A stretch of 64,000 bases of DNA, taken from contig NZ_AP027266.1 of assembly GCF_036322625.1 (NCBI RefSeq), positions 2,855,001 through 2,919,000 of the forward strand, in the 5' to 3' direction. The notes below the pieces were generated by a model that saw only the letters and a program-made list of their open reading frames with translations, did not search any database and had not been told where the DNA came from. The first letter of the stretch is position 1, and each line of letters opens with the position of its first letter. The position numbers were made by a program, and so were the translations under genes. This DNA comes from Roseicyclus marinus. GTDB lineage: Bacteria > Pseudomonadota > Alphaproteobacteria > Rhodobacterales > Rhodobacteraceae. Of this stretch, positions 1-64,000 are shown in pieces.

Positions 1-833
1 TCCCAGCGCCCGCCGCCCAGTTGCTGCACATCGGAATAGAACTGGTCGACGATGGCCGTGACCGGCAGGGCGACGCCGATTTCCTTGGCCTGGCCCAGCG
101 CGATGCCCAGATCCTTGCGCATCCAGTCGACGGCGAAGCCGTGGTTGAACTGGTTGTCGACCATCGTGCCCGCGCGGTTCTTGAGCTGCCAGGACCCGCC
201 CGCGCCCTGGGCGACCAGATCGGCCACCGCCTTGGGGTCGAGACCGGCCTTCATCGCGAAATAAAGCCCTTCGGACATGGCTTGCACCAGGCCTGCGATG
301 CAGATCTGGTTGACCATCTTGGTCAATTGGCCCGCGCCGACCGCGCCGAAATGGACCGTGGCCTTGGAATAGGCGGCCACGACGGGTTCGGCAGCGGCGA
401 AATGGGCGGCATCACCGCCGCACATGATGGCGAGCTGGCCGTTTTCGGCCCCGGCCTGCCCGCCAGAGACGGGCGCATCCACCCAGCCGATGCCCGCGCC
501 CTCGGCCTCGGCGGCGAGGTCACGGGTGACGGTGGCGGAAACGGTCGTGTGGTCGACCACGATGGCCCCGGCCTTCATCCCCGCCAAGGCGCCATCGGGG
601 CCGGTGTAGACCGAGCGCAGATCGTCGTCATTGCCGACGCAGGACAGGACGAAATCGCAGCCTTCGGCGGCATCGCGCGGGGTCGCGGCAAAGGCGCCGC
701 CGTGCTGCGCGACCCAGCCCTCGGCCTTGGCCGTGGTGCGGTTGTAGACGGTCACGTCATGGCCCGCGCGCAACAGATGCGCGGCCATCGGGTAGCCCAT
801 CACGCCCAATCCCAGAAATGCCAGTTTCGCCAT
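1..833 (-). CDS. NAD(P)-dependent oxidoreductase, 3-hydroxyisobutyrate dehydrogenase family (C-terminus cut off)
   Basis: The translation begins MAKLAFLGLGVMGYPMAAHL, a Rossmann GxGxxG nucleotide-binding start. It continues with the family signature around DAPVSGGQAGAENGQ and a KMVNQ segment carrying the expected catalytic lysine. This family oxidises short beta-hydroxyacids (3-hydroxyisobutyrate, tartronate semialdehyde or similar); the exact substrate cannot be read from the sequence. About 277 residues are visible before the window edge, so only the last part of a roughly 290-residue protein is missing. A second in-frame ATG lies 6 bases upstream at 839, but a G-run ends directly against it, so 833 is the better start. 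Confidence 0.85.
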   Translation of the reverse strand, partial: MAKLAFLGLGVMGYPMAAHLLRAGHDVTVYNRTTAKAEGWVAQHGGAFAATPRDAAEGCDFVLSCVGNDDDLRSVYTGPDGALAGMKAGAIVVDHTTVSATVTRDLAAEAEGAGIGWVDAPVSGGQAGAENGQLAIMCGGDAAHFAAAEPVVAAYSKATVHFGAVGAGQLTKMVNQICIAGLVQAMSEGLYFAMKAGLDPKAVADLVAQGAGGSWQLKNRAGTMVDNQFNHGFAVDWMRKDLGIALGQAKEIGVALPVTAIVDQFYSDVQQLGGGRW

Positions 834-966
834 CTTCATCCCCCGCGGCTGATCTTGTCCTGGAGCAGACCTAGCGCAACGGCCCGAAAGGGAAAACCGG
901 TTTCGGACAGGGCAAGGCAGCCCCACCCCGGACAGGATGAGGTAGGTTGCGCCCGGACTGTCCCGG

Positions 967-1407
967 TTAGACGGGCCCCCCCGGGATTTGGCCCGGGGGC
1001 TGTGGCTGCGGTTGCGGCTGTGGCTGCGGCTGTGGCTGTGGCTGGGGCGGCGGCGGCGGGGCACCTGGTTCGGGCACCGTATTGGCCGCGCCCGTCGAAA
1101 CGCCGAAACTGATGTCGCCGCTGCCGAAGCCGATGCCCATGTCGATGCCGACATAGCCGTCGTTCTCCATCCAGCCGCCGCCCAGCGTGCCGCGCCAGCT
1201 GCCATCGCCGGGCATGTAATCCACGCCGACGGAAAAGGCGCCGCTGCCTTGTTCATTGTTGGAAAAGACCCGCAGGCCGATCCCCGGCTGAACCCCCGAA
1301 GGGCCGAAGTAGAGGGTGAAGCCGAGGCCGATCATCGGGTCGGCCTTTGCCGGAAGGGCCAGCAGCAGACAGGTCGGCAAGACAGCCGCAAGGGTGGAAT
1401 ATTTCAC
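967..1407 (-). CDS. Exported protein with Pro-Gln repeat tail, function unknown
   Basis: I do not recognise this family. The GTG start at 1407 gives a clean signal peptide (VKYSTLAAVLPTCLLLALPA then KA/DP), which is why I prefer it to longer forms starting with an arginine-rich stretch. The mature part is glycine-rich (repeated GIGF-, GVDY-, GIDMGIGFG-like segments), which would suit short beta strands in the cell envelope. It ends in five prolines followed by about nine Pro-Gln pairs, encoded by a near-perfect hexanucleotide repeat around 1000-1050. It is divergent from the MBL-fold gene, with an inverted repeat between them. Length is about 146 residues. Confidence 0.6.
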   Translation of the reverse strand: MKYSTLAAVLPTCLLLALPAKADPMIGLGFTLYFGPSGVQPGIGLRVFSNNEQGSGAFSVGVDYMPGDGSWRGTLGGGWMENDGYVGIDMGIGFGSGDISFGVSTGAANTVPEPGAPPPPPQPQPQPQPQPQPQPQPPGQIPGGPV

Positions 1408-1470
1408 GAAAGACAACTCGTTACCGGAACTCGTACGCGGTCCGTTATGGCGACTCTCGCGCCTGCGCCT

Positions 1471-1488
1471 GCGTGACATAGATCACGC
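1471..1488. promoter_or_regulatory. Perfect CRP/FNR-like inverted repeat
   Basis: GCGTGA-N6-TCACGC is a perfect 18-base inverted repeat in the spacer between two divergent genes (starts at 1407 and 1581). The spacing and GTGA/TCAC half-sites match the layout of CRP/FNR-superfamily operators. Which regulator binds, and which gene it controls, is inference. Confidence 0.4.
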
Positions 1489-1580
1489 GGAAACCGGCCC
1501 GGGTCCTGCCGCACGCCCTCTTACCCCGCCCCTCGACGGATCGTTGCATTTGCACTAATCTCGCCCGAAGCAGAGGGGAA

Positions 1581-2534
1581 ATGACCATGGCCAAGGCCTT
1601 CGCATCGGCGGGCGACCTGTCGGAAAAGACGATCAGCTTCACCCAGATCGGCGAGGGGCTTTATGCCTTCACGGCGCAAGGCGACCCCAATTCGGGCATC
1701 ATCATCGGGGATGACAGCGTCATGGTGATCGAGGCGCAGGCCACGCCCCGCCTTGCGCAGAAGGTGATCGACTGCATCCGCAGCGTGACGGACAAGCCGA
1801 TCTCGCACCTGGTGCTGACCCATTACCACGCCGTGCGCGTTCTGGGGGCCTCGGCCTATGGGGCGGGGCAGGTGATCATGTCGGATGCCGCGCGCGCCAT
1901 GGTCGTCGAACGCGGGCAGGAGGATTGGGACAGCGAATTCGCCCGCTTTCCCCGGCTCTTTCAGGGGCACGAGGATATCCCCGGCCTGACTTGGCCCACC
2001 ACGACCTTTTCGGACAGCATGACCGTCTATCTGGGCAATCGCCGGGTCGATATCTTTACCCCCGGGCGCGCGCATACGGCGGGTGATGCCGCGATCTGGG
2101 TGCCCGATGCCGAGGTGATGTTCACCGGCGACATCGTGGAATACCATTCGGCCTGCTATTGCGGCGACGGGCATTTCGCCGATTGGGGCGATACGCTGGA
2201 CGTGATCGCGGGGTTCCGGCCCCGCGCCATCGCGCCGGGGCGGGGCGACGCGCTGATCGGGGACAAGGTGGACCGCGCCATCGACAGCACGCGGGATTTC
2301 GTGAATTCGACCTATGACCCCGTCGCCCGTGTCGCGGCACGAGGCGGCTCGCTCAAGGAGGCGATGGCGGCGGCGCGCGCCGTCTGCGACCCGAAATTCG
2401 GCGATTTCGCGATCTACGAACACTGCCTGCCCTTCAACATCGCCCGTGCCTATGACGAGGCGCGCGGGCTCGACCATCCCCGCATCTGGACCGCCGAACG
2501 GGATGCCGAGATGTGGGCGGCCTTGCAGGGCTAG
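1581..2534 (+). CDS. MBL-fold hydrolase-like protein with altered metal motif
   Basis: This 317-residue protein has the metallo-beta-lactamase fold layout. It has an N-terminal strand region, LVLTHYH at residues 77-83, GRAHTAGD around 163-169, TGD with D184 in a VMFTGDIVEY strand, and a late histidine H281. The canonical HxHxDH motif reads H81-x-H83-x-V85-R86, so the Asp and third His are replaced; mono-metal or non-hydrolytic use is possible. It is followed 5 bases later by an FAD monooxygenase and then a DUF2783 protein, clearly one operon. An AGAGGGG Shine-Dalgarno sits just upstream; the ATG at 1587 is an alternative start with better spacing. Confidence 0.8.
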   Translation: MTMAKAFASAGDLSEKTISFTQIGEGLYAFTAQGDPNSGIIIGDDSVMVIEAQATPRLAQKVIDCIRSVTDKPISHLVLTHYHAVRVLGASAYGAGQVIMSDAARAMVVERGQEDWDSEFARFPRLFQGHEDIPGLTWPTTTFSDSMTVYLGNRRVDIFTPGRAHTAGDAAIWVPDAEVMFTGDIVEYHSACYCGDGHFADWGDTLDVIAGFRPRAIAPGRGDALIGDKVDRAIDSTRDFVNSTYDPVARVAARGGSLKEAMAAARAVCDPKFGDFAIYEHCLPFNIARAYDEARGLDHPRIWTAERDAEMWAALQG

Positions 2535-2539
2535 GGGCG

Positions 2540-4153
2540 ATGGGCTGGCAAGACCGTTATCCGCTGTCGCAACGGCTTTACCCCTATGCGCGGTCGCCCG
2601 ATCAGGATGCGGCGCGGCCGGTTCGTCACCCTGTCGTGATCATCGGCGCGGGGCCCGTGGGTCTGGCGCTGGCGCTCGACCTTGGGCTGCGCGGGGTGCC
2701 CGCGCTGGTTCTCGATGATCACGAAGGGGCGGGGCAAGGGTCGCGCGCGATCTGTTTTGCCAAGCGCACGCTCGAAATCGCGCACCGCTTGGGCTGCGGG
2801 GCCGACATGCTGGCCAAGGGCGTGGTCTGGAACCGGGGCCGCGTGTTCCACGACCGGGACGAGGTCTATGCTTTCGACCTTCTGCCCGAGGACGGCCACC
2901 GCCACCCAGCCTTCATCAACCTGCAACAGCCATGGTTCGAACGCTTCCTTGTGGAGGGGATCGACCGCGCCCGGTCACAGGGCGCACAGATCGAGATCCG
3001 GGGCCGCAACCGCCTGACCGGGATGGCGGCCACGGGCGACGGCGTGATGCTGCATCTCGACACCCCCGATGGGCCCTATGGCCTGCAAGCCGATTGGCTC
3101 ATCGCCTGCGACGGCGCGCGCTCGCCCCTGCGCGAGATGATGGGGCTGGGCTTCGAGGGCCGCGTGTTCGAGGATAATTTCCTCATCGCCGATGTGAAGA
3201 TGACAGCCGATTTCCCGACGGAACGCTGGTTCTGGTTCGAACCATGGTTCAGATCGGGGGCCTCGGCGCTCTTGCACAAACAGCCCGACAATATCTGGCG
3301 CATCGATTTCCAGCTTGGCTGGAACATCGACCGCAAGGCGGAGCTTGACCCAGCCCGCATCCGCAAACGCATCGACCAGATGCTGGGGCCGGATGTGGAG
3401 TATGAGCTCGACTGGACCTCGATCTACACGTTCCAATGTCGCCGGATGGAACGGTTCCGCCATGGCCGCGTGATCTTTGCGGGCGATGCCGCCCATCAGG
3501 TCAGCCCCTTCGGCGCGCGGGGGGCGAATTCGGGCGTGCAGGATGCCGACAATCTGGGCTGGAAACTGGCCGCCGTGCTGCAGGGGCAAGCGCCCGAGCG
3601 CCTCATCGACAGCTATGATGCCGAACGCCTCCATGCCGCCGACGAGAACATCCGCAATTCCACCCGCTCGACCGATTTCATCACGCCCAAGACGGCGCAA
3701 TCGCGGCTTTTCCGCGATGCGGTGCTGCAGCTGGCCCGCCATGCGCCCTTTGCCCGGCCCATGGTCAATTCGGGGCGGCTGTCGCTGCCCTCTGTCCATG
3801 ACGCCTCGCCGCTCACGACACCCGATGCCTTGCCCGGCGGCCCTGCGCGCAGCCGTCCCGGCGCGCCCTGCCCCGATGTGCGGCTGGGGGATGGCGATTA
3901 CCTGCTCGACCATCTGGGGCGGGGCTTCACCCTTCTGGTGCTGGGGGCGACACCGCCCGCCCTGCCCGATGGGGTTGCGGTTCTGACGCTCGACGCCGCG
4001 GCCAACCCCGACCTGCGCGACCGTTACCTGGGACAGGCGCAGCGCGCGCTGTACCTCATCCGGCCCGACCAGCATGTCGCCGCCCGCTGGGCCGCCTGCG
4101 ACGCGGGAAAACTGGCGCGCGCCATGGACCGCGCCATGGGACAGGAGGCGTGA
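2540..4153 (+). CDS. FAD-dependent aromatic monooxygenase (MhpA/PheA-type)
   Basis: This 537-residue group A flavoprotein hydroxylase carries an FAD-binding GAGPVG near residues 36-41, a mid DG-type segment (ACDGARSPLRE) and the second FAD motif GDAAHQ from residue 315 followed by PFGARGANSGVQDADNL. The family uses NAD(P)H and O2 to hydroxylate phenolic rings, as in 3-(3-hydroxyphenyl)propionate hydroxylase. I chose ATG 2540 because it follows the stop of the preceding gene; an upstream in-frame ATG at 2513 would overlap it. Its stop overlaps the start of the DUF2783 gene by one base. Its substrate is not evident, and no ring-cleavage enzyme is adjacent. Confidence 0.85.
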   Translation: MGWQDRYPLSQRLYPYARSPDQDAARPVRHPVVIIGAGPVGLALALDLGLRGVPALVLDDHEGAGQGSRAICFAKRTLEIAHRLGCGADMLAKGVVWNRGRVFHDRDEVYAFDLLPEDGHRHPAFINLQQPWFERFLVEGIDRARSQGAQIEIRGRNRLTGMAATGDGVMLHLDTPDGPYGLQADWLIACDGARSPLREMMGLGFEGRVFEDNFLIADVKMTADFPTERWFWFEPWFRSGASALLHKQPDNIWRIDFQLGWNIDRKAELDPARIRKRIDQMLGPDVEYELDWTSIYTFQCRRMERFRHGRVIFAGDAAHQVSPFGARGANSGVQDADNLGWKLAAVLQGQAPERLIDSYDAERLHAADENIRNSTRSTDFITPKTAQSRLFRDAVLQLARHAPFARPMVNSGRLSLPSVHDASPLTTPDALPGGPARSRPGAPCPDVRLGDGDYLLDHLGRGFTLLVLGATPPALPDGVAVLTLDAAANPDLRDRYLGQAQRALYLIRPDQHVAARWAACDAGKLARAMDRAMGQEA

Positions 4154-4341
4154 TGGCAGAGCTGAACCTGAACCCCAACCTCGCCAATCCCGACGATCTC
4201 TACGAGGCGCTCATCGCCGCCCATGACGGCCTGACCCGAGAGGAGAGCGAGGCGTTGAACGCGCGGTTGATCCTGATCCTGATGAACCATCTGGGCGATC
4301 CGGCGGTGATACGGCAGGCAATCGAGGCGGCGAAACGGTAG
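4153..4341 (+). CDS. DUF2783 protein
   Basis: This 62-residue acidic, helical protein (LYEALIAAHDGLTREESEAL, then NARLILILMNHLGD) matches the small DUF2783 family. I know that family as a companion of MhpA-like monooxygenases in Rhodobacteraceae. It overlaps the monooxygenase stop by one base, with an AGGAGG ribosome site at 4143-4148, so the two are translated together. A GTG one codon earlier is too close to that site. A role as a small partner of the monooxygenase is inference. Confidence 0.75.
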   Translation: MAELNLNPNLANPDDLYEALIAAHDGLTREESEALNARLILILMNHLGDPAVIRQAIEAAKR

Positions 4342-4343
4342 GG

Positions 4344-4412
4344 AAAGGCGCGTCGACGCGCCTTTGGCACGCGATTTCGAAATCGCGCGCCAAAGCCCGT
4401 TTCAACGGGCTT
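4344..4412. repeat. Chain of three abutting palindromes
   Basis: Three palindromes lie head to tail and share their end bases. The first is a perfect 22-base palindrome centred on GTCGAC (4344-4365). The second is a 32-base palindrome centred on TTCGAA with one mismatch (4363-4394). The third is a 9-bp stem with a 2-base centre, AAGCCCGTT/AACGGGCTT (4393-4412). They fill the gap between two convergent genes, so a two-way transcription stop is one likely role. The same design with unrelated sequence recurs at 25122-25192. Confidence 0.85.
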
Positions 4413-4436
4413 GCCGCGCCCGGCCGATCCGTCGCC

Positions 4437-5204
4437 TCAGGTCGTCACCCGCGCCCTGATCCGTCGGACCTCGGCCAGAACGCTCATCGCCGCAAGCGCC
4501 GAAGACCGCGGATTGCCCGGCAGGGGCGCGCCCATGATCTCGAACCGGAACGATCCAAAGGCCCCCTCGGCCTCGACCTCGTGGATATTGCCGGGGGCCC
4601 CCGGATCGGCCACCAACCGCGCCTGCGTGTCGTCGAACCCCAGCCCCGCCAGCGCCACCGCCGCCGCCACATTGGCATTCTTGGGATAGGCAAGCGCTGC
4701 CTGCCGCGCGCTCCCCTCGAAATGGATAGCAGGCGCGGTCAGGGCGGAAAGGTCCAGCACCGCCTCGGCGGGGGAGCCAGCCCAGCCCATGGGCGGCTTG
4801 CGGCCCGTGTAGCGAACGCTCCGCAACCCGCCCGCAGCCCCGGCGCGCAAGGCATCGAGCGCGCCGATCGCCCCGCTGGCCAGATGCAGCCGCGCGCCCC
4901 CCGCCTCCGCCGCGCGTGACAGATCGCGGGCCAGCCCCGCATCGGCCAGCGCCCCCAGCGACAGCGTGATCACGTCGATCCCCGCCTCCAGCGCGGCGGG
5001 CCCATGGGCCGCCAGCCCCGCATGGCCCGCGCAATCGACCACATGCGTCACACCCGGCGGCAACGCCGCCACCGACCGGACAGCAGGCAGACCCACAGGC
5101 GCAGTGCCCCGCACGATCACCGCCGCAGGGCCAAGCCCCTCTCGCTCAAGGGCCGCGATCACCCAAGCCCCGATGCTGCCCGCCCCGATCACCGCCAGTT
5201 TCAT
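4437..5204 (-). CDS. nadX: L-aspartate dehydrogenase
   Basis: The start MKLAVIGAGSIGAWVIAAL gives the NAD(P)-binding GxGxxG. Family landmarks SGAIGALDAL and YPKNANVAAAVALAGLG follow, then the late GNPRSS turn. The enzyme converts aspartate to iminoaspartate/oxaloacetate with NAD(P), feeding NAD synthesis or aspartate use. The ATG at 5204 is chosen because the Rossmann strand begins immediately; an extension to 5225 adds only MARERAA. About 255 residues is normal for the family. It is divergent, 77 bases apart, from the molybdenum-hydroxylase gene; no other NAD-synthesis gene is adjacent. Confidence 0.85.
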   Translation of the reverse strand: MKLAVIGAGSIGAWVIAALEREGLGPAAVIVRGTAPVGLPAVRSVAALPPGVTHVVDCAGHAGLAAHGPAALEAGIDVITLSLGALADAGLARDLSRAAEAGGARLHLASGAIGALDALRAGAAGGLRSVRYTGRKPPMGWAGSPAEAVLDLSALTAPAIHFEGSARQAALAYPKNANVAAAVALAGLGFDDTQARLVADPGAPGNIHEVEAEGAFGSFRFEIMGAPLPGNPRSSALAAMSVLAEVRRIRARVTT

Positions 5205-5281
5205 CGCCGCCCGCTCCCTTGCCATTCCCGCGCAAAGGCACAGTATCAGGCGCGGTTGGGATGGCCACAGGGACAGATGCG

Positions 5282-7381
5282 ATGACGAAACCCGAACACG
5301 GAATGATCGGCGCGCCCGTGACCCGGCGCGAGGACCCGGCGCTCTTGATGGGGCAGGGCCGCTATACCGCCGATATCATGCTCAACGATGCCCTCCACCT
5401 CGCCTTTCTGCGCAGCCCCGTCGCATCGGGCCGCATCGCCGCCATCGACATCTCCGAGGCGCTGGAGGCTCCTGGTGTCGTGGCGATCCTGACCGGGGCC
5501 GACCTGCCCCCGACCCTGCCCCCCGATGTCCAGCCCGTGCTCGACATCGCCGAGGTTCTGCCCTTTCCGCTTCTGGCGCGCGCGCATGTGACGGCGGTGG
5601 GCGAACCCGTCGTGGCCGTATTCGCCGACAGCCCGGCCCATGCCGCCGACGCGGTCGACCTGATCGTCCTCGACATCGACGACAGCCCCCTGCCCGAACC
5701 CCGCCGCATCGCAAGCCGCGCCTGGCGCACCGGCAATGCCGCCCGCGCCTTTGCCGAGGCCGCCCATGTGGTCGAGGTCGAAACCCGCCATCCCCGCGTC
5801 GCGCCCTCGCCGATGGAGCCGCGCGGCATCGCCGTCCAATACGACCCCGCGACCGAGGGCGTCACGATCTGGCAATCCACCCAGACGCCGCATCGCACGA
5901 AAAACGACCTGGCCCGCATCCTGCAGCTCGACCCCGACCGGGTGCGCGTCAGGGCCCCCGATGTCGGCGGCGGCTTCGGGATGAAGGGGTTTTCCTACCC
6001 GGAGGAGGTTCTGGCCGTCTGGGCCGCGATGCATCTCAAGCGCGATGTGCGCTGGATCGCGACACGGTCCGAGGAATTCCTGTCCTCGGGCCACGGGCGC
6101 GGCCTGACCTCGCGCGGGCGGCTGGCGCTCGACGCCGAGGGCCGCTTTCTCGCGCTCGAAGCGCGGATCGACGCGCCGGTGGGCGGCTGGCTCTCGGGCA
6201 CGGCGCTCATGCCCGCCTTCAACGCGGCGCGCATTCTGCCTTCGGGCTACGTGATCCCCGCGCTCGACATCGAAACATCCGTCACCGCCCATCCCAGCCC
6301 GCCTGTCGGCATCTATCGCGGCGCGGGCCGGCCCGAGGCGAATGTGATCATCGAACGCCTGATCGAGGAGGCCGCCGCCGTCACGGGCCGCGACCCGATC
6401 GCGCTGCGCCGTGCGAACCTCCTGCCTGCCTCCGCCCTGCCGCATGACACGGCGACGGGCAACAAGCTCGACAGCGGCGATTACGCTGCAGCGCTTGACG
6501 CCTTCGAAGCGGCGGCCGATCTGGCGGGCCTGCGCGCCCGGCGCGATGCGATCCGGGCGGCGGGCGGGATCGCGGGGCTTGGCACGGCCTTCTACGTCGA
6601 CCCTTCGGCGGCGGGGTTCGAATATGCCAGCGTCACGCTGAACGCCGATGGCACGGTGCATATCGTGACGGGGGCGACCCAACAGGGCCATGGGCGGCTC
6701 ACCGCCTTTTCCCAGATCGCCAGCGATGCGCTGGGGGTGCCGATGGAGGCGATCACGCTCGATGCAGGCGATACCGGCACCGCCCCCGTGGGCGTGGGGG
6801 CCGTCGGCAGCCGGGCCACCGCCATCGGCGGCAGCGCGCTGCTGGAGGCCTGCGAAAAGGCGCTTGCGATGCGCGAGGCGGGCCAAACCCTGCCCCTGAC
6901 CGCCGAAAGCCGCTACGAGGTCGCGGGACAGGCCTGGGCCTTTGGCGCCTATGCTGCGCTGGTCGAGATCGACCCCGAAACCGGTATCGCCCGCCTGATT
7001 GCCGCCCATGGGCATGACGATACCGGCCTGATCGTGAACCCCATTCAGGTCGAGGGGCAAATTCGCGGCGGCTTTGCCCAGGCGGTGGGCGAAACCATGC
7101 TCGAGGCCATCGCGCTCGATGACGAGGGGCAGCTTCTGACCGGCAGTTTCATGGATTACGCCATGCCGCGCGCCGATGACCTGCCGCCGCTCACGCTGTC
7201 GCAGACCGAAACGCCCAGCCCCATGAACCCGCTGGGTGCCAAGGGTGTGGGGGAGGCCGCGACGACCGGCGCGCCAGCGGCACTGATCAACGCGATCACC
7301 GATGCCTTCCGGCCCTTGGGCAAGACCCCGCCGCAGATGCCGTTCTCGCCCGCCCGGATCTGGGAGGCGCTGAACGGCTGA
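5282..7381 (+). CDS. Molybdopterin-binding large subunit, xanthine dehydrogenase/CODH-like family (orphan)
   Basis: This 699-residue protein has the family landmarks in order. These are GAPVTRREDPALLMGQGRYT at the start, the DVGGGFGMKG cofactor loop, GIYRGAGRPEAN, TGATQQGHG, and the C-terminal GAKGVGEAATTGAPA containing the catalytic glutamate. The loop reads YRGAGRPEA rather than AYxCSFR, so it is not a true carbon monoxide dehydrogenase. It is shorter than the usual 760-790 residues, with a compacted segment before VAGQAWAFGAYAALVEID. No FAD (medium) or 2Fe-2S (small) subunit gene lies nearby. ATG 5282 is chosen because homology begins right after it. Confidence 0.82.
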   Translation: MTKPEHGMIGAPVTRREDPALLMGQGRYTADIMLNDALHLAFLRSPVASGRIAAIDISEALEAPGVVAILTGADLPPTLPPDVQPVLDIAEVLPFPLLARAHVTAVGEPVVAVFADSPAHAADAVDLIVLDIDDSPLPEPRRIASRAWRTGNAARAFAEAAHVVEVETRHPRVAPSPMEPRGIAVQYDPATEGVTIWQSTQTPHRTKNDLARILQLDPDRVRVRAPDVGGGFGMKGFSYPEEVLAVWAAMHLKRDVRWIATRSEEFLSSGHGRGLTSRGRLALDAEGRFLALEARIDAPVGGWLSGTALMPAFNAARILPSGYVIPALDIETSVTAHPSPPVGIYRGAGRPEANVIIERLIEEAAAVTGRDPIALRRANLLPASALPHDTATGNKLDSGDYAAALDAFEAAADLAGLRARRDAIRAAGGIAGLGTAFYVDPSAAGFEYASVTLNADGTVHIVTGATQQGHGRLTAFSQIASDALGVPMEAITLDAGDTGTAPVGVGAVGSRATAIGGSALLEACEKALAMREAGQTLPLTAESRYEVAGQAWAFGAYAALVEIDPETGIARLIAAHGHDDTGLIVNPIQVEGQIRGGFAQAVGETMLEAIALDDEGQLLTGSFMDYAMPRADDLPPLTLSQTETPSPMNPLGAKGVGEAATTGAPAALINAITDAFRPLGKTPPQMPFSPARIWEALNG

Positions 7382-7387
7382 TCCCTG

Positions 7388-7425
7388 GAGCGCGTCGCGG
7401 CCATTCGCAGTCACGCGTCGCGCTC
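7388..7425 (+). terminator. Hairpin after the molybdenum-hydroxylase gene
   Basis: GAGCGCGTCGCG pairs with CGCGTCGCGCTC (one mismatch) around an 13-base loop directly after the stop codon, followed by GACCTTCTT. It is a plausible weak terminator without a long T-run. Confidence 0.4.
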
Positions 7426-7440
7426 TGACCTTCTTAGTGC

Positions 7441-7546
7441 GCATGTCCGGGGAGCGCAAAACCGGTTCCCACTTTTGCGCGACATGCTCCTTATTTCGCA
7501 TGTCCGGGGAGCGCAAAACCGGTTCCCACTTTTGCGCGACATGCTC
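7441..7546. repeat. Two identical 49-base copies in tandem, each an imperfect hairpin
   Basis: Bases 7441-7489 and 7498-7546 are identical, separated by 8 bases (57-base period). Within each copy GCATGTC pairs with GACATGC and GCGCAAAA with TTTTGCGC, around a CCGGTTCCCAC loop. The unit resembles short intergenic repeats common in alphaproteobacteria. It lies between two convergent genes and codes for nothing that I can see. Confidence 0.9.
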
Positions 7547-7558
7547 TAAGCGGTCGCT

Positions 7559-7804
7559 TCAGAAATCGAAGATGTCGTCGAGGAAGGATCCCCGGCGCTT
7601 CTTTTTCTCGTAACCGCGATCCTCGTCGCGGTAGCTTGGCTGGGGGGCCGCGCGCATCGGCTGCGCCGCCGGGGCGGAGCGTTCGATGATCTTGTCCAGC
7701 TCGCCGCGATCCAGCCAGACACCCCGGCATTGCGGGCAATAATCGATCTCGACGCCTTGCCGGTCGGCCATGACAAGGGTGGTGCCGTCGATGGGACATT
7801 GCAT
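7559..7804 (-). CDS. Zinc-finger (zf-TFIIB type) protein
   Basis: This 81-residue protein begins MQCPIDGTTLVMADRQGVEI, then YCPQCRGVWLDRGELDKIIE. The CPxDG...CPxCxGVWLDRGELD arrangement is the one of bacterial TFIIB-like zinc-ribbon proteins of unknown role. Two Cys pairs (C3 with CPQC) would bind zinc. The tail is basic (YEKKKRRG) and ends FLDDIFDF. Starting at ATG 7804 removes a non-homologous upstream extension and places a GGAGG-like site in front. It is last in a leftward run of small genes. Confidence 0.8.
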   Translation of the reverse strand: MQCPIDGTTLVMADRQGVEIDYCPQCRGVWLDRGELDKIIERSAPAAQPMRAAPQPSYRDEDRGYEKKKRRGSFLDDIFDF

Positions 7805-7879
7805 GGTCGGTGCCTCCTTGTTCTGCCTGATCCGCAGATAGGCGGGGACAGGGGGCGCACAAGACGCGATAGGCAAAAC

Positions 7880-8185
7880 CTATTCCCCGACGGTCACCGC
7901 TTCGATCTCGCTGGCGATGCGCACGGCCCATTCCCCGATGATCGGGATGAATTCGATCTGGCTGAGCGCCCAGATGATCAGCGACAACAGAACCGTCGCC
8001 CCGATCACCGTGCCCAGCCCCACGGCCATGCCGCTGGCAAAGCGCAACAGCAGAACACGCGGCACGGATTGATAGATCACGAACATCCGGTGGCTGCGCA
8101 ACAGCGCCAATTCCCGGTTGAGCGCGCGTATTTCCTCAGCCAGCGCATCGGGCTGCGACGGGTCGCGCCCCGGTTCATCCGCCAT
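7880..8185 (-). CDS. DUF5665 small membrane protein
   Basis: This 101-residue protein has a charged coiled-coil-like N-terminus (LAEEIRALNRELALLRSHR). A hydrophobic helix follows (GMAVGLGTVIGATVLLSLII), then a second hydrophobic stretch (FIPIIGEWAV) and an acidic end. This matches the conserved DUF5665 family of one- or two-pass membrane proteins. Its start overlaps the end of the preceding monooxygenase-like gene by 11 bases, so the two are probably co-translated. Function unknown. Confidence 0.75.
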   Translation of the reverse strand: MADEPGRDPSQPDALAEEIRALNRELALLRSHRMFVIYQSVPRVLLLRFASGMAVGLGTVIGATVLLSLIIWALSQIEFIPIIGEWAVRIASEIEAVTVGE

Positions 8186-8474
8186 AGCTGGCCGCCACGT
8201 CGTACAGAACCGGCTCGAAGGATCGGCAGAGCGCCCCGATCCTGCGGTTGCGCGCCCGCATCTCCTCGGAGCGGAGCATCGCCTGGAAATCCTCGCGGCG
8301 CTGCCATTGCGAATGGTTGGCGATCCGCGTCTGCGCGTCGTTCACATGCAGCCGCGCCGACACGAACCCCGGCTGGCGCGAGATGAACTCGGCATAGGCC
8401 GCCTGCAATTCGTCAAGCAGATCGGCGCATTGCCCGGGCGAGGTTTCGAAGGTGGTGATGACGGTCTGGACCAT
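8175..8474 (-). CDS. Antibiotic-biosynthesis-monooxygenase (ABM) domain protein
   Basis: This single-domain 99-residue protein (MVQTVITTFETSPGQCADLL, then QPGFVSARLHVND and ANHSQWQRREDFQAML) has the ferredoxin-like ABM layout. That fold is found in small cofactor-free monooxygenases and heme-degrading relatives. It normally acts as a dimer in the cytoplasm. The family is broad, so no substrate is proposed. The coding end overlaps the DUF5665 start, showing a two-gene unit. Confidence 0.75.
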   Translation of the reverse strand: MVQTVITTFETSPGQCADLLDELQAAYAEFISRQPGFVSARLHVNDAQTRIANHSQWQRREDFQAMLRSEEMRARNRRIGALCRSFEPVLYDVAASYGG

Positions 8475-8563
8475 GCTGGCATCCTCCTGGATCCCAGCCT
8501 AGCAACACCACCCCCGTCCTGCCAATGGCGCGGGGGTGGCGCAGGCCCGGATCGCGGGGATCG

Positions 8564-9052
8564 TTACTGCGACATGGCCAGCACGCGCGCATGCATCTGG
8601 GCATAGCTGGGCTGGTTGTCGCCGGTCAGCGTGATGTTGTTGGTGGAGGCGTGATGGACGAGATACCCCAACCGGTCGACCTCGTAATGCGCAGCGTCCA
8701 GATCATTGGACTGGATGGCCGCGTCCAGATTGGCCACGACATCGTCATACATGGCCTGAACGTCGTTGCCGTAGCTGTATTCCAGCACGAACAGCATATG
8801 CGCATCCGCCCCGGCCTGATCGGAGAAAACGAACATCGACAATTCGCCCCATCCCGGTTCCGGCTCGAAAGCGGCGACCGAGGATACGTCGATGTTCGAC
8901 AAGGTGTCGCTGATGCTGGACGACAGGCTCTCCACCCCGCCCGACACCACACCGGCCGTGGCAATCCCCAGACCCACAAGGCTCCCGGTCAGGACGACCC
9001 AATCCACCGTGACCGCGCCCGAATCCGACTCGGCAAAATCTGAAATGCGCAT
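8564..9052 (-). CDS. Flp/TadE-like pilin-related protein
   Basis: The protein starts MRISDFAESDSGAVTVDWVV and continues into a hydrophobic helix (LTGSLVGLGIATAGVVSGGV). The short charged leader, SGAVTVDWV and single helix are the Flp-pilin / class III pilin-like design used by Tad systems and their small relatives in roseobacters. Beyond the helix lies an unusual 110-residue acidic domain (GWGELSMFVFSDQAGADAHM) that I do not recognise. A GGAGA ribosome site 7 bases upstream fixes the start at 9052. No tad/cpa genes are in the window. Confidence 0.6.
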   Translation of the reverse strand: MRISDFAESDSGAVTVDWVVLTGSLVGLGIATAGVVSGGVESLSSSISDTLSNIDVSSVAAFEPEPGWGELSMFVFSDQAGADAHMLFVLEYSYGNDVQAMYDDVVANLDAAIQSNDLDAAHYEVDRLGYLVHHASTNNITLTGDNQPSYAQMHARVLAMSQ

Positions 9053-9275
9053 CTGAAGATCTCCGACTATGTGACCACGCGCGGTGGCATTCTTGCGGAT
9101 GTCCCGCTCCAAGGGGCTATCCGTCGGCACCAAACCCTGGGCCCACATGCTGCTGACTGGATCAGGCATCGTTCCAACTCCCCTGAGGAGGTTTCCATCC
9201 CGCCCACAAGACCCGAGACATAAGGCGGAAACAGGGCGCGGATCGGTTCAAAACCCGGAAAAAATTGGAATAAAA

Positions 9276-9770
9276 TCAGGCAAGATGGTCGCGCATCGCC
9301 TGGTAGATCACCGCCGTCGCCGCATTGGCGAGGTTGAGCGACCGGATATGCGGGCTCCGCATCGGCAGACGAAAACAGCGATCCGCCATCCCGTCCAGGA
9401 TCTCGGGTGGCAATCCCTTGGTCTCGCGGCCAAAGACCAGGTAGGCATCGGCGGGATAGACCGGGTCATAGACCGTGCCGCCCGTCCCGTCGTCCTCGAA
9501 AAAGAACAGCTGCTCGCGCCCGGGCGCGCGCGCGGCCAGGAATGCGCCCCAATCGTCGTATTCCGACAGCCGCACATGTTTCCAGTAATCCAGCCCCGCG
9601 CGGCGCACCGATTTGTCGGAAATGTCGAAGCCGTAAGGCCGGATCAGGATCAGCTCGAGGTCCAGCGCCACGCAGGTCCGCCCGATCGTGCCCGTATTGC
9701 CGGGGATTTCGGGGGCGACCAGCACGACCTTCATGCCGGGCTGCCTGTCGGGCCGGGCGGCCTCAGACAT
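9276..9770 (-). CDS. trmL: tRNA (cytidine(34)-2'-O)-methyltransferase
   Basis: This is a SPOUT-class methyltransferase. It shows APEIPGNTGTIGRTCVALDL at the N-terminus, VFGRETKGLP (S-adenosylmethionine knot, motif 2) and LPMRSPHIRSLNLANAATAV (motif 3). The enzyme methylates the 2'-hydroxyl of the wobble base in leucine tRNAs. ATG 9770 has a GAGGG site about 9 bases upstream and overlaps the preceding gene by 8 bases. ATG 9734, beginning MKVVLVAPEIPGN, is the alternative that fits the family start better. Confidence 0.82.
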   Translation of the reverse strand: MSEAARPDRQPGMKVVLVAPEIPGNTGTIGRTCVALDLELILIRPYGFDISDKSVRRAGLDYWKHVRLSEYDDWGAFLAARAPGREQLFFFEDDGTGGTVYDPVYPADAYLVFGRETKGLPPEILDGMADRCFRLPMRSPHIRSLNLANAATAVIYQAMRDHLA

Positions 9771-10599
9771 TCGGCTTGCCCTCAAGCCCCAGCAGCCGCC
9801 GCATCCCGGTCCAGAAGGCGGGCAGGCGCGGCGGCCGGTCCAGCTCGGCCAGAACCTCGGCGCCCAGACCCGGCTCCAGCCGGTTCGCGGCGAATTCCCG
9901 CGCCCAGGCCAGGATCGCCGCCCCATCCTCGGGGCGGAGCCGCACCGCGCTGCCGATCAGCCCCACGATGGTGCCCGCGGGCGAATACCATTCGTCCTGG
10001 ATGGCGCGGATGCGCTCGGGCATGACAGCACCCATGCTGCGCACCAGACCTGCCTCGGAAAAGCGCAGCAACAGCCGCCCCATATCCTCGCGCGAATAGC
10101 CGATCAGCGGCGGGAATGTGTCGAAAAAGATCGGCCCCTCGGCGTCATGGGCGAAATTGCGGATCGAGGGGTGATAGCCGATCCGCTCGGGCCGTTGCGC
10201 CACCCGCGCCCAGAAGTCCGCGATGCTGGCCGCGGCACTTTCCAAAAGCGCCAGCGCGCCCGGCAGGTCGGCAGCCTCGATCTGGGGCCGCATCAACAGC
10301 GCCTCGTCCAGTGCATCTTGCACGATCACCGGTTGCAGATAGCCCGCCTCGTTCAGGATCAGGAACCGCGTCTCGGGCAGGCGCACCCCCGCCCAAGTCA
10401 GAACCTCGACATAGGCCGTGTGCCGCCGCGCCAGCTGTTCCAGCAACTCGGGGTCGCGCCCGCCGCGATAGGTCTTGATCACCTTGTCCCTGAGCGGTCC
10501 CCCTGCGGGCCGGAACGGCGCACAGAAATACCCCAGCCGGGAAATCGGCTCGCCCCGTTCCCGAAGCGCCTCGCGCACAGGTCCTGCCAGGTCGCTCAT
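9763..10599 (-). CDS. Conserved protein of unknown function, kinase-like features
   Basis: I cannot name this 278-residue protein with confidence. It begins MSDLAGPVREALRERGEPIS and contains a KVIKTYRGG segment, a YHPSIRNFAHD stretch and GPIFFDTFPPLIGYSREDMG. The HP-x3-N followed by F-D order is reminiscent of the catalytic and metal loops of aminoglycoside-phosphotransferase-like kinases; that resemblance is inference. It sits in a three-gene operon, overlapping the upstream peroxidase-like gene by 4 bases and trmL by 8. The final residues are LEGKPNV. Confidence 0.6.
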   Translation of the reverse strand: MSDLAGPVREALRERGEPISRLGYFCAPFRPAGGPLRDKVIKTYRGGRDPELLEQLARRHTAYVEVLTWAGVRLPETRFLILNEAGYLQPVIVQDALDEALLMRPQIEAADLPGALALLESAAASIADFWARVAQRPERIGYHPSIRNFAHDAEGPIFFDTFPPLIGYSREDMGRLLLRFSEAGLVRSMGAVMPERIRAIQDEWYSPAGTIVGLIGSAVRLRPEDGAAILAWAREFAANRLEPGLGAEVLAELDRPPRLPAFWTGMRRLLGLEGKPNV

Positions 10600-11195
10600 C
10601 GGTGCTTGCCCACGCTCCAGCCGGTGGCCCCTGCCAGCCGCGCCTCGCCCTTGGATAGCGGCAGATCCTCCAGCGCCGATCCCATCGAATCGTTCCAACG
10701 GTTCAGGTAGCCAAAGAGCGCCACCACCCCCATGATCTCGACGATCTGCCCCTCGTCCCAATGCGCCTTTAACCGCGCGCCCACCTCGGGCGTCACTGCG
10801 TTGGGCACCAGCGTCGCCGCCTGTGCAAAGGCCAGCGCCGCCTTTTCCGCATCGGTAAAGGCCGCGCTCGCCTCGAAATCGAAGACATCGTTCAACCGTG
10901 CCTCGCTCGCGTTGAACCGTTCCGAGGCCAGGATCATATGCGCCTGGCAATACAGGCACCCCGAGGCAAAGCTCGAGACATAGCCGATCAGCCGCTTGAA
11001 TTCCGGCGTCACGCCCGATCCGTAATCGGTCATCACCGCCACGTTCAGATCGGTAAAGGCCCGCGCGATGGGCGCGCGATGGGCCATGGTGCGAACCGAA
11101 TTCGGGATCACCCCAAGCGGCCCCTTGAAGAACTGGACATGGGCGCAGAGATCGGCGTCCATCGCCTCTTCTGAAAGCGGCGGAACCAGGGCCAT
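10596..11195 (-). CDS. Carboxymuconolactone decarboxylase / AhpD-family protein
   Basis: This 199-residue helical protein contains SGCLYCQAHM with C80, C83 and H86, the CxxC-x2-H active site of the AhpD-like alkylhydroperoxidase branch of the carboxymuconolactone decarboxylase family. Members reduce peroxides or act as disulfide relay proteins. The redox cysteines make peroxidase more likely than decarboxylase, which lacks them. Start ATG 11195 has a GGGGGAT ribosome site 5 bases upstream. It leads a three-gene operon (4-base overlap with the next). Confidence 0.8.
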   Translation of the reverse strand: MALVPPLSEEAMDADLCAHVQFFKGPLGVIPNSVRTMAHRAPIARAFTDLNVAVMTDYGSGVTPEFKRLIGYVSSFASGCLYCQAHMILASERFNASEARLNDVFDFEASAAFTDAEKAALAFAQAATLVPNAVTPEVGARLKAHWDEGQIVEIMGVVALFGYLNRWNDSMGSALEDLPLSKGEARLAGATGWSVGKHR

Positions 11196-11299
11196 GACAA
11201 TCCCCCCTTGGTCGTGGCGAAACCGCAAGCTGCCCGCGCCGCCGGGCGGGCGCAAGGTGGTTAGCGGTTTGTTAACCATGCCACGCAAAGAATGCCACC

Positions 11300-12073
11300 A
11301 TGCGTTGCCGCCTCGCCACGTTCTGTGCCTGCCTGCCGCTCTGGATCCTGTCGTGGACGGCTCCGGGCCTTGCCGGTCCATGGGCGCGACAGGCGGGTGA
11401 GGGGTTCCTGGCCTTTTCCATCACCTCCGACAGCCCGACCACGGGCCTGATCACGGGGGATATGCAATTCGACAGCTACGCGGGGCTTTATGGCGAATAC
11501 GGGCTGGGCCACCGGCTGACGCTTGGCGCGCAGTTCGGCCATAGCGAAACGGCCGAGGATGGCGTGATCTTCCTGCGCTACACGCTCACGCCCCCCGATG
11601 CGACATGGCAATTCGCCCTCGATGCCGGCGCGGGCCAACGGATCGAACCGGGCCGCCCCGACCGGCAGCTTGCCCGGCTGGGCCTGTCCATCGGGCGCGG
11701 CTTTGGCGGGGGCGACCTGCCCCTTTGGCCGGGCCGCAGCCATCATGGCGGCTGGGTCACGATCGACGCCACGGGGCTTTACGACACCAACAGCTCCGAC
11801 CTCATCTGGGCGGTCGAGGGGACCATCGGCCTGTCGCTCACCGACCGATGGCGCGTCCTGTTGCAGGCCAAGGTCGAGGAATGGCCGGATGCCGACACAA
11901 GCCACAGCCTGATGCCGGGTCTGGCCTATGCGCTGACCGACCGGACCACGCTGCAGATCGGCGCGCGCCTTCAGCTTGGGCGGACCCACACATGGGGGCG
12001 CCGGACATGGGAAAACCAGACATGGGGCATCGAAACATGGGGGATCGGGGCGGGCCTCTGGCACAATTTCTAG
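11300..12073 (+). CDS. Probable outer-membrane beta-barrel protein
   Basis: A signal peptide (MRCRLATFCACLPLWILSWT, cut after PGLAG) is followed by about 230 residues of alternating hydrophobic/polar strands (YAGLYGEYGLGHRLTLGAQF, FALDAGAGQR, GWVTIDATGLYD). The protein ends in ...GLWHNF with a terminal phenylalanine, the usual barrel-insertion signal. Near the end four TWxxx pentapeptides lie in tandem (TWGRR, TWENQ, TWGIE, TWGIG), encoded by a 15-base repeat. Function is unknown; porin-like or surface role is inference. It is divergent from the AhpD-like gene. Confidence 0.65.
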   Translation: MRCRLATFCACLPLWILSWTAPGLAGPWARQAGEGFLAFSITSDSPTTGLITGDMQFDSYAGLYGEYGLGHRLTLGAQFGHSETAEDGVIFLRYTLTPPDATWQFALDAGAGQRIEPGRPDRQLARLGLSIGRGFGGGDLPLWPGRSHHGGWVTIDATGLYDTNSSDLIWAVEGTIGLSLTDRWRVLLQAKVEEWPDADTSHSLMPGLAYALTDRTTLQIGARLQLGRTHTWGRRTWENQTWGIETWGIGAGLWHNF

Positions 12074-12093
12074 GATCGCCCTAGATCTGCCCC

Positions 12094-12582
12094 ATGACCG
12101 ACCCGACCGCGCGCCCCGCCGACCCGATCCGCCCCACCGATGCCGAAGCACGGACGCTCGCCCGCGACCTGATCGCCCATGCCCGCTTTGCCGCCCTTGC
12201 CGTCCTCGACCCCGACTCCGGCGCGCCCATGGTCACGCGCATCGCGCTTGTGCCGGGTCCCGACGGCGTGCCGCTCACGCTGATCTCGACGCTCTCGGCC
12301 CACACCTCCGCCCTTGCCGCCGATCCGCGCTGTTCGCTCCTGATCGGGGAACCGGGGGAAAAGGGCGATCCGCTCACCCATCCCCGCCTCACGCTTCAGG
12401 CGCGCGCCGAACCCGCCGACAAGACAGCGCTCAAGGCGCATTACCTGTCGCTCTATCCCAAGGCGACGCTCTACTACGATTTCGGGGATTTCGGGCTTTA
12501 CCGCTTCGCGCCCCTCGCCGCCCATCTCAACGGCGGCTTTGGCAAGGCCTACCGCCTGACGCCTGCGGATCTGGCACAATGA
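12094..12582 (+). CDS. HugZ / pyridoxamine-5'-phosphate-oxidase-like split-barrel protein
   Basis: This 162-residue protein has the split-barrel flavin/heme-binding layout: ARDLIAHARFAALAVLDPDS, PMVTRIALVPGPDG, LISTLSAHTSALAADPRCSL, then LQARAEPADK. The C-terminal part (DFGDFGLYRFAPLAAHLNGG) resembles heme-utilisation HugZ proteins. Members degrade heme or bind FMN; the activity here is not determined. It follows the barrel protein by 20 bases and may share its transcript. It is convergent with the DUF427 gene, 3 bases apart. Confidence 0.75.
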   Translation: MTDPTARPADPIRPTDAEARTLARDLIAHARFAALAVLDPDSGAPMVTRIALVPGPDGVPLTLISTLSAHTSALAADPRCSLLIGEPGEKGDPLTHPRLTLQARAEPADKTALKAHYLSLYPKATLYYDFGDFGLYRFAPLAAHLNGGFGKAYRLTPADLAQ

Positions 12583-12585
12583 CCC

Positions 12586-13068
12586 CTACCAGTGCAGCGT
12601 GCCCATCGCGCCCTTGATCCGGCCCGTCAGGTTGGGCGTGACCCAGCCGCCGTAGAAATCGCCGGGCTGGGGCATGACCTTGATATCGCCCACATAGGCC
12701 GCATCGACCGAAGTGGCGTAAAAGGCCAGATGATCCTTGATCGCCTCGAACCTGTGGGTTGGCGCCGGATAGGACCAGGCCGCGTTCCGCGACCGCCGCC
12801 CGTTCAGGACCAGGTCGAAATAGACCGCCCGCCCCTTCCATTCGCAAAATGTCTCGCGCGCCACAGGCACCAATGCCGCGCCCAGAACCGCCTGGGGCGG
12901 CAGGTAATAGGTCGGCGCATGATGGGTTTCGAGAACCCGCCACGCTGTCCCCGCCTCGGCCTCGGCGACCGGCACCCCGGCAAAGACCACGCGCAGCGGT
13001 TGCGCCACCCGCTCCAACCGGGGCGGGCGGGGATAATCCTGAACGTTCTCGACGGGCAAAAGGGTCAT
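12586..13068 (-). CDS. DUF427 domain protein
   Basis: This 160-residue protein shows the DUF427 signature: RVVFAGVPVAEAEAGTAWRV, ETHHAPTYYLP, ETFCEWKGRAVYFDL and the late VMPQPGDFYGGWVT. Members are small cytoplasmic beta-rich proteins of unknown biochemical role. The length is slightly longer than a bare domain (about 95 residues), with an extra C-terminal tail ending GTLHW. Confidence 0.85.
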   Translation of the reverse strand: MTLLPVENVQDYPRPPRLERVAQPLRVVFAGVPVAEAEAGTAWRVLETHHAPTYYLPPQAVLGAALVPVARETFCEWKGRAVYFDLVLNGRRSRNAAWSYPAPTHRFEAIKDHLAFYATSVDAAYVGDIKVMPQPGDFYGGWVTPNLTGRIKGAMGTLHW

Positions 13069-13095
13069 GGACCCGAGCTATCTTGCCCCGCCACC

Positions 13096-13127
13096 AAAGA
13101 AAAGCCCGACCCCCGCAGGGGGCCGGA
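13096..13127 (-). terminator. Rho-independent terminator for the beta-helix gene
   Basis: Read on the minus strand, CCGGCCCCC-TGC-GGGGGTCGG is followed by GCTTTTCTTT. This GC stem plus T-rich tail lies about 22 bases after the stop of the beta-helix gene. Confidence 0.7.
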
Positions 13128-13148
13128 CCGATCCCGCGCCACGCGCCC

Positions 13149-15440
13149 TTACAGATCGCAGCGCGCCGTTACCTGCGCCGTGCCGCGCACGTCCTGTTGC
13201 CAGCGCAAACGCAGTGTGCGCCCCCCCGCCCCCTGCCCCGGTTCGGCATAGGGCGTCAGGTAAACGATCACGTTGAACGCACTGCGCAGCGGTCCCTCGG
13301 CCAGGAACGATGTGGCCGAGCGCACCGGCGCGCCAAAGGGGGTGAAGGGCGTGAAATCCACGTTCCAGACACTGCTCGCACTCCCCTCGGTATGGCGCAG
13401 CGTCACCGGGTTCTCGGTCCGCTTCACGATGCCGGTATAGGTGTTGCCCTCGAAGACCAGATCCGCCGTCCGGTTCAGATCCAGCCCCGCGAAAGAGCTG
13501 TCCACCCCCTCGACCGCGGCGAGCTGCGCGCCCCCTGTCTTCTTGAACAGGTTGTCGGTCACCGTCAGCCCGTTGATGAAATGCCCCGGCCCATAGGGCT
13601 TGATCGTGATGAAATTCATCCACGGCGCGCTTTCGGTCGAGAAAAAGATGTTCCCGTCCAGCGACAGCCCGTGAAAGCTGAACCCACCGGTAAAGGCCGG
13701 GGTCGGATCACGCTCGTTGGTCCATTCGATGTAGCAATTGTCGACGTAATTCCCCTCGAAGGTCGTCTTGGTGTTGTTGTCCGTCAGGATCAGCCCCGCC
13801 GTGCGCGGCCCGTCCGTCACCCCGTCGCCCTGAAAGAAATGGTTGCCCGAAAAGATGTTTCCGGTGCCTCCCACGACCCCGAAATGCCGGAACTTGTTCA
13901 CGCGGTTGTCGCGCACCTTGATGTCCGAGGAATTGGTGTTGAACGCGATGCTCTTGCGCTGCGGCGCGTTCAGGTCCTGCTCGTTCGACAGGAACTGGCA
14001 GCGGTCGATCTGCATCCCCTGGCACCCTTCCCCGGTCGAGGTGATGCCGCGATCCTTGGGACCGGTAAAGAAACAATCCTGGATCTGGAACACCAGCCCG
14101 TCGCGCGGCAGGTTGATCCCCGAACAGGTGCCCGCGCACAGAAACTCGATATCGGACACGACAAAGCGTTGCAGGTTCAGCCAGCCCGAGAAATCGAGCA
14201 GATACTTGAACCGGCGGAAGGTGTAGGTCTGCGTCACCGGCGCGCCGTAGAACGGGGCCGACAGCGTCACGCGCCCCCCCGCCACATCCTTTGAGGTCAC
14301 GTAGACCTCCCGCCCCACGCCCTGGCCCGCCGTGACCAGCGCCCCCACCGGGATATCGGCGACATTCGACAGGCCGGTGATCCGGCGCGCATCCGACGCG
14401 CTCCAGGTGCCCGTCCGCGTCACCACCGCGTCGGCCCATCCCGCCCCCGGTGCGGCGGCCAGCTGCCCGTTCCGCAGCACCCGCCGGTTGGCATAGGTGT
14501 TGCGGTTGCCCACGATGGCCTGCACGTCGAGCGGCTCGTCCAGCAGCACCCGCCGCCCGCACAGGTCGAACCCCTCATGGTCGGATTGGTTGAACAATTG
14601 CTGGATGCCCTTCTTCAGACCCAGCACATCGTCGCCCATGGCTTCCGCATAGCCCTTCAGGTCGAAATTCCGGTTGAGCGACAGCCGCGCGCCATCGGGC
14701 ATCACCAGCCGCCCCTCGAACCGCGCCGGGCTGTTCAGCGTCAGGCTCGACCCGATCAGGTAATCGCCCGCCGGCACCAGGATCTCCCGCCCGGCCGCTG
14801 CCGCATCGGCGGCGACAAAGGCCGCGCGGTCATCGCTTTGTCCGTCGCCCTGCGCACCGTAATCGCGCACATCGACCCAATCCATCAGCTTGCGCAGGAA
14901 CACGCCCGTGACATCCTCGACCACGATGTCGTCGATCCGGACCTGCCCGCCATTCGCCCCTGTCAGGTCCAGACCCACATGGGCGAAACTGGCCGCCGGG
15001 CCCCAGGGCATGTCGACGCCCGTGCGCGTGCCTGTCCCGATGATCGCCGACACCGTGATGACCGCGCCATAAGCGGTCAACGCCGTGCTCGGCCCGGCCT
15101 GCACCACCCCCGTCAGGTTCTGGGAGGCCGCATTGCCCGCCCAGGCCGCGATCCGGACCGAGGGCAAATTGCCCGACAGCACCTTCACCCGCGCCGAAAC
15201 CCGCAGGTAGAGACCCGGCCGGATCGGCGTCTGACCCATGTGGCGCAGCCGCGTCGTCGCCTCCGTCTTCACGATCTCCAGGCAACTGCCGAAATCGGCA
15301 TCGGCGGCTACCAGCGCCGCATTGGCCGCCGATGCCCAGGTGTCGCTGCCCGGCCGCCCGTCCTGCCGCGACCAGACGCCCAGCCCATTGGCAAAGGGCG
15401 GCGGCATCAGCACAAGCCCGTCCGTGATCACCTGGTTCAT
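13149..15440 (-). CDS. Large right-handed beta-helix protein, glycosyl hydrolase 28/pectate-lyase superfamily
   Basis: Of 763 residues, the first ~190 form a beta-sandwich-like region (VRIDDIVVEDVTG). It is followed by VDVRDYGAQGDGQSDDRAAF, the classic entry of the pectate-lyase superfamily helix. After that come many asparagine-rich turns typical of a parallel beta-helix (FNTNSSDIKVRDNRVNKFRH, GNIFSGNHFFQG). Such proteins bind or cleave acidic polysaccharides. I see no signal peptide, so export would need a type I or other route. It is monocistronic, with its own terminator. Substrate is unknown; an exopolysaccharide or surface role is inference. Confidence 0.7.
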   Translation of the reverse strand: MNQVITDGLVLMPPPFANGLGVWSRQDGRPGSDTWASAANAALVAADADFGSCLEIVKTEATTRLRHMGQTPIRPGLYLRVSARVKVLSGNLPSVRIAAWAGNAASQNLTGVVQAGPSTALTAYGAVITVSAIIGTGTRTGVDMPWGPAASFAHVGLDLTGANGGQVRIDDIVVEDVTGVFLRKLMDWVDVRDYGAQGDGQSDDRAAFVAADAAAAGREILVPAGDYLIGSSLTLNSPARFEGRLVMPDGARLSLNRNFDLKGYAEAMGDDVLGLKKGIQQLFNQSDHEGFDLCGRRVLLDEPLDVQAIVGNRNTYANRRVLRNGQLAAAPGAGWADAVVTRTGTWSASDARRITGLSNVADIPVGALVTAGQGVGREVYVTSKDVAGGRVTLSAPFYGAPVTQTYTFRRFKYLLDFSGWLNLQRFVVSDIEFLCAGTCSGINLPRDGLVFQIQDCFFTGPKDRGITSTGEGCQGMQIDRCQFLSNEQDLNAPQRKSIAFNTNSSDIKVRDNRVNKFRHFGVVGGTGNIFSGNHFFQGDGVTDGPRTAGLILTDNNTKTTFEGNYVDNCYIEWTNERDPTPAFTGGFSFHGLSLDGNIFFSTESAPWMNFITIKPYGPGHFINGLTVTDNLFKKTGGAQLAAVEGVDSSFAGLDLNRTADLVFEGNTYTGIVKRTENPVTLRHTEGSASSVWNVDFTPFTPFGAPVRSATSFLAEGPLRSAFNVIVYLTPYAEPGQGAGGRTLRLRWQQDVRGTAQVTARCDL

Positions 15441-15629
15441 GTCCTGTCCCCTTTCCGCGCGGGCGGTGCCCCGGCGCGCTCATGTCGGGCCGGACAGGGA
15501 ACACCGAACTGCGCCCCTGACGGCCAGCTCGGTTGTGAAACGATGCAAGATTGCCCCGACCGCAGCGATCGGAACCGGGACACAGGTCTAAGGCGGAGGG
15601 GTTAAGACCGCGTTAAGGCCCGCGCCCCC

Positions 15630-16046
15630 TCAGGCCGAAACATCCGGCGCGGGCAGGACCTGCACCCCGTTGATGCGCCAGCCGCCCTCCGTCTCGACCA
15701 TCTGGTAGCCCAGGTAATGCACGCGCCCCTGCGCATCGATCACCTGCACCCGCTGCACCAGCAATCCGCCGAAACTCTGCAGGTCGATGAAATCCACCCG
15801 GCCGGGCTGCCAGACCATCGGATAGCCCTGTTCGACCATGCGCGCGAAATTCTCGACGTTTCCGAAAAGCCGCTGGATATTGGGGCTGGCATAGGTCCAG
15901 GCCTCGTCCACCTCGCCCGCGCGGAAGGCGTCGAACTGGCCCGCGATCACCGCCTCGATGCCGGGATCGGGGGCCAGAACCTCCTGCGCACTCGCGCTCA
16001 GGCTGGCCATGGTCAGGACAAGGGCGGCAAGGATATTGCGCAGCAT
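15630..16046 (-). CDS. Exported DUF4864 protein
   Basis: Starting at ATG 16046 gives a signal peptide (MLRNILAALVLTMASLSASA cut before QEV) and a 118-residue mature domain. It contains IEAVIAGQFDAFRAGEVDEA, ASPNIQRLFGN and VHYLGYQMVETEGGWRINGV. This is the DUF4864 family, an NTF2-like fold typical of periplasmic proteins. A longer reading frame upstream lacks a signal peptide and is rejected. Its substrate is unknown. Confidence 0.75.
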   Translation of the reverse strand: MLRNILAALVLTMASLSASAQEVLAPDPGIEAVIAGQFDAFRAGEVDEAWTYASPNIQRLFGNVENFARMVEQGYPMVWQPGRVDFIDLQSFGGLLVQRVQVIDAQGRVHYLGYQMVETEGGWRINGVQVLPAPDVSA

Positions 16047-16104
16047 CTGGGCCTCCGGGCAGGTGTTGTCCCGAAGATACGTAGCCCGCCCGCCCAAGGT
16101 TTCA

Positions 16105-16170
16105 CGTAGGGTGGGCGATCCCGCCCACCACGGTCCAGCCGCCTGCAAATGGTGGGCGCAATCGCCCACC
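16105..16170. repeat. Paired GGTGGGCG/CGCCCACC hairpins
   Basis: Two hairpins with identical 8-bp stems (16110-16117 with 16122-16129; 16151-16158 with 16163-16170) but different loops, ATCC and CAAT, stand 21 bases apart. GTAG precedes the first and CAAA follows the second. The layout repeats that at 39701-39770 with compensating base changes in the stems. Confidence 0.8.
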
Positions 16171-16175
16171 CAAAC

Positions 16176-17822
16176 TCACGCGGCCAATTCGCCCGCCAAG
16201 CCCTTGGCGATCAACGCGCGGCTTTCCTCGATGCCATAAAGCGCGATGAACCCGCCGAACCGCGGCCCCTGGCTTGCGCCCAAAAGCACCTCGTAAAGCG
16301 CGCCGAACCAATCACGCAGCGGCTCGAACCCGTGCAGCTTGCCGATGGCAAAGACGATGGATTGCAGGAATTCGTCATCCTGCCAATCGACGACCGGCTC
16401 CACCGCCTCCTTGCCCTCCAGCGCCGCCTTGCGCGCCAGAACCTCGCGCGCCTTGCCCTCGTCGCCCAGACAGGCCGACAATTCGGCCATGGCGGCGGCT
16501 TCCTGCTCGGTCGGCAGGCGGAACACCCGCGTGGGCTTCACGAAATCGGCGTAATAGCGGATGGCAAAGCCCGCCGCCTGGTCCAGATCGGGGTTGCCCT
16601 CGGGGCTCGCCTCGGGCGCGTAACGGCGGATGAAACCCCAAAGCTTCTCCTTCTCCTCGGCGCCCGACACCGACACGAGGTTGAGCAGCATCGCAAAGGG
16701 CACCACCATCGTGCTTTTCGGCACATTGCCGTTGTGGATGTGATGCACGGGGTTGGCCAGCTGCTGTTCCAGCGTCTGCCCCGCATAGGCCGCCAGTTGC
16801 TGGTGGTATTCGTCCACCGCCTTGGGGATCACGTCGAAATACAGCCGCTTGGCCGTCTTGGGCTTGAGATACATGAAATAGGACAGGCTCTCGGTCGAGG
16901 CATAGCTCAGCCATTCATCGATCGAGATGCCGTTGCCGCTGGACTTGGAAATCTTCTGGCCCGTCTCGTCCAGGAACAATTCATAGGTGAAATGTTCCGG
17001 CGCGGGCGCGCCCAGGATCTCGCAGATCGCGTCATAGATCGGCGTATTGGTCGAATGGTCCTTGCCATACATCTCGAAATCGACGCCCAGCGCCGCCCAG
17101 CGCGCACCGAAATCGGGCTTCCACTGCAACTTGCACTGACCGCCCGTCACCGGCACCGTCCATTCGCGGCCCGTCTCATCGTCAAAGGTGACCGTGCCCT
17201 CCTTGGCGTCGACATGCTTGATCGGCACGTACAGAACCCGGCCCGTTTCGGGATGGATCGGCAGGAAAATCGAATAGGTCTGCTGACGCTCCTCGCGCAG
17301 GGATTTGAGCATCACCTTCATCAGCGCGTCATACCGCTCGCAGGCGCGCAACAGGATCTCGTCGAAGGCGCCGGAGGCGTAGAATTCGGTCGCCGAATAG
17401 AATTCGTATTCGAACCCGAAGGTATCGAGGAACCGCCGCAGCATCGCGTTGTTGTGATGGCCAAAGCTTTCGAATTCCCCGAACGGGTCGGGCACGCGCG
17501 TCAGCGGCTTTTGCAGATGCTCGCGCAGCATGTCCTGGTTGGGCACGTTGCCCGGCACCTTGCGCATCCCGTCCATGTCGTCCGAGAAACAGATCAGCCG
17601 CGTCGGGATGTCCGAAATCGCCTCGAAGGCGCGGCGGATCATCGTCGTGCGCAAAACTTCGCCGAAGGTCCCGATATGGGGCAGACCCGACGGACCATAG
17701 CCCGTCTCGAACAGGACATAACCCTTTTCGGGGGGCGCTTTTTCGTAACGTTTCAACACCGCCCGCGCCTCTTCGAAAGGCCAGGCCTTGGAGGTCATCG
17801 CGGCGTCGCGGAGCGTTGTCAT
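16176..17822 (-). CDS. lysS: Lysine--tRNA ligase, class I
   Basis: This 548-residue class I lysyl-tRNA synthetase is the archaeal-type enzyme that replaces the class II form in many alphaproteobacteria. The HIGH-type motif is in [15 protein letters not shown] and the KMSKS-type motif is KISKSSGNG. It charges tRNA-Lys with lysine using ATP in the cytoplasm. ATG 17822 ([20 protein letters not shown]) is chosen because relatives begin with the same [19 protein letters not shown] pattern. It is divergent from the TerB-like gene. Confidence 0.93.
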
Positions 17823-17931
17823 CGTCTGTCGGTCCCATTCTGCGCCGGGCCCCATCGCCCGCGCGCCCCCGCCCTATTGTGCCGATGGGGCGGCGTCAAT
17901 AAATACCCCTCCGAACCACAGGAGTGTCCCC

Positions 17932-18345
17932 ATGTCCGACATCATCAGCGCCGAAGACGCCCTTGTCGCCGTCATGGTGGCCGTATCCGTCGCCGACGAG
18001 GCGATCCGCACCGCCGAACTGATCAAGATCGAGCAGATCGTGAACCACCTGCCGGTCTTCGCCGCCTATGACGCCGACCGGATGCGCGAAGTGGCCAAGA
18101 CCGTCTTCGAGCTTTTCGAGGAAGAGGACGGGCTCGATGCCCTCTTCGGCCTCGTGCGTGACGCGCTGCCCGAGCGGCTGTTCGAAACCGCCTATGCCAT
18201 CGCCTGCGATGTCGCCGCCGCCGATGGCGCGCTGACCCAGCCCGAATTGCGCTTTCTCGAGGAAATCCGCCACGCCCTCGAGATCGACCGGCTGCACGCG
18301 GCGGCCATCGAACGCGGGGCGCGCGCGCGGCACATGACGCTCTGA
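17932..18345 (+). CDS. TerB-family tellurite-resistance-like protein
   Basis: This 137-residue helical acidic protein (SAEDALVAVMVAVSVADEAI, then RTAELIKIEQIV, ACDVAAADGALTQPELRFLE) has the TerB fold. In that fold acidic helices bind divalent metal. A CAGGAG ribosome site sets the start. The name comes from tellurite operons, but lone copies such as this are general stress proteins of unknown role. Confidence 0.8.
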   Translation: MSDIISAEDALVAVMVAVSVADEAIRTAELIKIEQIVNHLPVFAAYDADRMREVAKTVFELFEEEDGLDALFGLVRDALPERLFETAYAIACDVAAADGALTQPELRFLEEIRHALEIDRLHAAAIERGARARHMTL

Positions 18346-18349
18346 GCGC

Positions 18350-19663
18350 TCAGGCCGCGCCGCGCAATTCCGTCTCGGCCTCGGCCTCCGCCCGCTCGGC
18401 CTCTGCCTGTTCGGCGGCCCAGACACCCGCCGCCTCCACAGCCACGACCGAGGCCGTGGGCAAAACGCCCAGGTAGCTCTCCGTCTCCTCCGCCGTGACG
18501 CTGCTCTGGCGCCGGGTCATCCGGTAGGCCGCATAGACGGCCATCGCCGCGAAACTCGCCCCCAGCACCAGCCAGAACGCCTCGGGCCCGCCCGTCTGCA
18601 TCGCCCACCCCACGACCAAGGGCCCCAGGATCGCGCCCAGCCCGGAGATGAAGATCAATCCCCCCGACGCCGCCGCCATGTCCTCGTTCGGCAGGTAATC
18701 GTTGGTATAGGCCAAGAGCAGCGCGTAAAGCGGCGTGGTCATCCCCCCCGCCAGCAACGCCGCGCCCATCAGCGGCCACAGGCCCAAGGCCTCCAGCCCC
18801 GGCACATCGCCGACCGCAACCCAGCCCGCGCCGCAGGCCATGGCCCCCATCGCCGCCGTGCCCATGATCACCCTGCGCCGGTCGAACCGGTCCGACAGCC
18901 AGCCGATGGGGTATTGGAACACCAGCGCACCCGCAAAGAGCATCGCCACGAAGAACGCGATCTCCGATGCGCTCATGCCGATCTGGCTGCCAAAGACCGC
19001 CGCCATCCCCGATTGCGTGGCATAGACCCCGCCCAACAGGAAAATCCCCACCGTGCCCAGCGGCGAGCCGCGAAAGAGCGCCCAAAGCGACATGGGCCGC
19101 GCCACCTCCACCGCGGGCGCGGGCGCGACCGACAACAGGATCGGCGCGAAAGACACCGACACCAGGATCGAGGCCCCGATGAACAACCCCGCCCCCGCCG
19201 CATCCCCCAGCGTCAGCAAGCCCTGCGCGCAGATGATCCCCAGCGTCTGCGCGATCATGTAGGCCGACAGGACCTTGCCCCGCGTCTCGTTGGTCGAGGC
19301 ATTGTTAAGCCAGCTTTCCGCCGTCACATAGATCCCCGACATGCAAAACCCCAACAAGATGCGCAGGATCGTCCAGGCCCAGGGTTCCGCCACCAGCGTA
19401 TAGGCGATCAACCCCGCCGACATGAAACTGCCCAGCGCCGCGAAGACCCGCACATGCCCCACCCGCTGGATCAAGGCGGGTGTCATCCGCGCCCCCGACA
19501 AGAAGCCCACGAAATAGCCCGAGGTCACGACGGCCAGCTCGGCCGCCGAAAACCCCTCGATCCCGCCGCGCAGGCCAATCAGCGTGAAATGCATGCCATT
19601 GCCCAGCATGATCAGGACGATGCCGACCAAAAGCGCCCAGACCCCGGAAATTACGTTCAGCAT
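18350..19663 (-). CDS. MFS transporter
   Basis: This 437-residue protein has twelve predicted membrane segments, beginning MLNVISGVWALLVGIVLIML. It has a central cytoplasmic loop after segment 6 and an MFS signature-like WLSDRFDRRRVIMG loop. The C-terminal tail is long, acidic and alanine-rich (EQAEAERAEAEAETELRGAA). It resembles the YcaD-like branch of unknown substrate. Start at ATG 19663 avoids an implausible polar extension. It converges with the TerB gene, 4 bases apart. Confidence 0.8.
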   Translation of the reverse strand: MLNVISGVWALLVGIVLIMLGNGMHFTLIGLRGGIEGFSAAELAVVTSGYFVGFLSGARMTPALIQRVGHVRVFAALGSFMSAGLIAYTLVAEPWAWTILRILLGFCMSGIYVTAESWLNNASTNETRGKVLSAYMIAQTLGIICAQGLLTLGDAAGAGLFIGASILVSVSFAPILLSVAPAPAVEVARPMSLWALFRGSPLGTVGIFLLGGVYATQSGMAAVFGSQIGMSASEIAFFVAMLFAGALVFQYPIGWLSDRFDRRRVIMGTAAMGAMACGAGWVAVGDVPGLEALGLWPLMGAALLAGGMTTPLYALLLAYTNDYLPNEDMAAASGGLIFISGLGAILGPLVVGWAMQTGGPEAFWLVLGASFAAMAVYAAYRMTRRQSSVTAEETESYLGVLPTASVVAVEAAGVWAAEQAEAERAEAEAETELRGAA

Positions 19664-19812
19664 GCCATGACCCCCGCGCGCCGCATTGGCCGCCAGCATC
19701 GCATTTGCGGCACCGCAGCGATTTCGCCGCGACGCCGCATCGGGACCCATGTGCGACACGCGACATGCTCGCCCGTTGCCCGCGCCCGCCAAACCTGCGA
19801 ACCTGCCGCGTC

Positions 19813-21237
19813 ATGACTGGTTCCGTCACCCTGCCGATCTGGCTCTTCGTGCTGATCCTGCTCTTTGCGGGCGTCACCTTCGCCTCGCATTTCCTGTTTC
19901 CCTCGGTGCGCTGGTTCCTGCGCCGCCGCCTCGAACGCGCCGTGGACGAGCTGAACAAGCGCCTCAAGCGCCCGATCCAGCCCTTCAAGCTCGCCCGCCG
20001 GATGGATACGATCCGCCGCCTGATCTACGATCCCGAGGTCGCCCGCGCCATCGCCGAGCACGCCCAGGCCAACAACCTCCGCGCAGACGTGGCCTTCCAA
20101 AAGGCCGAACGCTACGCCCGTGAAATCGTGCCGGGCTTTTCCGCCTTCACCTATTTCGGCTTCGCCATCCGCGCCGCCCGCATCCTGTCGCAATCGCTCT
20201 ACCGGGTGCGGCTCGTCCATGCCAACGATCCCGCGCTCGAGGCGATCCCGGCCGATGCCACCGTCGTCTTCGTGATGAACCACCGCTCCAACATGGATTA
20301 CGTGCTGGTCACATGGCTCGTGGCGGAACGCTCGGCGCTCGCCTATGCGGTGGGCGAATGGGCGCGCGTCTGGCCGATGCGCCAGCTCGTGCGCGCCATG
20401 GGCGGCTATTTCATCCGCCGCCGCCACAACAACGCCCTCTACCGCAAGGTGCTGGCCCGCTATGTCCAGATGGCGACCGAGGCGGGCGTCACCCAGGCCG
20501 TCTTCCCCGAGGGCGGCCTCAGCCGCACGGGCTACCTCTCCCGCCCCAAGCTCGGCCTCTTTTCCTACATCCTCGAAGGTTTCCGCCCCGGCCGGTCCCG
20601 CGATGTCGTCTTCGTCCCCGTCGCGCTCAACTACGACCGCGTGATGGAGGACAAGACCCTGATCGACGCCCATGTCTCGGGCGCGCGCCGCTTCCGTTTC
20701 TCGCTCCGGCCGATCTGGCGCTACCTGCGGCGGCAACTCTGGAACCGGATCACCGGGCGCTACCACCGCTACGGCTATGCCGCCGTCAGCTTCGGCGAAC
20801 CCCTCAGCCTCTCGGAGTTCCTCCAGACCCCGCGCCCCGATGCCGCCGCCGATCTCGGGGCCGAGCTGATGGGCCGCATCGCGACCGTGATGCCCGTCAC
20901 GCCCGTGCCCCTCGTCGCCCATGCGCTGCAGGACGGGGTGCGCAGCGTCGTGGCGCTTGACGCACTCCTGCGTCGCCGGATCGATGCGGCCAAGGCGCGG
21001 GGCGTGACCGTCCACATCCCCCGCGACGACATCGGCTACACGATCGAATCCGGCCTGCGCGCACTCATCGAACGGCGCATCCTGCGCCGCACCGGCGACC
21101 AGTTGACCCTCTCCGAGACCGGACAGGCCACGGACCTGCTGGCCTTCTATGCCGCTTCCGTCGCGCATCTCCTGGACGAGGACCGGGACCGCGACCACGA
21201 TGCACCCGCCGCATCCCGGCACGCGGCTGCGACATAA
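19813..21237 (+). CDS. Glycerol-3-phosphate acyltransferase, PlsB-like
   Basis: This 474-residue protein has one N-terminal membrane segment (LPIWLFVLILLFAGVTFASH) and the acyltransferase motifs in order. These are VVFVMNHRSNMDYVL (HxxxxD), GGYFIRRRH and VFPEGGLSRTG, then VFVPVALNYDRV. This matches short PlsB-type enzymes that transfer an acyl chain to glycerol-3-phosphate in phospholipid synthesis at the inner membrane. The C-terminus is arginine-rich with an acidic end. ATG 19813 directly precedes the membrane helix. Confidence 0.82.
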   Translation: MTGSVTLPIWLFVLILLFAGVTFASHFLFPSVRWFLRRRLERAVDELNKRLKRPIQPFKLARRMDTIRRLIYDPEVARAIAEHAQANNLRADVAFQKAERYAREIVPGFSAFTYFGFAIRAARILSQSLYRVRLVHANDPALEAIPADATVVFVMNHRSNMDYVLVTWLVAERSALAYAVGEWARVWPMRQLVRAMGGYFIRRRHNNALYRKVLARYVQMATEAGVTQAVFPEGGLSRTGYLSRPKLGLFSYILEGFRPGRSRDVVFVPVALNYDRVMEDKTLIDAHVSGARRFRFSLRPIWRYLRRQLWNRITGRYHRYGYAAVSFGEPLSLSEFLQTPRPDAAADLGAELMGRIATVMPVTPVPLVAHALQDGVRSVVALDALLRRRIDAAKARGVTVHIPRDDIGYTIESGLRALIERRILRRTGDQLTLSETGQATDLLAFYAASVAHLLDEDRDRDHDAPAASRHAAAT

Positions 21238-21349
21238 TATTTCAATAATCCGCGTTTTCCCATTTGCTTTGTTGCGCGGGCCTATGTAACCCTCGCAGCA
21301 GCAGCAAGATTGATTCCGCATTGCGGCATCGACAAGGGATACGGAGAAC

Positions 21350-22651
21350 ATGACGATGGCCCTCGACGCGACCCAAGCGATCGCCAGCTATGATGCGCCC
21401 CGCAAAGACCTCTACGAGATGGGCGAAATCCCCCCCCTCGGCCATGTTCCGGCCCAGATGTATGGCTGGATCCTGCGCCAGGAACGCCACGGCGATCCGA
21501 CCGAGGCGCTCAAGATCGAGGTGGTCGATACCCCCAAACTCGACAGCAACGACGTGCTCGTCCTCGTGATGGCCGCAGGCGTCAATTACAACGGCGTCTG
21601 GGCCTGCTTGGGCAAACCCGCTTCCGTCTTCAACCAGCACAAGGCCCCTTATGCGATCATCGGCTCGGATGCCGCGGGCATCGTCTGGGCCGTGGGCGAC
21701 AAGGTCACGCGCTGGAAAGTCGGCGACGAGGTCGTGATCCATTGCAACCAGGACGATGGCGACGACGAGGAATGCAACGGCGGCGACCCGATGCTCTCCC
21801 CCTCCCAGCGCATCTGGGGCTACGAAACGGCGGATGGCAGCTTCGCCCAGTTCACCCGCGTCCAGTCCCAACAGCTCATGCCGCGCCCCAAGCACCTGAC
21901 CTGGGAGGAATCGGCCTGCTACACGCTCACGCTTGCCACCGCCTACCGGATGCTCTTCGGCCATGAACCCCATGACCTGAAGCCCGGGCAGAACGTGCTC
22001 GTCTGGGGCGCCTCGGGCGGTCTTGGCTCCTTCGCGATCCAGCTCATCAACACCGCAGGCGCCAACGCCATCGGCGTCATCTCGGACGAGGACAAGCGCC
22101 AGTTCGTCATGGACCTCGGTGCCAAGGGCGTGATCAACCGGCGTGATTTCAACTGCTGGGGCCGCCTGCCCGAGGTCGGCACCGACGAATACAAGGATTG
22201 GTTCGCCGAAGTGCGCCGCTTCGGCAAGGCGATCTGGGACATCACCGGCAAGGGTGTGAATGTCGACATGGTCTTCGAGCACCCCGGCGAGGCGACATTC
22301 CCCGTCTCCACCTTCGTCGTGAAACGCGGCGGCATGGTCGTGATCTGCGCGGGCACGAGCGGTTACAATTGCACCTTCGACGTGCGCCACATGTGGTCCC
22401 ACCAGAAACGGCTCCAGGGCAGCCATTTCGCCCATCTCAAACAGGCGGCAGCGGCCAACAAGCTGATGCTCGACCGCCGCCTCGACCCCTGCATGTCCGA
22501 GGTCTTTCCCTGGGATGAACTGCCCGTCGCCCATATGAAAATGCTCCGCAACGAACACAAACCCGGCAACATGGCGGTTCTCGTGCAGGCCCCCCGCACC
22601 GGCCTGCGCACGCTCGAGGATGTTCTGGCCGCAGGTCCCACGCCCGCCTGA
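21350..22651 (+). CDS. ccr: Crotonyl-CoA carboxylase/reductase
   Basis: This 433-residue medium-chain dehydrogenase-type protein has unmistakable Ccr features: LDSNDVLVLVMAAGVNYNGV, CNQDDGDDEECNGGDPMLSP, VLVWGASGGLGSFAIQL and HMWSHQKRLQGSHFAHLKQA. It reductively carboxylates crotonyl-CoA to ethylmalonyl-CoA with NADPH and CO2, the hallmark step of the ethylmalonyl-CoA pathway for acetate assimilation. An ACGGAGAAC ribosome site precedes ATG 21350. The ethylmalonyl-CoA mutase gene that often follows is not here. Confidence 0.95.
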   Translation: MTMALDATQAIASYDAPRKDLYEMGEIPPLGHVPAQMYGWILRQERHGDPTEALKIEVVDTPKLDSNDVLVLVMAAGVNYNGVWACLGKPASVFNQHKAPYAIIGSDAAGIVWAVGDKVTRWKVGDEVVIHCNQDDGDDEECNGGDPMLSPSQRIWGYETADGSFAQFTRVQSQQLMPRPKHLTWEESACYTLTLATAYRMLFGHEPHDLKPGQNVLVWGASGGLGSFAIQLINTAGANAIGVISDEDKRQFVMDLGAKGVINRRDFNCWGRLPEVGTDEYKDWFAEVRRFGKAIWDITGKGVNVDMVFEHPGEATFPVSTFVVKRGGMVVICAGTSGYNCTFDVRHMWSHQKRLQGSHFAHLKQAAAANKLMLDRRLDPCMSEVFPWDELPVAHMKMLRNEHKPGNMAVLVQAPRTGLRTLEDVLAAGPTPA

Positions 22652-22700
22652 CCCGGGCCTGACCCGGGCCTGACCCGAGCCTGATCCGGGCCTGATCGCA
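22646..22700. repeat. Five tandem 11-base repeats at the ccr stop codon
   Basis: The unit GCCTGACCCGG is repeated five times with decay toward the right (the last copies read GCCTGATCCGG and GCCTGATCGCA). The first copy contains the ccr stop codon, so the array begins within the last codons and runs into the 3' untranslated region. Confidence 0.85.
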
Positions 22701-22746
22701 TCCCGGCCCCGCCCGATACGCCGGGCCTCACCCCCGGCGTTGCCCG

Positions 22747-22784
22747 CGCCCCGCCCCGGCCCCGACCGGCGCGGGGCGTTTCTT
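22747..22784 (+). terminator. Terminator downstream of ccr
   Basis: CGCCCCGC (22747-22754) pairs with GCGGGGCG (22771-22778) and is followed by TTTCTT. It lies about 100 bases after the ccr stop. Confidence 0.65.
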
Positions 22785-22895
22785 CGTCCATGTCCGGGGC
22801 GATTTTCGACAGAGCGTCACGCTTCCGCCCGCAAACCGCCACATTCCGCTTTCAGGATCAAGGCATCCAGACGCCACGACTTCACGGGTTTCCCG

Positions 22896-23180
22896 ATGCC
22901 TGCCAACCCCATCTCGACGACCCTCTCCACCGCCGCCAGCCTCTCGGCCGGGCTGCGCCGGGCCGCCTCGCGCCTCGCTGGCAAACCGCTCGACCAGGTC
23001 GCCGATCCCGGCTCCTCCGCCCTTTCGGCCGCCCGCCACCGGGCCCGGATGCTCCACATTCCCCAAAGCGCGATCGCCGATCACCTCGCCACGGCCCGGC
23101 GCAAGGGCCAGACAGAACTCTCGGCGCTGAACGAACTCTTGGCGCGCACCGACCAGGGCTCCTACCCCGGACAGCGATAG
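22896..23180 (+). CDS. Small hypothetical protein
   Basis: I do not recognise this 94-residue protein. It begins MPANPISTTLSTAASLSAGL and contains LADQ-like and helical basic segments (AARHRARMLHIPQSAIADHL, then ATARRKGQTELSALNELLA). Third codon positions are strongly G/C like its neighbours, which supports coding. No good ribosome site is visible, and the competing minus-strand frame is low-complexity. If it is not a gene, the stretch from the ccr stop to 23301 contains only the repeats and the terminator. Confidence 0.45.
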   Translation: MPANPISTTLSTAASLSAGLRRAASRLAGKPLDQVADPGSSALSAARHRARMLHIPQSAIADHLATARRKGQTELSALNELLARTDQGSYPGQR

Positions 23181-23301
23181 ACCGGCCACCCGGCCCATAT
23201 CCCGCCGAGCGCCGCGCAAAGCGCCACGCCGCCCCTTCATCTTGGCCAAAAAACTCACGTCGCGCCGCTTGCCCCAAGCCGTTACGCCGGGCAAGCGTCG
23301 C

Positions 23302-23982
23302 TCAGACGCCCGCCGCCGCCCGGATCGCGCGGATGTTCGCGCCATAGACCTCCGGGCGCTCGACCGATCCGCCCCGGAACACCGCCGAGCCCGCGACCAG
23401 CACATCCGCCCCCGCCGCAGCGACCAGCGGCGCGGTGGTCACATCCACCCCGCCGTCGATCTCGATATGGACCGGGCGGTCCCCGATCATCTCGCGCAGA
23501 CGGCGCACCTTGCCCGTCATGTCGATGAATTTCTGCCCGCCGAAACCGGGGTTCACCGTCATCACGCAAACCAGGTCCGCCAGGTCCAGCAGATGCGCCA
23601 CCGCGTCCGCCGGCGTGCCGGGGTTCAGGGCCACGCCCGCCTTCATCCCCGCGCCCCGGATCGCCTGCAGCGTGCGGTGGATATGCGGCCCCGCCTCCAC
23701 ATGCGCGGTCAGCACATCCGCCCCCGCCTCGGCATAGGCGTCGATATAGGGATCGACCGGCGCGATCATCAGGTGCACATCCATCACCGTCGTGACATGC
23801 GGCCGGAACGCCTTCACCGCCATCGGGCCGAATGTCAGGTTCGGCACGAAATGCCCGTCCATCACATCCACATGCACCCAATCGGCGCCCTCGGCCTCGA
23901 TGGCGCGGATCTCCGCCCCGAAATTCGCGAAATCGGCGGACAGGATCGACGGCGCGATCTTGATGGAACGGTCGAACGGCAT
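23302..23982 (-). CDS. rpe: Ribulose-phosphate 3-epimerase
   Basis: This 226-residue TIM-barrel enzyme begins MPFDRSIKIAPSILSADFAN, with VHVDVMDGHFVPNLTFGP (metal-binding His and Asp), DVHLMI, VMTVNPGFGGQKFI and EIDGGVDVTTAP. It interconverts ribulose-5-phosphate and xylulose-5-phosphate. A GGGGGG run ends just before an earlier ATG (23988), so the ATG at 23982, six bases later, is the better spaced start. It is monocistronic and divergent from deoC. Confidence 0.93.
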   Translation of the reverse strand: MPFDRSIKIAPSILSADFANFGAEIRAIEAEGADWVHVDVMDGHFVPNLTFGPMAVKAFRPHVTTVMDVHLMIAPVDPYIDAYAEAGADVLTAHVEAGPHIHRTLQAIRGAGMKAGVALNPGTPADAVAHLLDLADLVCVMTVNPGFGGQKFIDMTGKVRRLREMIGDRPVHIEIDGGVDVTTAPLVAAAGADVLVAGSAVFRGGSVERPEVYGANIRAIRAAAGV

Positions 23983-24099
23983 GGGCATCCCCCCTTTGCA
24001 ATCGCCGCCCTGTTAGCCCCTGCCGCAGGGCCTGTCACGCCCCGATGCGCCGCAGGGTCACCGCTTGCCAAGACGGGGCCTGCGTGACACGCTCCGCCC

Positions 24100-25113
24100 A
24101 TGTCCCCGATCCCCGACACCGCCATGAAACCCCTGCACGACACAGGGCAGGATCACCTGCCGCAGCTGCACCGCCCCCGCAATCCCGGGATGGCGCTCGA
24201 CCTCGACTGGATCGCCCGCGTGCAGGCCAATACCTCGGCCATCGAACGCCGCGCGGCCACCCTGCCCGGCCGCCGCACCGTCAAGAAAGACCACCAGGCC
24301 GCCTGGCTGGCGCGCGCCATCACGCTCATCGACCTGACGACGCTTGCGGGCGACGATACGCCCGGCCGCGTCCGGCGTCTGTGTGCCAAGGCCCGCCAAC
24401 CCGTGCGCCCCGATCTGCTCGACGCGCTTGGCCTGCCGCCCCTCACCACGGGCGCCGTCTGCGTCTACCACGAGATGGTGCCGGCAGCCGTCGCGGCGCT
24501 CGCGGGCACCGGCATTCCCGTCGCCGCCGTCTCGACCGGCTTTCCGGCGGGCCTCTCTCCCTACCATCTCCGCGTCAAAGAGATCGAGGAAAGCGTCAAG
24601 GCGGGGGCCGCCGAGATCGACATCGTCATCTCCCGCCGCCATGTCCTGACCGGCAACTGGCAGGCGCTCTATGACGAGATGCGCGACTTCCGCGCCGCCT
24701 GCGGCGAGGCGCATGTCAAGGCGATCCTCGCCACGGGCGAGCTTGGCACGCTGAAAAACGTGGCCCGCGCGTCGCTTGTCTGCATGATGGCGGGGGCCGA
24801 TTTCATCAAGACCTCGACCGGCAAGGAAAGCGTCAACGCCACGCTGCCCGTTTCCCTCACCATGATCCGCGCGATCCGCGCCTATGAACAGGCCACAGGC
24901 CACAAGGTCGGCTACAAACCCGCAGGCGGCATTTCCAAGGCCAAGGATGCGCTGGTCTACCTCTCCCTCATGAAAGAGGAACTGGGCGACGATTGGCTGC
25001 GCCCCGATCTTTTCCGCTTCGGGGCCTCCTCGCTTCTGGGCGATATCGAACGGCAACTCGAACACCATGTCACCGGCGCCTATTCGGCGGGCTGGCGGCA
25101 TCCGATGGCATGA
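24100..25113 (+). CDS. deoC: Deoxyribose-phosphate aldolase
   Basis: This 337-residue aldolase has RAITLIDLTTLAGDDTPGRV, EIDIVISRRHVLTGNW, VKAILATGELGTL and the Schiff-base lysine region ADFIKTSTGK. It cleaves deoxyribose-5-phosphate to acetaldehyde and glyceraldehyde-3-phosphate in deoxynucleoside breakdown. The longer N-terminus (about 70 residues more than the E. coli enzyme) fits the long DeoC branch. The double aldehyde dehydrogenase immediately downstream could oxidise the acetaldehyde released, which makes a sensible pair. Confidence 0.92.
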   Translation: MSPIPDTAMKPLHDTGQDHLPQLHRPRNPGMALDLDWIARVQANTSAIERRAATLPGRRTVKKDHQAAWLARAITLIDLTTLAGDDTPGRVRRLCAKARQPVRPDLLDALGLPPLTTGAVCVYHEMVPAAVAALAGTGIPVAAVSTGFPAGLSPYHLRVKEIEESVKAGAAEIDIVISRRHVLTGNWQALYDEMRDFRAACGEAHVKAILATGELGTLKNVARASLVCMMAGADFIKTSTGKESVNATLPVSLTMIRAIRAYEQATGHKVGYKPAGGISKAKDALVYLSLMKEELGDDWLRPDLFRFGASSLLGDIERQLEHHVTGAYSAGWRHPMA

Positions 25114-25121
25114 AACAGGGA

Positions 25122-25192
25122 GCCGTTTTCCTCGCGGAAAACGGCCCGAAAAACCCGGGTTTTTCGGGCCGGAAACCTCGAGGTTTCCGGCC
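25122..25192. repeat. Chain of three abutting palindromes between deoC and the aldehyde dehydrogenase gene
   Basis: Three palindromes share end bases. The first is a 10-bp stem with TCGC loop (25122-25145). The second is a perfect 28-base palindrome centred on CCCGGG (25143-25170). The third is a perfect 26-base palindrome centred on CTCGAG (25167-25192). They begin 8 bases after the deoC stop and end 24 bases before the next start. They would fold into consecutive strong hairpins in the operon transcript. Confidence 0.9.
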
Positions 25193-25216
25193 ACGCGGCA
25201 AGGAAAGAGCAAGCAG

Positions 25217-27571
25217 ATGACCACCCGCGACATCTTCGAAACGATGGATTACGGCCCCGCCCCCGAAAGCGCGGCCGAGGCTTTGGCCTGGATCGCCACC
25301 CATGGCCCCGCCTTCGGCCATTTCATCGACGGCTCCTTCACAGCGCCGGGCGAGACCTTCGCCACGAAAAACCCCGCCACGGGCGCGGAACTGGCGCAGA
25401 TCACCCAAGGCACGGCCGAGGACGTGGATGCCTCCGTAGCGGCCGCCACCAAAGCCTTCCCCAAATGGTCCCGCCTCTCCTGCCATGCCCGCGCCAAACA
25501 CCTTTACGCGCTGGCCCGCCTGCTCCAGAAACACGCCCGCCTCTTCGCCGTCCTCGAAACCCTCGACAACGGCAAACCGATCCGGGAGGCGCGCGATATC
25601 GACATCCCCCTCGCCCAGCGCCATTTCTACCACCACGCAGGCCTCGCCCAGCTCCGCGACGCCGAACTGCCCGGTCACGCCCCCATCGGCGTCTGCGGGC
25701 AAGTCATCCCGTGGAACTTCCCGCTCCTGATGCTGGCGTGGAAAATCGCGCCCGCGCTTGCCGCCGGGAACACCGTGGTTCTCAAACCCGCCGAATACAC
25801 CTCCCTCACGGCCCTCCTCTTCGCCCATATCTGCCGGGAGGCCGGATTGCCCAAGGGCGTCGTCAATATCGTCACCGGCGACGGAAGCACGGGCGAGGCG
25901 ATCGTGACCCATCCCGGCACGGCGAAAATCGCCTTCACCGGCTCGACCGCCGTGGGCCGCCGCATCCGCGAACAGACCGCGGGCATGGGCAAATCCCTGA
26001 CCTTGGAACTGGGTGGAAAATCCCCCTACATCATCTTCGAGGATGCCGATATCGACAGCGCCATCGAGGGGCTGGTCGATGCCATCTGGTTCAACCAGGG
26101 CCAGGTCTGCTGCGCCGGCTCCCGCCTTCTTGTGCAAGAAGGCATCGCCGAGGATCTCCACACCCGCCTCAAGGCCCGCATGGCGAAACTGCGCCTGGGC
26201 GATCCGCTCGACAAATGCATCGACATCGGCGCGCTGGTCGATCCCGTCCAGCATCAGGCGATCAGCGCCATGGTCGATGCCAACACCGATGGCGACACCT
26301 ACCGCGCCCCTATCGCCCTGCCCGATCAGGGCTGTTTCTACGCGCCCACGCTCATCACCGGCCTCTCCCCCGCCTCTCCCCTGATGCAGGAAGAGATCTT
26401 TGGCCCCGTCCTCGTCTCCACCACCTTCCGCACGCCCTCAGAGGCGGTCGAGATCGCCAACAACACCCGCTACGGGCTGGCCGCGACGCTCTGGACCGAG
26501 AACCTCAACCTCGCCCTCGACATCGCGCCGAAACTGGCCGCCGGGGTCGTCTGGGTGAATGCAACCAACCTCTTCGACGCCGCCGCCCCCTTCGGCGGCC
26601 TGCGCGAATCGGGCTTCGGGCGTGAGGGCGGCTGGGAAGGCTTGGCCGTCTATCTCAAACCCACCGCCAAAACCCGCCCGATCAAACCGATCGCCCCCAT
26701 CCCCGCCCCCGCCGCAGCGCCCGAGGCCCCGGGCCTCGACCGCACCGCCAAGCTCTATATCGGCGGCAAACAGGCCCGGCCCGATGGCGGCTATTCGACC
26801 CCGATCTGGTCCAGGCGCGGCGCGCTTCTGGGCCATGTCGGCATCGGCAACCGCAAGGATATCCGCAACGCGGTCGAGGCCGCGCGCGGCGCGGGCGCCT
26901 GGGCCAAGGCAAGCGGTCACAACCGCGCGCAGGTGCTCTACTACATCGCCGAAAACCTCTCGGCCCGCGCCGGCGAATTCGCCACGCGCCTCGGCGATCT
27001 GACCGCCTGCCAACCCGCCCGCGCCAGGGCGGAGGTGGAGACCGCGATCGAACGGCTGTTCAGCTACGGCGCATGGGCCGACAAGATGGATGGTCGCATC
27101 GCCAATGTTCCGATCCGGGGCGTTGCCATGGCCATGCGCGAACCCTTGGGCGTGATCGGCGCGCTCGCCCCCGATGACGCGCCGCTTCTGGGTGCGGTCT
27201 CGCTCATCGCGCCCGCCATCGCCATGGGCAACCGCGTGATCCTCGTGCCCTCCGCCGCCTATCCGCTCGCCGCAACCGATCTCTACCAGGTGCTCGACAC
27301 CTCGGACGTGCCGGGCGGCGTCGTCAACATCGTGACCGGCGCTCCGCAGGAGCTTGGCCAGACACTCGCCACCCATGCCGATGTCGACGCACTCTGGAGT
27401 TTCGCGGGCGGCATCGACGCGGCGCGGCTCGAAGCGGCCTCCGCCGGGAACCTGAAACGGACCTGGGTGAACACTGCCGCGCCCGATTGGTCGGGACCCG
27501 AGGCCGAGGGACGCGTCTTCCTCGACCAGGCGACCGAGGTGCGCACGATCTGGGTCCCCTACGGCGCGTGA
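25217..27571 (+). CDS. Tandem-domain aldehyde dehydrogenase (ALDH16-type)
   Basis: This 784-residue fusion of two aldehyde dehydrogenase units is much longer than the usual ~490. The first (about 1-490) is catalytic: PWNFPLLMLAWKIAPALAAG, FTGSTAVGRRI, LTLELGGKSP with the general-base Glu, and GQVCCAG with the nucleophile at C298. The second (about 510-784) keeps the Rossmann-like part (EPLGVIGALAPDDAP) but is short and lacks an active-site cysteine. This is the bacterial ALDH16 arrangement, where the second unit is structural. A pairing with deoC suggests acetaldehyde oxidation, by inference. Start ATG 25217 follows a GGAAAGAGC ribosome site. Confidence 0.88.
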   Translation: MTTRDIFETMDYGPAPESAAEALAWIATHGPAFGHFIDGSFTAPGETFATKNPATGAELAQITQGTAEDVDASVAAATKAFPKWSRLSCHARAKHLYALARLLQKHARLFAVLETLDNGKPIREARDIDIPLAQRHFYHHAGLAQLRDAELPGHAPIGVCGQVIPWNFPLLMLAWKIAPALAAGNTVVLKPAEYTSLTALLFAHICREAGLPKGVVNIVTGDGSTGEAIVTHPGTAKIAFTGSTAVGRRIREQTAGMGKSLTLELGGKSPYIIFEDADIDSAIEGLVDAIWFNQGQVCCAGSRLLVQEGIAEDLHTRLKARMAKLRLGDPLDKCIDIGALVDPVQHQAISAMVDANTDGDTYRAPIALPDQGCFYAPTLITGLSPASPLMQEEIFGPVLVSTTFRTPSEAVEIANNTRYGLAATLWTENLNLALDIAPKLAAGVVWVNATNLFDAAAPFGGLRESGFGREGGWEGLAVYLKPTAKTRPIKPIAPIPAPAAAPEAPGLDRTAKLYIGGKQARPDGGYSTPIWSRRGALLGHVGIGNRKDIRNAVEAARGAGAWAKASGHNRAQVLYYIAENLSARAGEFATRLGDLTACQPARARAEVETAIERLFSYGAWADKMDGRIANVPIRGVAMAMREPLGVIGALAPDDAPLLGAVSLIAPAIAMGNRVILVPSAAYPLAATDLYQVLDTSDVPGGVVNIVTGAPQELGQTLATHADVDALWSFAGGIDAARLEAASAGNLKRTWVNTAAPDWSGPEAEGRVFLDQATEVRTIWVPYGA

Positions 27572-27592
27572 CGGCACAGGTGTTGAAGATGG

Positions 27593-27617
27593 GTTAACGG
27601 GGCCCGGCCCCGTTAAC
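27593..27617 (+). terminator. Strong hairpin after the aldehyde dehydrogenase gene
   Basis: GTTAACGGGGC and GCCCCGTTAAC form a perfect 11-bp stem with a CCG loop, 22 bases after the stop codon. There is no T-run, but in this position it probably ends or protects the transcript. Confidence 0.5.
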
Positions 27618-27669
27618 GATCCGTCCAGAACGAGCCCGAAAACTTAACCCTTCGGTAACACCTTGCGCC

Positions 27670-28278
27670 CTACCCGCGTCCGGCGGCGCGATCCTTGATC
27701 TTGGCCCATTGCACCGCCATCCGGTCCCGGATCGGATCGATCACCCGATCCTCGAACCGTTCCCAGATGCGCCAGGCCACAAGCGCCAGAATGACCAGCC
27801 CGATCAAGATGATGATGTTGAGCCAGGGGAACAACGCAACATCCGGCCCCGCGACCGGGCGGATCGAGATCGCATTGGGGTAGATCGAGATCAGGTTCGA
27901 CCGCCATCCGTAATGCGTGATCGCCACCCATTGCGGCGCAGACTCGGTCGAGGTCAGGTTCGACGCCTCCGCCTGCAGATCCTCGCTGTCGAACTTGAAA
28001 TAGGGCGGCCAAAGAACTCCGGTATCTTCATTGCGGTACACCAGCGGTCGTCCATCCGGCCTGATCGTTGAAATCAAACGCAAATCTCGCATGGCCGTGG
28101 CCTGCGCCGTCCCGCTGTCGCGCTGCGCGAAGAAAAAACCGTTCAACCCGCCGACCTCGGTCAGGCGTGATTCCACGCTCACGATCCGCACGATATCGCG
28201 CTGCGGCAGGGTGTAATGGAGAAAAGCCCCGAAAATCAGGGCGATACAGGCGATGAAGATGATCCGGGGCCAGCGCAA
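27670..28278 (-). CDS. DUF1523 membrane protein
   Basis: This 202-residue protein has an N-terminal membrane anchor (IIFIACIALIFGAFLHYTLP) and a conserved periplasmic domain starting QRDIVRIVSVESRL, with VAITHYGWRSNLISIYPNA. A second helix (NIIILIGLVILALVAWRIW) and a basic tail follow. It matches DUF1523, known mainly in Rhodobacteraceae; its function is unknown. Translation starts at a TTG (28278) preceded by AGGAGGG at good spacing; no ATG is available in frame near the anchor. It shares a leftward unit with the small membrane gene upstream. Confidence 0.75.
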   Translation of the reverse strand: MRWPRIIFIACIALIFGAFLHYTLPQRDIVRIVSVESRLTEVGGLNGFFFAQRDSGTAQATAMRDLRLISTIRPDGRPLVYRNEDTGVLWPPYFKFDSEDLQAEASNLTSTESAPQWVAITHYGWRSNLISIYPNAISIRPVAGPDVALFPWLNIIILIGLVILALVAWRIWERFEDRVIDPIRDRMAVQWAKIKDRAAGRG

Positions 28279-28293
28279 CTTTCGCCCTCCTCC

Positions 28294-28557
28294 TCAATTC
28301 GTCAGGTAAACATACAGGCTCAAACCGCCCACGGGCAGAACATAAACGAAGAAAATCAACCATGTGCGGATGCGCCGCGCCACGGGCGCGAGACGCTCGG
28401 CGATCCAGTCGTCCCGGTCACCCGGCCGGCCTTCCATCACCCAATCCTCTTCCAGCCGCATCCGCACCCCGGCGCGCCAGTAGAGAAACAGGCTGACATA
28501 GACCACGGTCAAAAGAACCAGCATAACCAACAACATACGCCCAAGACCAAGGATCAT
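28294..28557 (-). CDS. Small two-helix membrane protein
   Basis: This 87-residue protein has helix 1 (GRMLLVMLVLLTVVYVSLFL), a charged middle region (RMRLEEDWVMEGRPGDRDDW) and helix 2 (TWLIFFVYVLPVGGLSLYVY). I do not recognise a named family. It lies 15 bases upstream of the DUF1523 gene in the same direction, so the two are probably co-transcribed membrane proteins. ATG 28557 puts the first helix close to the N-terminus; longer forms add an unrelated leader. Confidence 0.65.
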   Translation of the reverse strand: MILGLGRMLLVMLVLLTVVYVSLFLYWRAGVRMRLEEDWVMEGRPGDRDDWIAERLAPVARRIRTWLIFFVYVLPVGGLSLYVYLTN

Positions 28558-28657
28558 CCGCACCGCCCCGCAACCATCGCTTCCCCTCCGATATAGGCGA
28601 TAAAGTCGGAAAATGGCAGGGCTTGCAGAGACGCCGCGCCCGGCGCAGTCTGGCGCC

Positions 28658-29947
28658 ATGGATGACACGGCATTGATGCAGGCAATCGAGGCGCGCGAGA
28701 CCGAACTGGTCGCGCTGACGCAAGGGTTGATCCGTATCCCCACCCTGAACCCGCCCGGCCTGAACTACCGCGAAATCTGTGAATTCCTGCGTGAACGCCT
28801 TGAGAAATCAGGCTTTTCCGTCGAGCTCATCCGCGCCCACGGCGCGCCCGCCGACAGCGACCGGCACCCGCGCTGGAACCTCGTCGCCCGGCGCGAGGGC
28901 GCGAGCTCGGGCGATTGCGTCCATTTCAACAGCCACCATGACGTGGTCGAAGCAGGCCACGGCTGGACCCGCGATCCTTTCGGCGGCGAACTCTCCGACG
29001 GCCGCATCTACGGGCGCGGGGCTTGCGACATGAAGGGCGGACTTGCCGCCAGCATCATCGCCGCCGAAGCCTTTGTCGCGACCCATCCCGATTTTTCGGG
29101 CGCGATCGAGATCAGCGCCACGGCGGACGAGGAATCAGGCGGTTACGGCGGCGTCGCCTATCTGGCCGAACAGGGGTATTTCGACCCCGCCCGCGTCCAG
29201 CACGTGATCATCCCCGAACCTTTGAACAAGGATCGCATCTGCCTTGGCCATCGCGGCGTCTGGTGGGCCGAGATCGAGACGCAAGGCCGGATCGCCCATG
29301 GGTCCATGCCCTTTCTGGGCGATTGCGCCGTCCGCCACATGGGCGCGGTCCTGGCCGAGATGGAGGAGACGCTTTTCCCCCTCCTTGCGGGCAAACGCAC
29401 CGCCATGCCCGTCGTCCCCGAAGGCGCACGCCAATCCACGCTCAACATCAACGCGATCCACGGCGGCGAACCCGTGCAGGACGAAGATTATACCGGCCTG
29501 CCCGCGCCTTGCGTGCCCGACCGCTGCCGCATCACCATCGACCGGCGCTTCCTGATCGAGGAGGATATCGCCGAGGTGAAATCCGAGATCACCGCGATGA
29601 TGGAGCGCATCCGCGCCCGCCGTCCCGGTTTCGCCTACGAGATCCGCGACCTGTTCGAGGTGCAGCCGACCATGACCGACCGCGACGCACCCGTGGTCAC
29701 GACGGTCGCCGCCGCCATCGAGCGCGTCTTGCACCGTCAGGCGGATTTCGTCGTGTCGCCGGGCACTTACGACCAGAAACACATCGACCGAATCGGGCGG
29801 CTGAAGAATTGCATCGCCTATGGGCCGGGCATCCTCGACCTGGCGCATCAGCCCGATGAATGGGTGGGGGTGGCCGACATGATGGACAGCGCCAAGGTCA
29901 TGGCACTGACGCTGGGCGAACTGCTGTTGCCGCTTTCCGCGCGCTGA
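28658..29947 (+). CDS. M20-family peptidase/amidohydrolase (ArgE/DapE-like)
   Basis: This 429-residue di-zinc hydrolase has HFNSHHDVVEAG (first metal His), YGRGACDMKGGLAAS (bridging Asp), TADEESGGYGG (catalytic and metal Glu), PEPLN and the late LAHQPDE histidine. The dimerisation domain is inserted around residues 200-310. Members deacylate N-acyl amino acids such as acetylornithine or succinyl-diaminopimelate. The neighbours give no pathway hint, so substrate is open. ATG 28658 (MDDTALMQAIEARE) is preferred over a 15-residue longer form. Confidence 0.85.
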   Translation: MDDTALMQAIEARETELVALTQGLIRIPTLNPPGLNYREICEFLRERLEKSGFSVELIRAHGAPADSDRHPRWNLVARREGASSGDCVHFNSHHDVVEAGHGWTRDPFGGELSDGRIYGRGACDMKGGLAASIIAAEAFVATHPDFSGAIEISATADEESGGYGGVAYLAEQGYFDPARVQHVIIPEPLNKDRICLGHRGVWWAEIETQGRIAHGSMPFLGDCAVRHMGAVLAEMEETLFPLLAGKRTAMPVVPEGARQSTLNINAIHGGEPVQDEDYTGLPAPCVPDRCRITIDRRFLIEEDIAEVKSEITAMMERIRARRPGFAYEIRDLFEVQPTMTDRDAPVVTTVAAAIERVLHRQADFVVSPGTYDQKHIDRIGRLKNCIAYGPGILDLAHQPDEWVGVADMMDSAKVMALTLGELLLPLSAR

Positions 29948-29951
29948 GCGC

Positions 29952-30149
29952 TCAGTCGCGGATCAGAAGGCCCAGCCGATCGAGCGCCTGTTCGGCCCGG
30001 TCGCGGGCAACCGCATCGCCGCCCAGAAGATCGGCATTCAGCCGTTTGACCATGCGGCTCAGGGTCTTCTTTCCGGCATGGTGCTGGATGAACCCGGGCA
30101 CGGCATCGGGCGCAAGGTCAAGGATATCATCGGAATTCGGCACGCTCAT
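29952..30149 (-). CDS. Small conserved hypothetical protein
   Basis: This 65-residue protein begins MSVPNSDDILDLAPDAVPGF and contains GKKTLSRMVKRLNADLLGGD and an amphipathic end (RAEQALDRLGLLIRD). I know no function. The composition suggests a small soluble helical protein. It converges with the M20 gene 4 bases away. Start ATG 30149 is followed by a normal polar N-terminus; the longer form is Gly/Arg-rich and unlikely. Confidence 0.55.
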   Translation of the reverse strand: MSVPNSDDILDLAPDAVPGFIQHHAGKKTLSRMVKRLNADLLGGDAVARDRAEQALDRLGLLIRD

Positions 30150-30340
30150 CTGTCCCCCGTGACATTGTCTTCCTCGCCTCACCCCGGCCTTACCGCGATT
30201 CGGGCGGCTCCGTTACCCTTTTGTGACGTTGCGACTGTAGGGCAGCGACGGGATCGGCTTGCGCATGCCACTTACAGATGCGACATCCACTTCAGATCGC
30301 GCTGCGCATAAGCTCGATCGGCAATGGTTTGGTAATTGGT

Positions 30341-31195
30341 ATGACAGAACCGGTATTTGACCACCTTCTGCTTGGCGTAGGGGCGATGAAGGCGGGCACG
30401 ACATGGCTCTATGACGTGCTGAACCGACACCCCGAAGTGCATTTCAGCCACGAAAAAGAAATCCACTTCTTCTACGCGCAAGCTTTGCGTCCCGGGTTGT
30501 TGTCGGACCGCGCACGGATGCGACGGGCAAAAGGCTATCTCGCCTTTGACCCGGAAATCTCGCATGCGCGGGTTCTTCAGCGTCGCGTGCGCTGGACGGC
30601 GAACTGGCTTGCGAACCCTATCGACGACGCGTGGTTCAACGGGCTTTTCCTGCACAAGGATTCCGCGCGCTGGATTGCTGACTTTTCGAACCTCAACGCG
30701 CTTCTACCCGCTGAAACATGGCGAGATATCCACGCAAGGACCCGCAAGTTACGGGTCATCTATACGCTGCGCGAACCCATCGACCGGCTTTGGAGCCATG
30801 TTCGCTTTCATCTCAAGATGCAGGGCAAGTCCCACCTTCTGGACGAATTTTCGGTGGACGAGCTGTTCACCCACATCAAGGACGGCGACTATCTCGAGCA
30901 TACCGACTATGTCGCCGCGATCATGCGCATGCGCGAAGGTCTTCCCCAGGAATGTTTGCGCATCGACTTTTTCGACCGGGTCTCAAGCGACCCACGCGGC
31001 TTTGTTGCGGATATCGAATCCTTCCTTGAACTGACCCCGCAGGCGCTGCCGGACGATATCGTGTCTCGTGTCGTGAACCCGTCGCCGCCACGACCCTTGC
31101 CCGCGGGCCTTGCCGAACGGCTGGAGCCATTCGTTGAGGCTCAGCGCGAGGGGTTGAGGCGTTTGGGGCTGGTGCTGCCGGATCACTGGGGTTGA
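30341..31195 (+). CDS. Sulfotransferase
   Basis: This 284-residue protein opens FDHLLLGVGAMKAGTTWLYD, where KAGTTWL is the 5'-phosphosulfate-binding loop of PAPS-dependent sulfotransferases. VIYTLREPIDRLWSHVRFHL is the 3'-phosphate region with the conserved Arg and Ser. It transfers sulfate from PAPS to a carbohydrate, lipid or similar acceptor. Base composition is visibly lower in GC than the neighbours and codon choice is more mixed, suggesting transfer. The upstream 190 bases are also AT-richer. ATG 30341 precedes the first strand; a 21-residue longer form is less likely. A terminator overlaps its stop. Confidence 0.82.
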   Translation: MTEPVFDHLLLGVGAMKAGTTWLYDVLNRHPEVHFSHEKEIHFFYAQALRPGLLSDRARMRRAKGYLAFDPEISHARVLQRRVRWTANWLANPIDDAWFNGLFLHKDSARWIADFSNLNALLPAETWRDIHARTRKLRVIYTLREPIDRLWSHVRFHLKMQGKSHLLDEFSVDELFTHIKDGDYLEHTDYVAAIMRMREGLPQECLRIDFFDRVSSDPRGFVADIESFLELTPQALPDDIVSRVVNPSPPRPLPAGLAERLEPFVEAQREGLRRLGLVLPDHWG

Positions 31196-31214
31196 TCCCA
31201 AGGATCAATTTTTT
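31192..31214 (+). terminator. Rho-independent terminator of the sulfotransferase gene
   Basis: TTGATCC-CAA-GGATCAA is followed by TTTTTT. The stem begins within the stop codon of the sulfotransferase. Confidence 0.85.
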
Positions 31215-31279
31215 CACGAGATTTTTTCCCGCGCCGGGGTCATGATGACCATCGGGATACCATCAGGGAGAGACGATTC

Positions 31280-32752
31280 ATGATCCACCATCTTCGCCGC
31301 GGCGTGGCGATCTCGGCGCTTTGGGCCGGGGCCGCGCTGGCGCAGCAGACCGATATCTCCATCGGCATGGTGCTGGAGCCGCCGAACCTCGATCCGACCG
31401 CGGGGGCTGCGGCCGCCATCGACGAGGTGGTCTATGCCAATGTCTTCGAAGGGCTGACGCGGTTCGGACCCGACGGGTCGGTCAACCCCGGCCTTGCCGA
31501 AAGCTGGACCGTGTCCGAGGATGGGACGACCTATACCTTCACCCTGCGGGCAGGCGTCACCTTCCATGACGGCAGCACCATGACGGCCGAGGATGTGGTC
31601 TTCAGCCTCGACCGCGCGCGGGCCGAGGGCTCGACCAACGCCCAGCCCGGCCTTTTCGCCAATATCGTCAGCGTGGAAGCGGCGGATGACCTGACCGTTG
31701 TCGTGACGCTCGACGGGCCGGACGGGGCCTTTCCCTTCGACATGGCATGGGGCGATGCGGTGATCGTCGCGCCCGAAAGCGCCGAGACCAACGCCACCAA
31801 CCCGGTCGGCACCGGGCCGTTCCGCTTTGCCAACTGGGTGCAGGGCGACCGCGTCGAACTGGTGCGCAACGACGCCTATTGGGGCACGCCCGTGGCGCTG
31901 TCGGCGGCGACCTTCCGCTTCATCACCGATCCCAATGCCGCCTTTGCCGCGATGATGGCGGGCGATGTCGACGCCTTCCCGAATTTCCCCGCGACCGAGA
32001 CGCTGGCACAATTCGAGGCCGATCCGCGCTTTACCGTCATCGTCGGCTCGACCGAGGGCGAAACGATCCTTGCCATGAACAATGGCGCGGCGCCGCTTGA
32101 CGATATCCGAATCCGGCAGGCCATCGCCCATGCGATCAACCGGCAAGACATCATCGACGGAGCGATGTTCGGCTATGGCACCCCCATCGGCACGCATTTC
32201 GCGCCGCACAATCCCGATTACGTCGACCTGCTGGCGCTGTCGCCCCATGACCCGGACCGCGCCCGCGCGATCCTGGCCGAGGCGGCACCGGGTGGGCTGA
32301 CGCTGCGCCTTGCCCTGCCGCCCCCGGCCTATGCGCGGCGCGGCGGAGAGATCATCGCCGCCCAGTTGCGCGAGGTCGGGATCGAGACCGAGATCACCAA
32401 CATGGAATGGGCCGATTGGCTGGAACGCGTGTTCCGGGGCCGGGATTTCGACCTGACCATCGTCAGCCACACCGAACCGATGGATATCGGGATCTACGCG
32501 CGGCCCGATTACTATTTCCAGTATGCGCGGCCGGAATTCGTGGCGCTGAACGAGACGCTCGCGCGGACCACCGATCCGGGGCAGCGGTCGAGCCTGTTGT
32601 CGGAAATGCAGCAGATCATCGCCGAGGATCACGTCAACGGCTACCTGTTCCAGCTGGCCAAGACGGGCGTGGCCAATGCCAATATCGAGGGCCTGTGGGA
32701 AAATTCACCCACGCAGGCCAATGACCTGACCGGCGTCCGCTGGACGCAGTGA
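31280..32752 (+). CDS. ABC transporter solute-binding protein, family 5 (peptide/nickel type)
   Basis: A signal peptide (MIHHLRRGVAISALWAGAAL, cut after ALA) leads into a typical family-5 binding protein. Landmarks are GMVLEPPNLDPTAGAAAAID, YANVFEGLTRFGPDGSVNPG, YTFTLRAGVTFHDG and GTGPFRF. It captures oligopeptides or other solutes in the periplasm for an ABC importer. No permease or ATPase gene follows, only a cupin, so it must work with components encoded elsewhere. A GGGAGAG ribosome site precedes the start, and a GGTCAT-G-ATGACC inverted repeat (31238-31250) sits in the leader. Confidence 0.88.
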   Translation: MIHHLRRGVAISALWAGAALAQQTDISIGMVLEPPNLDPTAGAAAAIDEVVYANVFEGLTRFGPDGSVNPGLAESWTVSEDGTTYTFTLRAGVTFHDGSTMTAEDVVFSLDRARAEGSTNAQPGLFANIVSVEAADDLTVVVTLDGPDGAFPFDMAWGDAVIVAPESAETNATNPVGTGPFRFANWVQGDRVELVRNDAYWGTPVALSAATFRFITDPNAAFAAMMAGDVDAFPNFPATETLAQFEADPRFTVIVGSTEGETILAMNNGAAPLDDIRIRQAIAHAINRQDIIDGAMFGYGTPIGTHFAPHNPDYVDLLALSPHDPDRARAILAEAAPGGLTLRLALPPPAYARRGGEIIAAQLREVGIETEITNMEWADWLERVFRGRDFDLTIVSHTEPMDIGIYARPDYYFQYARPEFVALNETLARTTDPGQRSSLLSEMQQIIAEDHVNGYLFQLAKTGVANANIEGLWENSPTQANDLTGVRWTQ

Positions 32753-32807
32753 CCCAACCGGCGCCGCCCCCAACCGGGCGGCGCCCCTTTTCCCCGGTCC
32801 CTGTCCC

Positions 32808-33146
32808 ATGAGCCTTGTCCGCCCCGTCACACCGCAAGGTGCGCCCGAGATTTCGCGCCCCGATCCCGCGCGGCTGATCGACGGAGACCCCGAGCATCGC
32901 ACATGGCTGACGGACGAGGCGCCGGGCCTGTGGTGCGGTGTCTGGCAATCCACGCCCGGCACATGGCGCGTGATCTATGACGAATGGGAATATTTCCGCC
33001 TGACCGAAGGCATCTCGGTCCTGACGCCCGAGGGCGGCGCGCCGATCCGGCTGGTGGCAGGCGATGCATGGGTGATCCGGCCCGGCTTTACCGGCACCTG
33101 GCATGTGGTCGAGACTACGACCAAGGATTTCGTGATCCGGCTTTGA
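32808..33146 (+). CDS. Cupin-domain protein
   Basis: This 112-residue single-domain cupin has WRVIYDEWEYFRLTEGISVL, then PIRLVAGDAWVIRPGFTGTW. This is the ureidoglycine-aminohydrolase / DUF861-like type of small cupin. E-rich and H-W residues line the barrel, but the canonical three-His metal site is not complete, so metal binding is uncertain. It follows the solute-binding protein by 55 bases and may belong to its transcript. Confidence 0.75.
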   Translation: MSLVRPVTPQGAPEISRPDPARLIDGDPEHRTWLTDEAPGLWCGVWQSTPGTWRVIYDEWEYFRLTEGISVLTPEGGAPIRLVAGDAWVIRPGFTGTWHVVETTTKDFVIRL

Positions 33147-33150
33147 GCCT

Positions 33151-33282
33151 TCAGGCCAGGACGATCCCGATCACGGCCGCGGCAAGGACAAAGGCCACCG
33201 CCGCCATGGCCATCAAGATGGCATAGCCCGCCGCCCGCAACTGGAGGTCTTCTTCGGTCTGGTCGATCTGGCCCCGCTGCAT
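33151..33282 (-). CDS. 43-residue single-pass membrane protein
   Basis: Read on the minus strand from ATG 33282, the product is MQRGQIDQTEEDLQLRAAGY followed by a strongly hydrophobic helix (AILMAMAAVAFVLAAAVIGI) and VLA. A GAGGA ribosome site lies 7 bases upstream. The acidic soluble N-terminus and C-terminal helix resemble small respiratory or stress-associated membrane subunits, but I cannot assign a family. It converges with the cupin gene. Confidence 0.6.
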   Translation of the reverse strand: MQRGQIDQTEEDLQLRAAGYAILMAMAAVAFVLAAAVIGIVLA

Positions 33283-33363
33283 CGTCTGATCCTCGCATGC
33301 GCTGTTTCACCCGTAATGAAACGGCCGCATCTCGGGAAATGTTTGGTCCCCTGCGGATGGGAC

Positions 33364-33397
33364 AAGAAAAAAACCCCGCGGAAGAACCGCGGGGTTT
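33364..33397 (-). terminator. Strong rho-independent terminator of the phytase-like gene
   Basis: On the minus strand AAACCCCGCGG-TTCTT-CCGCGGGGTTT runs into a seven-T tract, 47 bases after the stop codon. It is the cleanest terminator in the window. Confidence 0.92.
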
Positions 33398-33443
33398 GGA
33401 GCCTTGCAGAAGATCTTGCCCCGGTTCCCGGGACAGGCCCGCG

Positions 33444-35603
33444 TCACTGGGCAGGGATGGCAAAGAACATCGTCTCGCCCGAATGATCATCGACCCCGTC
33501 ATTGTCGGTCGAGACCCACATCGTGCCATCAGCGGCAATCGCCAGACCCTCGACCTTGTCCAGAACATAGCCCCCCGTCGCGGTCAGGTAGGGGATCAGG
33601 TCGACCACGGCTTCGGGGTCCAGCACGGCGGGGGTTTCCCCCAGTGCCACCATGGCGTCGAGCGACGCCAGGGGCACACGCGTGATCAGCTTGGTGACGG
33701 CTGCGCCCGCGATCTGGTTGTCCCGCTCGACGAAATAGACGTGATCGCCATGGGCCACGATTTCCGACAGGCCGACCCAACCCGTTGCGGGCTCGGTCAG
33801 GGGATAGTGGATCACCGACCATTCCTCGGTGTCCAGGTTGTAGCCCAGAACCTTGGCGTGGTTCGCCGGATCGTCGCGCCACGGGCGCTGGACAGCCATG
33901 TAGAGCATGTCACCCACCCGCGTGATGCCTTCGAAGCCGAAGCGGGTTTCGACCGACAGCAATTCGTTCGGCAGCGCGATCACGTCCTCGATCGCGCCAT
34001 CGGCCCCGACGTGGTAGATCGCATGCGGGATGATGCGGTCGCTGCGCCCTTCGGAGGCGATCCAGAACCCGCCTTCGCCATCGAGCGCGATACCCTCCAT
34101 ATCCATCAGCTGGGCAGGCTGCCCCTCGCGCGTGATGCGGATCGCATCGACGATGCGGGCAGGCGTCTGGCTGACATCGATGTGAAAGATCGTGGGCTGC
34201 ATGCCATAGAAGCTGTCCGAGACGGCGTAGATCGTGCCATCCTCGGCCATGACCTGACCCGAGATCGCGCCCCAGCCGATCAGGGCGTCACTGCCCGCGC
34301 TCGTCAGATGCGGATAGACGGCAGGCGCGCTCTGGTATTCGTAGATCATCACATGGGCCGGTGCCGCCCCATCCTCGCGCCCGTCGAATTCATTGGCGGT
34401 CGCAAGCAGATTGCGGCCCGGAATGGCGATAGCCCCTTCGGGCGAGATGCCCGAGGGCAAAAGCTGCGCCAGAACGGGGGCTGCCGGGTTCGACATGTCG
34501 TAGACCCCCACGACCGAGGATCGCTCGGCCAGAAGGAACATCATCGGCACGCCGCCAAAGGTCGCGAATTCCATCCCCTCGGGTTCCACGCCCTTGTTGC
34601 CGGAGCGTTCCTCCGGGTAATGGCCGATTTCGGCAACCGCGTATTCAAAGGCCATCCCGGCCTCGAATACCTCGGTGCCGTCGCGGTGAAAGACGGTGAA
34701 GCCACGGCTGCCGCCATCCATGTCCCCTTCGTTGGCGATGGCGACATGATCGGTGTCGATCCACTGCACCCCATCCGGTTCGCGCGGGATATCGACAAGA
34801 CGACCGTCAAAGGTCAGCGCGCCCTCTTCTTCGGTATCGACAGTGTCGAGCGTCACGGTGCCTGCCGAGAAATGGCTCAACACCTCGCCGGCGGCCGAGA
34901 CGACGACGATGTGATTGTTTTCCTGCATCGTCACGACGATCTCGCCATTGGCGTTCACATCGACGAATTCCGGCTCGGGGTCCTCGGGGGCGATATCGGC
35001 AAGGCCCGTCAGATCGACACGGATCTGCGCCGCGCAATCCATCGCGCCGTTTGCGTCCAAGGGCTGGATGACGAGGTAACCGGCGGGCATCTGCGGCACG
35101 CGGCCATCGCCCAGATCCTCGTCACGTTCGTTTTCGATGGCGACCGCGATGAAGCTGCCATCGGGGGCAACGGCGGTGCTGTCCGGCTGGCCACCCAGAT
35201 CGCAGGACGCGAGCACGTCGCGGGTCCCTGCGTCGATCGCGTGCAGCACGCCCGAAGGGGCTGTGTAGCTTTCCGAGGTGTTCTCGGCCACGAACACGGT
35301 CTGGCCCAGCGCGGAAACGGCAGTAGGCTCGCCATTGGGCAGGGCAAAGGCACCTGCCGCGACGGGGTTGGCAGGATCGGTGATGTCGATGAAGCCGATC
35401 ACGCCCGCCGGGCTGTCGGAATAGACCAGCATCATGCCATCGCCAGTGGCCGCGATGATCTCGGCCGAGGTTTCTTCGGCATCGGGCGTGTTCAGCGCAA
35501 CGGGAAAGGACGCGATGCGGTTGAAATTCATCTCCTGCGCCAGCGCAGGGGTGGCGGCGAGCAGGGCCAGCGCGGATGTCAGCATCAGCGGACGGTAAGT
35601 CAT
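33444..35603 (-). CDS. Secreted esterase-like phytase / choice-of-anchor-I beta-propeller protein
   Basis: This 719-residue protein has a signal peptide (MTYRPLMLTSALALLAATPA, cut after ALAQ). Residues 25-430 have repeated beta-propeller blades (DGSFIAVAIENERDEDLGDG, GVEPEGMEFATFGG) as in choice-of-anchor-I proteins. Residues ~450-719 match the esterase-like phytase domain (DMEGIALDGEGGFWIASEGR, KVEGLAIAADGTMWVSTDND). Many Asp/Glu-Gly loops suggest calcium binding. A periplasmic or extracellular phosphate-ester hydrolase role is likely but the substrate is not shown. A GGAGA ribosome site and own terminator indicate a single-gene unit. Confidence 0.78.
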   Translation of the reverse strand: MTYRPLMLTSALALLAATPALAQEMNFNRIASFPVALNTPDAEETSAEIIAATGDGMMLVYSDSPAGVIGFIDITDPANPVAAGAFALPNGEPTAVSALGQTVFVAENTSESYTAPSGVLHAIDAGTRDVLASCDLGGQPDSTAVAPDGSFIAVAIENERDEDLGDGRVPQMPAGYLVIQPLDANGAMDCAAQIRVDLTGLADIAPEDPEPEFVDVNANGEIVVTMQENNHIVVVSAAGEVLSHFSAGTVTLDTVDTEEEGALTFDGRLVDIPREPDGVQWIDTDHVAIANEGDMDGGSRGFTVFHRDGTEVFEAGMAFEYAVAEIGHYPEERSGNKGVEPEGMEFATFGGVPMMFLLAERSSVVGVYDMSNPAAPVLAQLLPSGISPEGAIAIPGRNLLATANEFDGREDGAAPAHVMIYEYQSAPAVYPHLTSAGSDALIGWGAISGQVMAEDGTIYAVSDSFYGMQPTIFHIDVSQTPARIVDAIRITREGQPAQLMDMEGIALDGEGGFWIASEGRSDRIIPHAIYHVGADGAIEDVIALPNELLSVETRFGFEGITRVGDMLYMAVQRPWRDDPANHAKVLGYNLDTEEWSVIHYPLTEPATGWVGLSEIVAHGDHVYFVERDNQIAGAAVTKLITRVPLASLDAMVALGETPAVLDPEAVVDLIPYLTATGGYVLDKVEGLAIAADGTMWVSTDNDGVDDHSGETMFFAIPAQ

Positions 35604-35699
35604 CGACGATCTCCGATAGATGGGTCAGCGCGCCCGCCATGCCGCAAGGCGGTGACAGGCGCGTGACGGTTGCGTATCGGAATGATGACAGGGTGCGCG

Positions 35700-37181
35700 T
35701 CAGCCGTGGACGATGGCCCATCGGTCGAGCAGTTGCTGCTGCAGCCGTCGCGCACGACCGGAATAATCGCGCCCGCCGGGCGGATTTTCGCGTTCCTCCA
35801 CGGACAGGGCAGCGCGCCGTTCGACATCCCCGCAAAAGATGGCAAAGGCGAGGTCACGGCCCGTGTTGGTCCGGACATACCCCGCAAGCGAGGAGACGAA
35901 GTTGAGGGTGCCGGTCTTGGCCACCACCTCGGCCGGGGGATTGGCGCGTCGGTTGCCCTGCGCGTCGAGCATCGGGATATCGCGCATCAGGCCGCGCAAC
36001 AGGCCGTTCGGCCCCGCCGCGACAAGGGCCGCGACCATATCCTGCGCCCGCACCCGGCTTTGATCCCCCAGCCCGGAATGATCGACGAAATCGGCCTGCC
36101 GCGCCCCCAAGCGGTCCCGCATCCAATCCGACATGGCCGCAGCCGAAGCGCGCAGATCTGCGGGCCGCGTGCCACCTGCCTGCGTCGCCAGAAGGCCCAC
36201 GACCTCGGCCGTCAGGTTGGTCGACCAGCGCATCATGCCGCGCAGGATATCTTCGAGCGGTTCGCTGACATGTTCGACAAGGATCGTGGCCGTGGGCGGC
36301 GGCGCATCGGCCAATTCCACGCTGCGGAATGTCAGGCCATTGGACCGCGCCAGCGTCTGGAAGACTTCGGCGACATAGGCACCGGGTCGCCGCACCGGCA
36401 GCCAGCGCGCCCCTTCGTTGCCCAATGCAGCGCGAGCGACGGTCCAGTGATCGCGGCCTTCGACCTGCGCATAGGTGTAGAGCGGCGCGGCCCGGTCCTC
36501 GATCCGCATCCGGGCGATCTGAACCGGCGGACGGATCGTTTCGGACCGCGCATCCATCGTGACGCGGTACTCGCCCGCCTGCCGGGCCCATTCGAAATGC
36601 ACCCGATTGAAATTGAGGTTCAGCCCCGAGATCGCGGGGTTGTAGCCGACATGCTGGGGTTGGTCAGGATCGATCTGGAAGACCTGCGGCAGGGCGCCTT
36701 CGGCAAGGATAAGCCGCCCCCGCACCTCGTGCAGGCCCAAGCCCCGCAAGTCGGAGGCCATCGCGGCCAGCGTATCGGTGTCGAGCAGCGGATCGCCCGA
36801 CCCGACCAGCCACAGATCGCCATCCAGCCGCCCATCGGCCAGCGTGCCGTCCGCCACGATCCTGGTGCGGAACCGGTATCCCGGCCCAAGCCGGTCGAGC
36901 GCATAGGCGCAGGTCACGGCCTTTGCGACAGAGGCGGGCGGCAGGGCGACGAGCGGGTTGACCACCTCGAGCATCCGGCCCGTCGCCGCATCGGCCACCG
37001 CATAGCCCACCCGACCGCCAAGCCGCGCCTGTTCGATCAGCGTGGCGCCGGAGGTGACGGCACGCCGGAAAAACCCTTCGGGCCGGATGACGGGACGGAG
37101 CGAGGTGCTGGGCGCGGCCCCGAATGCGGGCGCGGCTGCAAATCCTGCGACCCCGGTCAGAAAAGCGCGACGCGACGGCAT
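35700..37181 (-). CDS. dacB: D-alanyl-D-alanine carboxypeptidase/endopeptidase, PBP4 type
   Basis: This 493-residue class C penicillin-binding protein carries S84-V-A-K87 in LPPASVAKAV (nucleophile and lysine), RWSTNLTAE (SxN) and VAKTGTLNF (KTG). It trims or cuts peptidoglycan stem peptides in the periplasm. The N-terminus, MPSRRAFLTGVAGFAAAPAF, has a twin-arginine motif (S-R-R-A-F-L) rather than a plain Sec leader. ATG 37181 is chosen over a GTG two codons earlier. It is followed upstream by nadD in the same direction, 80 bases away. Confidence 0.88.
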   Translation of the reverse strand: MPSRRAFLTGVAGFAAAPAFGAAPSTSLRPVIRPEGFFRRAVTSGATLIEQARLGGRVGYAVADAATGRMLEVVNPLVALPPASVAKAVTCAYALDRLGPGYRFRTRIVADGTLADGRLDGDLWLVGSGDPLLDTDTLAAMASDLRGLGLHEVRGRLILAEGALPQVFQIDPDQPQHVGYNPAISGLNLNFNRVHFEWARQAGEYRVTMDARSETIRPPVQIARMRIEDRAAPLYTYAQVEGRDHWTVARAALGNEGARWLPVRRPGAYVAEVFQTLARSNGLTFRSVELADAPPPTATILVEHVSEPLEDILRGMMRWSTNLTAEVVGLLATQAGGTRPADLRASAAAMSDWMRDRLGARQADFVDHSGLGDQSRVRAQDMVAALVAAGPNGLLRGLMRDIPMLDAQGNRRANPPAEVVAKTGTLNFVSSLAGYVRTNTGRDLAFAIFCGDVERRAALSVEERENPPGGRDYSGRARRLQQQLLDRWAIVHG

Positions 37182-37261
37182 GACCACTAACCAAAAGACT
37201 TAAATCTTTAACCAGTTAACCGTAGCGCGCCCAAGCTCTCAAGGGATTCGACGCAGGTCCG

Positions 37262-37864
37262 CTACCAATCCCCCCGCGCCCGGATCGCGGTCGAGGACAG
37301 ATCGACCATCGGCAGGTTCACGAAACACCAGGCCGGCGGGCGGGCATGGGGCAAGAGCCGCGCCCCCATCGCAGGCAGGCGGGCGGCCTGATGAACCGTT
37401 GCGGCCTTGGCACTTCGGGCCGAAATGCCCTGTCCGGGGCGGGCCAGAACGCCAACGGGCACGTTGTCCATGATCCATTCCCAGCGCTGCCAGCGGTGGA
37501 ATTGCGCAAGGTTGTCGGCCCCCATCAACCACACGAAGCGCACACCGGGATAAAGCGCCATCAGCCGTTCCAGCGTCTCGGCCGTGTAGCGGGTGCCGAT
37601 CCGCGCCTCGATATCGGTGACGAGAATGCGCGGATGCGTCACCATCGCGCGCGCCGCCGCCATGCGCCGGTCCAGCGCGGCGGGGCCATTGCGTTTCAAC
37701 GGGTTGCCCGGGCTGACCAGCCACCAGACACGATCAAGTCCGAACCGTTTGAGCGCCTCGCGGCTCACATGGACATGCCCTGCATGAGGCGGATCGAAAG
37801 ACCCGCCGAAAAGACCGATGGTCTGGCCGGGACGCGCAAGGGGAAGATCGGATCGCAAGGGCAA
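37262..37864 (-). CDS. nadD: Nicotinate-nucleotide adenylyltransferase
   Basis: This 200-residue nucleotidyltransferase has [20 protein letters not shown] (the GxFxPxHxGH ATP-binding motif), [27 protein letters not shown] and the late [13 protein letters not shown] (SSTxxR). It makes nicotinate adenine dinucleotide in NAD synthesis. No ATG exists between the upstream in-frame TAG and the motif, so translation must begin at TTG 37864 or TTG 37858. It is divergent from ettA. Confidence 0.92.
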
Positions 37865-38008
37865 GGGCTATGTTTTCCCGATATCTGGGCGCGTCTTGAT
37901 GGGGCCGCATGGACCCCAAGTCAACGCCACGGCCCGCCCCCGATTGCTCATCCCGGCCCAAAGCCTTACATGGCAGTCCAACCTCGTATCACCAGGACGG
38001 AGCGGCAC

Positions 38009-39664
38009 ATGGCCTCGTATCAATATGTCTACCACATGGATGGCGTCTCCAAGACCTATCCGGGCGGCAAGAAATGCTTCGAGAACATCCGCCTGAACTT
38101 TCTGCCGGGCGTGAAGATCGGCGTCGTGGGCGTGAACGGCGCGGGCAAATCCACGCTCATGCGCATCATGGCGGGGATGGACAAGGATTTCACCGGCGAG
38201 GCCTGGGCGGCGCAGGGCGCGCGCGTCGGCTACCTTTCGCAGGAGCCGGAACTGGACGAGAGCCTGAACGTACGGGACAACGTCATGCTGGGCGTTGCGG
38301 CGAAAAAGGCCAAGCTCGACCGCTACAACGAGCTGGCGATGAACTACTCGGATGAAACCGCCGAGGAGATGGCCCAGCTCCAGGACGAGATCGACGCCGA
38401 GAACCTCTGGGATCTCGACAGCCAGATCGATGTCGCGATGGAGGCGCTGCGCTGCCCCGACGATGACGCGCAGGTCGCCACGCTGTCGGGCGGGGAACGC
38501 CGCCGGGTGGCGCTGTGCAAACTGCTGCTCGAAGCGCCCGACATGCTGCTGCTTGACGAACCGACCAACCACCTGGATGCCGAAACCATCGCATGGCTTC
38601 AGCAGCACCTGATCGAATACAAGGGCACGATCCTGATCGTGACCCATGACCGCTATTTCCTCGACGACATCACCGGCTGGATCCTCGAACTCGATCGCGG
38701 TCGCGGCATCCCCTACGAGGGCAATTATTCCAGCTGGCTGGAACAAAAGGCCAAGCGGCTGGAGCAAGAGGCCCGCGAGGACAAGTCGCGCCAGAAGACG
38801 CTGGAGCGCGAATTGCAGTGGATCCGCGCAGGCGCCAAGGCGCGGCAGGCCAAGCAAAAGGCCCGGATCAACGCCTACGAGGAATTGGCCGGCCAATCCG
38901 AGCGTGAGAAAATCTCCCGCGCGCAGATCGTCATTCCGAATGGTCCCCGCCTCGGCTCGCGGGTGATCGAGGTCAATGGCTTGAAAAAGGGCTACGGCGA
39001 CAGGCTCTTGATCGAGAACCTGACCTTTTCCCTGCCGCCGGGCGGCATCGTGGGCGTGATCGGCCCGAACGGGGCGGGCAAATCCACGCTCTTCCGCATC
39101 CTGACGGGGCAGGAACAGCCCGACGAGGGGACGGTGGATTTCGGCGATACGGTGCAGCTGTCCTATGTCGACCAGTCGCGCGATGCGCTCGATGCGAACA
39201 AGACCGTGTGGGAGGAAATCTCTGGCGGGGCCGAGATCATCGAATTGGGCGATGCCTCGATGAATTCCCGTGCCTATTGCGGGGCCTTCAACTTCAAGGG
39301 CGGCGATCAGCAGAAAAAGGTCGGGCTCCTGTCGGGCGGGGAACGCAACCGCGTCCACATGGCCAAGCTGCTCAAGGCAGGCGGCAACGTGCTGTTGCTC
39401 GACGAACCGACCAACGATCTGGACGTGGAAACGCTGCGTGCGCTCGAAGATGCGCTCGAGGATTTCGCGGGATGTGCTGTCATCATCAGCCACGACCGCT
39501 TTTTCCTCGACCGGCTCTGCACCCATATCCTCGCCTTCGAGGGCGAGGGCCATGTCGAATGGTTCGAAGGCAATTTCGAGGATTACGAGGAAGACAAGAA
39601 GCGTCGCCTCGGCCCCGATGCGCTGGAACCCAAGCGGTTGAAGTACAAGAAGTTCACGCGCTGA
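38009..39664 (+). CDS. ettA: Energy-dependent translational throttle protein EttA (ABC-F)
   Basis: This 551-residue protein has two ABC ATPase units. Walker A VNGAGKST and PNGAGKST, signatures LSGGERRR and LSGGERNR, and Walker B LLLDEPTNHLD and LLLDEPTNDLD are all present. The linker helices contain the P-site tRNA-interaction segment (AKRLEQEAREDKSRQKTLER) and the EttA-type arm. There is no membrane domain, as expected for ABC-F proteins, which bind the ribosomal E site and sense ATP/ADP. ATG 38009 gives the standard MASYQYVYHMDGVSKTYPGG start. Confidence 0.94.
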   Translation: MASYQYVYHMDGVSKTYPGGKKCFENIRLNFLPGVKIGVVGVNGAGKSTLMRIMAGMDKDFTGEAWAAQGARVGYLSQEPELDESLNVRDNVMLGVAAKKAKLDRYNELAMNYSDETAEEMAQLQDEIDAENLWDLDSQIDVAMEALRCPDDDAQVATLSGGERRRVALCKLLLEAPDMLLLDEPTNHLDAETIAWLQQHLIEYKGTILIVTHDRYFLDDITGWILELDRGRGIPYEGNYSSWLEQKAKRLEQEAREDKSRQKTLERELQWIRAGAKARQAKQKARINAYEELAGQSEREKISRAQIVIPNGPRLGSRVIEVNGLKKGYGDRLLIENLTFSLPPGGIVGVIGPNGAGKSTLFRILTGQEQPDEGTVDFGDTVQLSYVDQSRDALDANKTVWEEISGGAEIIELGDASMNSRAYCGAFNFKGGDQQKKVGLLSGGERNRVHMAKLLKAGGNVLLLDEPTNDLDVETLRALEDALEDFAGCAVIISHDRFFLDRLCTHILAFEGEGHVEWFEGNFEDYEEDKKRRLGPDALEPKRLKYKKFTR

Positions 39665-39700
39665 AACGTAAACGCCGCGGATATGGAGTGGCGTGGGGGT

Positions 39701-39770
39701 GGTGCGCCTGAAGGCGCACCCTACCGTTGGGCACGGATGAGTTTGCGTAGGGTGCGCCTTCAGGCGCACC
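39701..39770. repeat. 24-base perfect inverted repeat made of two hairpins
   Basis: The left arm (39701-39724) and right arm (39747-39770) are perfect reverse complements separated by 22 bases. Each arm itself contains a perfect GGTGCGCCT/AGGCGCACC hairpin, with CTAC/GTAG toward the centre. It lies between ettA and trxC. It can fold either as two small hairpins or as one long one. It shares its layout with 16105-16170. Confidence 0.92.
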
Positions 39771-39830
39771 CAAGCCCCCCGCGCAAAGGCACCCACGCCC
39801 AAGACTTGCGCCGCGACCGGAAAGACCCCA

Positions 39831-39849
39831 GATGATTGACACGATCATC
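39831..39849. promoter_or_regulatory. Inverted repeat just upstream of trxC
   Basis: GATGAT-N7-ATCATC ends 2 bases before the first possible trxC start codon. It may be an operator or a leader hairpin blocking the ribosome site. A TTGACA lies inside it, but no suitable -10 element precedes the gene. Confidence 0.3.
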
Positions 39850-39851
39850 TA

Positions 39852-40304
39852 ATGGACCAAGCCATGTCCCACCACATCACCTGCCTGTCCTGCGCGACCG
39901 TCAACCGCGTGCCCGCCGAACGGCTGTCGGCCCATCCCAAATGCGGCACCTGCGGCGCGAAACTGGTCGAGGCCAAGGTCCACGACATCGACACCGCGAC
40001 CCTGCGCAAGGCGGAAACCAAGGACACACTGCCGTTGCTGGTGGATTTCTGGGCACCGTGGTGCGGCCCCTGCCGGGCGATGGCCCCCGAATTTTCCAAG
40101 GCGGCGCAGGCCCTGTCACCCCATGCGCGCTTCGCCAAGATCAACACGCAGGTCCATGGCGATGCATCCCAGCGCTACGGAATCCGCGGCATCCCGTTGC
40201 TGATCCTGTTCCGGAACGGGCAAGAGGTGGCGCGCCTGACCGGTGCGCGCCCCGCGGCGGAGATCGAAGCCTTCGTGCGCAGCCACACAAAAGCACGCGC
40301 CTGA
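39852..40304 (+). CDS. trxC: Thioredoxin 2 (zinc-binding)
   Basis: This 150-residue protein has an N-terminal zinc ribbon with C11, C14, C31 and C34, followed by a thioredoxin domain with active site WCGPC (C71, C74), IRGIPLLILFRNG and the cis-proline. It reduces cytoplasmic protein disulfides, especially under oxidative stress; the zinc ribbon distinguishes it from thioredoxin 1. The start could be ATG 39852 or ATG 39864 (MSHHITCLSC); neither has a clear ribosome site. Confidence 0.92.
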   Translation: MDQAMSHHITCLSCATVNRVPAERLSAHPKCGTCGAKLVEAKVHDIDTATLRKAETKDTLPLLVDFWAPWCGPCRAMAPEFSKAAQALSPHARFAKINTQVHGDASQRYGIRGIPLLILFRNGQEVARLTGARPAAEIEAFVRSHTKARA

Positions 40305-40338
40305 GCGCACGGAACCGCGCCGAGGGCGCAGCGCCGGT

Positions 40339-40515
40339 TCAGAACCGGGCGTAATAGATCAGCGCGACAGGGATCGCCATCGAGGTCCAGAGGCAGAAGA
40401 AAAACGCCGCGCGCCCCATCTTGAGCCAGAGCTGGATGTCGGGGTCGTTCGCGAAGTCCGAACTGACCACTGCGGGCGTGGCGACGGCCACTTCGATGGA
40501 TTCCATGCGGGACAT
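40339..40515 (-). CDS. 58-residue single-pass membrane protein
   Basis: On the minus strand from ATG 40515 the product starts MSRMESIEVAVATPAVVSSD, then FANDPDIQLWLKMGR and a hydrophobic helix (AAFFFCLWTSMAIPVALIYY) ending ARF. A near-perfect AAGGAGG ribosome site lies 7 bases upstream, which strongly supports expression. I do not recognise the family. It converges with trxC, so it is its own unit. Confidence 0.72.
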   Translation of the reverse strand: MSRMESIEVAVATPAVVSSDFANDPDIQLWLKMGRAAFFFCLWTSMAIPVALIYYARF

Positions 40516-40674
40516 GCCATTCCCTCCTTGATCGGCGCTCTATCCAGATAGTCCCAAGATAAGCGGTCGCGGGCGTGGGTCCAGCCCCGTGTGCCGCGTT
40601 TGACTGGATTGAGCGGATTTTCACTGTAAGCTGGGATCAGCTTGTCGTGATCCCTGCCTGCAAGGAGTGCCGCC

Positions 40675-41223
40675 ATGACCAGATCGCTCTCGCGTATCGC
40701 CGCCGTTTTCATGGCGGCCATCGTCGCAATAGCGCCCATCCCGTCAACGGCGCAAAGCGCACAGGAAACCGCCTTCGTCATGGCGCTGATGGAATCCATG
40801 AACACGCTGTCGATCCGGTTCAACCGCGAGGTTTGCGGATATGTTCTGCGCCATGCGAACGGCGCCTATTCCTCGACCAAGGTCAGCTGGGGTGGGCCGG
40901 CATCCTGCGCCTCCCTGCCGGTGGAGGACGGATTCGTGGTCGCATCAAGCTGGCATACCCATGCCGCATGGGACCCGGCCTATGACGGAGAGGTCCCCTC
41001 GATCCAGGATGTCGAAGGCGACATGCGCATGGGCGTGAACGGTTGGGTCAGCACGCCGGGGGGCCGGTTGTGGTTCGTCGATGGCCGGACCGGCAGCATC
41101 CGGCAGATCTGCGGTCGCGGCTGTCTGCCGGTGGACGAGAATTTCGGTGCCGAGGATTTCGGGCCCGTGAGCGAAAGCTACACGCTCGATGGTCTGTATG
41201 CCCGCTTCGGGCGCGACCGCTAG
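40675..41223 (+). CDS. Exported DUF4329 (JAMM-like) protein
   Basis: This 182-residue protein has a signal peptide (MTRSLSRIAAVFMAAIVAIA cut after PSTAQ). A domain follows with SSWHTHAAWDPAYDGEVPSI then QDVEGD, which gives the HxH...S-x2-D pattern of JAMM/MPN metalloproteases, as in DUF4329. Four cysteines (ICGRGC among them) could pair in the periplasm. It may be a periplasmic peptidase or toxin-like domain; the sequence alone does not say. AAGGAG precedes the start. It converges with the LysR gene with a 4-base overlap. Confidence 0.7.
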   Translation: MTRSLSRIAAVFMAAIVAIAPIPSTAQSAQETAFVMALMESMNTLSIRFNREVCGYVLRHANGAYSSTKVSWGGPASCASLPVEDGFVVASSWHTHAAWDPAYDGEVPSIQDVEGDMRMGVNGWVSTPGGRLWFVDGRTGSIRQICGRGCLPVDENFGAEDFGPVSESYTLDGLYARFGRDR

Positions 41224-42410
41224 GCCGATCTCTCCGCCACCTCCGCCCCGGCGCGACGCAATTCCCCAAGCATCAGGCGCTGACCCGGTGTCGGCATCCA
41301 GTCCCGGCGATACGTCAACCCGATGCTGCGACCGGGCCAGTCGATGCCGATGTCGAGCGTGGACAACAAGCCGTTGCGCAATTCGGCCCCCGCCTGCTGC
41401 CCGGAAATGCAGCCCAGCATGTCGCTCCGCCGCAGCAATTCGCGCATCAACAGGACCGAGCCGCACTCCACGATGCTGTCGGGCAGCGGCAGGCCCCGCG
41501 CCGCGAAAAGGGAGTCGAATTGGGTCCGCGCGGGTGTGCCCCTGCGCGGCACGGCCCAGGACTGCGTGACGAGCTGCGCGGGCGCGACCGTCCCCTGCCC
41601 TGCCAGCGGGTGGCCGGGTCGAACCAGAACGGCCAGCTGGTCGTTGAACAGCGGCTCCTGCACGACATCGGCGATGGGTTGCGGGTCGCGCAGCGCGCCG
41701 ATGATCAGATCGATCTCGCCCCGGCGCAATCCGGCCAGCATCTCGTCATAGGGCCCATCAAGAACGGCGATGATCGTTTTCGGGCGACGGGCCCTGAAGC
41801 CAAGGATGGCTTCGGGCAGGATCACGGACCTTGCGAGCGGCAAGGCCCCGATGACGATGCGCCCGACCTCGCGCCCGTCATGGTCGGCCAGTTCCGCCTC
41901 GCCCTGATCGAATTCGGCGAAAGCCAGACGGGCGGCCTGCGCCAGATCGCGACAGGGCCGCGTCGCGACGACGCCAAAGGCGCTCCGGTCGAACAGCGGT
42001 CGCCCGGCCTCGCGCTCGATCTGGGTGATGGCCCGGTGGACGGTGGGTTGCGCCAGCCCCAGCGCGCGGGCCGCCAGCGTGAAATTCTGCGTCTCGACCA
42101 TGGCGATCAGCGCCTGCAATTGCGCCGATGTGGCGGTCAGCACCAGACGCGGGGCCACCTGCGCCAGCGCACCATCCAGCCTTTCCATCCCCCGCCGCAG
42201 CCGGGACTGCACCAGCAGACCGCGATCGGTCAGGAAAAATCCCTTGCGCCTGCGGTCGAACAAGGCACCGCCTGCCGCCGCCTCCAGCCGGGACAGGGCC
42301 TGCGTGACAGCCGGTTGCGACACGCCGCAGCGTGCGGCCGCAGCCGTGGGCGTGCCCAGATCGGCGACCGCAAGGAAAACCCGGAAATGCCGCAGATTGC
42401 GGGGTTTCAT
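41220..42410 (-). CDS. LysR-type regulator with two helix-turn-helix domains
   Basis: At 396 residues this is about 95 longer than a normal LysR. The extra length is a complete second DNA-binding domain. HTH 1 is at about residues 5-65 (FLAVADLGTPTAAAARCGVS, QPAVTQALSRLE). HTH 2 is at about 95-160 (IAMVETQNFTLAARALGLAQ, PTVHRAITQIE). The substrate-binding domain follows (GRIVIGALPLARSVILPEAI). It shares a 4-base overlap with the dehydrogenase gene and is divergent from galBCD, so control of those genes, sensing a pathway intermediate, is the natural reading (inference). In P. putida GalR is also LysR-type. Confidence 0.85.
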   Translation of the reverse strand: MKPRNLRHFRVFLAVADLGTPTAAAARCGVSQPAVTQALSRLEAAAGGALFDRRRKGFFLTDRGLLVQSRLRRGMERLDGALAQVAPRLVLTATSAQLQALIAMVETQNFTLAARALGLAQPTVHRAITQIEREAGRPLFDRSAFGVVATRPCRDLAQAARLAFAEFDQGEAELADHDGREVGRIVIGALPLARSVILPEAILGFRARRPKTIIAVLDGPYDEMLAGLRRGEIDLIIGALRDPQPIADVVQEPLFNDQLAVLVRPGHPLAGQGTVAPAQLVTQSWAVPRRGTPARTQFDSLFAARGLPLPDSIVECGSVLLMRELLRRSDMLGCISGQQAGAELRNGLLSTLDIGIDWPGRSIGLTYRRDWMPTPGQRLMLGELRRAGAEVAERSA

Positions 42411-43291
42411 AAGGCCGACAGGGCGCGGTCGATCCGGGCGATCAGGTCAGGTTCGCCCGCCTCGACCCCGCGCCGCGACAGTGCCGCCTGCCATTCGGCC
42501 GTGGCGCGGCTCATCCCGTCGGACAGGCCCAGCGCCGCCACCGTCGCCGCCACCTCGCGCATCTCGGCGGCGCGGCGGGTGCCGTGCACCAGCATCCGTT
42601 CGAGGTTATAGGCCCCCCGCCCGCGCCAATCGACGCCGGGGTCGGATGCTTCGAGCGAGGCGATGACCGCCTCCTCCACCCCCGCGCGGCGGGCGGCAAG
42701 GAAACATTCCGCCGTCAGCGCCTCCATCCCCTTGATCATGACGGAGCGGATCATCTTGATGCTCGACGCAGCCCCCACCGCATCGCCGACGGGCTTGGGG
42801 CGCATCCCCAAGGATTCGAGCAGGGCCACGCCCTCGGCCGCATGGGGACCGGCAACAAGCAGCGGCACGAGATGGCGTTTGGGATGGACCGGGGCCATGA
42901 CCGCCACATCGACATAACGCCCGCCCGCGCCGTCGATGATGCCGGCCGCCTGTCGCTTGGTATCGGGCGCGCAGGAATTGCAGTCGAACCAGATGCAGCC
43001 CGGTGGCACATGCGGGGCCGCGGCCCGCGCCGCTTCAAGCGCCTGATCGGCGGTCACGACGCTGAACACCGCCGTGACCCCGTCCAACGTGCCCGCCAGC
43101 GTGCCTGCGTCATGGACCCGGTGCGCGGCGTAGCGCGCCCGCATCCCGGCAGCCGTCAAAGGATCCTCGGTCTTGAGGTCGAAGGCCGCGACATGCGCGG
43201 GCCGCCCATCCGCCCAGCCATCGAGGAAGGCTGTCGCCGCCTCTCCAAAGCCTACGAAGGCCAGTCTTTCGGGTTTGTGTTCTGTCGGCAT
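42407..43291 (-). CDS. 6-phosphogluconate-dehydrogenase-like NAD(P) oxidoreductase (DUF1932 C-terminus)
   Basis: This 294-residue protein has a Rossmann start LAFVGFGEAATAFLDGWADG (GxGxxx), FDCNSCAPDTKRQAAGIIDG, DVAVMAPVHPKRHLVPLLVA and a C-terminal helical domain of the DUF1932 type (AASSIKMIRSVMIKGMEALT). Such proteins oxidise beta-hydroxyacids; the KMIRS lysine suits catalysis. It is co-transcribed with the double-HTH LysR gene and divergent from galB, suggesting a hydroxyacid side-step in the same pathway. Start at ATG 43291 has GAGGG six bases upstream; ATG 43297 is too close to it. Confidence 0.75.
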   Translation of the reverse strand: MPTEHKPERLAFVGFGEAATAFLDGWADGRPAHVAAFDLKTEDPLTAAGMRARYAAHRVHDAGTLAGTLDGVTAVFSVVTADQALEAARAAAPHVPPGCIWFDCNSCAPDTKRQAAGIIDGAGGRYVDVAVMAPVHPKRHLVPLLVAGPHAAEGVALLESLGMRPKPVGDAVGAASSIKMIRSVMIKGMEALTAECFLAARRAGVEEAVIASLEASDPGVDWRGRGAYNLERMLVHGTRRAAEMREVAATVAALGLSDGMSRATAEWQAALSRRGVEAGEPDLIARIDRALSAL

Positions 43292-43363
43292 GTCCATCCC
43301 TCACCATGACCGGTCACAGCATGGAAACTCTACAGGGATAGCCCGCCGCCGCAATTCCATTAT

Positions 43364-43379
43364 AGCAAATACTTATGCT
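43364..43379. promoter_or_regulatory. Candidate LysR operator upstream of galB
   Basis: AGCA-N8-TGCT lies inside an AT-rich patch (ATTATAGCAAATACTTATGC) in the 169-base spacer between the divergent dehydrogenase and galB genes. The shape fits the T-N11-A boxes of LysR regulators. No experimental support is visible. Confidence 0.4.
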
Positions 43380-43460
43380 GCGGGACGGGCTTTCGAATTG
43401 CCCCGGACCGGTCGCGCATGAGAGCAACACGCAAGCGTCCCATTATCCGAAGGCCCTGCC

Positions 43461-44192
43461 ATGACCACCAAGAAGACCGCCCTCGTCCTGTCGGCCCATG
43501 CCGCCGATTTCGTCTGGCGCTGCGGGGGGGCCATCGCGCTTCATGCCCGGCTCGGCTACGAGGTGACCGTCGCCTGCATGTCCTTTGGTGAACGCGGCGA
43601 AAGCGCGAAGCTCTGGAAAGAGGGCAAATCGCTCGAGGAGGTCAAGGCGATCCGCCGCGCCGAGGCAGAGGCCGCGGCACGGGTTCTGGGGGTCCATCGT
43701 CTGGAATGCTTCGACCTGGGCGATTACCCCCTGCACCTGTCGCAGGACGACAAGATGCGGCTCGTCGACCTGATCCGGGCGGTGCAGCCGACCTTCATGA
43801 TGAGCCATTCGCAATACGACCCCTACAATACCGACCACATGTACATGACGCAGGTGGCGCTCGAATGCCGGATGATCGCGCAGGCCTGGGGCCACAACCC
43901 CGGCGAAAAGGTTCTTGGCGCGCCGCAGCTGTACCTCTTCGAACCGCACCAGACCGAGCAGATGGGATGGAAGCCCGACACGTTCCTCGACATCACCCCC
44001 GTCTGGGACCAGAAACGCGCCGCGATGGAAGAGATGAACGGGCAGGTCCATCTGTGGGAGTATTACACCCGCGTGGCCGAGCAGCGCGCCAACCATTTCA
44101 AGCGCAATTCCGGGGGACAGGCCGGGGGACGCGATTGCCGCTATGCCGAAGGGTTCCAGTCGATCTTTCCCCGCACGGTCGACGTGCTCTGA
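43461..44192 (+). CDS. galB: 4-oxalomesaconate hydratase (PIG-L/LmbE family)
   Basis: This 243-residue protein has the zinc motif SAHAADFVWRCGGAIALHAR (H13, D16) and a later YNTDHMYMTQ histidine, as in the LmbE-type hydratase GalB of Pseudomonas putida. GalB adds water to 4-oxalomesaconate to give 4-carboxy-4-hydroxy-2-oxoadipate in gallate/protocatechuate 4,5-cleavage. The assignment rests on this motif and on galC and galD following directly. Other family members are deacetylases, which the context makes unlikely. Confidence 0.85.
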   Translation: MTTKKTALVLSAHAADFVWRCGGAIALHARLGYEVTVACMSFGERGESAKLWKEGKSLEEVKAIRRAEAEAAARVLGVHRLECFDLGDYPLHLSQDDKMRLVDLIRAVQPTFMMSHSQYDPYNTDHMYMTQVALECRMIAQAWGHNPGEKVLGAPQLYLFEPHQTEQMGWKPDTFLDITPVWDQKRAAMEEMNGQVHLWEYYTRVAEQRANHFKRNSGGQAGGRDCRYAEGFQSIFPRTVDVL

Positions 44193-44243
44193 GCCGGGCA
44201 GGCAGCCTCCGACACGAGACATGACAGCGAAAGGAACGGGTAG

Positions 44244-44918
44244 ATGGGCGGTGTGGTGATCCGGAACGTGGACAGGGCCGATGCATCGGTCATCGCCGGG
44301 CTTGGCATGGCCGGGGTCGCGACCGTGCACGAGGCGCAGGGACGGCGCGGCTGTCTTGCGCCCCACCTGCGCCCGATCTGGACCGGGGCCAGCATCGCAG
44401 GATCGGCCGTCACCATCAGCGCGCCGCCCGGCGACAACTGGATGCTGCATGTGGCCATCGAACAGGTCCAGCCGGGCGATATCCTCGTTCTGGCCCCGAC
44501 CTCGCCCTGCACCGACGGCTATTTCGGCGATCTTCTGGCGACATCGGCGATGGCGCGCGGCTGTGTGGGGCTGGTGATCGACGCGGGCGTGCGCGACATC
44601 CGCGATCTTGGCGACATGGGCTTTCCCGTCTGGGCCAAGGCGATCAGCGCACAGGGCACGGTCAAGGAAACGCTGGGATCGGTCAACGTGCCCATCGTCT
44701 GCGGCGGCCAATCGATCGAGGCTGGCGACGTGATCGTCGCGGATGATGACGGGGTCGTTGTCGTGCGGCGGGCCGAGGCCGAGACGGTGCTGGCCGCCGC
44801 CCGGACCCGCCTTGCCGCCGAAAAGGCCAAGCGCGCCCGACTTGCTGCAGGCGAACTGGGCCTCGACATGTACGAGATGCGCGAAAAGCTGGCGCAAAAG
44901 GGCCTGCGCTATGTCTGA
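44244..44918 (+). CDS. galC: 4-carboxy-4-hydroxy-2-oxoadipate aldolase/oxaloacetate decarboxylase
   Basis: This 224-residue RraA-fold aldolase (also called LigK/ProA) contains [35 protein letters not shown] and [13 protein letters not shown], where the Arg-Asp pair binds metal and substrate. It splits the C7 hydroxy-tricarboxylate into pyruvate and oxaloacetate. An AAGGA ribosome site is 9 bases upstream. The 3' end overlaps galD by 8 bases, so aldolase and tautomerase are co-translated. Confidence 0.88.
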
Positions 44919-45984
44919 GGCGGACGGCATCCCCTGTCTCTGGATGCGGGGCGGCACGTCCAAAGGGGCCTATTTCCTGTCGCACGATCTGCCCGCCGAC
45001 ACGGGTCTGCGCGACGATCTCTTGCTGCGGATCATGGGCTCGCCAGATGCGCGGCAGATCGACGGGATCGGGGGCGGCGACCCCCTGACCTCCAAGGTGG
45101 CGATCCTGTCGCCGCCGTCACGGCCCGATGCGGATGTGGATTACCTGTTCTTGCAGGTTTTCGTCGACCAGGCGCTGGTCTCGGACGCGCAGGGATGCGG
45201 CAACATCCTTGCCGGTGTGGGCCCGGCAGCCATCGAACGCGGGCTGGTTCCGGCACGGATGGGCGAAACGCCTGTGCGCATCCACATGCGCAATACCGGC
45301 GAGATCGCGCTGGCCCGCATCGCCACACCGGGCGGGCGGGTAAGCTATGATGGCCGGGCGGCGATCGACGGCGTTCCCGGACGCCATGCCGCCGTGCCGC
45401 TGATGTTCACCGGGCTTGCCGGGTCGATGACCGGGGGGGCGATGCTGCCCACGGGTCAGGCCGTCGACCGGATCGAAGGGGTGGATTGCACGCTCATCGA
45501 CATGGGCATGCCCATCGTCGTGATGGACGCGGCCGATCTGGGCCTGAGCGGACAGGAAAGCCGCGAGGCGCTCGACGCCGATACGGCGCTCAAGGCACGG
45601 ATCGAGGCGATCCGGCTTGTCGCGGGACCAATGATGGGGCTGGGCGACGTGGCGGGAAAATCGGTGCCCAAGATGACGCTTGTCTCGGGCACCGGCGCGG
45701 GTGGCACGATCTGCACCCGCAGCTTCATCCCGCATCGCTGCCACGCCTCCATCGGGGTGTTTGCCGCTGTCAGCGTGGCGGCGGCCTGTCTCCTGCCAAA
45801 GGGGCCGGCGGCGCGGCTGGCGATGCTTCCCCCGGATGATCTTTTCCGCATCGAACACCCGACCGGCATGGCCGAGGTGATGCTGGACCGCGACGCGGAG
45901 GGCGGCATCAGGGCGGCAGGCAGCCTGCGCACGGCGCGCAAGCTGATGGACGGTCTGGTCTTTCCTGCCCCGGCCCGCGCCTGA
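44911..45984 (+). CDS. galD: 4-oxalomesaconate tautomerase (PrpF family)
   Basis: This 357-residue diaminopimelate-epimerase-like protein begins at [60 protein letters not shown] and [12 protein letters not shown] are the PrpF/GalD landmarks. The CGN cysteine is a catalytic candidate. It interconverts enol and keto forms of 4-oxalomesaconate; family relatives isomerise aconitates. Overlap with galC and tail-to-tail spacing of 5 bases to the next operon define it as the end of galBCD. A second paralogue lies at 48651-49742. Confidence 0.85.
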
Positions 45985-45989
45985 AAGGA

Positions 45990-46961
45990 TCAGCCCCGCA
46001 CCTCGGGGTTGATCATGTTGATCGGCGCGCCCTCCGCATAGGCGTTGATCTGGGCGTAGATGTCGGCGAATTGCAGGTCCAGTTCATCCTCGGTGACATA
46101 GCCGATATGGGGTGTGGCGATCACGCGGGGGTGCAGCACCAGCGGATCGACCGGGGGCGTCATCGGCTCGCGGTCAAAGACATCGAGCGCAAGGCACCCG
46201 GGCCGCCCCGCCTCCAGGGCGGCCTCGAGCGCGCCCTTTTCCACCAGCCCCGAGCGCGAGGTGTTCACGAAACTTGCCGTCGGTTTCATCGCCAGCAGAT
46301 CATCGCGCGTGATGATCCCCTTGGTCTCGGGTTTCAGCCGCACATGGACCGACACGAAATCGCTGTCGGCGAAAAACGCGGTCCGGCTGGCCGCCACGGG
46401 CTCGCCATCCGCCATCGCCCGTTCCCGCCCCCTGTCGGAGGCCCACCAGACCACCTCCATACCGAATGCCTGCGCATAGGCCGCGACCTGCTTCGCGATC
46501 CGCCCATAGCCATAGAGCCCAAGCCGCCGCCCGCGCAGGGTTTGGCCGGGCGCCAGTTGCCACTGCCCCGCCTGCAGGGCCGCCATCTGTTGCGGGATCT
46601 GCCGCGCCGCAGACAGGATCAGCGCAAAGGTCAGTTCCGCCGCCGCAACCGATGGTGCATCGGCATGCATGTTGGAACAAAGCAGGACGCCATTGGCGGT
46701 GCAGGCGGGCACATCGACATGCGGATAGACACTGCGCTGGCTGATAAGGCGCAGGTTCGGCAGGCGCTCCAGCAAGGGGGCCGTGATCGCCGTGCGTTCG
46801 CGGAACAGTACCAGCGCCTCGGCCGGTTGCAGGCGCTCGGCCAGCAGCGCCACATCATCGGTATGGTCGTTCCAGACCGTCACCTCATGCCCGTCGAGCA
46901 GGCGGAAACTGGGCAAGGTCCGCAGCGTGTCGAACCAATCGTCAAGGATATGAACCTTCAT
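45990..46961 (-). CDS. D-2-hydroxyacid dehydrogenase
   Basis: This 323-residue NAD-dependent enzyme carries GRRLGLYGYGRIAKQVAAYA (GxGxxx dinucleotide site), FVNTSRSGLVEKGAL (catalytic Arg), and ATPHIGYVTEDELD (catalytic His with its Glu). It reversibly reduces a 2-oxoacid to a D-2-hydroxyacid; phosphoglycerate and glyoxylate reductases are relatives. It is the last gene of the leftward tct operon, 14 bases after the ThDP enzyme, so it probably handles the oxoacid that enzyme makes or uses (inference). Starting at ATG 46961 (MKVHILDDWFDTL) removes an unrelated leader. Confidence 0.85.
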   Translation of the reverse strand: MKVHILDDWFDTLRTLPSFRLLDGHEVTVWNDHTDDVALLAERLQPAEALVLFRERTAITAPLLERLPNLRLISQRSVYPHVDVPACTANGVLLCSNMHADAPSVAAAELTFALILSAARQIPQQMAALQAGQWQLAPGQTLRGRRLGLYGYGRIAKQVAAYAQAFGMEVVWWASDRGRERAMADGEPVAASRTAFFADSDFVSVHVRLKPETKGIITRDDLLAMKPTASFVNTSRSGLVEKGALEAALEAGRPGCLALDVFDREPMTPPVDPLVLHPRVIATPHIGYVTEDELDLQFADIYAQINAYAEGAPINMINPEVRG

Positions 46962-46975
46962 CTCGGTCTGCCTCG

Positions 46976-48646
46976 TCACGGATTTTGGGCCGCAAGCTCG
47001 GGATGGGCGCGGCGGATCACGGGGGAAAACACGCGGTCGGAAATCGGCACGTCCCAAACAGCCGCACCACCCGTGCGGGCAAAGCCCGCGATCAGCTCGG
47101 GCAAAGCCGCCAGATCGGTGATCGTCTCGCCCCCGATGCCGAAGCCCCGCGCGATGGCGGCAAGATCCGTGGGACCGAAAACTGCACCGTCATCGGCCAA
47201 ACCCTCGGCCCTGAGCTTGTGGATCTCGGACCCATAGGCACGGTCGTTCAGAACGATGATCAGGATGTTCATCCCGTGCCGCCGGATCGTCTCCAGCTCC
47301 TGCACATGCATCAACAGGCTGCCGTCCCCATCGAACAGGACAACCGTGTCACCGGGCCGCGCGGCGGCAACCCCCATGGCAAAGGAGGTGCCGTTGCCGA
47401 TGGCCCCGAATTCCCGGATCGTCAGGAACCGGTCAAAGGGCCGCGACGGCATATGGGCCACGTAATAGGAACAATGGCCCGAGGAATTCACCATCTGCCA
47501 ATCGCCCGGCAGATGCGCCTCCAGTGCGGCCACCACGTCGCGCGGATCATGCAGGCCGGGCTCGGGCGCGAAAGCGCTGCCATCGGCGGGGGTGGTGGCG
47601 ATCCGCTGCGCCAACTCGGGCGTGCAAAGCGCGACAGGCCGCGCGGCGACCGCTGCCGCCAGCGCCTCTGCCCCCAGCCGCGCATCCGCGCGCAGATGCG
47701 CATGGGCGGCAAGCCGACCCTGCGACACCGCCTGCGGATCGGTATCGATCTGCAAAACCCGCGCCTTGGGCCAAAGCTTGCCCGCATCGGCATTGTGCGA
47801 GGCAAGCGAACAGCCCACGGCGATCACCAGATCAGCCTCTGCCAGAACGGCGCGCGCGACATCGGAGGAAAAGCCCCCCGCCACGCCAAGGCAATGGGGA
47901 TGGCCTGCAAAAAGCCCCCGCGCTGGCAGACTGGTGGCCAGCGGCGCATCGAGCCTTTCGGCCAGCGCGCGGCAGGCCGCCGCCGCCCCGGCCTCGGCCG
48001 CGCCAAGACCCGCCATCACCACGATGCGCCCCGCCCCCGCGACCAGATCGGCGGCACGCGCCACATCCGCAGGATTGGGGGGGATCGGCCCGACCTCGGG
48101 CAGGATCGCGGTCGAGGGTGCGGGCAAAGCGGCGGGACCAGTCCACGCCCCATGCTGCAGATCGAAGGGGACACCCAGAACCACGGGCTTGCGCGTCATC
48201 CGCGCCTCGAGGAAGGCATCGCGGATCGCCACGGGCAACCGATCGGGCCAATGCAGCGCATGGTAGCTGGCCCCTGTCGCGGTGACGAAAGGGGCCTGAT
48301 CGATCGCCTGGTTGTACCAGCCTTTCGAAATCGGTGCCTCACCGGCCAGAACGACCATCGGAATGCGCGCCCGCACGGCGGCAGGCAAAGCCGTCATCAG
48401 CTGTGTCACCCCCGGCCCGCAGGTCACGGTCGCCAGACCCACCTCGCCCGATTTGCGGGCATAGGCCATGGCGGCGGCCACAGCGCAGTGTTCATGGCGA
48501 ACATAGACCATCCGCGTCCCTGCCTCGGACAGGCGGGTGGCGAAATTCATGTTCGCATCGCCCAGAAGCGCGAAACAGGTGCCCGTGCCTTCCTGCGCCA
48601 CGGCCCGCGCCATCATGTCGAAGACATGCAGCCCCGATGCCCCCAT
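46976..48646 (-). CDS. Thiamine-diphosphate enzyme, acetolactate-synthase-like
   Basis: This 556-residue three-domain ThDP enzyme has YVRHEHCAVAAAMAYARKSG with catalytic E52. The Rossmann-like middle domain reads AADLVAGAGRIVVMAGLGAA. The cofactor motif is LFDGDGSLLMHVQELETI, closed about 25 residues later by LNDRAYG. Members decarboxylate or join 2-oxoacids. There is no small regulatory subunit, so it is not biosynthetic acetolactate synthase. It lies 4 bases after the PrpF paralogue, inside the tricarboxylate operon, where a decarboxylase of the imported acid or its oxo-form is likely (inference). Confidence 0.83.
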   Translation of the reverse strand: MGASGLHVFDMMARAVAQEGTGTCFALLGDANMNFATRLSEAGTRMVYVRHEHCAVAAAMAYARKSGEVGLATVTCGPGVTQLMTALPAAVRARIPMVVLAGEAPISKGWYNQAIDQAPFVTATGASYHALHWPDRLPVAIRDAFLEARMTRKPVVLGVPFDLQHGAWTGPAALPAPSTAILPEVGPIPPNPADVARAADLVAGAGRIVVMAGLGAAEAGAAAACRALAERLDAPLATSLPARGLFAGHPHCLGVAGGFSSDVARAVLAEADLVIAVGCSLASHNADAGKLWPKARVLQIDTDPQAVSQGRLAAHAHLRADARLGAEALAAAVAARPVALCTPELAQRIATTPADGSAFAPEPGLHDPRDVVAALEAHLPGDWQMVNSSGHCSYYVAHMPSRPFDRFLTIREFGAIGNGTSFAMGVAAARPGDTVVLFDGDGSLLMHVQELETIRRHGMNILIIVLNDRAYGSEIHKLRAEGLADDGAVFGPTDLAAIARGFGIGGETITDLAALPELIAGFARTGGAAVWDVPISDRVFSPVIRRAHPELAAQNP

Positions 48647-48650
48647 CGGA

Positions 48651-49742
48651 TCAGCCCTCCAAGAGTTGCGCGGGCACCATGACCTCACCCCGCGCGATCA
48701 GCCGCGCGGTGCGCACCACGCCCGCGGAATGGAATTCGAACGCGTCACCGTCGCGGGTGAAGGTCACCAGAACCTCCATCTCGCCCATCGGATGTTCGAT
48801 GCGGATCATCTCGGGCGAGCCTGCGACCGGCGCGGCCACGCCCTCTGCGACCGTTCCAGGCGCAATCGCGCAGGCAGCCAGACATTGGGACCCGGTGACC
48901 GCCAGCGACGGGTGCGTTTCCCAGGGCATGAAATAGCGCGCGGTCAGATGCGCCCCTTCGGCGCGGGGCGGCGCGATCAGGCCGATCTTGGGCACGACCG
49001 ATTTCGTCACATCGCCCAGACCCATCAGTTTCCCGGCCTCGAGCCGCACAGCCTCCATCCGGGCGAACAGGTCCTTGTCGGCGTCCAGTTCGGCCTGCGT
49101 CTCGTAGCCCGTCAGCCCGAAATCGGCGGCGCGCGCGATCATCATCGGCATGGCCACATCGACACAGGACACCGCGATCCCGCCGATCACGTCGGTCCGC
49201 TGCCCGGTCGGGAACATAACCCCGGTCCGCGACCCCACGACATCAAGGAAATTGAGCGCCACGGGTGCCGCTGTGCCCGGCACGCCCGCGATCTCGACCT
49301 CGCCCGCATAGGTCACACGCCCGCCCGGTGTCTGCACCACGGCCTCGACCAGCGCGCCGGTGTTGACGGCACGGATGCGCACCGGCGTTTCGCCGTCCTG
49401 CGCGGGCACCAACCCCATCTCGATGGCGGCGGGGCCCACGCCCACCAGCATGTTGCCGCAGGTCGGCGCGAAATCGACCAGCCGCTCCGTCACCGAAACC
49501 TGCGCGAAGAAATAATCGACATCGACATCGGCCTCTTCCGAGCGCGACAGCATCACGACCTTGGTCGTGACCGCATTGCCGCCGCCGATCCCGTCGATGT
49601 TGAGCGGATGACCAGCCCCCACGACGGCCATCAGCACCTCGGCCAGTTGGTCAAGATCGGCAGGCAGGTCGCTGCGCCGGAAATAGGGTCCGCGCGAGGT
49701 GCCGCCGCGCAGGAAAAGATAGGGGATCGCCGCCTGTGTCAT
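48651..49742 (-). CDS. PrpF-family isomerase/tautomerase (second copy)
   Basis: This 363-residue protein has the family pattern: [60 protein letters not shown] and MIRIEHPMGEMEVLV. It is diverged from galD (CGN kept, C-terminal region different: ETHPSLAVTGSQCLAACAI). Possible roles are 4-oxalomesaconate tautomerase or aconitate/methylaconitate isomerase; its place in the tct operon argues for a carboxylate brought in by the transporter. Two hairpins separate it from the tctAB stop. Confidence 0.83.
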   Translation of the reverse strand: MTQAAIPYLFLRGGTSRGPYFRRSDLPADLDQLAEVLMAVVGAGHPLNIDGIGGGNAVTTKVVMLSRSEEADVDVDYFFAQVSVTERLVDFAPTCGNMLVGVGPAAIEMGLVPAQDGETPVRIRAVNTGALVEAVVQTPGGRVTYAGEVEIAGVPGTAAPVALNFLDVVGSRTGVMFPTGQRTDVIGGIAVSCVDVAMPMMIARAADFGLTGYETQAELDADKDLFARMEAVRLEAGKLMGLGDVTKSVVPKIGLIAPPRAEGAHLTARYFMPWETHPSLAVTGSQCLAACAIAPGTVAEGVAAPVAGSPEMIRIEHPMGEMEVLVTFTRDGDAFEFHSAGVVRTARLIARGEVMVPAQLLEG

Positions 49743-49779
49743 CTGTCAGCCCGTGTTTTCAAACCCAGAATGGAAGGAA

Positions 49780-49825
49780 CCGGGCCTTTGGCCCGGCAAA
49801 GGCGGGGGCGTTGCGCCGCCCCCGC
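49780..49825 (-). terminator. Two tandem hairpins between tctAB and the PrpF gene
   Basis: On the minus strand, GCGGGGGCG pairs with CGCCCCCGC (stem 49802-49825). This is followed by CCGGGCC-AAA-GGCCCGG (49780-49796) and TTCCTTCC. They lie inside the operon, so partial termination would lower expression of the enzymes relative to the transporter. Confidence 0.55.
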
Positions 49826-49844
49826 TTTCTTCTCCGCCCATGGC

Positions 49845-51860
49845 TCATCTCAGGGGCCAGGGCAGATTGGTGAATTCCTGCAGCAGCCCCGGCGGGAAAT
49901 CGCGGCCGAGCGTGCTGGCAAGAAAGATGATGAAGCCGACACCCGCCGCCGCCAGAAGCGCCGCCTTGGCCCAGGACAATCCCGCCCGCAGCCGGAAGAA
50001 GCCGACAAAGAAGATCGAGAGCGCGATCACCAGCCCGAAGAGCCCGGTCAGCACCAAAAGCCCCAGGAACCACGACAGGGTCCACCACAGGCCTTGCGGT
50101 GCCTCGGCATCGGCCCCACCGGATTCGAGATCGATGAATACGTCATCCGTCTCGGGGCGGCGCATCATGCGCACGATCAGCGCCAGACAGGCGGCGAGCG
50201 TCACCAGACCCACGCTCAGCGGGAACACCTTGTCGCCGAAGCGGGTGATCGTGGCCGCATCCCCGATGGAGATCACGACATAAGCGGTGATCGCCAACAG
50301 GAACACGAAGGGCGCGCGCTTGGTCCCGGTATGGGTGTCGATGTTCTCGCGGATGTTCTTGGACTGGCGGATGCCGATGACGATGGACAGGACCGTCAGA
50401 ACCAGCAGCGTCACGGTGATGGGGGTGACGATGTAATCGAGCCCCGCCTCGAACCCGCGCCGGAACCGGGCGGAGGCGATCTGCGTCGCCATGTTCACGA
50501 ATTGCTCGGCCTGCGCCGACAGAACGAACCCGATCAGGAAGGCAGGGCGCGAGAAATCGAACCGGCGCAGCAAGATGCCGATGAGGCCGATCCCCACCAG
50601 GGCCACCAGATCCCCCAGCGACTGCCGCGACTGGAAGGCCGCGAAGGCGATCATCATGAACAGGAAGGGCGCCAGAAGCGTGAAGCGGATCGTGGTCAGC
50701 TTGGCGATCTGCCCCGACAAGAGCACGCAAAGCCCCGCACCGATCACGTTGGCCAGAGCCAGAGACCAGACGATCGTATAGGTGATGTCCAGATCCTGCC
50801 GGATCATCGACGGCCCCGGCGACAGGCCGAGCAGCGCCAGACCGCCGAGGAACACCGCCATAGACCCCGACCCCGGGATGCCGAAGATCAAGGTAGGCAC
50901 CAGCCCGCCGCCTTCCTTGGCGTTGTTCGAGCTTTCGGGCGCGATGACGCCGCGAATGTCGCCCTGGCCGAACCGGTCGCGATCCTTGGTCGATTGCACG
51001 GCATAGCCATAGGCGATCCAGTCCACGACCGATCCGCCAAGACCGGGGATCACGCCCACGACGACACCGATGGCCGCGCATTTGGTCGACAGCCACTTAT
51101 TGCGCCACCAATCGCGCAACCCGTCCAGCCAACCGCGCCCCAGCGTGCCCGAATTCGAGATCGGCTTGTCCTGCCGCAACAGCGACACGACCTCGGGAAT
51201 GGCGTAGATGCCCAGACCCACGATCACCAGCTGGAACCCGTCCACGAGATAGGGGATGTCATAGGTCGACATCCTGAGCGATCCGCCCGCAGGGGCCGAA
51301 CCGATGGTGCCCAGCAATAGCCCGAGACCACAGGCGATGATGCCCTTCATCGGCACCCGCCCGGCAAGGATGGCTACCATCGACATGCCGAGGACCGTGA
51401 TCATCAGCATCTCGGGCAAGCCGAAGGCAAGGATCAGGGGGCGCGCGACGAAAATGATGCAGGTCAGGATCAGCGCGCCGAAAAGCCCGCCGTAAAGCGA
51501 AGAGACAAAGGCCGCTGCCAGCGCCCGGCCCGCCTCGCCCTTGCGGGCCAGCGGAAAACCGTCCAGCACGGTCGCCTGGCTTGCCGATGATCCGGGGATC
51601 CCCAAGAGCACCGAGGAAAACGTATCCGATGTCGGGATGACCGCGATCAGACCGACCATCAGCGCCAGACCCGCGACCGGGTCCATCCCGAACATGAAGG
51701 GCAGAACCAGCGACAGGCCCGCGATCCCGCCCAGACCCGGCAAGACGCCGATGGACAGACCCAACAGCACACCTGCGCACAGGAACATGAGTTGTGTCGG
51801 GTGAAATACGAGGGCCAATGCCTCGCCCAACGCCGGCAAGGCGATCGTCATGATGTCCAT
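49845..51860 (-). CDS. tctA: Tripartite tricarboxylate transporter, fused large (TctA) and small (TctB) membrane subunits
   Basis: Of 671 residues, about the first 500 are TctA. They include LCAGVLLGLSIGVLPGLGGI with the conserved GxxPGxGG loop, its repeat GVVVGVIPGLGGSVVDWIAY, and PTLIFGIPGSGSMAVFLGGL. From about 515 to the end four more helices (FVFLLAITAYVVISIGDAAT, LVLTGLFGLVIALSIFFVGF) match TctB, normally a separate protein. With TctC it imports carboxylates using an ion gradient. GGAGGAAC lies 7 bases before ATG 51860. It is transcribed after tctC. Confidence 0.88.
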   Translation of the reverse strand: MDIMTIALPALGEALALVFHPTQLMFLCAGVLLGLSIGVLPGLGGIAGLSLVLPFMFGMDPVAGLALMVGLIAVIPTSDTFSSVLLGIPGSSASQATVLDGFPLARKGEAGRALAAAFVSSLYGGLFGALILTCIIFVARPLILAFGLPEMLMITVLGMSMVAILAGRVPMKGIIACGLGLLLGTIGSAPAGGSLRMSTYDIPYLVDGFQLVIVGLGIYAIPEVVSLLRQDKPISNSGTLGRGWLDGLRDWWRNKWLSTKCAAIGVVVGVIPGLGGSVVDWIAYGYAVQSTKDRDRFGQGDIRGVIAPESSNNAKEGGGLVPTLIFGIPGSGSMAVFLGGLALLGLSPGPSMIRQDLDITYTIVWSLALANVIGAGLCVLLSGQIAKLTTIRFTLLAPFLFMMIAFAAFQSRQSLGDLVALVGIGLIGILLRRFDFSRPAFLIGFVLSAQAEQFVNMATQIASARFRRGFEAGLDYIVTPITVTLLVLTVLSIVIGIRQSKNIRENIDTHTGTKRAPFVFLLAITAYVVISIGDAATITRFGDKVFPLSVGLVTLAACLALIVRMMRRPETDDVFIDLESGGADAEAPQGLWWTLSWFLGLLVLTGLFGLVIALSIFFVGFFRLRAGLSWAKAALLAAAGVGFIIFLASTLGRDFPPGLLQEFTNLPWPLR

Positions 51861-51933
51861 GGTCTGTTCCTCCGGGAAACTCTGGCGCGATCCCCCGCGC
51901 GAGCCACTCGCGCGGGGGGTTGGAAAGCGCCGG

Positions 51934-53034
51934 TTACTGGAGCGTCACGCCGTAATCGTCACGCAGCCAGTTCAGCACGAATTCCCGTGCCTCGTCCGAG
52001 ACGGTGATCGCCGCCTCATGCGCGACCACGGCCGCGTCGCCGATCATCTGGGGATAGACACCCAGTTCCGCCGCCGAGATCTCGGCGAAATCGGGACGGG
52101 CAAGGATCGCGGCCATCGCGTCCTGGTACATCGCGACCACTTCGGGCGAGGCCGAACCGGGCAGGTAGACCAGCTTCTGCGCCGCAAAGCCCGACACGAA
52201 GAAGGCACGCCATGCATCCCAGGCCACGCCTTCGGTCTCGCAGCCCGCCGTCGCCTCGCACACCTCGGCAAAGGTCGGGATGTCGGGGAAGGTCGGATCG
52301 CGCACGATATCGCCCGCGTCATCCAGAACGCCCCAGCTCATCACCGGAACGGCCAGGCCCTGATCGACCAGCGGCTGGACGCTCGCGATATAGGCAGACG
52401 AGGTCTGGTAATCGATGTTGGCTTCGCCGCGCTCGAACATCAGGCGGCCATCGCCCCGACCCTCGATCCCGAAGACCGGCTCGACCTGGAGGCCAAGCAT
52501 CTGGAAGGCCAGCAGCGGCACGAGGTCGAGCGTCGTCGCACCCTGGCTGCCGAAGATGAAGAATTCGTCCTGCAGATCATCCAGGTCGCCATCGAAGCGC
52601 GCGCCCAGATCGGCGGGAAGATAGACGACACCGCCGGTGCCCGAGGCCAGAACCGGCTGCCAATCGCGGTATTCGTAGCGCACGCGCGGATCGCGCAGCA
52701 GGTAGGGGAACTGGGTCGAGCCCGAGGTGCCGAAGATCAGCGTGCCGTCATCGGTGGTCTGTTCCTGGAACCAGTTGGCGCCCGCCGTCGATCCCGCACC
52801 GGGGCGATAGCCCACGACGACCGTGGGATTGCCGGCCAGCGCTTCGTTCAGCAGGGGCGCAAAGAAGTTGGCCCAACGCGCCGAACCGCCCGATTCCGAG
52901 AAGGGGATGACGAATTCGACGGTCTCGCCCGCGAGGTCCGCCTGCGCAGCAGTCGGCAGGCCGGCAGTCAGCGCCAGCGCCGAAACGGCGCAAAGCGACA
53001 GGGCCACGCGGCGCGTGGTGGAAAATTGGCTCAT
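51934..53034 (-). CDS. tctC: Tricarboxylate transporter substrate-binding protein TctC
   Basis: This 366-residue periplasmic binding protein has a signal peptide (MSQFSTTRRVALSLCAVSAL, cut after AAQA) and the TctC/Bug fold: ETVEFVIPFSESGGSARWAN, GNPTVVVGYRPGAGSTAGAN. It captures the carboxylate for TctAB. GGGAGGA lies 6 bases before ATG 53034. It leads the five-gene leftward operon and is divergent from the response regulator, the same arrangement as tctCBA/tctDE of Salmonella. The ligand cannot be read from the sequence. Confidence 0.87.
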   Translation of the reverse strand: MSQFSTTRRVALSLCAVSALALTAGLPTAAQADLAGETVEFVIPFSESGGSARWANFFAPLLNEALAGNPTVVVGYRPGAGSTAGANWFQEQTTDDGTLIFGTSGSTQFPYLLRDPRVRYEYRDWQPVLASGTGGVVYLPADLGARFDGDLDDLQDEFFIFGSQGATTLDLVPLLAFQMLGLQVEPVFGIEGRGDGRLMFERGEANIDYQTSSAYIASVQPLVDQGLAVPVMSWGVLDDAGDIVRDPTFPDIPTFAEVCEATAGCETEGVAWDAWRAFFVSGFAAQKLVYLPGSASPEVVAMYQDAMAAILARPDFAEISAAELGVYPQMIGDAAVVAHEAAITVSDEAREFVLNWLRDDYGVTLQ

Positions 53035-53179
53035 GATATCCTCCCAAAGATACCGCGGGCTCCTCCCCACGGCAGATCAAGCAGGGCCTGTTTCGCCCTT
53101 GCCGCGCATTGTGTGACCTGCGAACCTTGCGTCAAGCTGTCGTGTCACGAGAAAAAGGTCTGGGGGGAGGAACCGCGGC

Positions 53180-53860
53180 GTGCGGATCGTTCTGGTCGAG
53201 GATAACGACGGACTGGCCAAGGGGATTGCCTACCGGCTTGAAGACCTTGGCCATGGCGTCGACGTGCTGTCGGACGGGGATGCCGCCGATGCCTTCTTGC
53301 GCCGCGAAACCTCGGACCTCCTGATCCTCGACATCAACCTGCCGGGCACGGATGGGCTGACCATCTTGCGCAACCTGCGCGCGCGCGGCGATGAACGCCC
53401 GGTGCTCATGCTGACCGCCCGCACCGAAACCGAACACCGCGTGCGGGGTCTGGACGCCGGTGCCGATGATTACCTCGTCAAACCCTTCGAGATGGAAGAA
53501 CTGGAGGCGCGTGTCCGCGCCCTGACCCGGCGCAGCCCCAGACCGCTGCGGCGTCTCGTGGCGCTGGGGGCGGTCAGTCTTGATTGCGACGCGCGGCAGG
53601 TCTCGGTCGAGGGCCAGCCCATCGACATGCCCCGCCGCGAGGTCAGCCTGATCGAACGGCTCCTGACCGCGCAGGGGCGCGCCGTATCGAAACAGGACCT
53701 GCTCGACCATATCTACGGCACCGGTGCCGATGTCGAAGAAGCCGCGATCGAGGTTCACATCTCGCGGCTGCGCAAACGGCTGCGTCCGCATGGCCTGTCG
53801 ATCAAGGTGCAACGCGGAATCGGCTACAGCCTGGCCGAAACGACGGCGGGGGCGCCATGA
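53180..53860 (+). CDS. tctD: OmpR-family response regulator (TctD-like)
   Basis: This 226-residue protein has a receiver domain with the acidic pair E7/D8, phosphorylated D51 (LLILDINLPG), and K in DYLVKPFE. The C-terminal winged helix is LGAVSLDCDARQ to VHISRLRKRLRPHGLSIKVQ then RGIGYSL. It starts at GTG 53180 after a GGGGGGAGG ribosome site. It overlaps the sensor gene by 4 bases and is divergent from tctC, so activating the transporter operon is the expected role. Confidence 0.88.
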   Translation: MRIVLVEDNDGLAKGIAYRLEDLGHGVDVLSDGDAADAFLRRETSDLLILDINLPGTDGLTILRNLRARGDERPVLMLTARTETEHRVRGLDAGADDYLVKPFEMEELEARVRALTRRSPRPLRRLVALGAVSLDCDARQVSVEGQPIDMPRREVSLIERLLTAQGRAVSKQDLLDHIYGTGADVEEAAIEVHISRLRKRLRPHGLSIKVQRGIGYSLAETTAGAP

Positions 53861-55251
53861 ACGCCTCGACCTCGCTCCGTCTTCGGCTGACGGCGATCAT
53901 CCTCGGCCCGCTTCTGGCCATCGCCCTGGCCGTCGGGTTCTGGCAGGTCCATGACGCCCGCGAAAAGGCCGCCGATATCTTCGACCGAAGCCTTCTGACC
54001 GTGGCCTTGGCGGTCGCCGGCGATGTGGCGCGCTCGAACGGCAATGCCGTCTCGCTCGAAACGCGCGATCTCTTGTCGGACACGTCGGGCGGGCTGGTGT
54101 TCTATCATGTCTTCGCCCCGAACGGCTATTACGTCACGGGCTATGCCACCCCGCCCGTCCGGCAAACACCCGAAGAACGGTCCGAAGACCCCTATTCCTA
54201 CTACAATTCCACCTATCACGGTCAGGCCGTCCGGGCCTTGCGCCTGCGCGACGTGACAACGGTGGACGGCATCACCGGCGTTTTCACCGTCACCGTCTGG
54301 CAGCACACCGAAGTGCGCGATGCCCTGATGCGCGACCTCGCGCGCCGCGCCTTCACCGTCATGGCCATCCTGATTGGAACGGTCGCCTTCGTGGTCTGGT
54401 TCGGGGTGCGGATCGGGCTTTTGCCGCTGACCGACCTGGAAGATGCGATCTCGCGCAGGTCCTCCGACGATCTGTCCTCGATCCGCCGCCCCGTCCCGCC
54501 CGAAATCCGGGGCCTCGTGCTGCGGCTCAACACCTTGTTCGGACAGCTTCAAACCACCATGGCGCGGCAGGCGGAATTCGTCTCGAATGCCGCCCATCAA
54601 TTGCGCAATCCCATCGCGGGCGTTCTCGCCATGGCCGAGGCGGTCCGCTCCGCCCCGACCGAACAGGCGGCGCGGGCGCGGGCGGATGAATTGATGGCCT
54701 CGGCCCTGCATATCCGCGATCTCGCCAACAAGCTCCTGACGCTGGAACGCGCCACGGTGGTGGCAGGTCACAGCGAAAGCCTCGAACTGGGCGAATTGGT
54801 CGAAGATGTGGCCGACCGCTTCCGCCTGCCTGCGCGCACCCGTGGCGTGACGCTGGCCCTCACCCTCCCCGAGGAGGAGGTGATTGCGCTCGCCGACCGG
54901 GTCATGCTGTCCGAGGCGCTGGTGAACCTTCTGGACAATGCGCTGCTGCACGGCGGGCCGGCGATGAAGCGGATCGCGGTGACCCTCTCGGTCAGTGGGG
55001 GACAGGCCCGGATCACTGTCGCCGACGACGGGCGCGGGGTTGCGCCCGGCGATATCGCCACCGTGCTGTCGCGCTTTGGTCAGGCGGGGCCGTCGCAGGG
55101 CAGCGGTCTTGGCCTTTCGATCGCCGAGGCCGTGGCCCAGAACCATGGCGGCACCATAGACCTTGGCCGCGGGCCGGAGGGCGGGCTTCAGGTCACGCTC
55201 ACCCTGCCCCTCGCCGCGCGCGCGCCGCTTGTCCGTCAGGCCGCCGAATAA
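53857..55251 (+). CDS. tctE: Sensor histidine kinase (TctE-like)
   Basis: This 464-residue protein has two membrane helices (residues ~10-30 and ~167-189) that enclose a 135-residue periplasmic sensor domain of the 2CSK_N type. The dimerisation helix follows, with phospho-acceptor H247 (FVSNAAHQLRNPI). The ATPase domain has NLLDNALLHGG (N box), VADDGRGV (G1) and GSGLGLSIAEAV (G2). The periplasmic domain probably senses the external carboxylate directly or through TctC. Confidence 0.88.
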   Translation: MNASTSLRLRLTAIILGPLLAIALAVGFWQVHDAREKAADIFDRSLLTVALAVAGDVARSNGNAVSLETRDLLSDTSGGLVFYHVFAPNGYYVTGYATPPVRQTPEERSEDPYSYYNSTYHGQAVRALRLRDVTTVDGITGVFTVTVWQHTEVRDALMRDLARRAFTVMAILIGTVAFVVWFGVRIGLLPLTDLEDAISRRSSDDLSSIRRPVPPEIRGLVLRLNTLFGQLQTTMARQAEFVSNAAHQLRNPIAGVLAMAEAVRSAPTEQAARARADELMASALHIRDLANKLLTLERATVVAGHSESLELGELVEDVADRFRLPARTRGVTLALTLPEEEVIALADRVMLSEALVNLLDNALLHGGPAMKRIAVTLSVSGGQARITVADDGRGVAPGDIATVLSRFGQAGPSQGSGLGLSIAEAVAQNHGGTIDLGRGPEGGLQVTLTLPLAARAPLVRQAAE

Positions 55252-55262
55252 CTGCCCTTTCG

Positions 55263-56324
55263 TCAGCCATGCCCGTCGCGGTCCGACACGCGAAACAGCC
55301 GCGCCGCCAAGGGCGCCCCGCTGATCACGATCAGGATCCGGGTCAGGTGGTGCACGATCACAAAGCCCAGATCGGCCCCCGCCACGATGGCCAGAACCGT
55401 CATCTCCGCCTGCCCGCCGGGGGCAAAGGCCAAGAACCCCTCCACCGGTCGCGCCAATTCGAAGAACACCACGATTTCCGTGAACAGCGCGGCCAGACCC
55501 GCAAGGATCAGCACGAACACGATGCCCGCCGCCACGTCGCGGCGCAATTCGTGCAAGGTCACGCCGACATAGCCCACCCCGATACCGATCCCGATCAGGT
55601 ATTGCGCCGCCAGGATCGCCTCGGCCGGGGGGCGGAAATGGATGATGTCGGTCAGGCTCAAGCCCGCCGTCACGATCATCGGCCCCAGGATCGAGGCTCC
55701 GAACAACCCGATCCGCTCGCCGCCCTTCCAGCCCACCAGCGCCGCCACGACCATGATCCCCAACTCGGTCAGGGGAATGTCGCCCACGGGCTGTCCGATG
55801 GGATTGTCCAGCGACTGACCGAAACCGAATGTCAGGATCAGGGGGGCAAGCGTGATGATGACCAGAACCCGGGTCGCATGGATCAGGCTCAGCGCGCGCA
55901 CATCCGCCCCTGCCTCCTGCCCGAAGATCACCATGTCCTGCAAACCGCCCGGCATCGCGGCATACCACGATGTCGGCCAGTCGAAGCCATAGACCTTGCG
56001 AAAGAACGGCACCCCGATCGCGGCAATCGCGATGATGTAGACGGGGATCAGCGCGACCGACAACGCCATCTGCGGCAGCTGCGCCACCAGCGCGGGGGTG
56101 ACCGAGGCACCGACCGCCACGCCCAGGATCGTGCGCGCCGCGACCGAAACCTGCCCCATGCCCCGCAACCGCACCCCCGCCAGCGCAGCGATCAGACAGG
56201 CGGTCATCGGCCCGAACAGGAACGGCAGCGGCAGCCCCAACAGCCAGAAGACAGCCACACCCGCCGTCGCCAGGGCCAGCGTCAAAATGCGGTCGCGGGC
56301 AGCAGGCGTGAGGGGCAAGGGCAT
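55263..56324 (-). CDS. AbrB-family membrane protein (putative carboxylate permease)
   Basis: This 353-residue protein has about ten membrane segments forming two repeats (TAGVAVFWLLGLPLPFLFGP; VGDIPLTELGIMVVAALVGW). It contains AMPGGLQDMVIFG and AFAPGGQAEMTVLA, matching the AbrB / former ammonia-monooxygenase-regulator family (two AbrB_dup repeats). The family is thought to be transport-related. It is divergent from GntR-tcuAB, in the place where Salmonella has the TcuC permease, so carriage of the tcu substrate is a reasonable guess. Confidence 0.75.
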   Translation of the reverse strand: MPLPLTPAARDRILTLALATAGVAVFWLLGLPLPFLFGPMTACLIAALAGVRLRGMGQVSVAARTILGVAVGASVTPALVAQLPQMALSVALIPVYIIAIAAIGVPFFRKVYGFDWPTSWYAAMPGGLQDMVIFGQEAGADVRALSLIHATRVLVIITLAPLILTFGFGQSLDNPIGQPVGDIPLTELGIMVVAALVGWKGGERIGLFGASILGPMIVTAGLSLTDIIHFRPPAEAILAAQYLIGIGIGVGYVGVTLHELRRDVAAGIVFVLILAGLAALFTEIVVFFELARPVEGFLAFAPGGQAEMTVLAIVAGADLGFVIVHHLTRILIVISGAPLAARLFRVSDRDGHG

Positions 56325-56337
56325 GGCGATCTCCGTA

Positions 56338-56374
56338 TTGCATCCTCTTGTATCCAACTGTATGCAACTTGCAA
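56338..56374. promoter_or_regulatory. Cluster of TTGYAT/ATRCAA half-sites, likely GntR operator
   Basis: The spacer between the divergent AbrB and GntR genes contains TTGCATCC, TTGTATCCAA, TGTATGCAA and TTGCAA within 37 bases. This AT-rich island resembles the TTGTATACAA-type palindromes bound by FCD-type GntR regulators. It overlaps the region just before both genes. Confidence 0.55.
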
Positions 56375-56389
56375 CCGAAAGGAGGGCCC

Positions 56390-57085
56390 TTGGCCGAAAA
56401 ACCCGACAGCAAGGCGCAAGGACGCCCCGAAACCGGACAGGGGCGCGATGCCTATGAACGCCTGATCGCCGAGATCCGGTCCGGCGCGCTGCGCCCCGGC
56501 GACCGTTTGACCGAGACCGAACTGGCCGACCGTCTGGGCATCTCCCGCACGCCCGTGCGCGAGGCGATCCGCCTGCTCGAGGCCGATGGCCTGGTCGAAC
56601 ACCAGCCGCGTGCGGGCGCGCGCATCCGTCGGCTCGACCTTGCCGAAGTGACCGAGCTCTACGAGATGCGCGCTGTCCTCGAAGGCACCGCCGCCCGGTT
56701 CGCCGCGCGCGCCGCCTATGACAGCGAACTGGCCGAATTGCAGGCGATCAACGCCGAAATGGCGGCGGCCTCGGGCAATCCCGAACGGCTCTACCATGCG
56801 AACCGCCAGTTTCACGGCATCTTGCTCAATGCCGCGCGCAACCGCTTTCTCTGGCGCTCGGTCGAGGCGGTGCAGAAAACGCTCCTGATCCTTGGCCGCT
56901 CCACCATGGAAGAGGCCGACCGCGCGCAGGCCGCCGTCGCCGAACATGCCGCCATTCTCGATGCGCTCCGCGCCCATGACGGTGACGCGGCCGAGGCCGC
57001 GATGCGCCGCCACATCGAAGGGGCGCATCGCGCCCGCCTCAAGCAATTGCGCGATCTCGCGACAACCGAAGGGGAAAGCCCATGA
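56390..57085 (+). CDS. GntR-family regulator, FCD type
   Basis: This 231-residue protein has a winged helix (DAYERLIAEIRSGALRPGDR, LTETELADRLGISRTPVREA) and an all-helical FCD ligand domain with the metal/ligand histidines spread through VTELYEMRAVLEGTAARFAA, HANRQFHGILLNAA and HAAILDALRAHD. The only start with a ribosome site (AGGAGG) is TTG 56390; a TTG at 56348 lies inside the operator cluster. It overlaps tcuA by 4 bases. It most likely represses tcuAB, and the AbrB permease divergently. Confidence 0.85.
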   Translation: MAEKPDSKAQGRPETGQGRDAYERLIAEIRSGALRPGDRLTETELADRLGISRTPVREAIRLLEADGLVEHQPRAGARIRRLDLAEVTELYEMRAVLEGTAARFAARAAYDSELAELQAINAEMAAASGNPERLYHANRQFHGILLNAARNRFLWRSVEAVQKTLLILGRSTMEEADRAQAAVAEHAAILDALRAHDGDAAEAAMRRHIEGAHRARLKQLRDLATTEGESP

Positions 57086-58476
57086 CACGGGTAGATGCCA
57101 TCACCTGGGACGTGGTCGTGGTCGGCGGCGGCAATGCCGCGCTCTGTGCCGCGATCGAAGCTGCGGAAACCGGCGCGCGCGTCGTGATGCTCGAGGCCGC
57201 GCCGAAACCCTATCGCGGCGGCAATTCGCGCCACACGCGCAATTTCCGCTGCATGCATCGCGGCCCCCTGTCGGTCCTGACCGGCAGCTACGAAGAAGAG
57301 GAATATTTCGACGACCTTATCCGCGTCACCAAGGGCAAGACCGACGAGTATCTGGCCCGGATGACGATCCGCGACAGCGAAACCTGCCTGCCGTGGATGG
57401 AACGGCACGGCGTCGCCTTCCAGCCCTCGCTCTCGGGCACCCTGTCGCTCTCGCGCACCAACGCCTTTTTCCTCGGCGGCGGCAAGGCGCTGGTGAACGC
57501 CTATTACAACACGGCCGAGGATCTGGGCGTCACCGTCCTTTACGAGGCCGAGGTGCGCCATGTCACCGTGGCCGAGGGCCGGTTCCAGGGGCTCGATGCC
57601 CGCATCGGCGGCAAGGATCTGCGCATCGAAGGCCGCGCGCTCGTTCTGGCCTCGGGCGGGTTCCAGGCCGATATCGACTGGCTCGCCGATGCCTGGGGCC
57701 CTGCGGCGCGCAACTTCCTGATCCGGGGCACGCCCTACAACCGGGGCGTCGTGCTGCGCGACATGCTCGACCAGGGCGCCGACAGCGTGGGCGACCCCAC
57801 CCAATGCCATGCCGTGGCCATCGACGGGCGCTCGCCCAAATACGACGGCGGCATCGTCACGCGGCTTGACTGCGTGCCCTTCTCGGTCGTGGTGAACCAG
57901 AACGGTGATCGCTTCTACGACGAGGGCGAAGATGTCTGGCCCAAGCGCTACGCGATCTGGGGCCGTCTGGTCGCGGCCCAGCCCGAACAGGTGGCCTATT
58001 CCATCATCGACGCGAAATCGCTGAACCTGTTCATGCCCTCGGTCTTCCCCCCCGAAACCGCCGACACGATCGAGGGGCTGGCCCAGAAACTCGGCCTACC
58101 GGGCAACAAGCTGCGCGAAACCATCGACGCTTTCAACGCCGCCTGCCGCAGCGGCGATTTCCATCCGACCGAGCTTGACGGCCTTGCGACCGAGGGGCTC
58201 ACCCCGCCCAAGACCAACTGGGCGCGGCCCATCACCGAACCGCCCTTCTACGGCTATTCGCTGCGCCCCGGCGTGACCTTCACCTACCTGGGGCTCAAGG
58301 TGGATCGCACGGCACGGGTTTCGGCCCATGGCGCACGGCTTCACAACATCTGGGCCGCAGGCGAGATCATGGCCGGTTCGATCCTCGGCGAGGGGTATCT
58401 GGCCGGCTTCGGAATGACCATCGGAACCGTTTTCGGACGCATCGCAGGCCAGGAGGCCGCAGCCCATGTCGCTTGA
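57082..58476 (+). CDS. tcuA: FAD-dependent tricarballylate dehydrogenase TcuA
   Basis: This 464-residue fumarate-reductase-like flavoprotein shows VVVVGGGNAALCAAIEAAET (FAD Rossmann), AAPKPYRGGNSRHTRNFRC, ALVLASGGFQADIDWL and the C-terminal IWAAGEIMAGSILGEGYLAG. It oxidises tricarballylate to cis-aconitate, which enters the citric acid cycle, and hands electrons to TcuB. Both its partners (regulator upstream, tcuB downstream with 11-base overlap) are adjacent. Substrate may be a related tricarboxylic acid. Confidence 0.88.
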   Translation: MTRVDAITWDVVVVGGGNAALCAAIEAAETGARVVMLEAAPKPYRGGNSRHTRNFRCMHRGPLSVLTGSYEEEEYFDDLIRVTKGKTDEYLARMTIRDSETCLPWMERHGVAFQPSLSGTLSLSRTNAFFLGGGKALVNAYYNTAEDLGVTVLYEAEVRHVTVAEGRFQGLDARIGGKDLRIEGRALVLASGGFQADIDWLADAWGPAARNFLIRGTPYNRGVVLRDMLDQGADSVGDPTQCHAVAIDGRSPKYDGGIVTRLDCVPFSVVVNQNGDRFYDEGEDVWPKRYAIWGRLVAAQPEQVAYSIIDAKSLNLFMPSVFPPETADTIEGLAQKLGLPGNKLRETIDAFNAACRSGDFHPTELDGLATEGLTPPKTNWARPITEPPFYGYSLRPGVTFTYLGLKVDRTARVSAHGARLHNIWAAGEIMAGSILGEGYLAGFGMTIGTVFGRIAGQEAAAHVA

Positions 58477-59554
58477 CATCACCCCCACCCTCACCGCCAC
58501 CGAGGAAGCCCGTCGCCAGGTCGAGATCTGCAACGCCTGCCGCTATTGCGAGGGCTATTGCGCGGTCTTCCCGGCGGCCTTTGCCGAACGCAGCTTTTCG
58601 GATGGCGACATCACCCAGCTTGCCAGCCTCTGCCACAATTGCCGGGGCTGCTATTACGCCTGCCAATATACCGAGCCGCATGAATTCGCCCTGAACCTGC
58701 CCGCAGCCCTGGCCGAGGTGCGGGTGGAAAGCTGGGCGCGCTTTGCCTGGCCCGGCGCTTTCGCACGGCTGTTCCAGACCCATGGCGTGGCATTGGCCGC
58801 GGCCCTCGTCCTTGGCACCGCGCTCATTTTCGCCGCGATCCGCCTGCTCGGCACCGGCGCGGGCGACGGCTTCTATGCCTATCTCTCGCATTCGGCGATG
58901 GTCGCGATCTTTGCCCCCGCCTTCCTCTTTCCGCTTCTGGCGCTGGCCATGGGCGTCCGCCGCTACTGGCACGAGGTCGGCGGCACGGCCGTCACACTTG
59001 CCGATCTGCGCGCAGCCCTCATCGATGCGGGGCGGATGCGCAACCTGTCGGGCGGCGCGGCCGAAGGTTGCAACTACGAAAAGGGCGACCGCTATTCGGT
59101 GGCGCGCAAACATGCCCATCATGCCGTGGTCTGGGGCTTTCTTCTGTGCTTTGCCTCCACCTCTTCGGGCACGATCCTGCACTATGTCCTCGACATGCCC
59201 GCCCCCTATCCGTTCTTCAGCCTGCCCAAGCTTCTGGGCGTGCCGGGGGGCATCTTGCTGACGCTCGGGGCTGCGGGACTTGCGATGCTCAAGCTGCGCG
59301 CCGATCCCGCGCTTGGGGCGGTTGCGGCATGGGGTGGCGAAATGGCCTTCGTCATCTTGCTGGGCCTGACGGGTCTGACCGGCCTTGCGCTTTATGCCGC
59401 GACGGGCACGGGCCTTGTCGCGCCGCTACTGGCGCTGCACCTGGGCACGGTTCTCGCCTTCTTCGTGACGCTCCCCTATTCGAAAATGGCCCATGCCACC
59501 TATCGCCTCGCCGCCCTGACCCGCGATGCGCAACTCAAGCGGCGGGCAGGCTAG
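58466..59554 (+). CDS. tcuB: TcuB iron-sulfur/heme electron-transfer membrane protein
   Basis: This 362-residue protein has two ferredoxin-type clusters (CNACRYCEGYC, CHNCRGCYYAC) at the N-terminus. Membrane helices follow with histidines that could bind heme (HAHHAVVWGFLLCFASTSSG, ILHYVLDM). TcuB takes electrons from the reduced flavin of TcuA and passes them to the respiratory chain. An AGGAGG site lies within tcuA. A CitB-type name is also used for this family. Confidence 0.87.
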   Translation: MSLDITPTLTATEEARRQVEICNACRYCEGYCAVFPAAFAERSFSDGDITQLASLCHNCRGCYYACQYTEPHEFALNLPAALAEVRVESWARFAWPGAFARLFQTHGVALAAALVLGTALIFAAIRLLGTGAGDGFYAYLSHSAMVAIFAPAFLFPLLALAMGVRRYWHEVGGTAVTLADLRAALIDAGRMRNLSGGAAEGCNYEKGDRYSVARKHAHHAVVWGFLLCFASTSSGTILHYVLDMPAPYPFFSLPKLLGVPGGILLTLGAAGLAMLKLRADPALGAVAAWGGEMAFVILLGLTGLTGLALYAATGTGLVAPLLALHLGTVLAFFVTLPYSKMAHATYRLAALTRDAQLKRRAG

Positions 59555-59659
59555 GCGCGGACCCCATGCAACCGCGCTTCCGGGACCTGTCGCCGGATGC
59601 TAGGCAAGACGCGGGCGCCCCCCGAATCCGGGTCGCCTGAACCGGGGGGAGAGACGGGA

Positions 59660-60874
59660 ATGAAGCAAACCTGGCGCTGGTTCGGGCCCAAGGACCCGGT
59701 CACGGTCGATGACATGCTTCAGGCCGGCGTGCAGGGTGTCGTCTCCGCCCTCCACCACGTGCCGACCGGCCAGCTCTGGACGCCCGAGGACATCGCCACC
59801 CGCCAGCGCCAGATCGCCACCATGGCCGATGGCACCCCATCCGGCCTTGGCTGGGACGTGGTCGAAAGCCTGCCCGTCTCCGAGGCGATCAAGACCCAGA
59901 CCGGCGATTGGCGCGCGCATCTGGCCACGTGGAAGGACAGCATGGTCAACCTCTCCCGCGCAGGGATCGAGGTGATCTGCTACAATTTCATGCCCGTCCT
60001 CGACTGGACCCGGACCGATCTGGCCCACCGCCTGCCCACGGGCGCGACCTGCATGCGCTTCGACCTGATCGATTTCGCGGCCTTCGACATCCATATCCTG
60101 AACCGGGCGGGCGCAGCCGAGGATTACCCCGCCGACCTCGTGGCCGAGGCAAAGGCGCGCTTCGCCGCCATGCCCGACACCCGCCGCGCGGAACTGGCCA
60201 AAAACGTCGTCTTCGGCCTGCCCGGTGCCGCCGAGAATTTCACCCTTCAGGATGTGCGCGACCATCTCGACCGCTACCAAGGCATCACGCCCGACCGCCT
60301 GCGCGCCCATCTGGTCGATTTCCTGTCCGAGGTCGCGCCCCTTGCCCAGGACCTTGGCCTTCGGCTCTGCTGCCACCCCGACGATCCGCCCTTCGCGCTT
60401 CTGGGCCTGCCCCGCGTCATGTCGACCGAGGCCGATTACACCACGATCCTGCAAGCCGTGGACCTGCCAGCCAATGGCATTACGCTGTGCACCGGCAGCC
60501 TTGGCGCGCGGCCCGACAACGACCTGCCCGGCATGATGCGGCGGCTGGGCGACCGCGTGCATTTCCTGCACCTGCGCAACGTGGCGATGGACCAGCCCAC
60601 GATCCCCGCTTCCTTCCACGAGGTCATGCACCTTGAGGGTGGCACCGACATGGTCGCCATGATCGCCGCCATTCTTGCAGAAGAACGCCGCCGCAAGGCC
60701 GCGGGCCGCACCGACCCCAGCATCCCGATGCGCCCCGATCACGGGCTCGACATCCTCGACGATCTGAAACGCAAGGGACAGCCGGGCTATCCCGCCATCG
60801 GGCGGCTGCGGGGGCTGGCGGAATTGCGGGGCATCATGACCGCGCTCGACCATCCCGCCGTGGTCGCGGGCTGA
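59660..60874 (+). CDS. uxuA: Mannonate dehydratase
   Basis: This 404-residue TIM-barrel enzyme starts MKQTWRWFGPKDPVTVDDML, with GVQGVVSALHHVPTGQLWTP, CCHPDDPPFALLGLPR (metal His and Asp), ITLCTGSLGARPDNDL, and FLHLRNV. It dehydrates mannonate to 2-keto-3-deoxygluconate in glucuronate breakdown. A GGAGAGACGGGA site precedes ATG 59660. Its stop codon overlaps the next start by one base (TGATG), marking translational coupling. Confidence 0.92.
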   Translation: MKQTWRWFGPKDPVTVDDMLQAGVQGVVSALHHVPTGQLWTPEDIATRQRQIATMADGTPSGLGWDVVESLPVSEAIKTQTGDWRAHLATWKDSMVNLSRAGIEVICYNFMPVLDWTRTDLAHRLPTGATCMRFDLIDFAAFDIHILNRAGAAEDYPADLVAEAKARFAAMPDTRRAELAKNVVFGLPGAAENFTLQDVRDHLDRYQGITPDRLRAHLVDFLSEVAPLAQDLGLRLCCHPDDPPFALLGLPRVMSTEADYTTILQAVDLPANGITLCTGSLGARPDNDLPGMMRRLGDRVHFLHLRNVAMDQPTIPASFHEVMHLEGGTDMVAMIAAILAEERRRKAAGRTDPSIPMRPDHGLDILDDLKRKGQPGYPAIGRLRGLAELRGIMTALDHPAVVAG

Positions 60875-62337
60875 TGTCCCGGCTGACGGCAAAGGCCCCT
60901 CTGCCGCCTGCCATCGCACCGGGGTATGACCCCGAGGATCATGGAACCGGCATCGTGCACCTGGGCCTTGGAGCCTTTCACAAGGCGCATCAGGCCGCCT
61001 ATACCGACCACGCGCTCGCCGCATCGGGCGGGGATTGGCGGATCATCGGCGTCTCGCTCCGCTCCCCGGATCCCGCGCGCCAGCTCATGCCGCAGGACGG
61101 GCGCTACACCCTGATCGAACGCGACGCGGGCGGCAGTCGGGCGCGCGTCATCGGGTCCATCGCCCGCGCGCTCTGTGCGGCGGATGATCCGGGCGCGGCC
61201 CTTGCCGCCCTGACGGGTCCCGCCTGTCGCATCGTCACCCTGACCGTGACCGAAAAGGCCTATGGCCTCGACCGCGCGGGCGGCGGCCTTGACCCGGACC
61301 ATCCGGCGGTCCGTGCCGATCTGGCCAATCCCGAGCGCCCCGTGGGCGTGCTGGGCCTTTTGACGCGCGCCCTCGTCCTCCGCATCGATGCGGGCCTGCC
61401 GCCCTTCACGACGCTGTGTTGCGACAACCTGCCCCGGAACGGCGCGCTCCTGCGCGGGGCGGTTCTCGATTTCGCCCGCCGCGCCTATCCGGCGCATGCC
61501 GACCGCATCGCGGCCAACGCCGCTTTCCCCGCCACCATGGTCGACCGCATCACCCCCGCGCCGACCGACGCGACACGGGCCGAGGCTTCCCGCCTCATCG
61601 GCCACGACGACCATGCCGCAACCGAAACCGAAGCCTTCCACCAATGGGTGATCGAGGATGATTTCTCCCTTGGCCGCCCTGATTGGGACCTTGCGGGCGC
61701 GCTCTTCGTCACCGATGTCGCCCCCTACGAGACGATGAAACTGCGCATGCTGAACGGCAGCCATTCCATGCTGGCCTATGCCGGATTCCATGCGGGCCTG
61801 CCGCTGGTGCGCGACGTGATGGCCCATGCGGGTCTTGCCGCCCTCGTGCGCCGCCACATGGCCGCCGCCGCCGCCACCCTGCCCGCACTGCCCGGCATCG
61901 ACCTGTCGGCCTATGCGACCGAGCTGCAGGACCGTTTCGCCAATCCCGCCATCGCGCATGAAACCTTCCAGATCGCGATGGACGGCACCCAGAAACTGCC
62001 GCAACGCATCTTTGCCCCCGCGCTGGAAACCCTGCGCGCGGGCGGTGATCTGCGGCCCTTTGCCTTTGCCACCGCCGCATGGATGCGTCACGCCACGGGC
62101 GCGCATCACGATTGCACCCCCTATGCCGTGCGCGACCCACGCGCGGACGAGATCGCGACCGCCCTCGCAACCACGACCACGGCGGACGGGATCGCCCGCG
62201 CGCTGTCCACCCTGCCCGGCTTCATGCCCGATGCCTTGCGCGATGCGCCGCACTGGCAGGTGATGATCACCGAGCGCCTGCACATCATGCTGACCCAAGG
62301 CATGGCCAAAGCCATCGCGACGGAGGCCGCAGGATGA
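60874..62337 (+). CDS. uxuB: Fructuronate reductase / mannitol-dehydrogenase family
   Basis: This 487-residue long-chain polyol dehydrogenase has GIVHLGLGAFHKAHQAAYTD (NAD site), FTTLCCDNLPRNGALLRGAV, WVIEDDF and the active-site KLRMLNGSHSMLAYAG lysine, asparagine and histidine. It reduces fructuronate to mannonate with NADH, supplying UxuA. The family also contains mannitol dehydrogenases, but its place among uxuA, kdgK and uxaC decides the call. Confidence 0.88.
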   Translation: MSRLTAKAPLPPAIAPGYDPEDHGTGIVHLGLGAFHKAHQAAYTDHALAASGGDWRIIGVSLRSPDPARQLMPQDGRYTLIERDAGGSRARVIGSIARALCAADDPGAALAALTGPACRIVTLTVTEKAYGLDRAGGGLDPDHPAVRADLANPERPVGVLGLLTRALVLRIDAGLPPFTTLCCDNLPRNGALLRGAVLDFARRAYPAHADRIAANAAFPATMVDRITPAPTDATRAEASRLIGHDDHAATETEAFHQWVIEDDFSLGRPDWDLAGALFVTDVAPYETMKLRMLNGSHSMLAYAGFHAGLPLVRDVMAHAGLAALVRRHMAAAAATLPALPGIDLSAYATELQDRFANPAIAHETFQIAMDGTQKLPQRIFAPALETLRAGGDLRPFAFATAAWMRHATGAHHDCTPYAVRDPRADEIATALATTTTADGIARALSTLPGFMPDALRDAPHWQVMITERLHIMLTQGMAKAIATEAAG

Positions 62338-63260
62338 CCCGCATCCTCTCCATCGGCGAATGCATGGTCGAACTTGCCCCGACCGACACAACCGGCCTCT
62401 GGCGGCAGGGCATCGCGGGCGATACGCTCAACACCGCGTGGTATGCCCGCGCCAGCCTGCCACCCGACTGGAGCGTCGATTACGCCACACGGCTCGGCCG
62501 CGACCGGTTTTCCGACGATATCGCGGATTTCCTGACCGCGAACGGCATCGGCACCCGCCACATCACCCGCGACGACACCCGCCAGCCGGGGCTTTACGCG
62601 ATCAGCCTCGACGCCAATGGCGAACGCAGCTTCACCTATTGGCGCGGCCAATCCGCCGCGCGGGCCCTCGCCGATGATCCCGCCCCGCTGGCCCGGGCGC
62701 TCGATGGCGCAACCCTCGCCTTCACCTCCGGCATCACCTTGGCGATCCTGCCCCCGGCAGGGCGCGAAACCCTGCTGCAGAGCCTGGCCGAGGCGCGCAG
62801 CCGTGGCACCCGCATCGCCTTTGACCCCAACATCCGCCCAAGACTTTGGGAGGATCTTGAGACCGCCCGCCACTGGATCACCCGCGCGGCCGGCATCGCC
62901 GACATCGTCCTGCCCAGCTTCGATGACGAGGCCGCGACCTTTGGCGACCCTTCGCCCGAGGCGACCCGGACCCGCTACCGCCACGCAGGCGCGACCGAGA
63001 TCGTGGTCAAGAATGCAGGCCGCCCCATCCTTTGGGCCGATGCCAGCGCCGAGGGGCATGTCACCGACCTGCCCACAGCCATCCCCGTCGACACCACCGG
63101 CGCGGGCGACAGTTTCAACGGGGCCTATCTGGCCGCCCGCCTTCTGGGCCAGGACATCCCCGGGTCCATCACCGCCGCTCATGCCATGGCACTGCGCGTC
63201 ATCGCCCATCGCGGCGCCCTGATCCCGACCGATACGGTAAGCCCCCCATGCCACGATTGA
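62334..63260 (+). CDS. kdgK: 2-keto-3-deoxygluconate kinase
   Basis: This 308-residue PfkB-family sugar kinase starts ILSIGECMVELAPTDTTGLW. It contains GDTLNTAWYARASL, DPNIRPRLWEDL and the C-terminal anion-hole motif DTTGAGDSFNGAYL with the catalytic Asp. It phosphorylates 2-keto-3-deoxygluconate for the Entner-Doudoroff aldolase. It overlaps uxuB by 4 bases and uxaC by 13. An eda gene for the product is not in the window. Confidence 0.9.
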   Translation: MTRILSIGECMVELAPTDTTGLWRQGIAGDTLNTAWYARASLPPDWSVDYATRLGRDRFSDDIADFLTANGIGTRHITRDDTRQPGLYAISLDANGERSFTYWRGQSAARALADDPAPLARALDGATLAFTSGITLAILPPAGRETLLQSLAEARSRGTRIAFDPNIRPRLWEDLETARHWITRAAGIADIVLPSFDDEAATFGDPSPEATRTRYRHAGATEIVVKNAGRPILWADASAEGHVTDLPTAIPVDTTGAGDSFNGAYLAARLLGQDIPGSITAAHAMALRVIAHRGALIPTDTVSPPCHD

Positions 63261-64000
63261 ACCCCGACCGCCTGTTCCCGCCCGAACCGCAGCTGCGCGC
63301 ACTGGCCCGTGCGATCTTCGACAGTGCGGCGGATGCCCCGATCCTCTCGCCCCATGGCCACACCGACCCCCGCTGGTTCGCCGAGGATGCGGCCTTTCCC
63401 GATCCCACCCAGCTGTTCGTGATCCCCGATCACTACGTCTTCCGGATGCTCCACAGCCAGGGCGTCCCGCTGGAAAGCCTCGGGATCGCGCCGCAGGATG
63501 GCGGTCCGGCCGAAACCGACCTGCGCAAGATTTGGCAGACATTTGCCGATCACTATCACCTGTTTCGCGGCACGCCCTCGCGGCTTTGGCTCGACCATGC
63601 CTTCGCCACCGTCTTCGGCATCGAGGAGGATTTCGGCCCCGCCACCGCCATGGCCTTCTACGACCGCATCGCCGAGGCGCTGACCACCCCGGCCTTCCGC
63701 CCCCGCGCGCTCTACAAACGCTTCGATATCGAAGCGCTGGCCACGACCGAAGGCGCGCTCGACGATCTGCGCTGGCACAAGATGATCCGCGACAGCGGCT
63801 GGGACGGGCGGGTCATCACCACCTACCGCCCCGATGCCGTCACCGACCCCGACACACCCGATTTCCGCAAGAACGTCGAAAGCTTCTGCGCCATGGCCGG
63901 AACCGATGCCGGCAGTTTCGCCAGGTATCTCGACGCCCACCGCGCCCGCCGCGCGTATTTCCGCGACATCGGCGGCGCGACCGCCACCGATCACGGCCAT
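63248..64000 (+). CDS. uxaC: Glucuronate isomerase (runs off the window)
   Basis: The visible 251 residues start MPRLNPDRLFPPEPQLRALA and include ILSPHGHTDPRWFAEDAAFP (metal-binding HxH) and HYHLFRGTPSRLWLDHAFAT, typical of uronate isomerase. It converts glucuronate to fructuronate, the first step of the pathway encoded by the preceding three genes. About 220 more residues are expected beyond the right edge. Its ATG sits 13 bases inside kdgK. Confidence 0.9.
   Translation, partial: MPRLNPDRLFPPEPQLRALARAIFDSAADAPILSPHGHTDPRWFAEDAAFPDPTQLFVIPDHYVFRMLHSQGVPLESLGIAPQDGGPAETDLRKIWQTFADHYHLFRGTPSRLWLDHAFATVFGIEEDFGPATAMAFYDRIAEALTTPAFRPRALYKRFDIEALATTEGALDDLRWHKMIRDSGWDGRVITTYRPDAVTDPDTPDFRKNVESFCAMAGTDAGSFARYLDAHRARRAYFRDIGGATATDHGH

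Follow-up and report, generated by a model that had tools for sequence, protein, structure and literature searches.

galBCD genes beside a tricarboxylate uptake operon in Roseicyclus marinus: a lower gallate pathway possibly fed by non-aromatic acids

Genes of the island and their known relatives

The window, by which we mean the whole stretch of 64,000 nucleotides analyzed here, comes from the marine bacterium Roseicyclus marinus, whose genome assembly is one contig (99.93% complete). This host carries the last three steps of gallic acid breakdown beside an uncharacterized tct-ThDP uptake-and-processing operon. The three steps are encoded on the plus strand by galB (43461..44192), a 4-oxalomesaconate (OMA; KCH) hydratase of the PIG-L fold whose match to 5cgz, a 4-oxalomesaconate hydratase of solved structure, scores 305 bits; galC/ligK (44244..44918), a 4-carboxy-4-hydroxy-2-oxoadipate aldolase that exceeds curated cut-offs (379 bits with PRK09262, cut-off 179); and galD (44911..45984), a 4-oxalomesaconate tautomerase by its curated model (489 bits, cut-off 440), whose ATG start at 44911 overlaps the galC stop. 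On the minus strand before galB lie genes for a LysR-type regulator with two N-terminal HTH_1 domains by profile matches and a probable GalR-like role (41220..42410) and for a DUF1932/6-phosphogluconate-dehydrogenase-like protein, also a profile match (42407..43297); neither was in the gene list of an earlier note on this DNA.

The minus-strand operon that follows encodes a divergent TctC-like solute-binding protein (51934..53034, predicted start, open frame to 53070; 23.1 bits, under the Pfam cut-off of 27); TctA (49845..51860; PF01970, 393 bits) with a weak TctB-like C terminus fused to it (20.7 bits, under the Pfam cut-off of 29.1); PrpF2 (48651..49742), a second OMA-tautomerase-like isomerase of the PrpF family, which scores 470 bits with GalD's own curated model (cut-off 440) and has E. 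coli YbhH as its nearest solved structure; a ThDP-dependent enzyme with an AHAS/POX/HACL-like fold (46976..48646, predicted start, open frame to 48688); and a D-2-hydroxyacid dehydrogenase (HADH; 45990..46961, start placed from homologues, open frame to 47057). Genes for a TctD-like response regulator (53180..53860; 205 bits, cut-off 337) and a TctE-like sensor kinase with a 2CSK_N domain by profile matches (53857..55251) are on the plus strand, an AbrB-family (PF05145) membrane protein (55263..56324, predicted start, open frame to 56357) is on the minus strand, and the island ends on the plus strand with genes for a GntR/FCD regulator (56348..57085, profile match), tcuA of the tricarballylate dehydrogenase family (57082..58476; curated model, 687 bits, cut-off 369), and tcuB, its 4Fe-4S electron-transfer partner (58466..59554; 358 bits with TIGR02484, cut-off 246.6, but short of PRK15033 with 374 of 524). 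Profile scores and coordinates thus bear out the earlier note's placement of galBCD, PrpF2, the ThDP enzyme, HADH, TctC-TctAB, TctDE, AbrB, and GntR-tcuAB.

Salmonella tcuABC serves tricarballylate utilization and has a LysR regulator and the MFS transporter TcuC. The island shares TcuA and TcuB with it, above curated cut-offs (TcuB by TIGR02484), but has a GntR regulator and AbrB/TTT neighbors in their place and adds the PrpF2, ThDP, and HADH enzymes; beside tcuAB, where the neighbors are AbrB, GntR, and uxuA, we found neither TcuC nor a LysR-type regulator. TctCBA-TctDE is a citrate transport system, and TTT systems import other acids too. The island has a TctA, a TctC-like protein, and a divergent TctD-like regulator with a sensor kinase in common with TctCBA-TctDE; in the island, however, TctA and a weak TctB-like part are fused, TctC is divergent, and the operon runs on into catabolic enzymes. 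With the gal systems of P. putida KT2440 (galTAP, galBCD, galR) and Pseudomonas NGC7 (galBCD) it shares galB, galC, and galD, a divergent LysR regulator, and a similar operator-like site, and the same pyruvate/oxaloacetate end is expected. Unlike them, the island has no GalA or other OMA-forming enzyme among those searched, its regulator has two HTH domains, and a TTT importer operon is linked to it.

OMA is reported to be the GalR effector in KT2440 (PMC9942251) and in NGC7 (PMC12314914). In the window, an operator-like site, ATAGC-N5-CTTAT followed by a TTCGAATT half-site, lies 99 bp upstream of galB (43362..43376, plus strand) and shares 10 of 15 bases with the NGC7 GalR site; a search ahead of tctC and tcuA found no LysR-type site. 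The exact form of this predicted operator occurs in 23 of 50 galB upstream regions (the window's and 22 others), 17 of 26 with the same LysR regulator and 6 of 24 without it, and is absent before galB in five operon-linked loci lacking a VOC gene (L096, L119, L120, L121, and L131). The tandem HTH was kept in all 23 regulator homologues examined (at least 45% identity). Of the 37 galB loci surveyed, 13 have the DUF1932 gene, as do 13 of the 49 loci with TctAB and the ThDP enzyme.

Search for an OMA-forming enzyme

The earlier note had seen no ring-cleavage enzyme in the island, and this holds genome-wide for the enzymes searched: the LigB family (PF02900) has 0 matches, so that no gallate dioxygenase operon of this family lies elsewhere, and neither the VOC-type extradiol enzyme of related galB loci nor LigI (E ≤ 1e-15) has a match. 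Of the 37 galB loci, 22 contain the VOC enzyme, and its gene sits between galB and galC in 17 of these; its presence there suggests that it is a gallate-type ring cleaver from a superfamily other than GalA's. In relatives, LigB matches below 140 bits, which we take to be YgiD/DODA-like, were not counted as OMA sources; even such weak matches are absent from all 16 genomes that have the ThDP enzyme and GalB and lack VOC and LigB.

galBCD is under purifying selection: GalB has a pN/pS of 0.076 in comparison with R. marinus and shows no sign of decay. A decaying relic was rejected as an explanation, since pN/pS resembles that of operons containing the VOC enzyme.

Co-occurrence and linkage among relatives

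TctC-TctAB-ThDP recurs in 49 of 80 relatives fetched, with PrpF2 in 42 and tcuA in 20; HADH was not found in 20 of the 49 loci and PrpF2 in 7, some being cut by contig ends. Because the same gene order is seen in dozens of genomes, the island is not a chance grouping. Co-occurrence was counted in 198 genomes of the family, where ThDP matches at E ≤ 1e-60 occur in 38 genomes and the ThDP set was defined by at least 63% identity (11 genomes). This left out G040, G176, G050, and G037 (best matches 47 to 51%), 22 genomes with best matches of 32 to 39%, an additional copy in G025 at 54%, and G133, where the match is split between two fragments (71 and 74%). GalB is present in 10 of the 11 genomes with the operon versus 40 of 187 without it (P = 4e-6), TcuA in 11/11 versus 42/187, and LigB of at least 140 bits in 0/11 versus 38/187. 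Adding G133, which has TcuA and the VOC enzyme and no GalB, gives GalB in 10 of 12 (P = 2e-5). G197 was kept in the counts despite its degenerate appearance (HADH in two pieces, a short PrpF2, and no tct genes).

In a second set, assembled from named loci, 40 of 46 ThDP-positive genomes have GalB; these genomes came from a ThDP search, so no rate of ThDP can be drawn from them. The set includes other orders and leaves out L136, and five genomes shared with the family sample were counted once. The VOC enzyme is present in 32 of the 46, and the simple rule that the operon replaces the dioxygenase was therefore rejected: operon and VOC enzyme occur together in many relatives, and the operon is no universal replacement for ring cleavage.

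Linkage of the tct-ThDP operon to galBCD or tcuAB recurs, with varying gene orders. By contig positions, 17 of 46 distinct genomes with both ThDP and GalB have galB no more than 20 kb from the ThDP gene, in differing orders; stretches of 10 kb on either side give 14 of 46. Chance linkage was taken as 1% per genome, a rough figure set without simulation. A VOC gene is next to galB in 4 operon-linked loci out of 17 (G207, G216, G227, and G239) versus 22 of 35 loci without linkage (P = 0.017). VOC, LigB, and LigI are all absent from 13 of the 46 genomes with ThDP and GalB, compared with 2 of 40 GalB-positive genomes lacking the operon. Genomes without any of these sources are spread over the GalB tree (86 rows) by 11 changes, at least 6 of them forced by starred branches, and an independent-pairs test on this tree went in the predicted direction (3.0 versus 0.1) but was underpowered and not significant (median P = 0.25).

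Feed of the pathway

The lack of all searched OMA makers, together with galBCD traveling with an uptake-and-processing operon, suggests that non-aromatic acids feed the pathway instead of aromatic rings. Our best reading, to which we give a probability of about 0.4, is that the island forms one modular system, its lower gallate pathway being supplied with imported non-aromatic tricarboxylic acids and not by ring cleavage. The earlier note's view of the gene blocks as integrated stands insofar as GalB and TcuA accompany the operon across genomes, linkage to their genes comes in varied orders, and no LigB, VOC-type, or LigI source of OMA turned up in this genome; coexistence of operon and VOC enzyme in many relatives speaks against the tricarboxylate-fed reading, and the VOC gene beside galB in three linked loci added by contig positions weakens it a little.

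The substrate, the order of steps, every reaction assigned to the tct operon, and the role of OMA as effector are inferred. Under control of TctDE, TctC-TctAB would bring in one or more tricarboxylic acids; HADH would oxidize a 2-hydroxy group, TcuAB would desaturate a saturated tricarboxylate and pass the electrons to quinone, and PrpF2 would shift or isomerize the double bond to give acids of the 4-oxalomesaconate type (C7) or aconitate type (C6). The LysR regulator would sense OMA, which GalD, GalB, and GalC would convert to pyruvate and oxaloacetate; the C6 acids would enter the citric acid cycle as aconitate. The ThDP enzyme would most likely decarboxylate a 2-oxo-tricarboxylate, e.g., OMA to an aconitate semialdehyde. 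Such a decarboxylation would need an aldehyde dehydrogenase, and none is among the conserved neighbors of the operon, which counts against the reading.

If the tricarboxylate-fed reading is true, C7 tricarboxylates have a general sink in the pyruvate/oxaloacetate end of gallate breakdown, the environmental pool of these acids would be worth measuring, and the operon offers a defined handle for finding them; galBCD alone would be poor ground for annotating aromatic catabolism. More tentatively, the lower gallate pathway may have separated from aromatic catabolism on several occasions in Alphaproteobacteria, to be reused as the end of an OMA-centered route for imported aliphatic tricarboxylates; in that route a new ThDP enzyme and a new isomerase of the PrpF family would form OMA or drain it to aconitate.

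Two separate modules may instead share the island, tct-PrpF2-ThDP-HADH-tcuAB draining tricarballylate- or aconitate-like acids to aconitate and galBCD serving another OMA/CHA source. Separate transcription units and regulators (LysR, TctDE, and GntR), a LysR-type site that in the window stands solely before galB, the failure to find galB within 20 kb of the operon in 29 of the 46 genomes with ThDP and GalB, and the VOC enzyme in 28 of 40 GalB-positive genomes of the named set fit this arrangement. We nevertheless consider it rather unlikely, given the specific co-occurrence of the operon with GalB, the linkage in differing gene orders, and the enrichment of ThDP-positive genomes in galBCD lacking a known OMA source.

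An ordinary aromatic pathway, with a ring-cleavage enzyme that went unrecognized or lies outside the assembly (e.g., on a plasmid), is improbable. The source search covered LigB, one type of VOC enzyme, and LigI, plasmids may be missing from a single-contig assembly, and the genome has 13 VOC-domain matches, including a 333-codon frame with two VOC domains; that protein, however, is unlinked to galBCD and matches only the generic Glyoxalase model among Pfam models and no NCBIfam model, and the genomes of three relatives (L094, L095, and L096) likewise lack the VOC enzyme, LigB, and LigI. Much less probable still is import of 2-pyrone-4,6-dicarboxylate (PDC) that other microbes release, with a lactonase opening it to OMA. 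A LigI homologue (284 bits against the PDC hydrolase 4d8l) is found close to the ThDP operon in L129 and in 5 of the 49 loci with TctAB and ThDP. A link to PDC holds for some relatives but not for R. marinus itself, which has no LigI match, and LigI of at least 48% identity is absent from 13 of the 16 ThDP- and GalB-positive genomes without VOC or LigB (weaker matches, as in G218, G221, and G235, were not counted). Degradation of a C3 organosulfonate such as sulfolactate by TTT import, hydroxyacid dehydrogenase, ThDP enzyme, and TauE exporter is scarcely credible, and sulfonate catabolism was rejected: a TauE-family gene is present in 32 of 49 loci and the ThDP enzyme is distantly similar to Xsc, but it scores 159 bits against the Xsc cut-off of 676, the surroundings of the window's operon yielded no TauE-family homologue, and we know of no role for PrpF2, TcuAB, or galBCD in such a pathway.

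E. coli ybhHI is described as an OMA-tautomerase homologue plus a putative tricarboxylate transporter (PMC9068703); the available excerpts of that paper name no galB, ThDP, or HADH gene alongside, and those of PMC9942251 report a GalB homologue as absent from E. coli. The island likewise pairs an isomerase, the YbhH-like PrpF2, with a putative tricarboxylate transporter.

Gene content and organization of the gal-tct region

Family scans found all of the genes named in the earlier note. The tct operon occupies the minus strand from 53034 to 45990, in the order tctC, a tctA-tctB fusion (tctAB), prpF2, the gene for a ThDP enzyme, and a D-2-hydroxyacid dehydrogenase (HADH) gene, and lies tail to tail with galBCD (43461-45984); five bases separate the two. 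tctD and tctE are divergent from tctC and are followed by the AbrB gene and GntR-tcuAB; downstream of tcuB are uxuA, a fructuronate-reductase-like gene, and a gene for a pfkB-family kinase. Upstream of galB and divergent from it are a DUF1932 gene and a LysR regulator gene (41220-42410), neither of which entered the earlier reasoning. The regulator has two tandem helix-turn-helix (HTH) domains, an architecture present in 23/23 examined homologues at ≥45% identity. A DUF4329 protein gene (40675-41223) adjoins the LysR gene, and the same neighbor is found in R. marinus (locus L094).

GalB matched a 4-oxalomesaconate (OMA) hydratase structure (5cgz) at 305 bits. PrpF2 is 47% identical to GalD; in a search of solved structures, it scored higher against E. 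coli YbhH (421 bits) than against the OMA isomerase entries 6p3j, 6p3h, and 6p3k (365 to 370 bits), and the lysine and cysteine stretches of its family, residues that we take to be catalytic, were aligned. The structure model of the ThDP enzyme (mean pLDDT of 87) goes no further than assigning it to the AHAS/POX/HACL fold.

Search for OMA sources in the genome and in related galB loci

The earlier note had observed that galBCD here lack a ring-cleavage enzyme, and this held genome-wide for the three kinds of OMA source searched for. The genome, a single contig of 3,552,491 bases that contains the window (99.93% complete), gave 0 matches to the LigB family, no LigI homologue at an E value of ≤1e-15, and no match at ≤1e-20 to the extradiol VOC enzyme that related gal loci carry. 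A general Glyoxalase model had 13 matches, two of which fell in one frame (333 codons; G000 C1:2952225-2952992, loci L184/L185), the sole frame with two. This two-domain VOC protein matched no NCBIfam model and, judged by eye, resembles hydroquinone-dioxygenase-like proteins. GalB was also present in the genomes of Roseicyclus marinus (L094), Roseibacterium persicicum (L095), and R. mahoneyensis (L096), where searches for the VOC enzyme, LigB, and LigI gave no match.

In a family sample of one genome per genus (n = 198), GalB was found in 50 genomes, and the VOC enzyme co-occurred strongly with it (28/50 GalB+ versus 7/148 GalB- genomes). Among the 37 galB loci fetched, 22 carried the VOC gene (for example, L043:12563-13522, minus strand; also galB loci L055-L092), which was flanked by galB and galC in 17 of the 22. 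One such protein, P0008, had catechol 2,3-dioxygenase as its best NCBIfam model (294 bits, below the cutoff of 320), and its best match among solved structures, at 337 bits, was 9wgj, which was deposited as a catechol dioxygenase. The VOC enzyme may cleave gallate-type rings and have no relation to GalA/LigB. In several of these galB loci, the LysR gene adjoins a TRAP transporter (a DctP assignment was confirmed for one solute-binding protein; the others were judged by eye), so a common form combines TRAP, the VOC enzyme, and GalBCD. The galBCD genes of the window have neither TRAP nor the VOC enzyme and adjoin the TTT operon.

Recurrence of the tct operon and its association with gal genes

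A ThDP-based scan of named genomes yielded 326 relatives, and the analysis continued with the 80 best; TctC, TctAB, and the ThDP enzyme occurred together in 49 of these 80. In the 49 loci, some of which end at contig ends, the neighbors were PrpF2 (42), a TauE-family gene (32), AbrB (31), HADH (29), TctD/E (24), TcuA (20), DUF1932 (13), GalB (9), LigI (5), and VOC (1). Other recurrent genes were a gamma-glutamyltransferase-like gene (22/49; e.g., L113:3601-5391), with none found in the window; an RraA/HMG-aldolase-like gene (13/49; e.g., L095:12762-13247, minus strand), mostly opposite the operon's end; and an isocitrate/isopropylmalate-dehydrogenase-like gene (10/49; e.g., L117:7867-8928), in several loci between tctAB and prpF2. 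The copy in L040 (G197) looks degenerate, with HADH in two pieces, a short PrpF2, and no tct genes. Beta-proteobacterial homologues among the best 80 had no tct-operon context at the thresholds used.

The island drawn in the earlier note was partly borne out: the tct operon recurs and is linked to gal genes. By contig position, galB lies within 20 kb of the ThDP gene in 17/46 distinct ThDP+ GalB+ genomes; none was found at that distance in the other 29. Gal genes lay within 10 kb on either side in fetched stretches L094, L096, L099, L114, L115, L119, L120, L121, L129, L130, and L131, and linkage was also seen in family genomes G002, G025, and G074; their order and orientation vary. The VOC gene adjoins galB in 4/17 linked loci (G207, G216, G227, and G239), versus 22/35 unlinked survey loci with it in the locus (P = 0.017).

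With ThDP orthologues defined at ≥63% identity in the family sample, GalB was present in 10/11 ThDP+ versus 40/187 ThDP- genomes (Fisher P = 4e-6; this and the other P values of this paragraph are too small because the genomes are related). The corresponding counts were 11/11 versus 42/187 for TcuA, 4/11 versus 31/187 for VOC (P = 0.11), and 0/11 versus 38/187 for LigB (≥140 bits). Adding genome G133, whose ThDP match is fragmented, gave 10/12 for GalB (P = 2e-5) and brought VOC and LigI to P = 0.04. In the named set, 40/46 operon-carrying genomes had GalB, and 28 of those 40 had the VOC enzyme. Neither VOC nor LigB was found in 7/10 ThDP+ GalB+ versus 2/40 ThDP- GalB+ family genomes (P = 4e-5), or in 16/46 distinct ThDP+ GalB+ genomes overall (P = 0.001); with LigI added as a source, 13/46 remained (P = 0.005). 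A GalB tree with 86 rows requires 11 changes for these 13 genomes, at least 6 of them forced by starred branches. Matched pairs ran in the predicted direction, 3.0 to 0.1, too few for significance.

The pN/pS ratios of the window against R. marinus were 0.076 (galB), 0.145 (galC), 0.221 (galD), 0.137 (ThDP), and 0.071 (prpF2). Against three more distant relatives, the galBCD ratios are in line with values for VOC-containing operons compared in five pairs.

Proposed link to OMA and a putative operator

The simplest account has the tct operon supplying, or sharing, acids of the OMA type. By family chemistry, TcuAB acting on a saturated analogue, HADH acting on a 2-hydroxy analogue, and PrpF2 acting on the double-bond position could each lead to OMA or aconitate, and the ThDP enzyme could decarboxylate OMA to an aconitate semialdehyde. 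We place the probability of this account below one half because the conserved neighbors of the operon yielded no aldehyde dehydrogenase, HADH was not found in 20/49 TctC-TctAB-ThDP loci, and the VOC enzyme is present in many genomes that carry the operon.

An ATAGC-N5-CTTAT site followed by a TTCGAATT half-site lies 99 bp ahead of the galB start codon. Since it occurs once in the window, against 0.43 expected with one mismatch allowed, its weight comes from recurrence elsewhere: the exact form was found in 23/50 galB upstream stretches, 89 to 114 bp from galB. It is absent before galB in five linked VOC-less loci (L096, L119, L120, L121, and L131). As given in PMC12314914, the GalR site of Pseudomonas NGC7 shares 10/15 bases with it and the KT2440 consensus 7/11 defined bases. 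OMA is described as the GalR effector or a strong inducer in P. putida KT2440 and NGC7 (PMC9942251, PMC12314914). If that control holds here, galBCD would respond to OMA though no known OMA-forming enzyme was found in the genome. The exact form occurred in 12/24 loci with the VOC gene and 11/26 without it, and in 17/26 loci with this LysR gene versus 6/24 without it. In some Roseicyclus-like genomes, the LysR gene neighbors a TauE-family gene, an IclR-like gene (by eye), and genes for an aldehyde dehydrogenase and an FAD monooxygenase (L121:17128-21654; also, by eye, L131 and L114).
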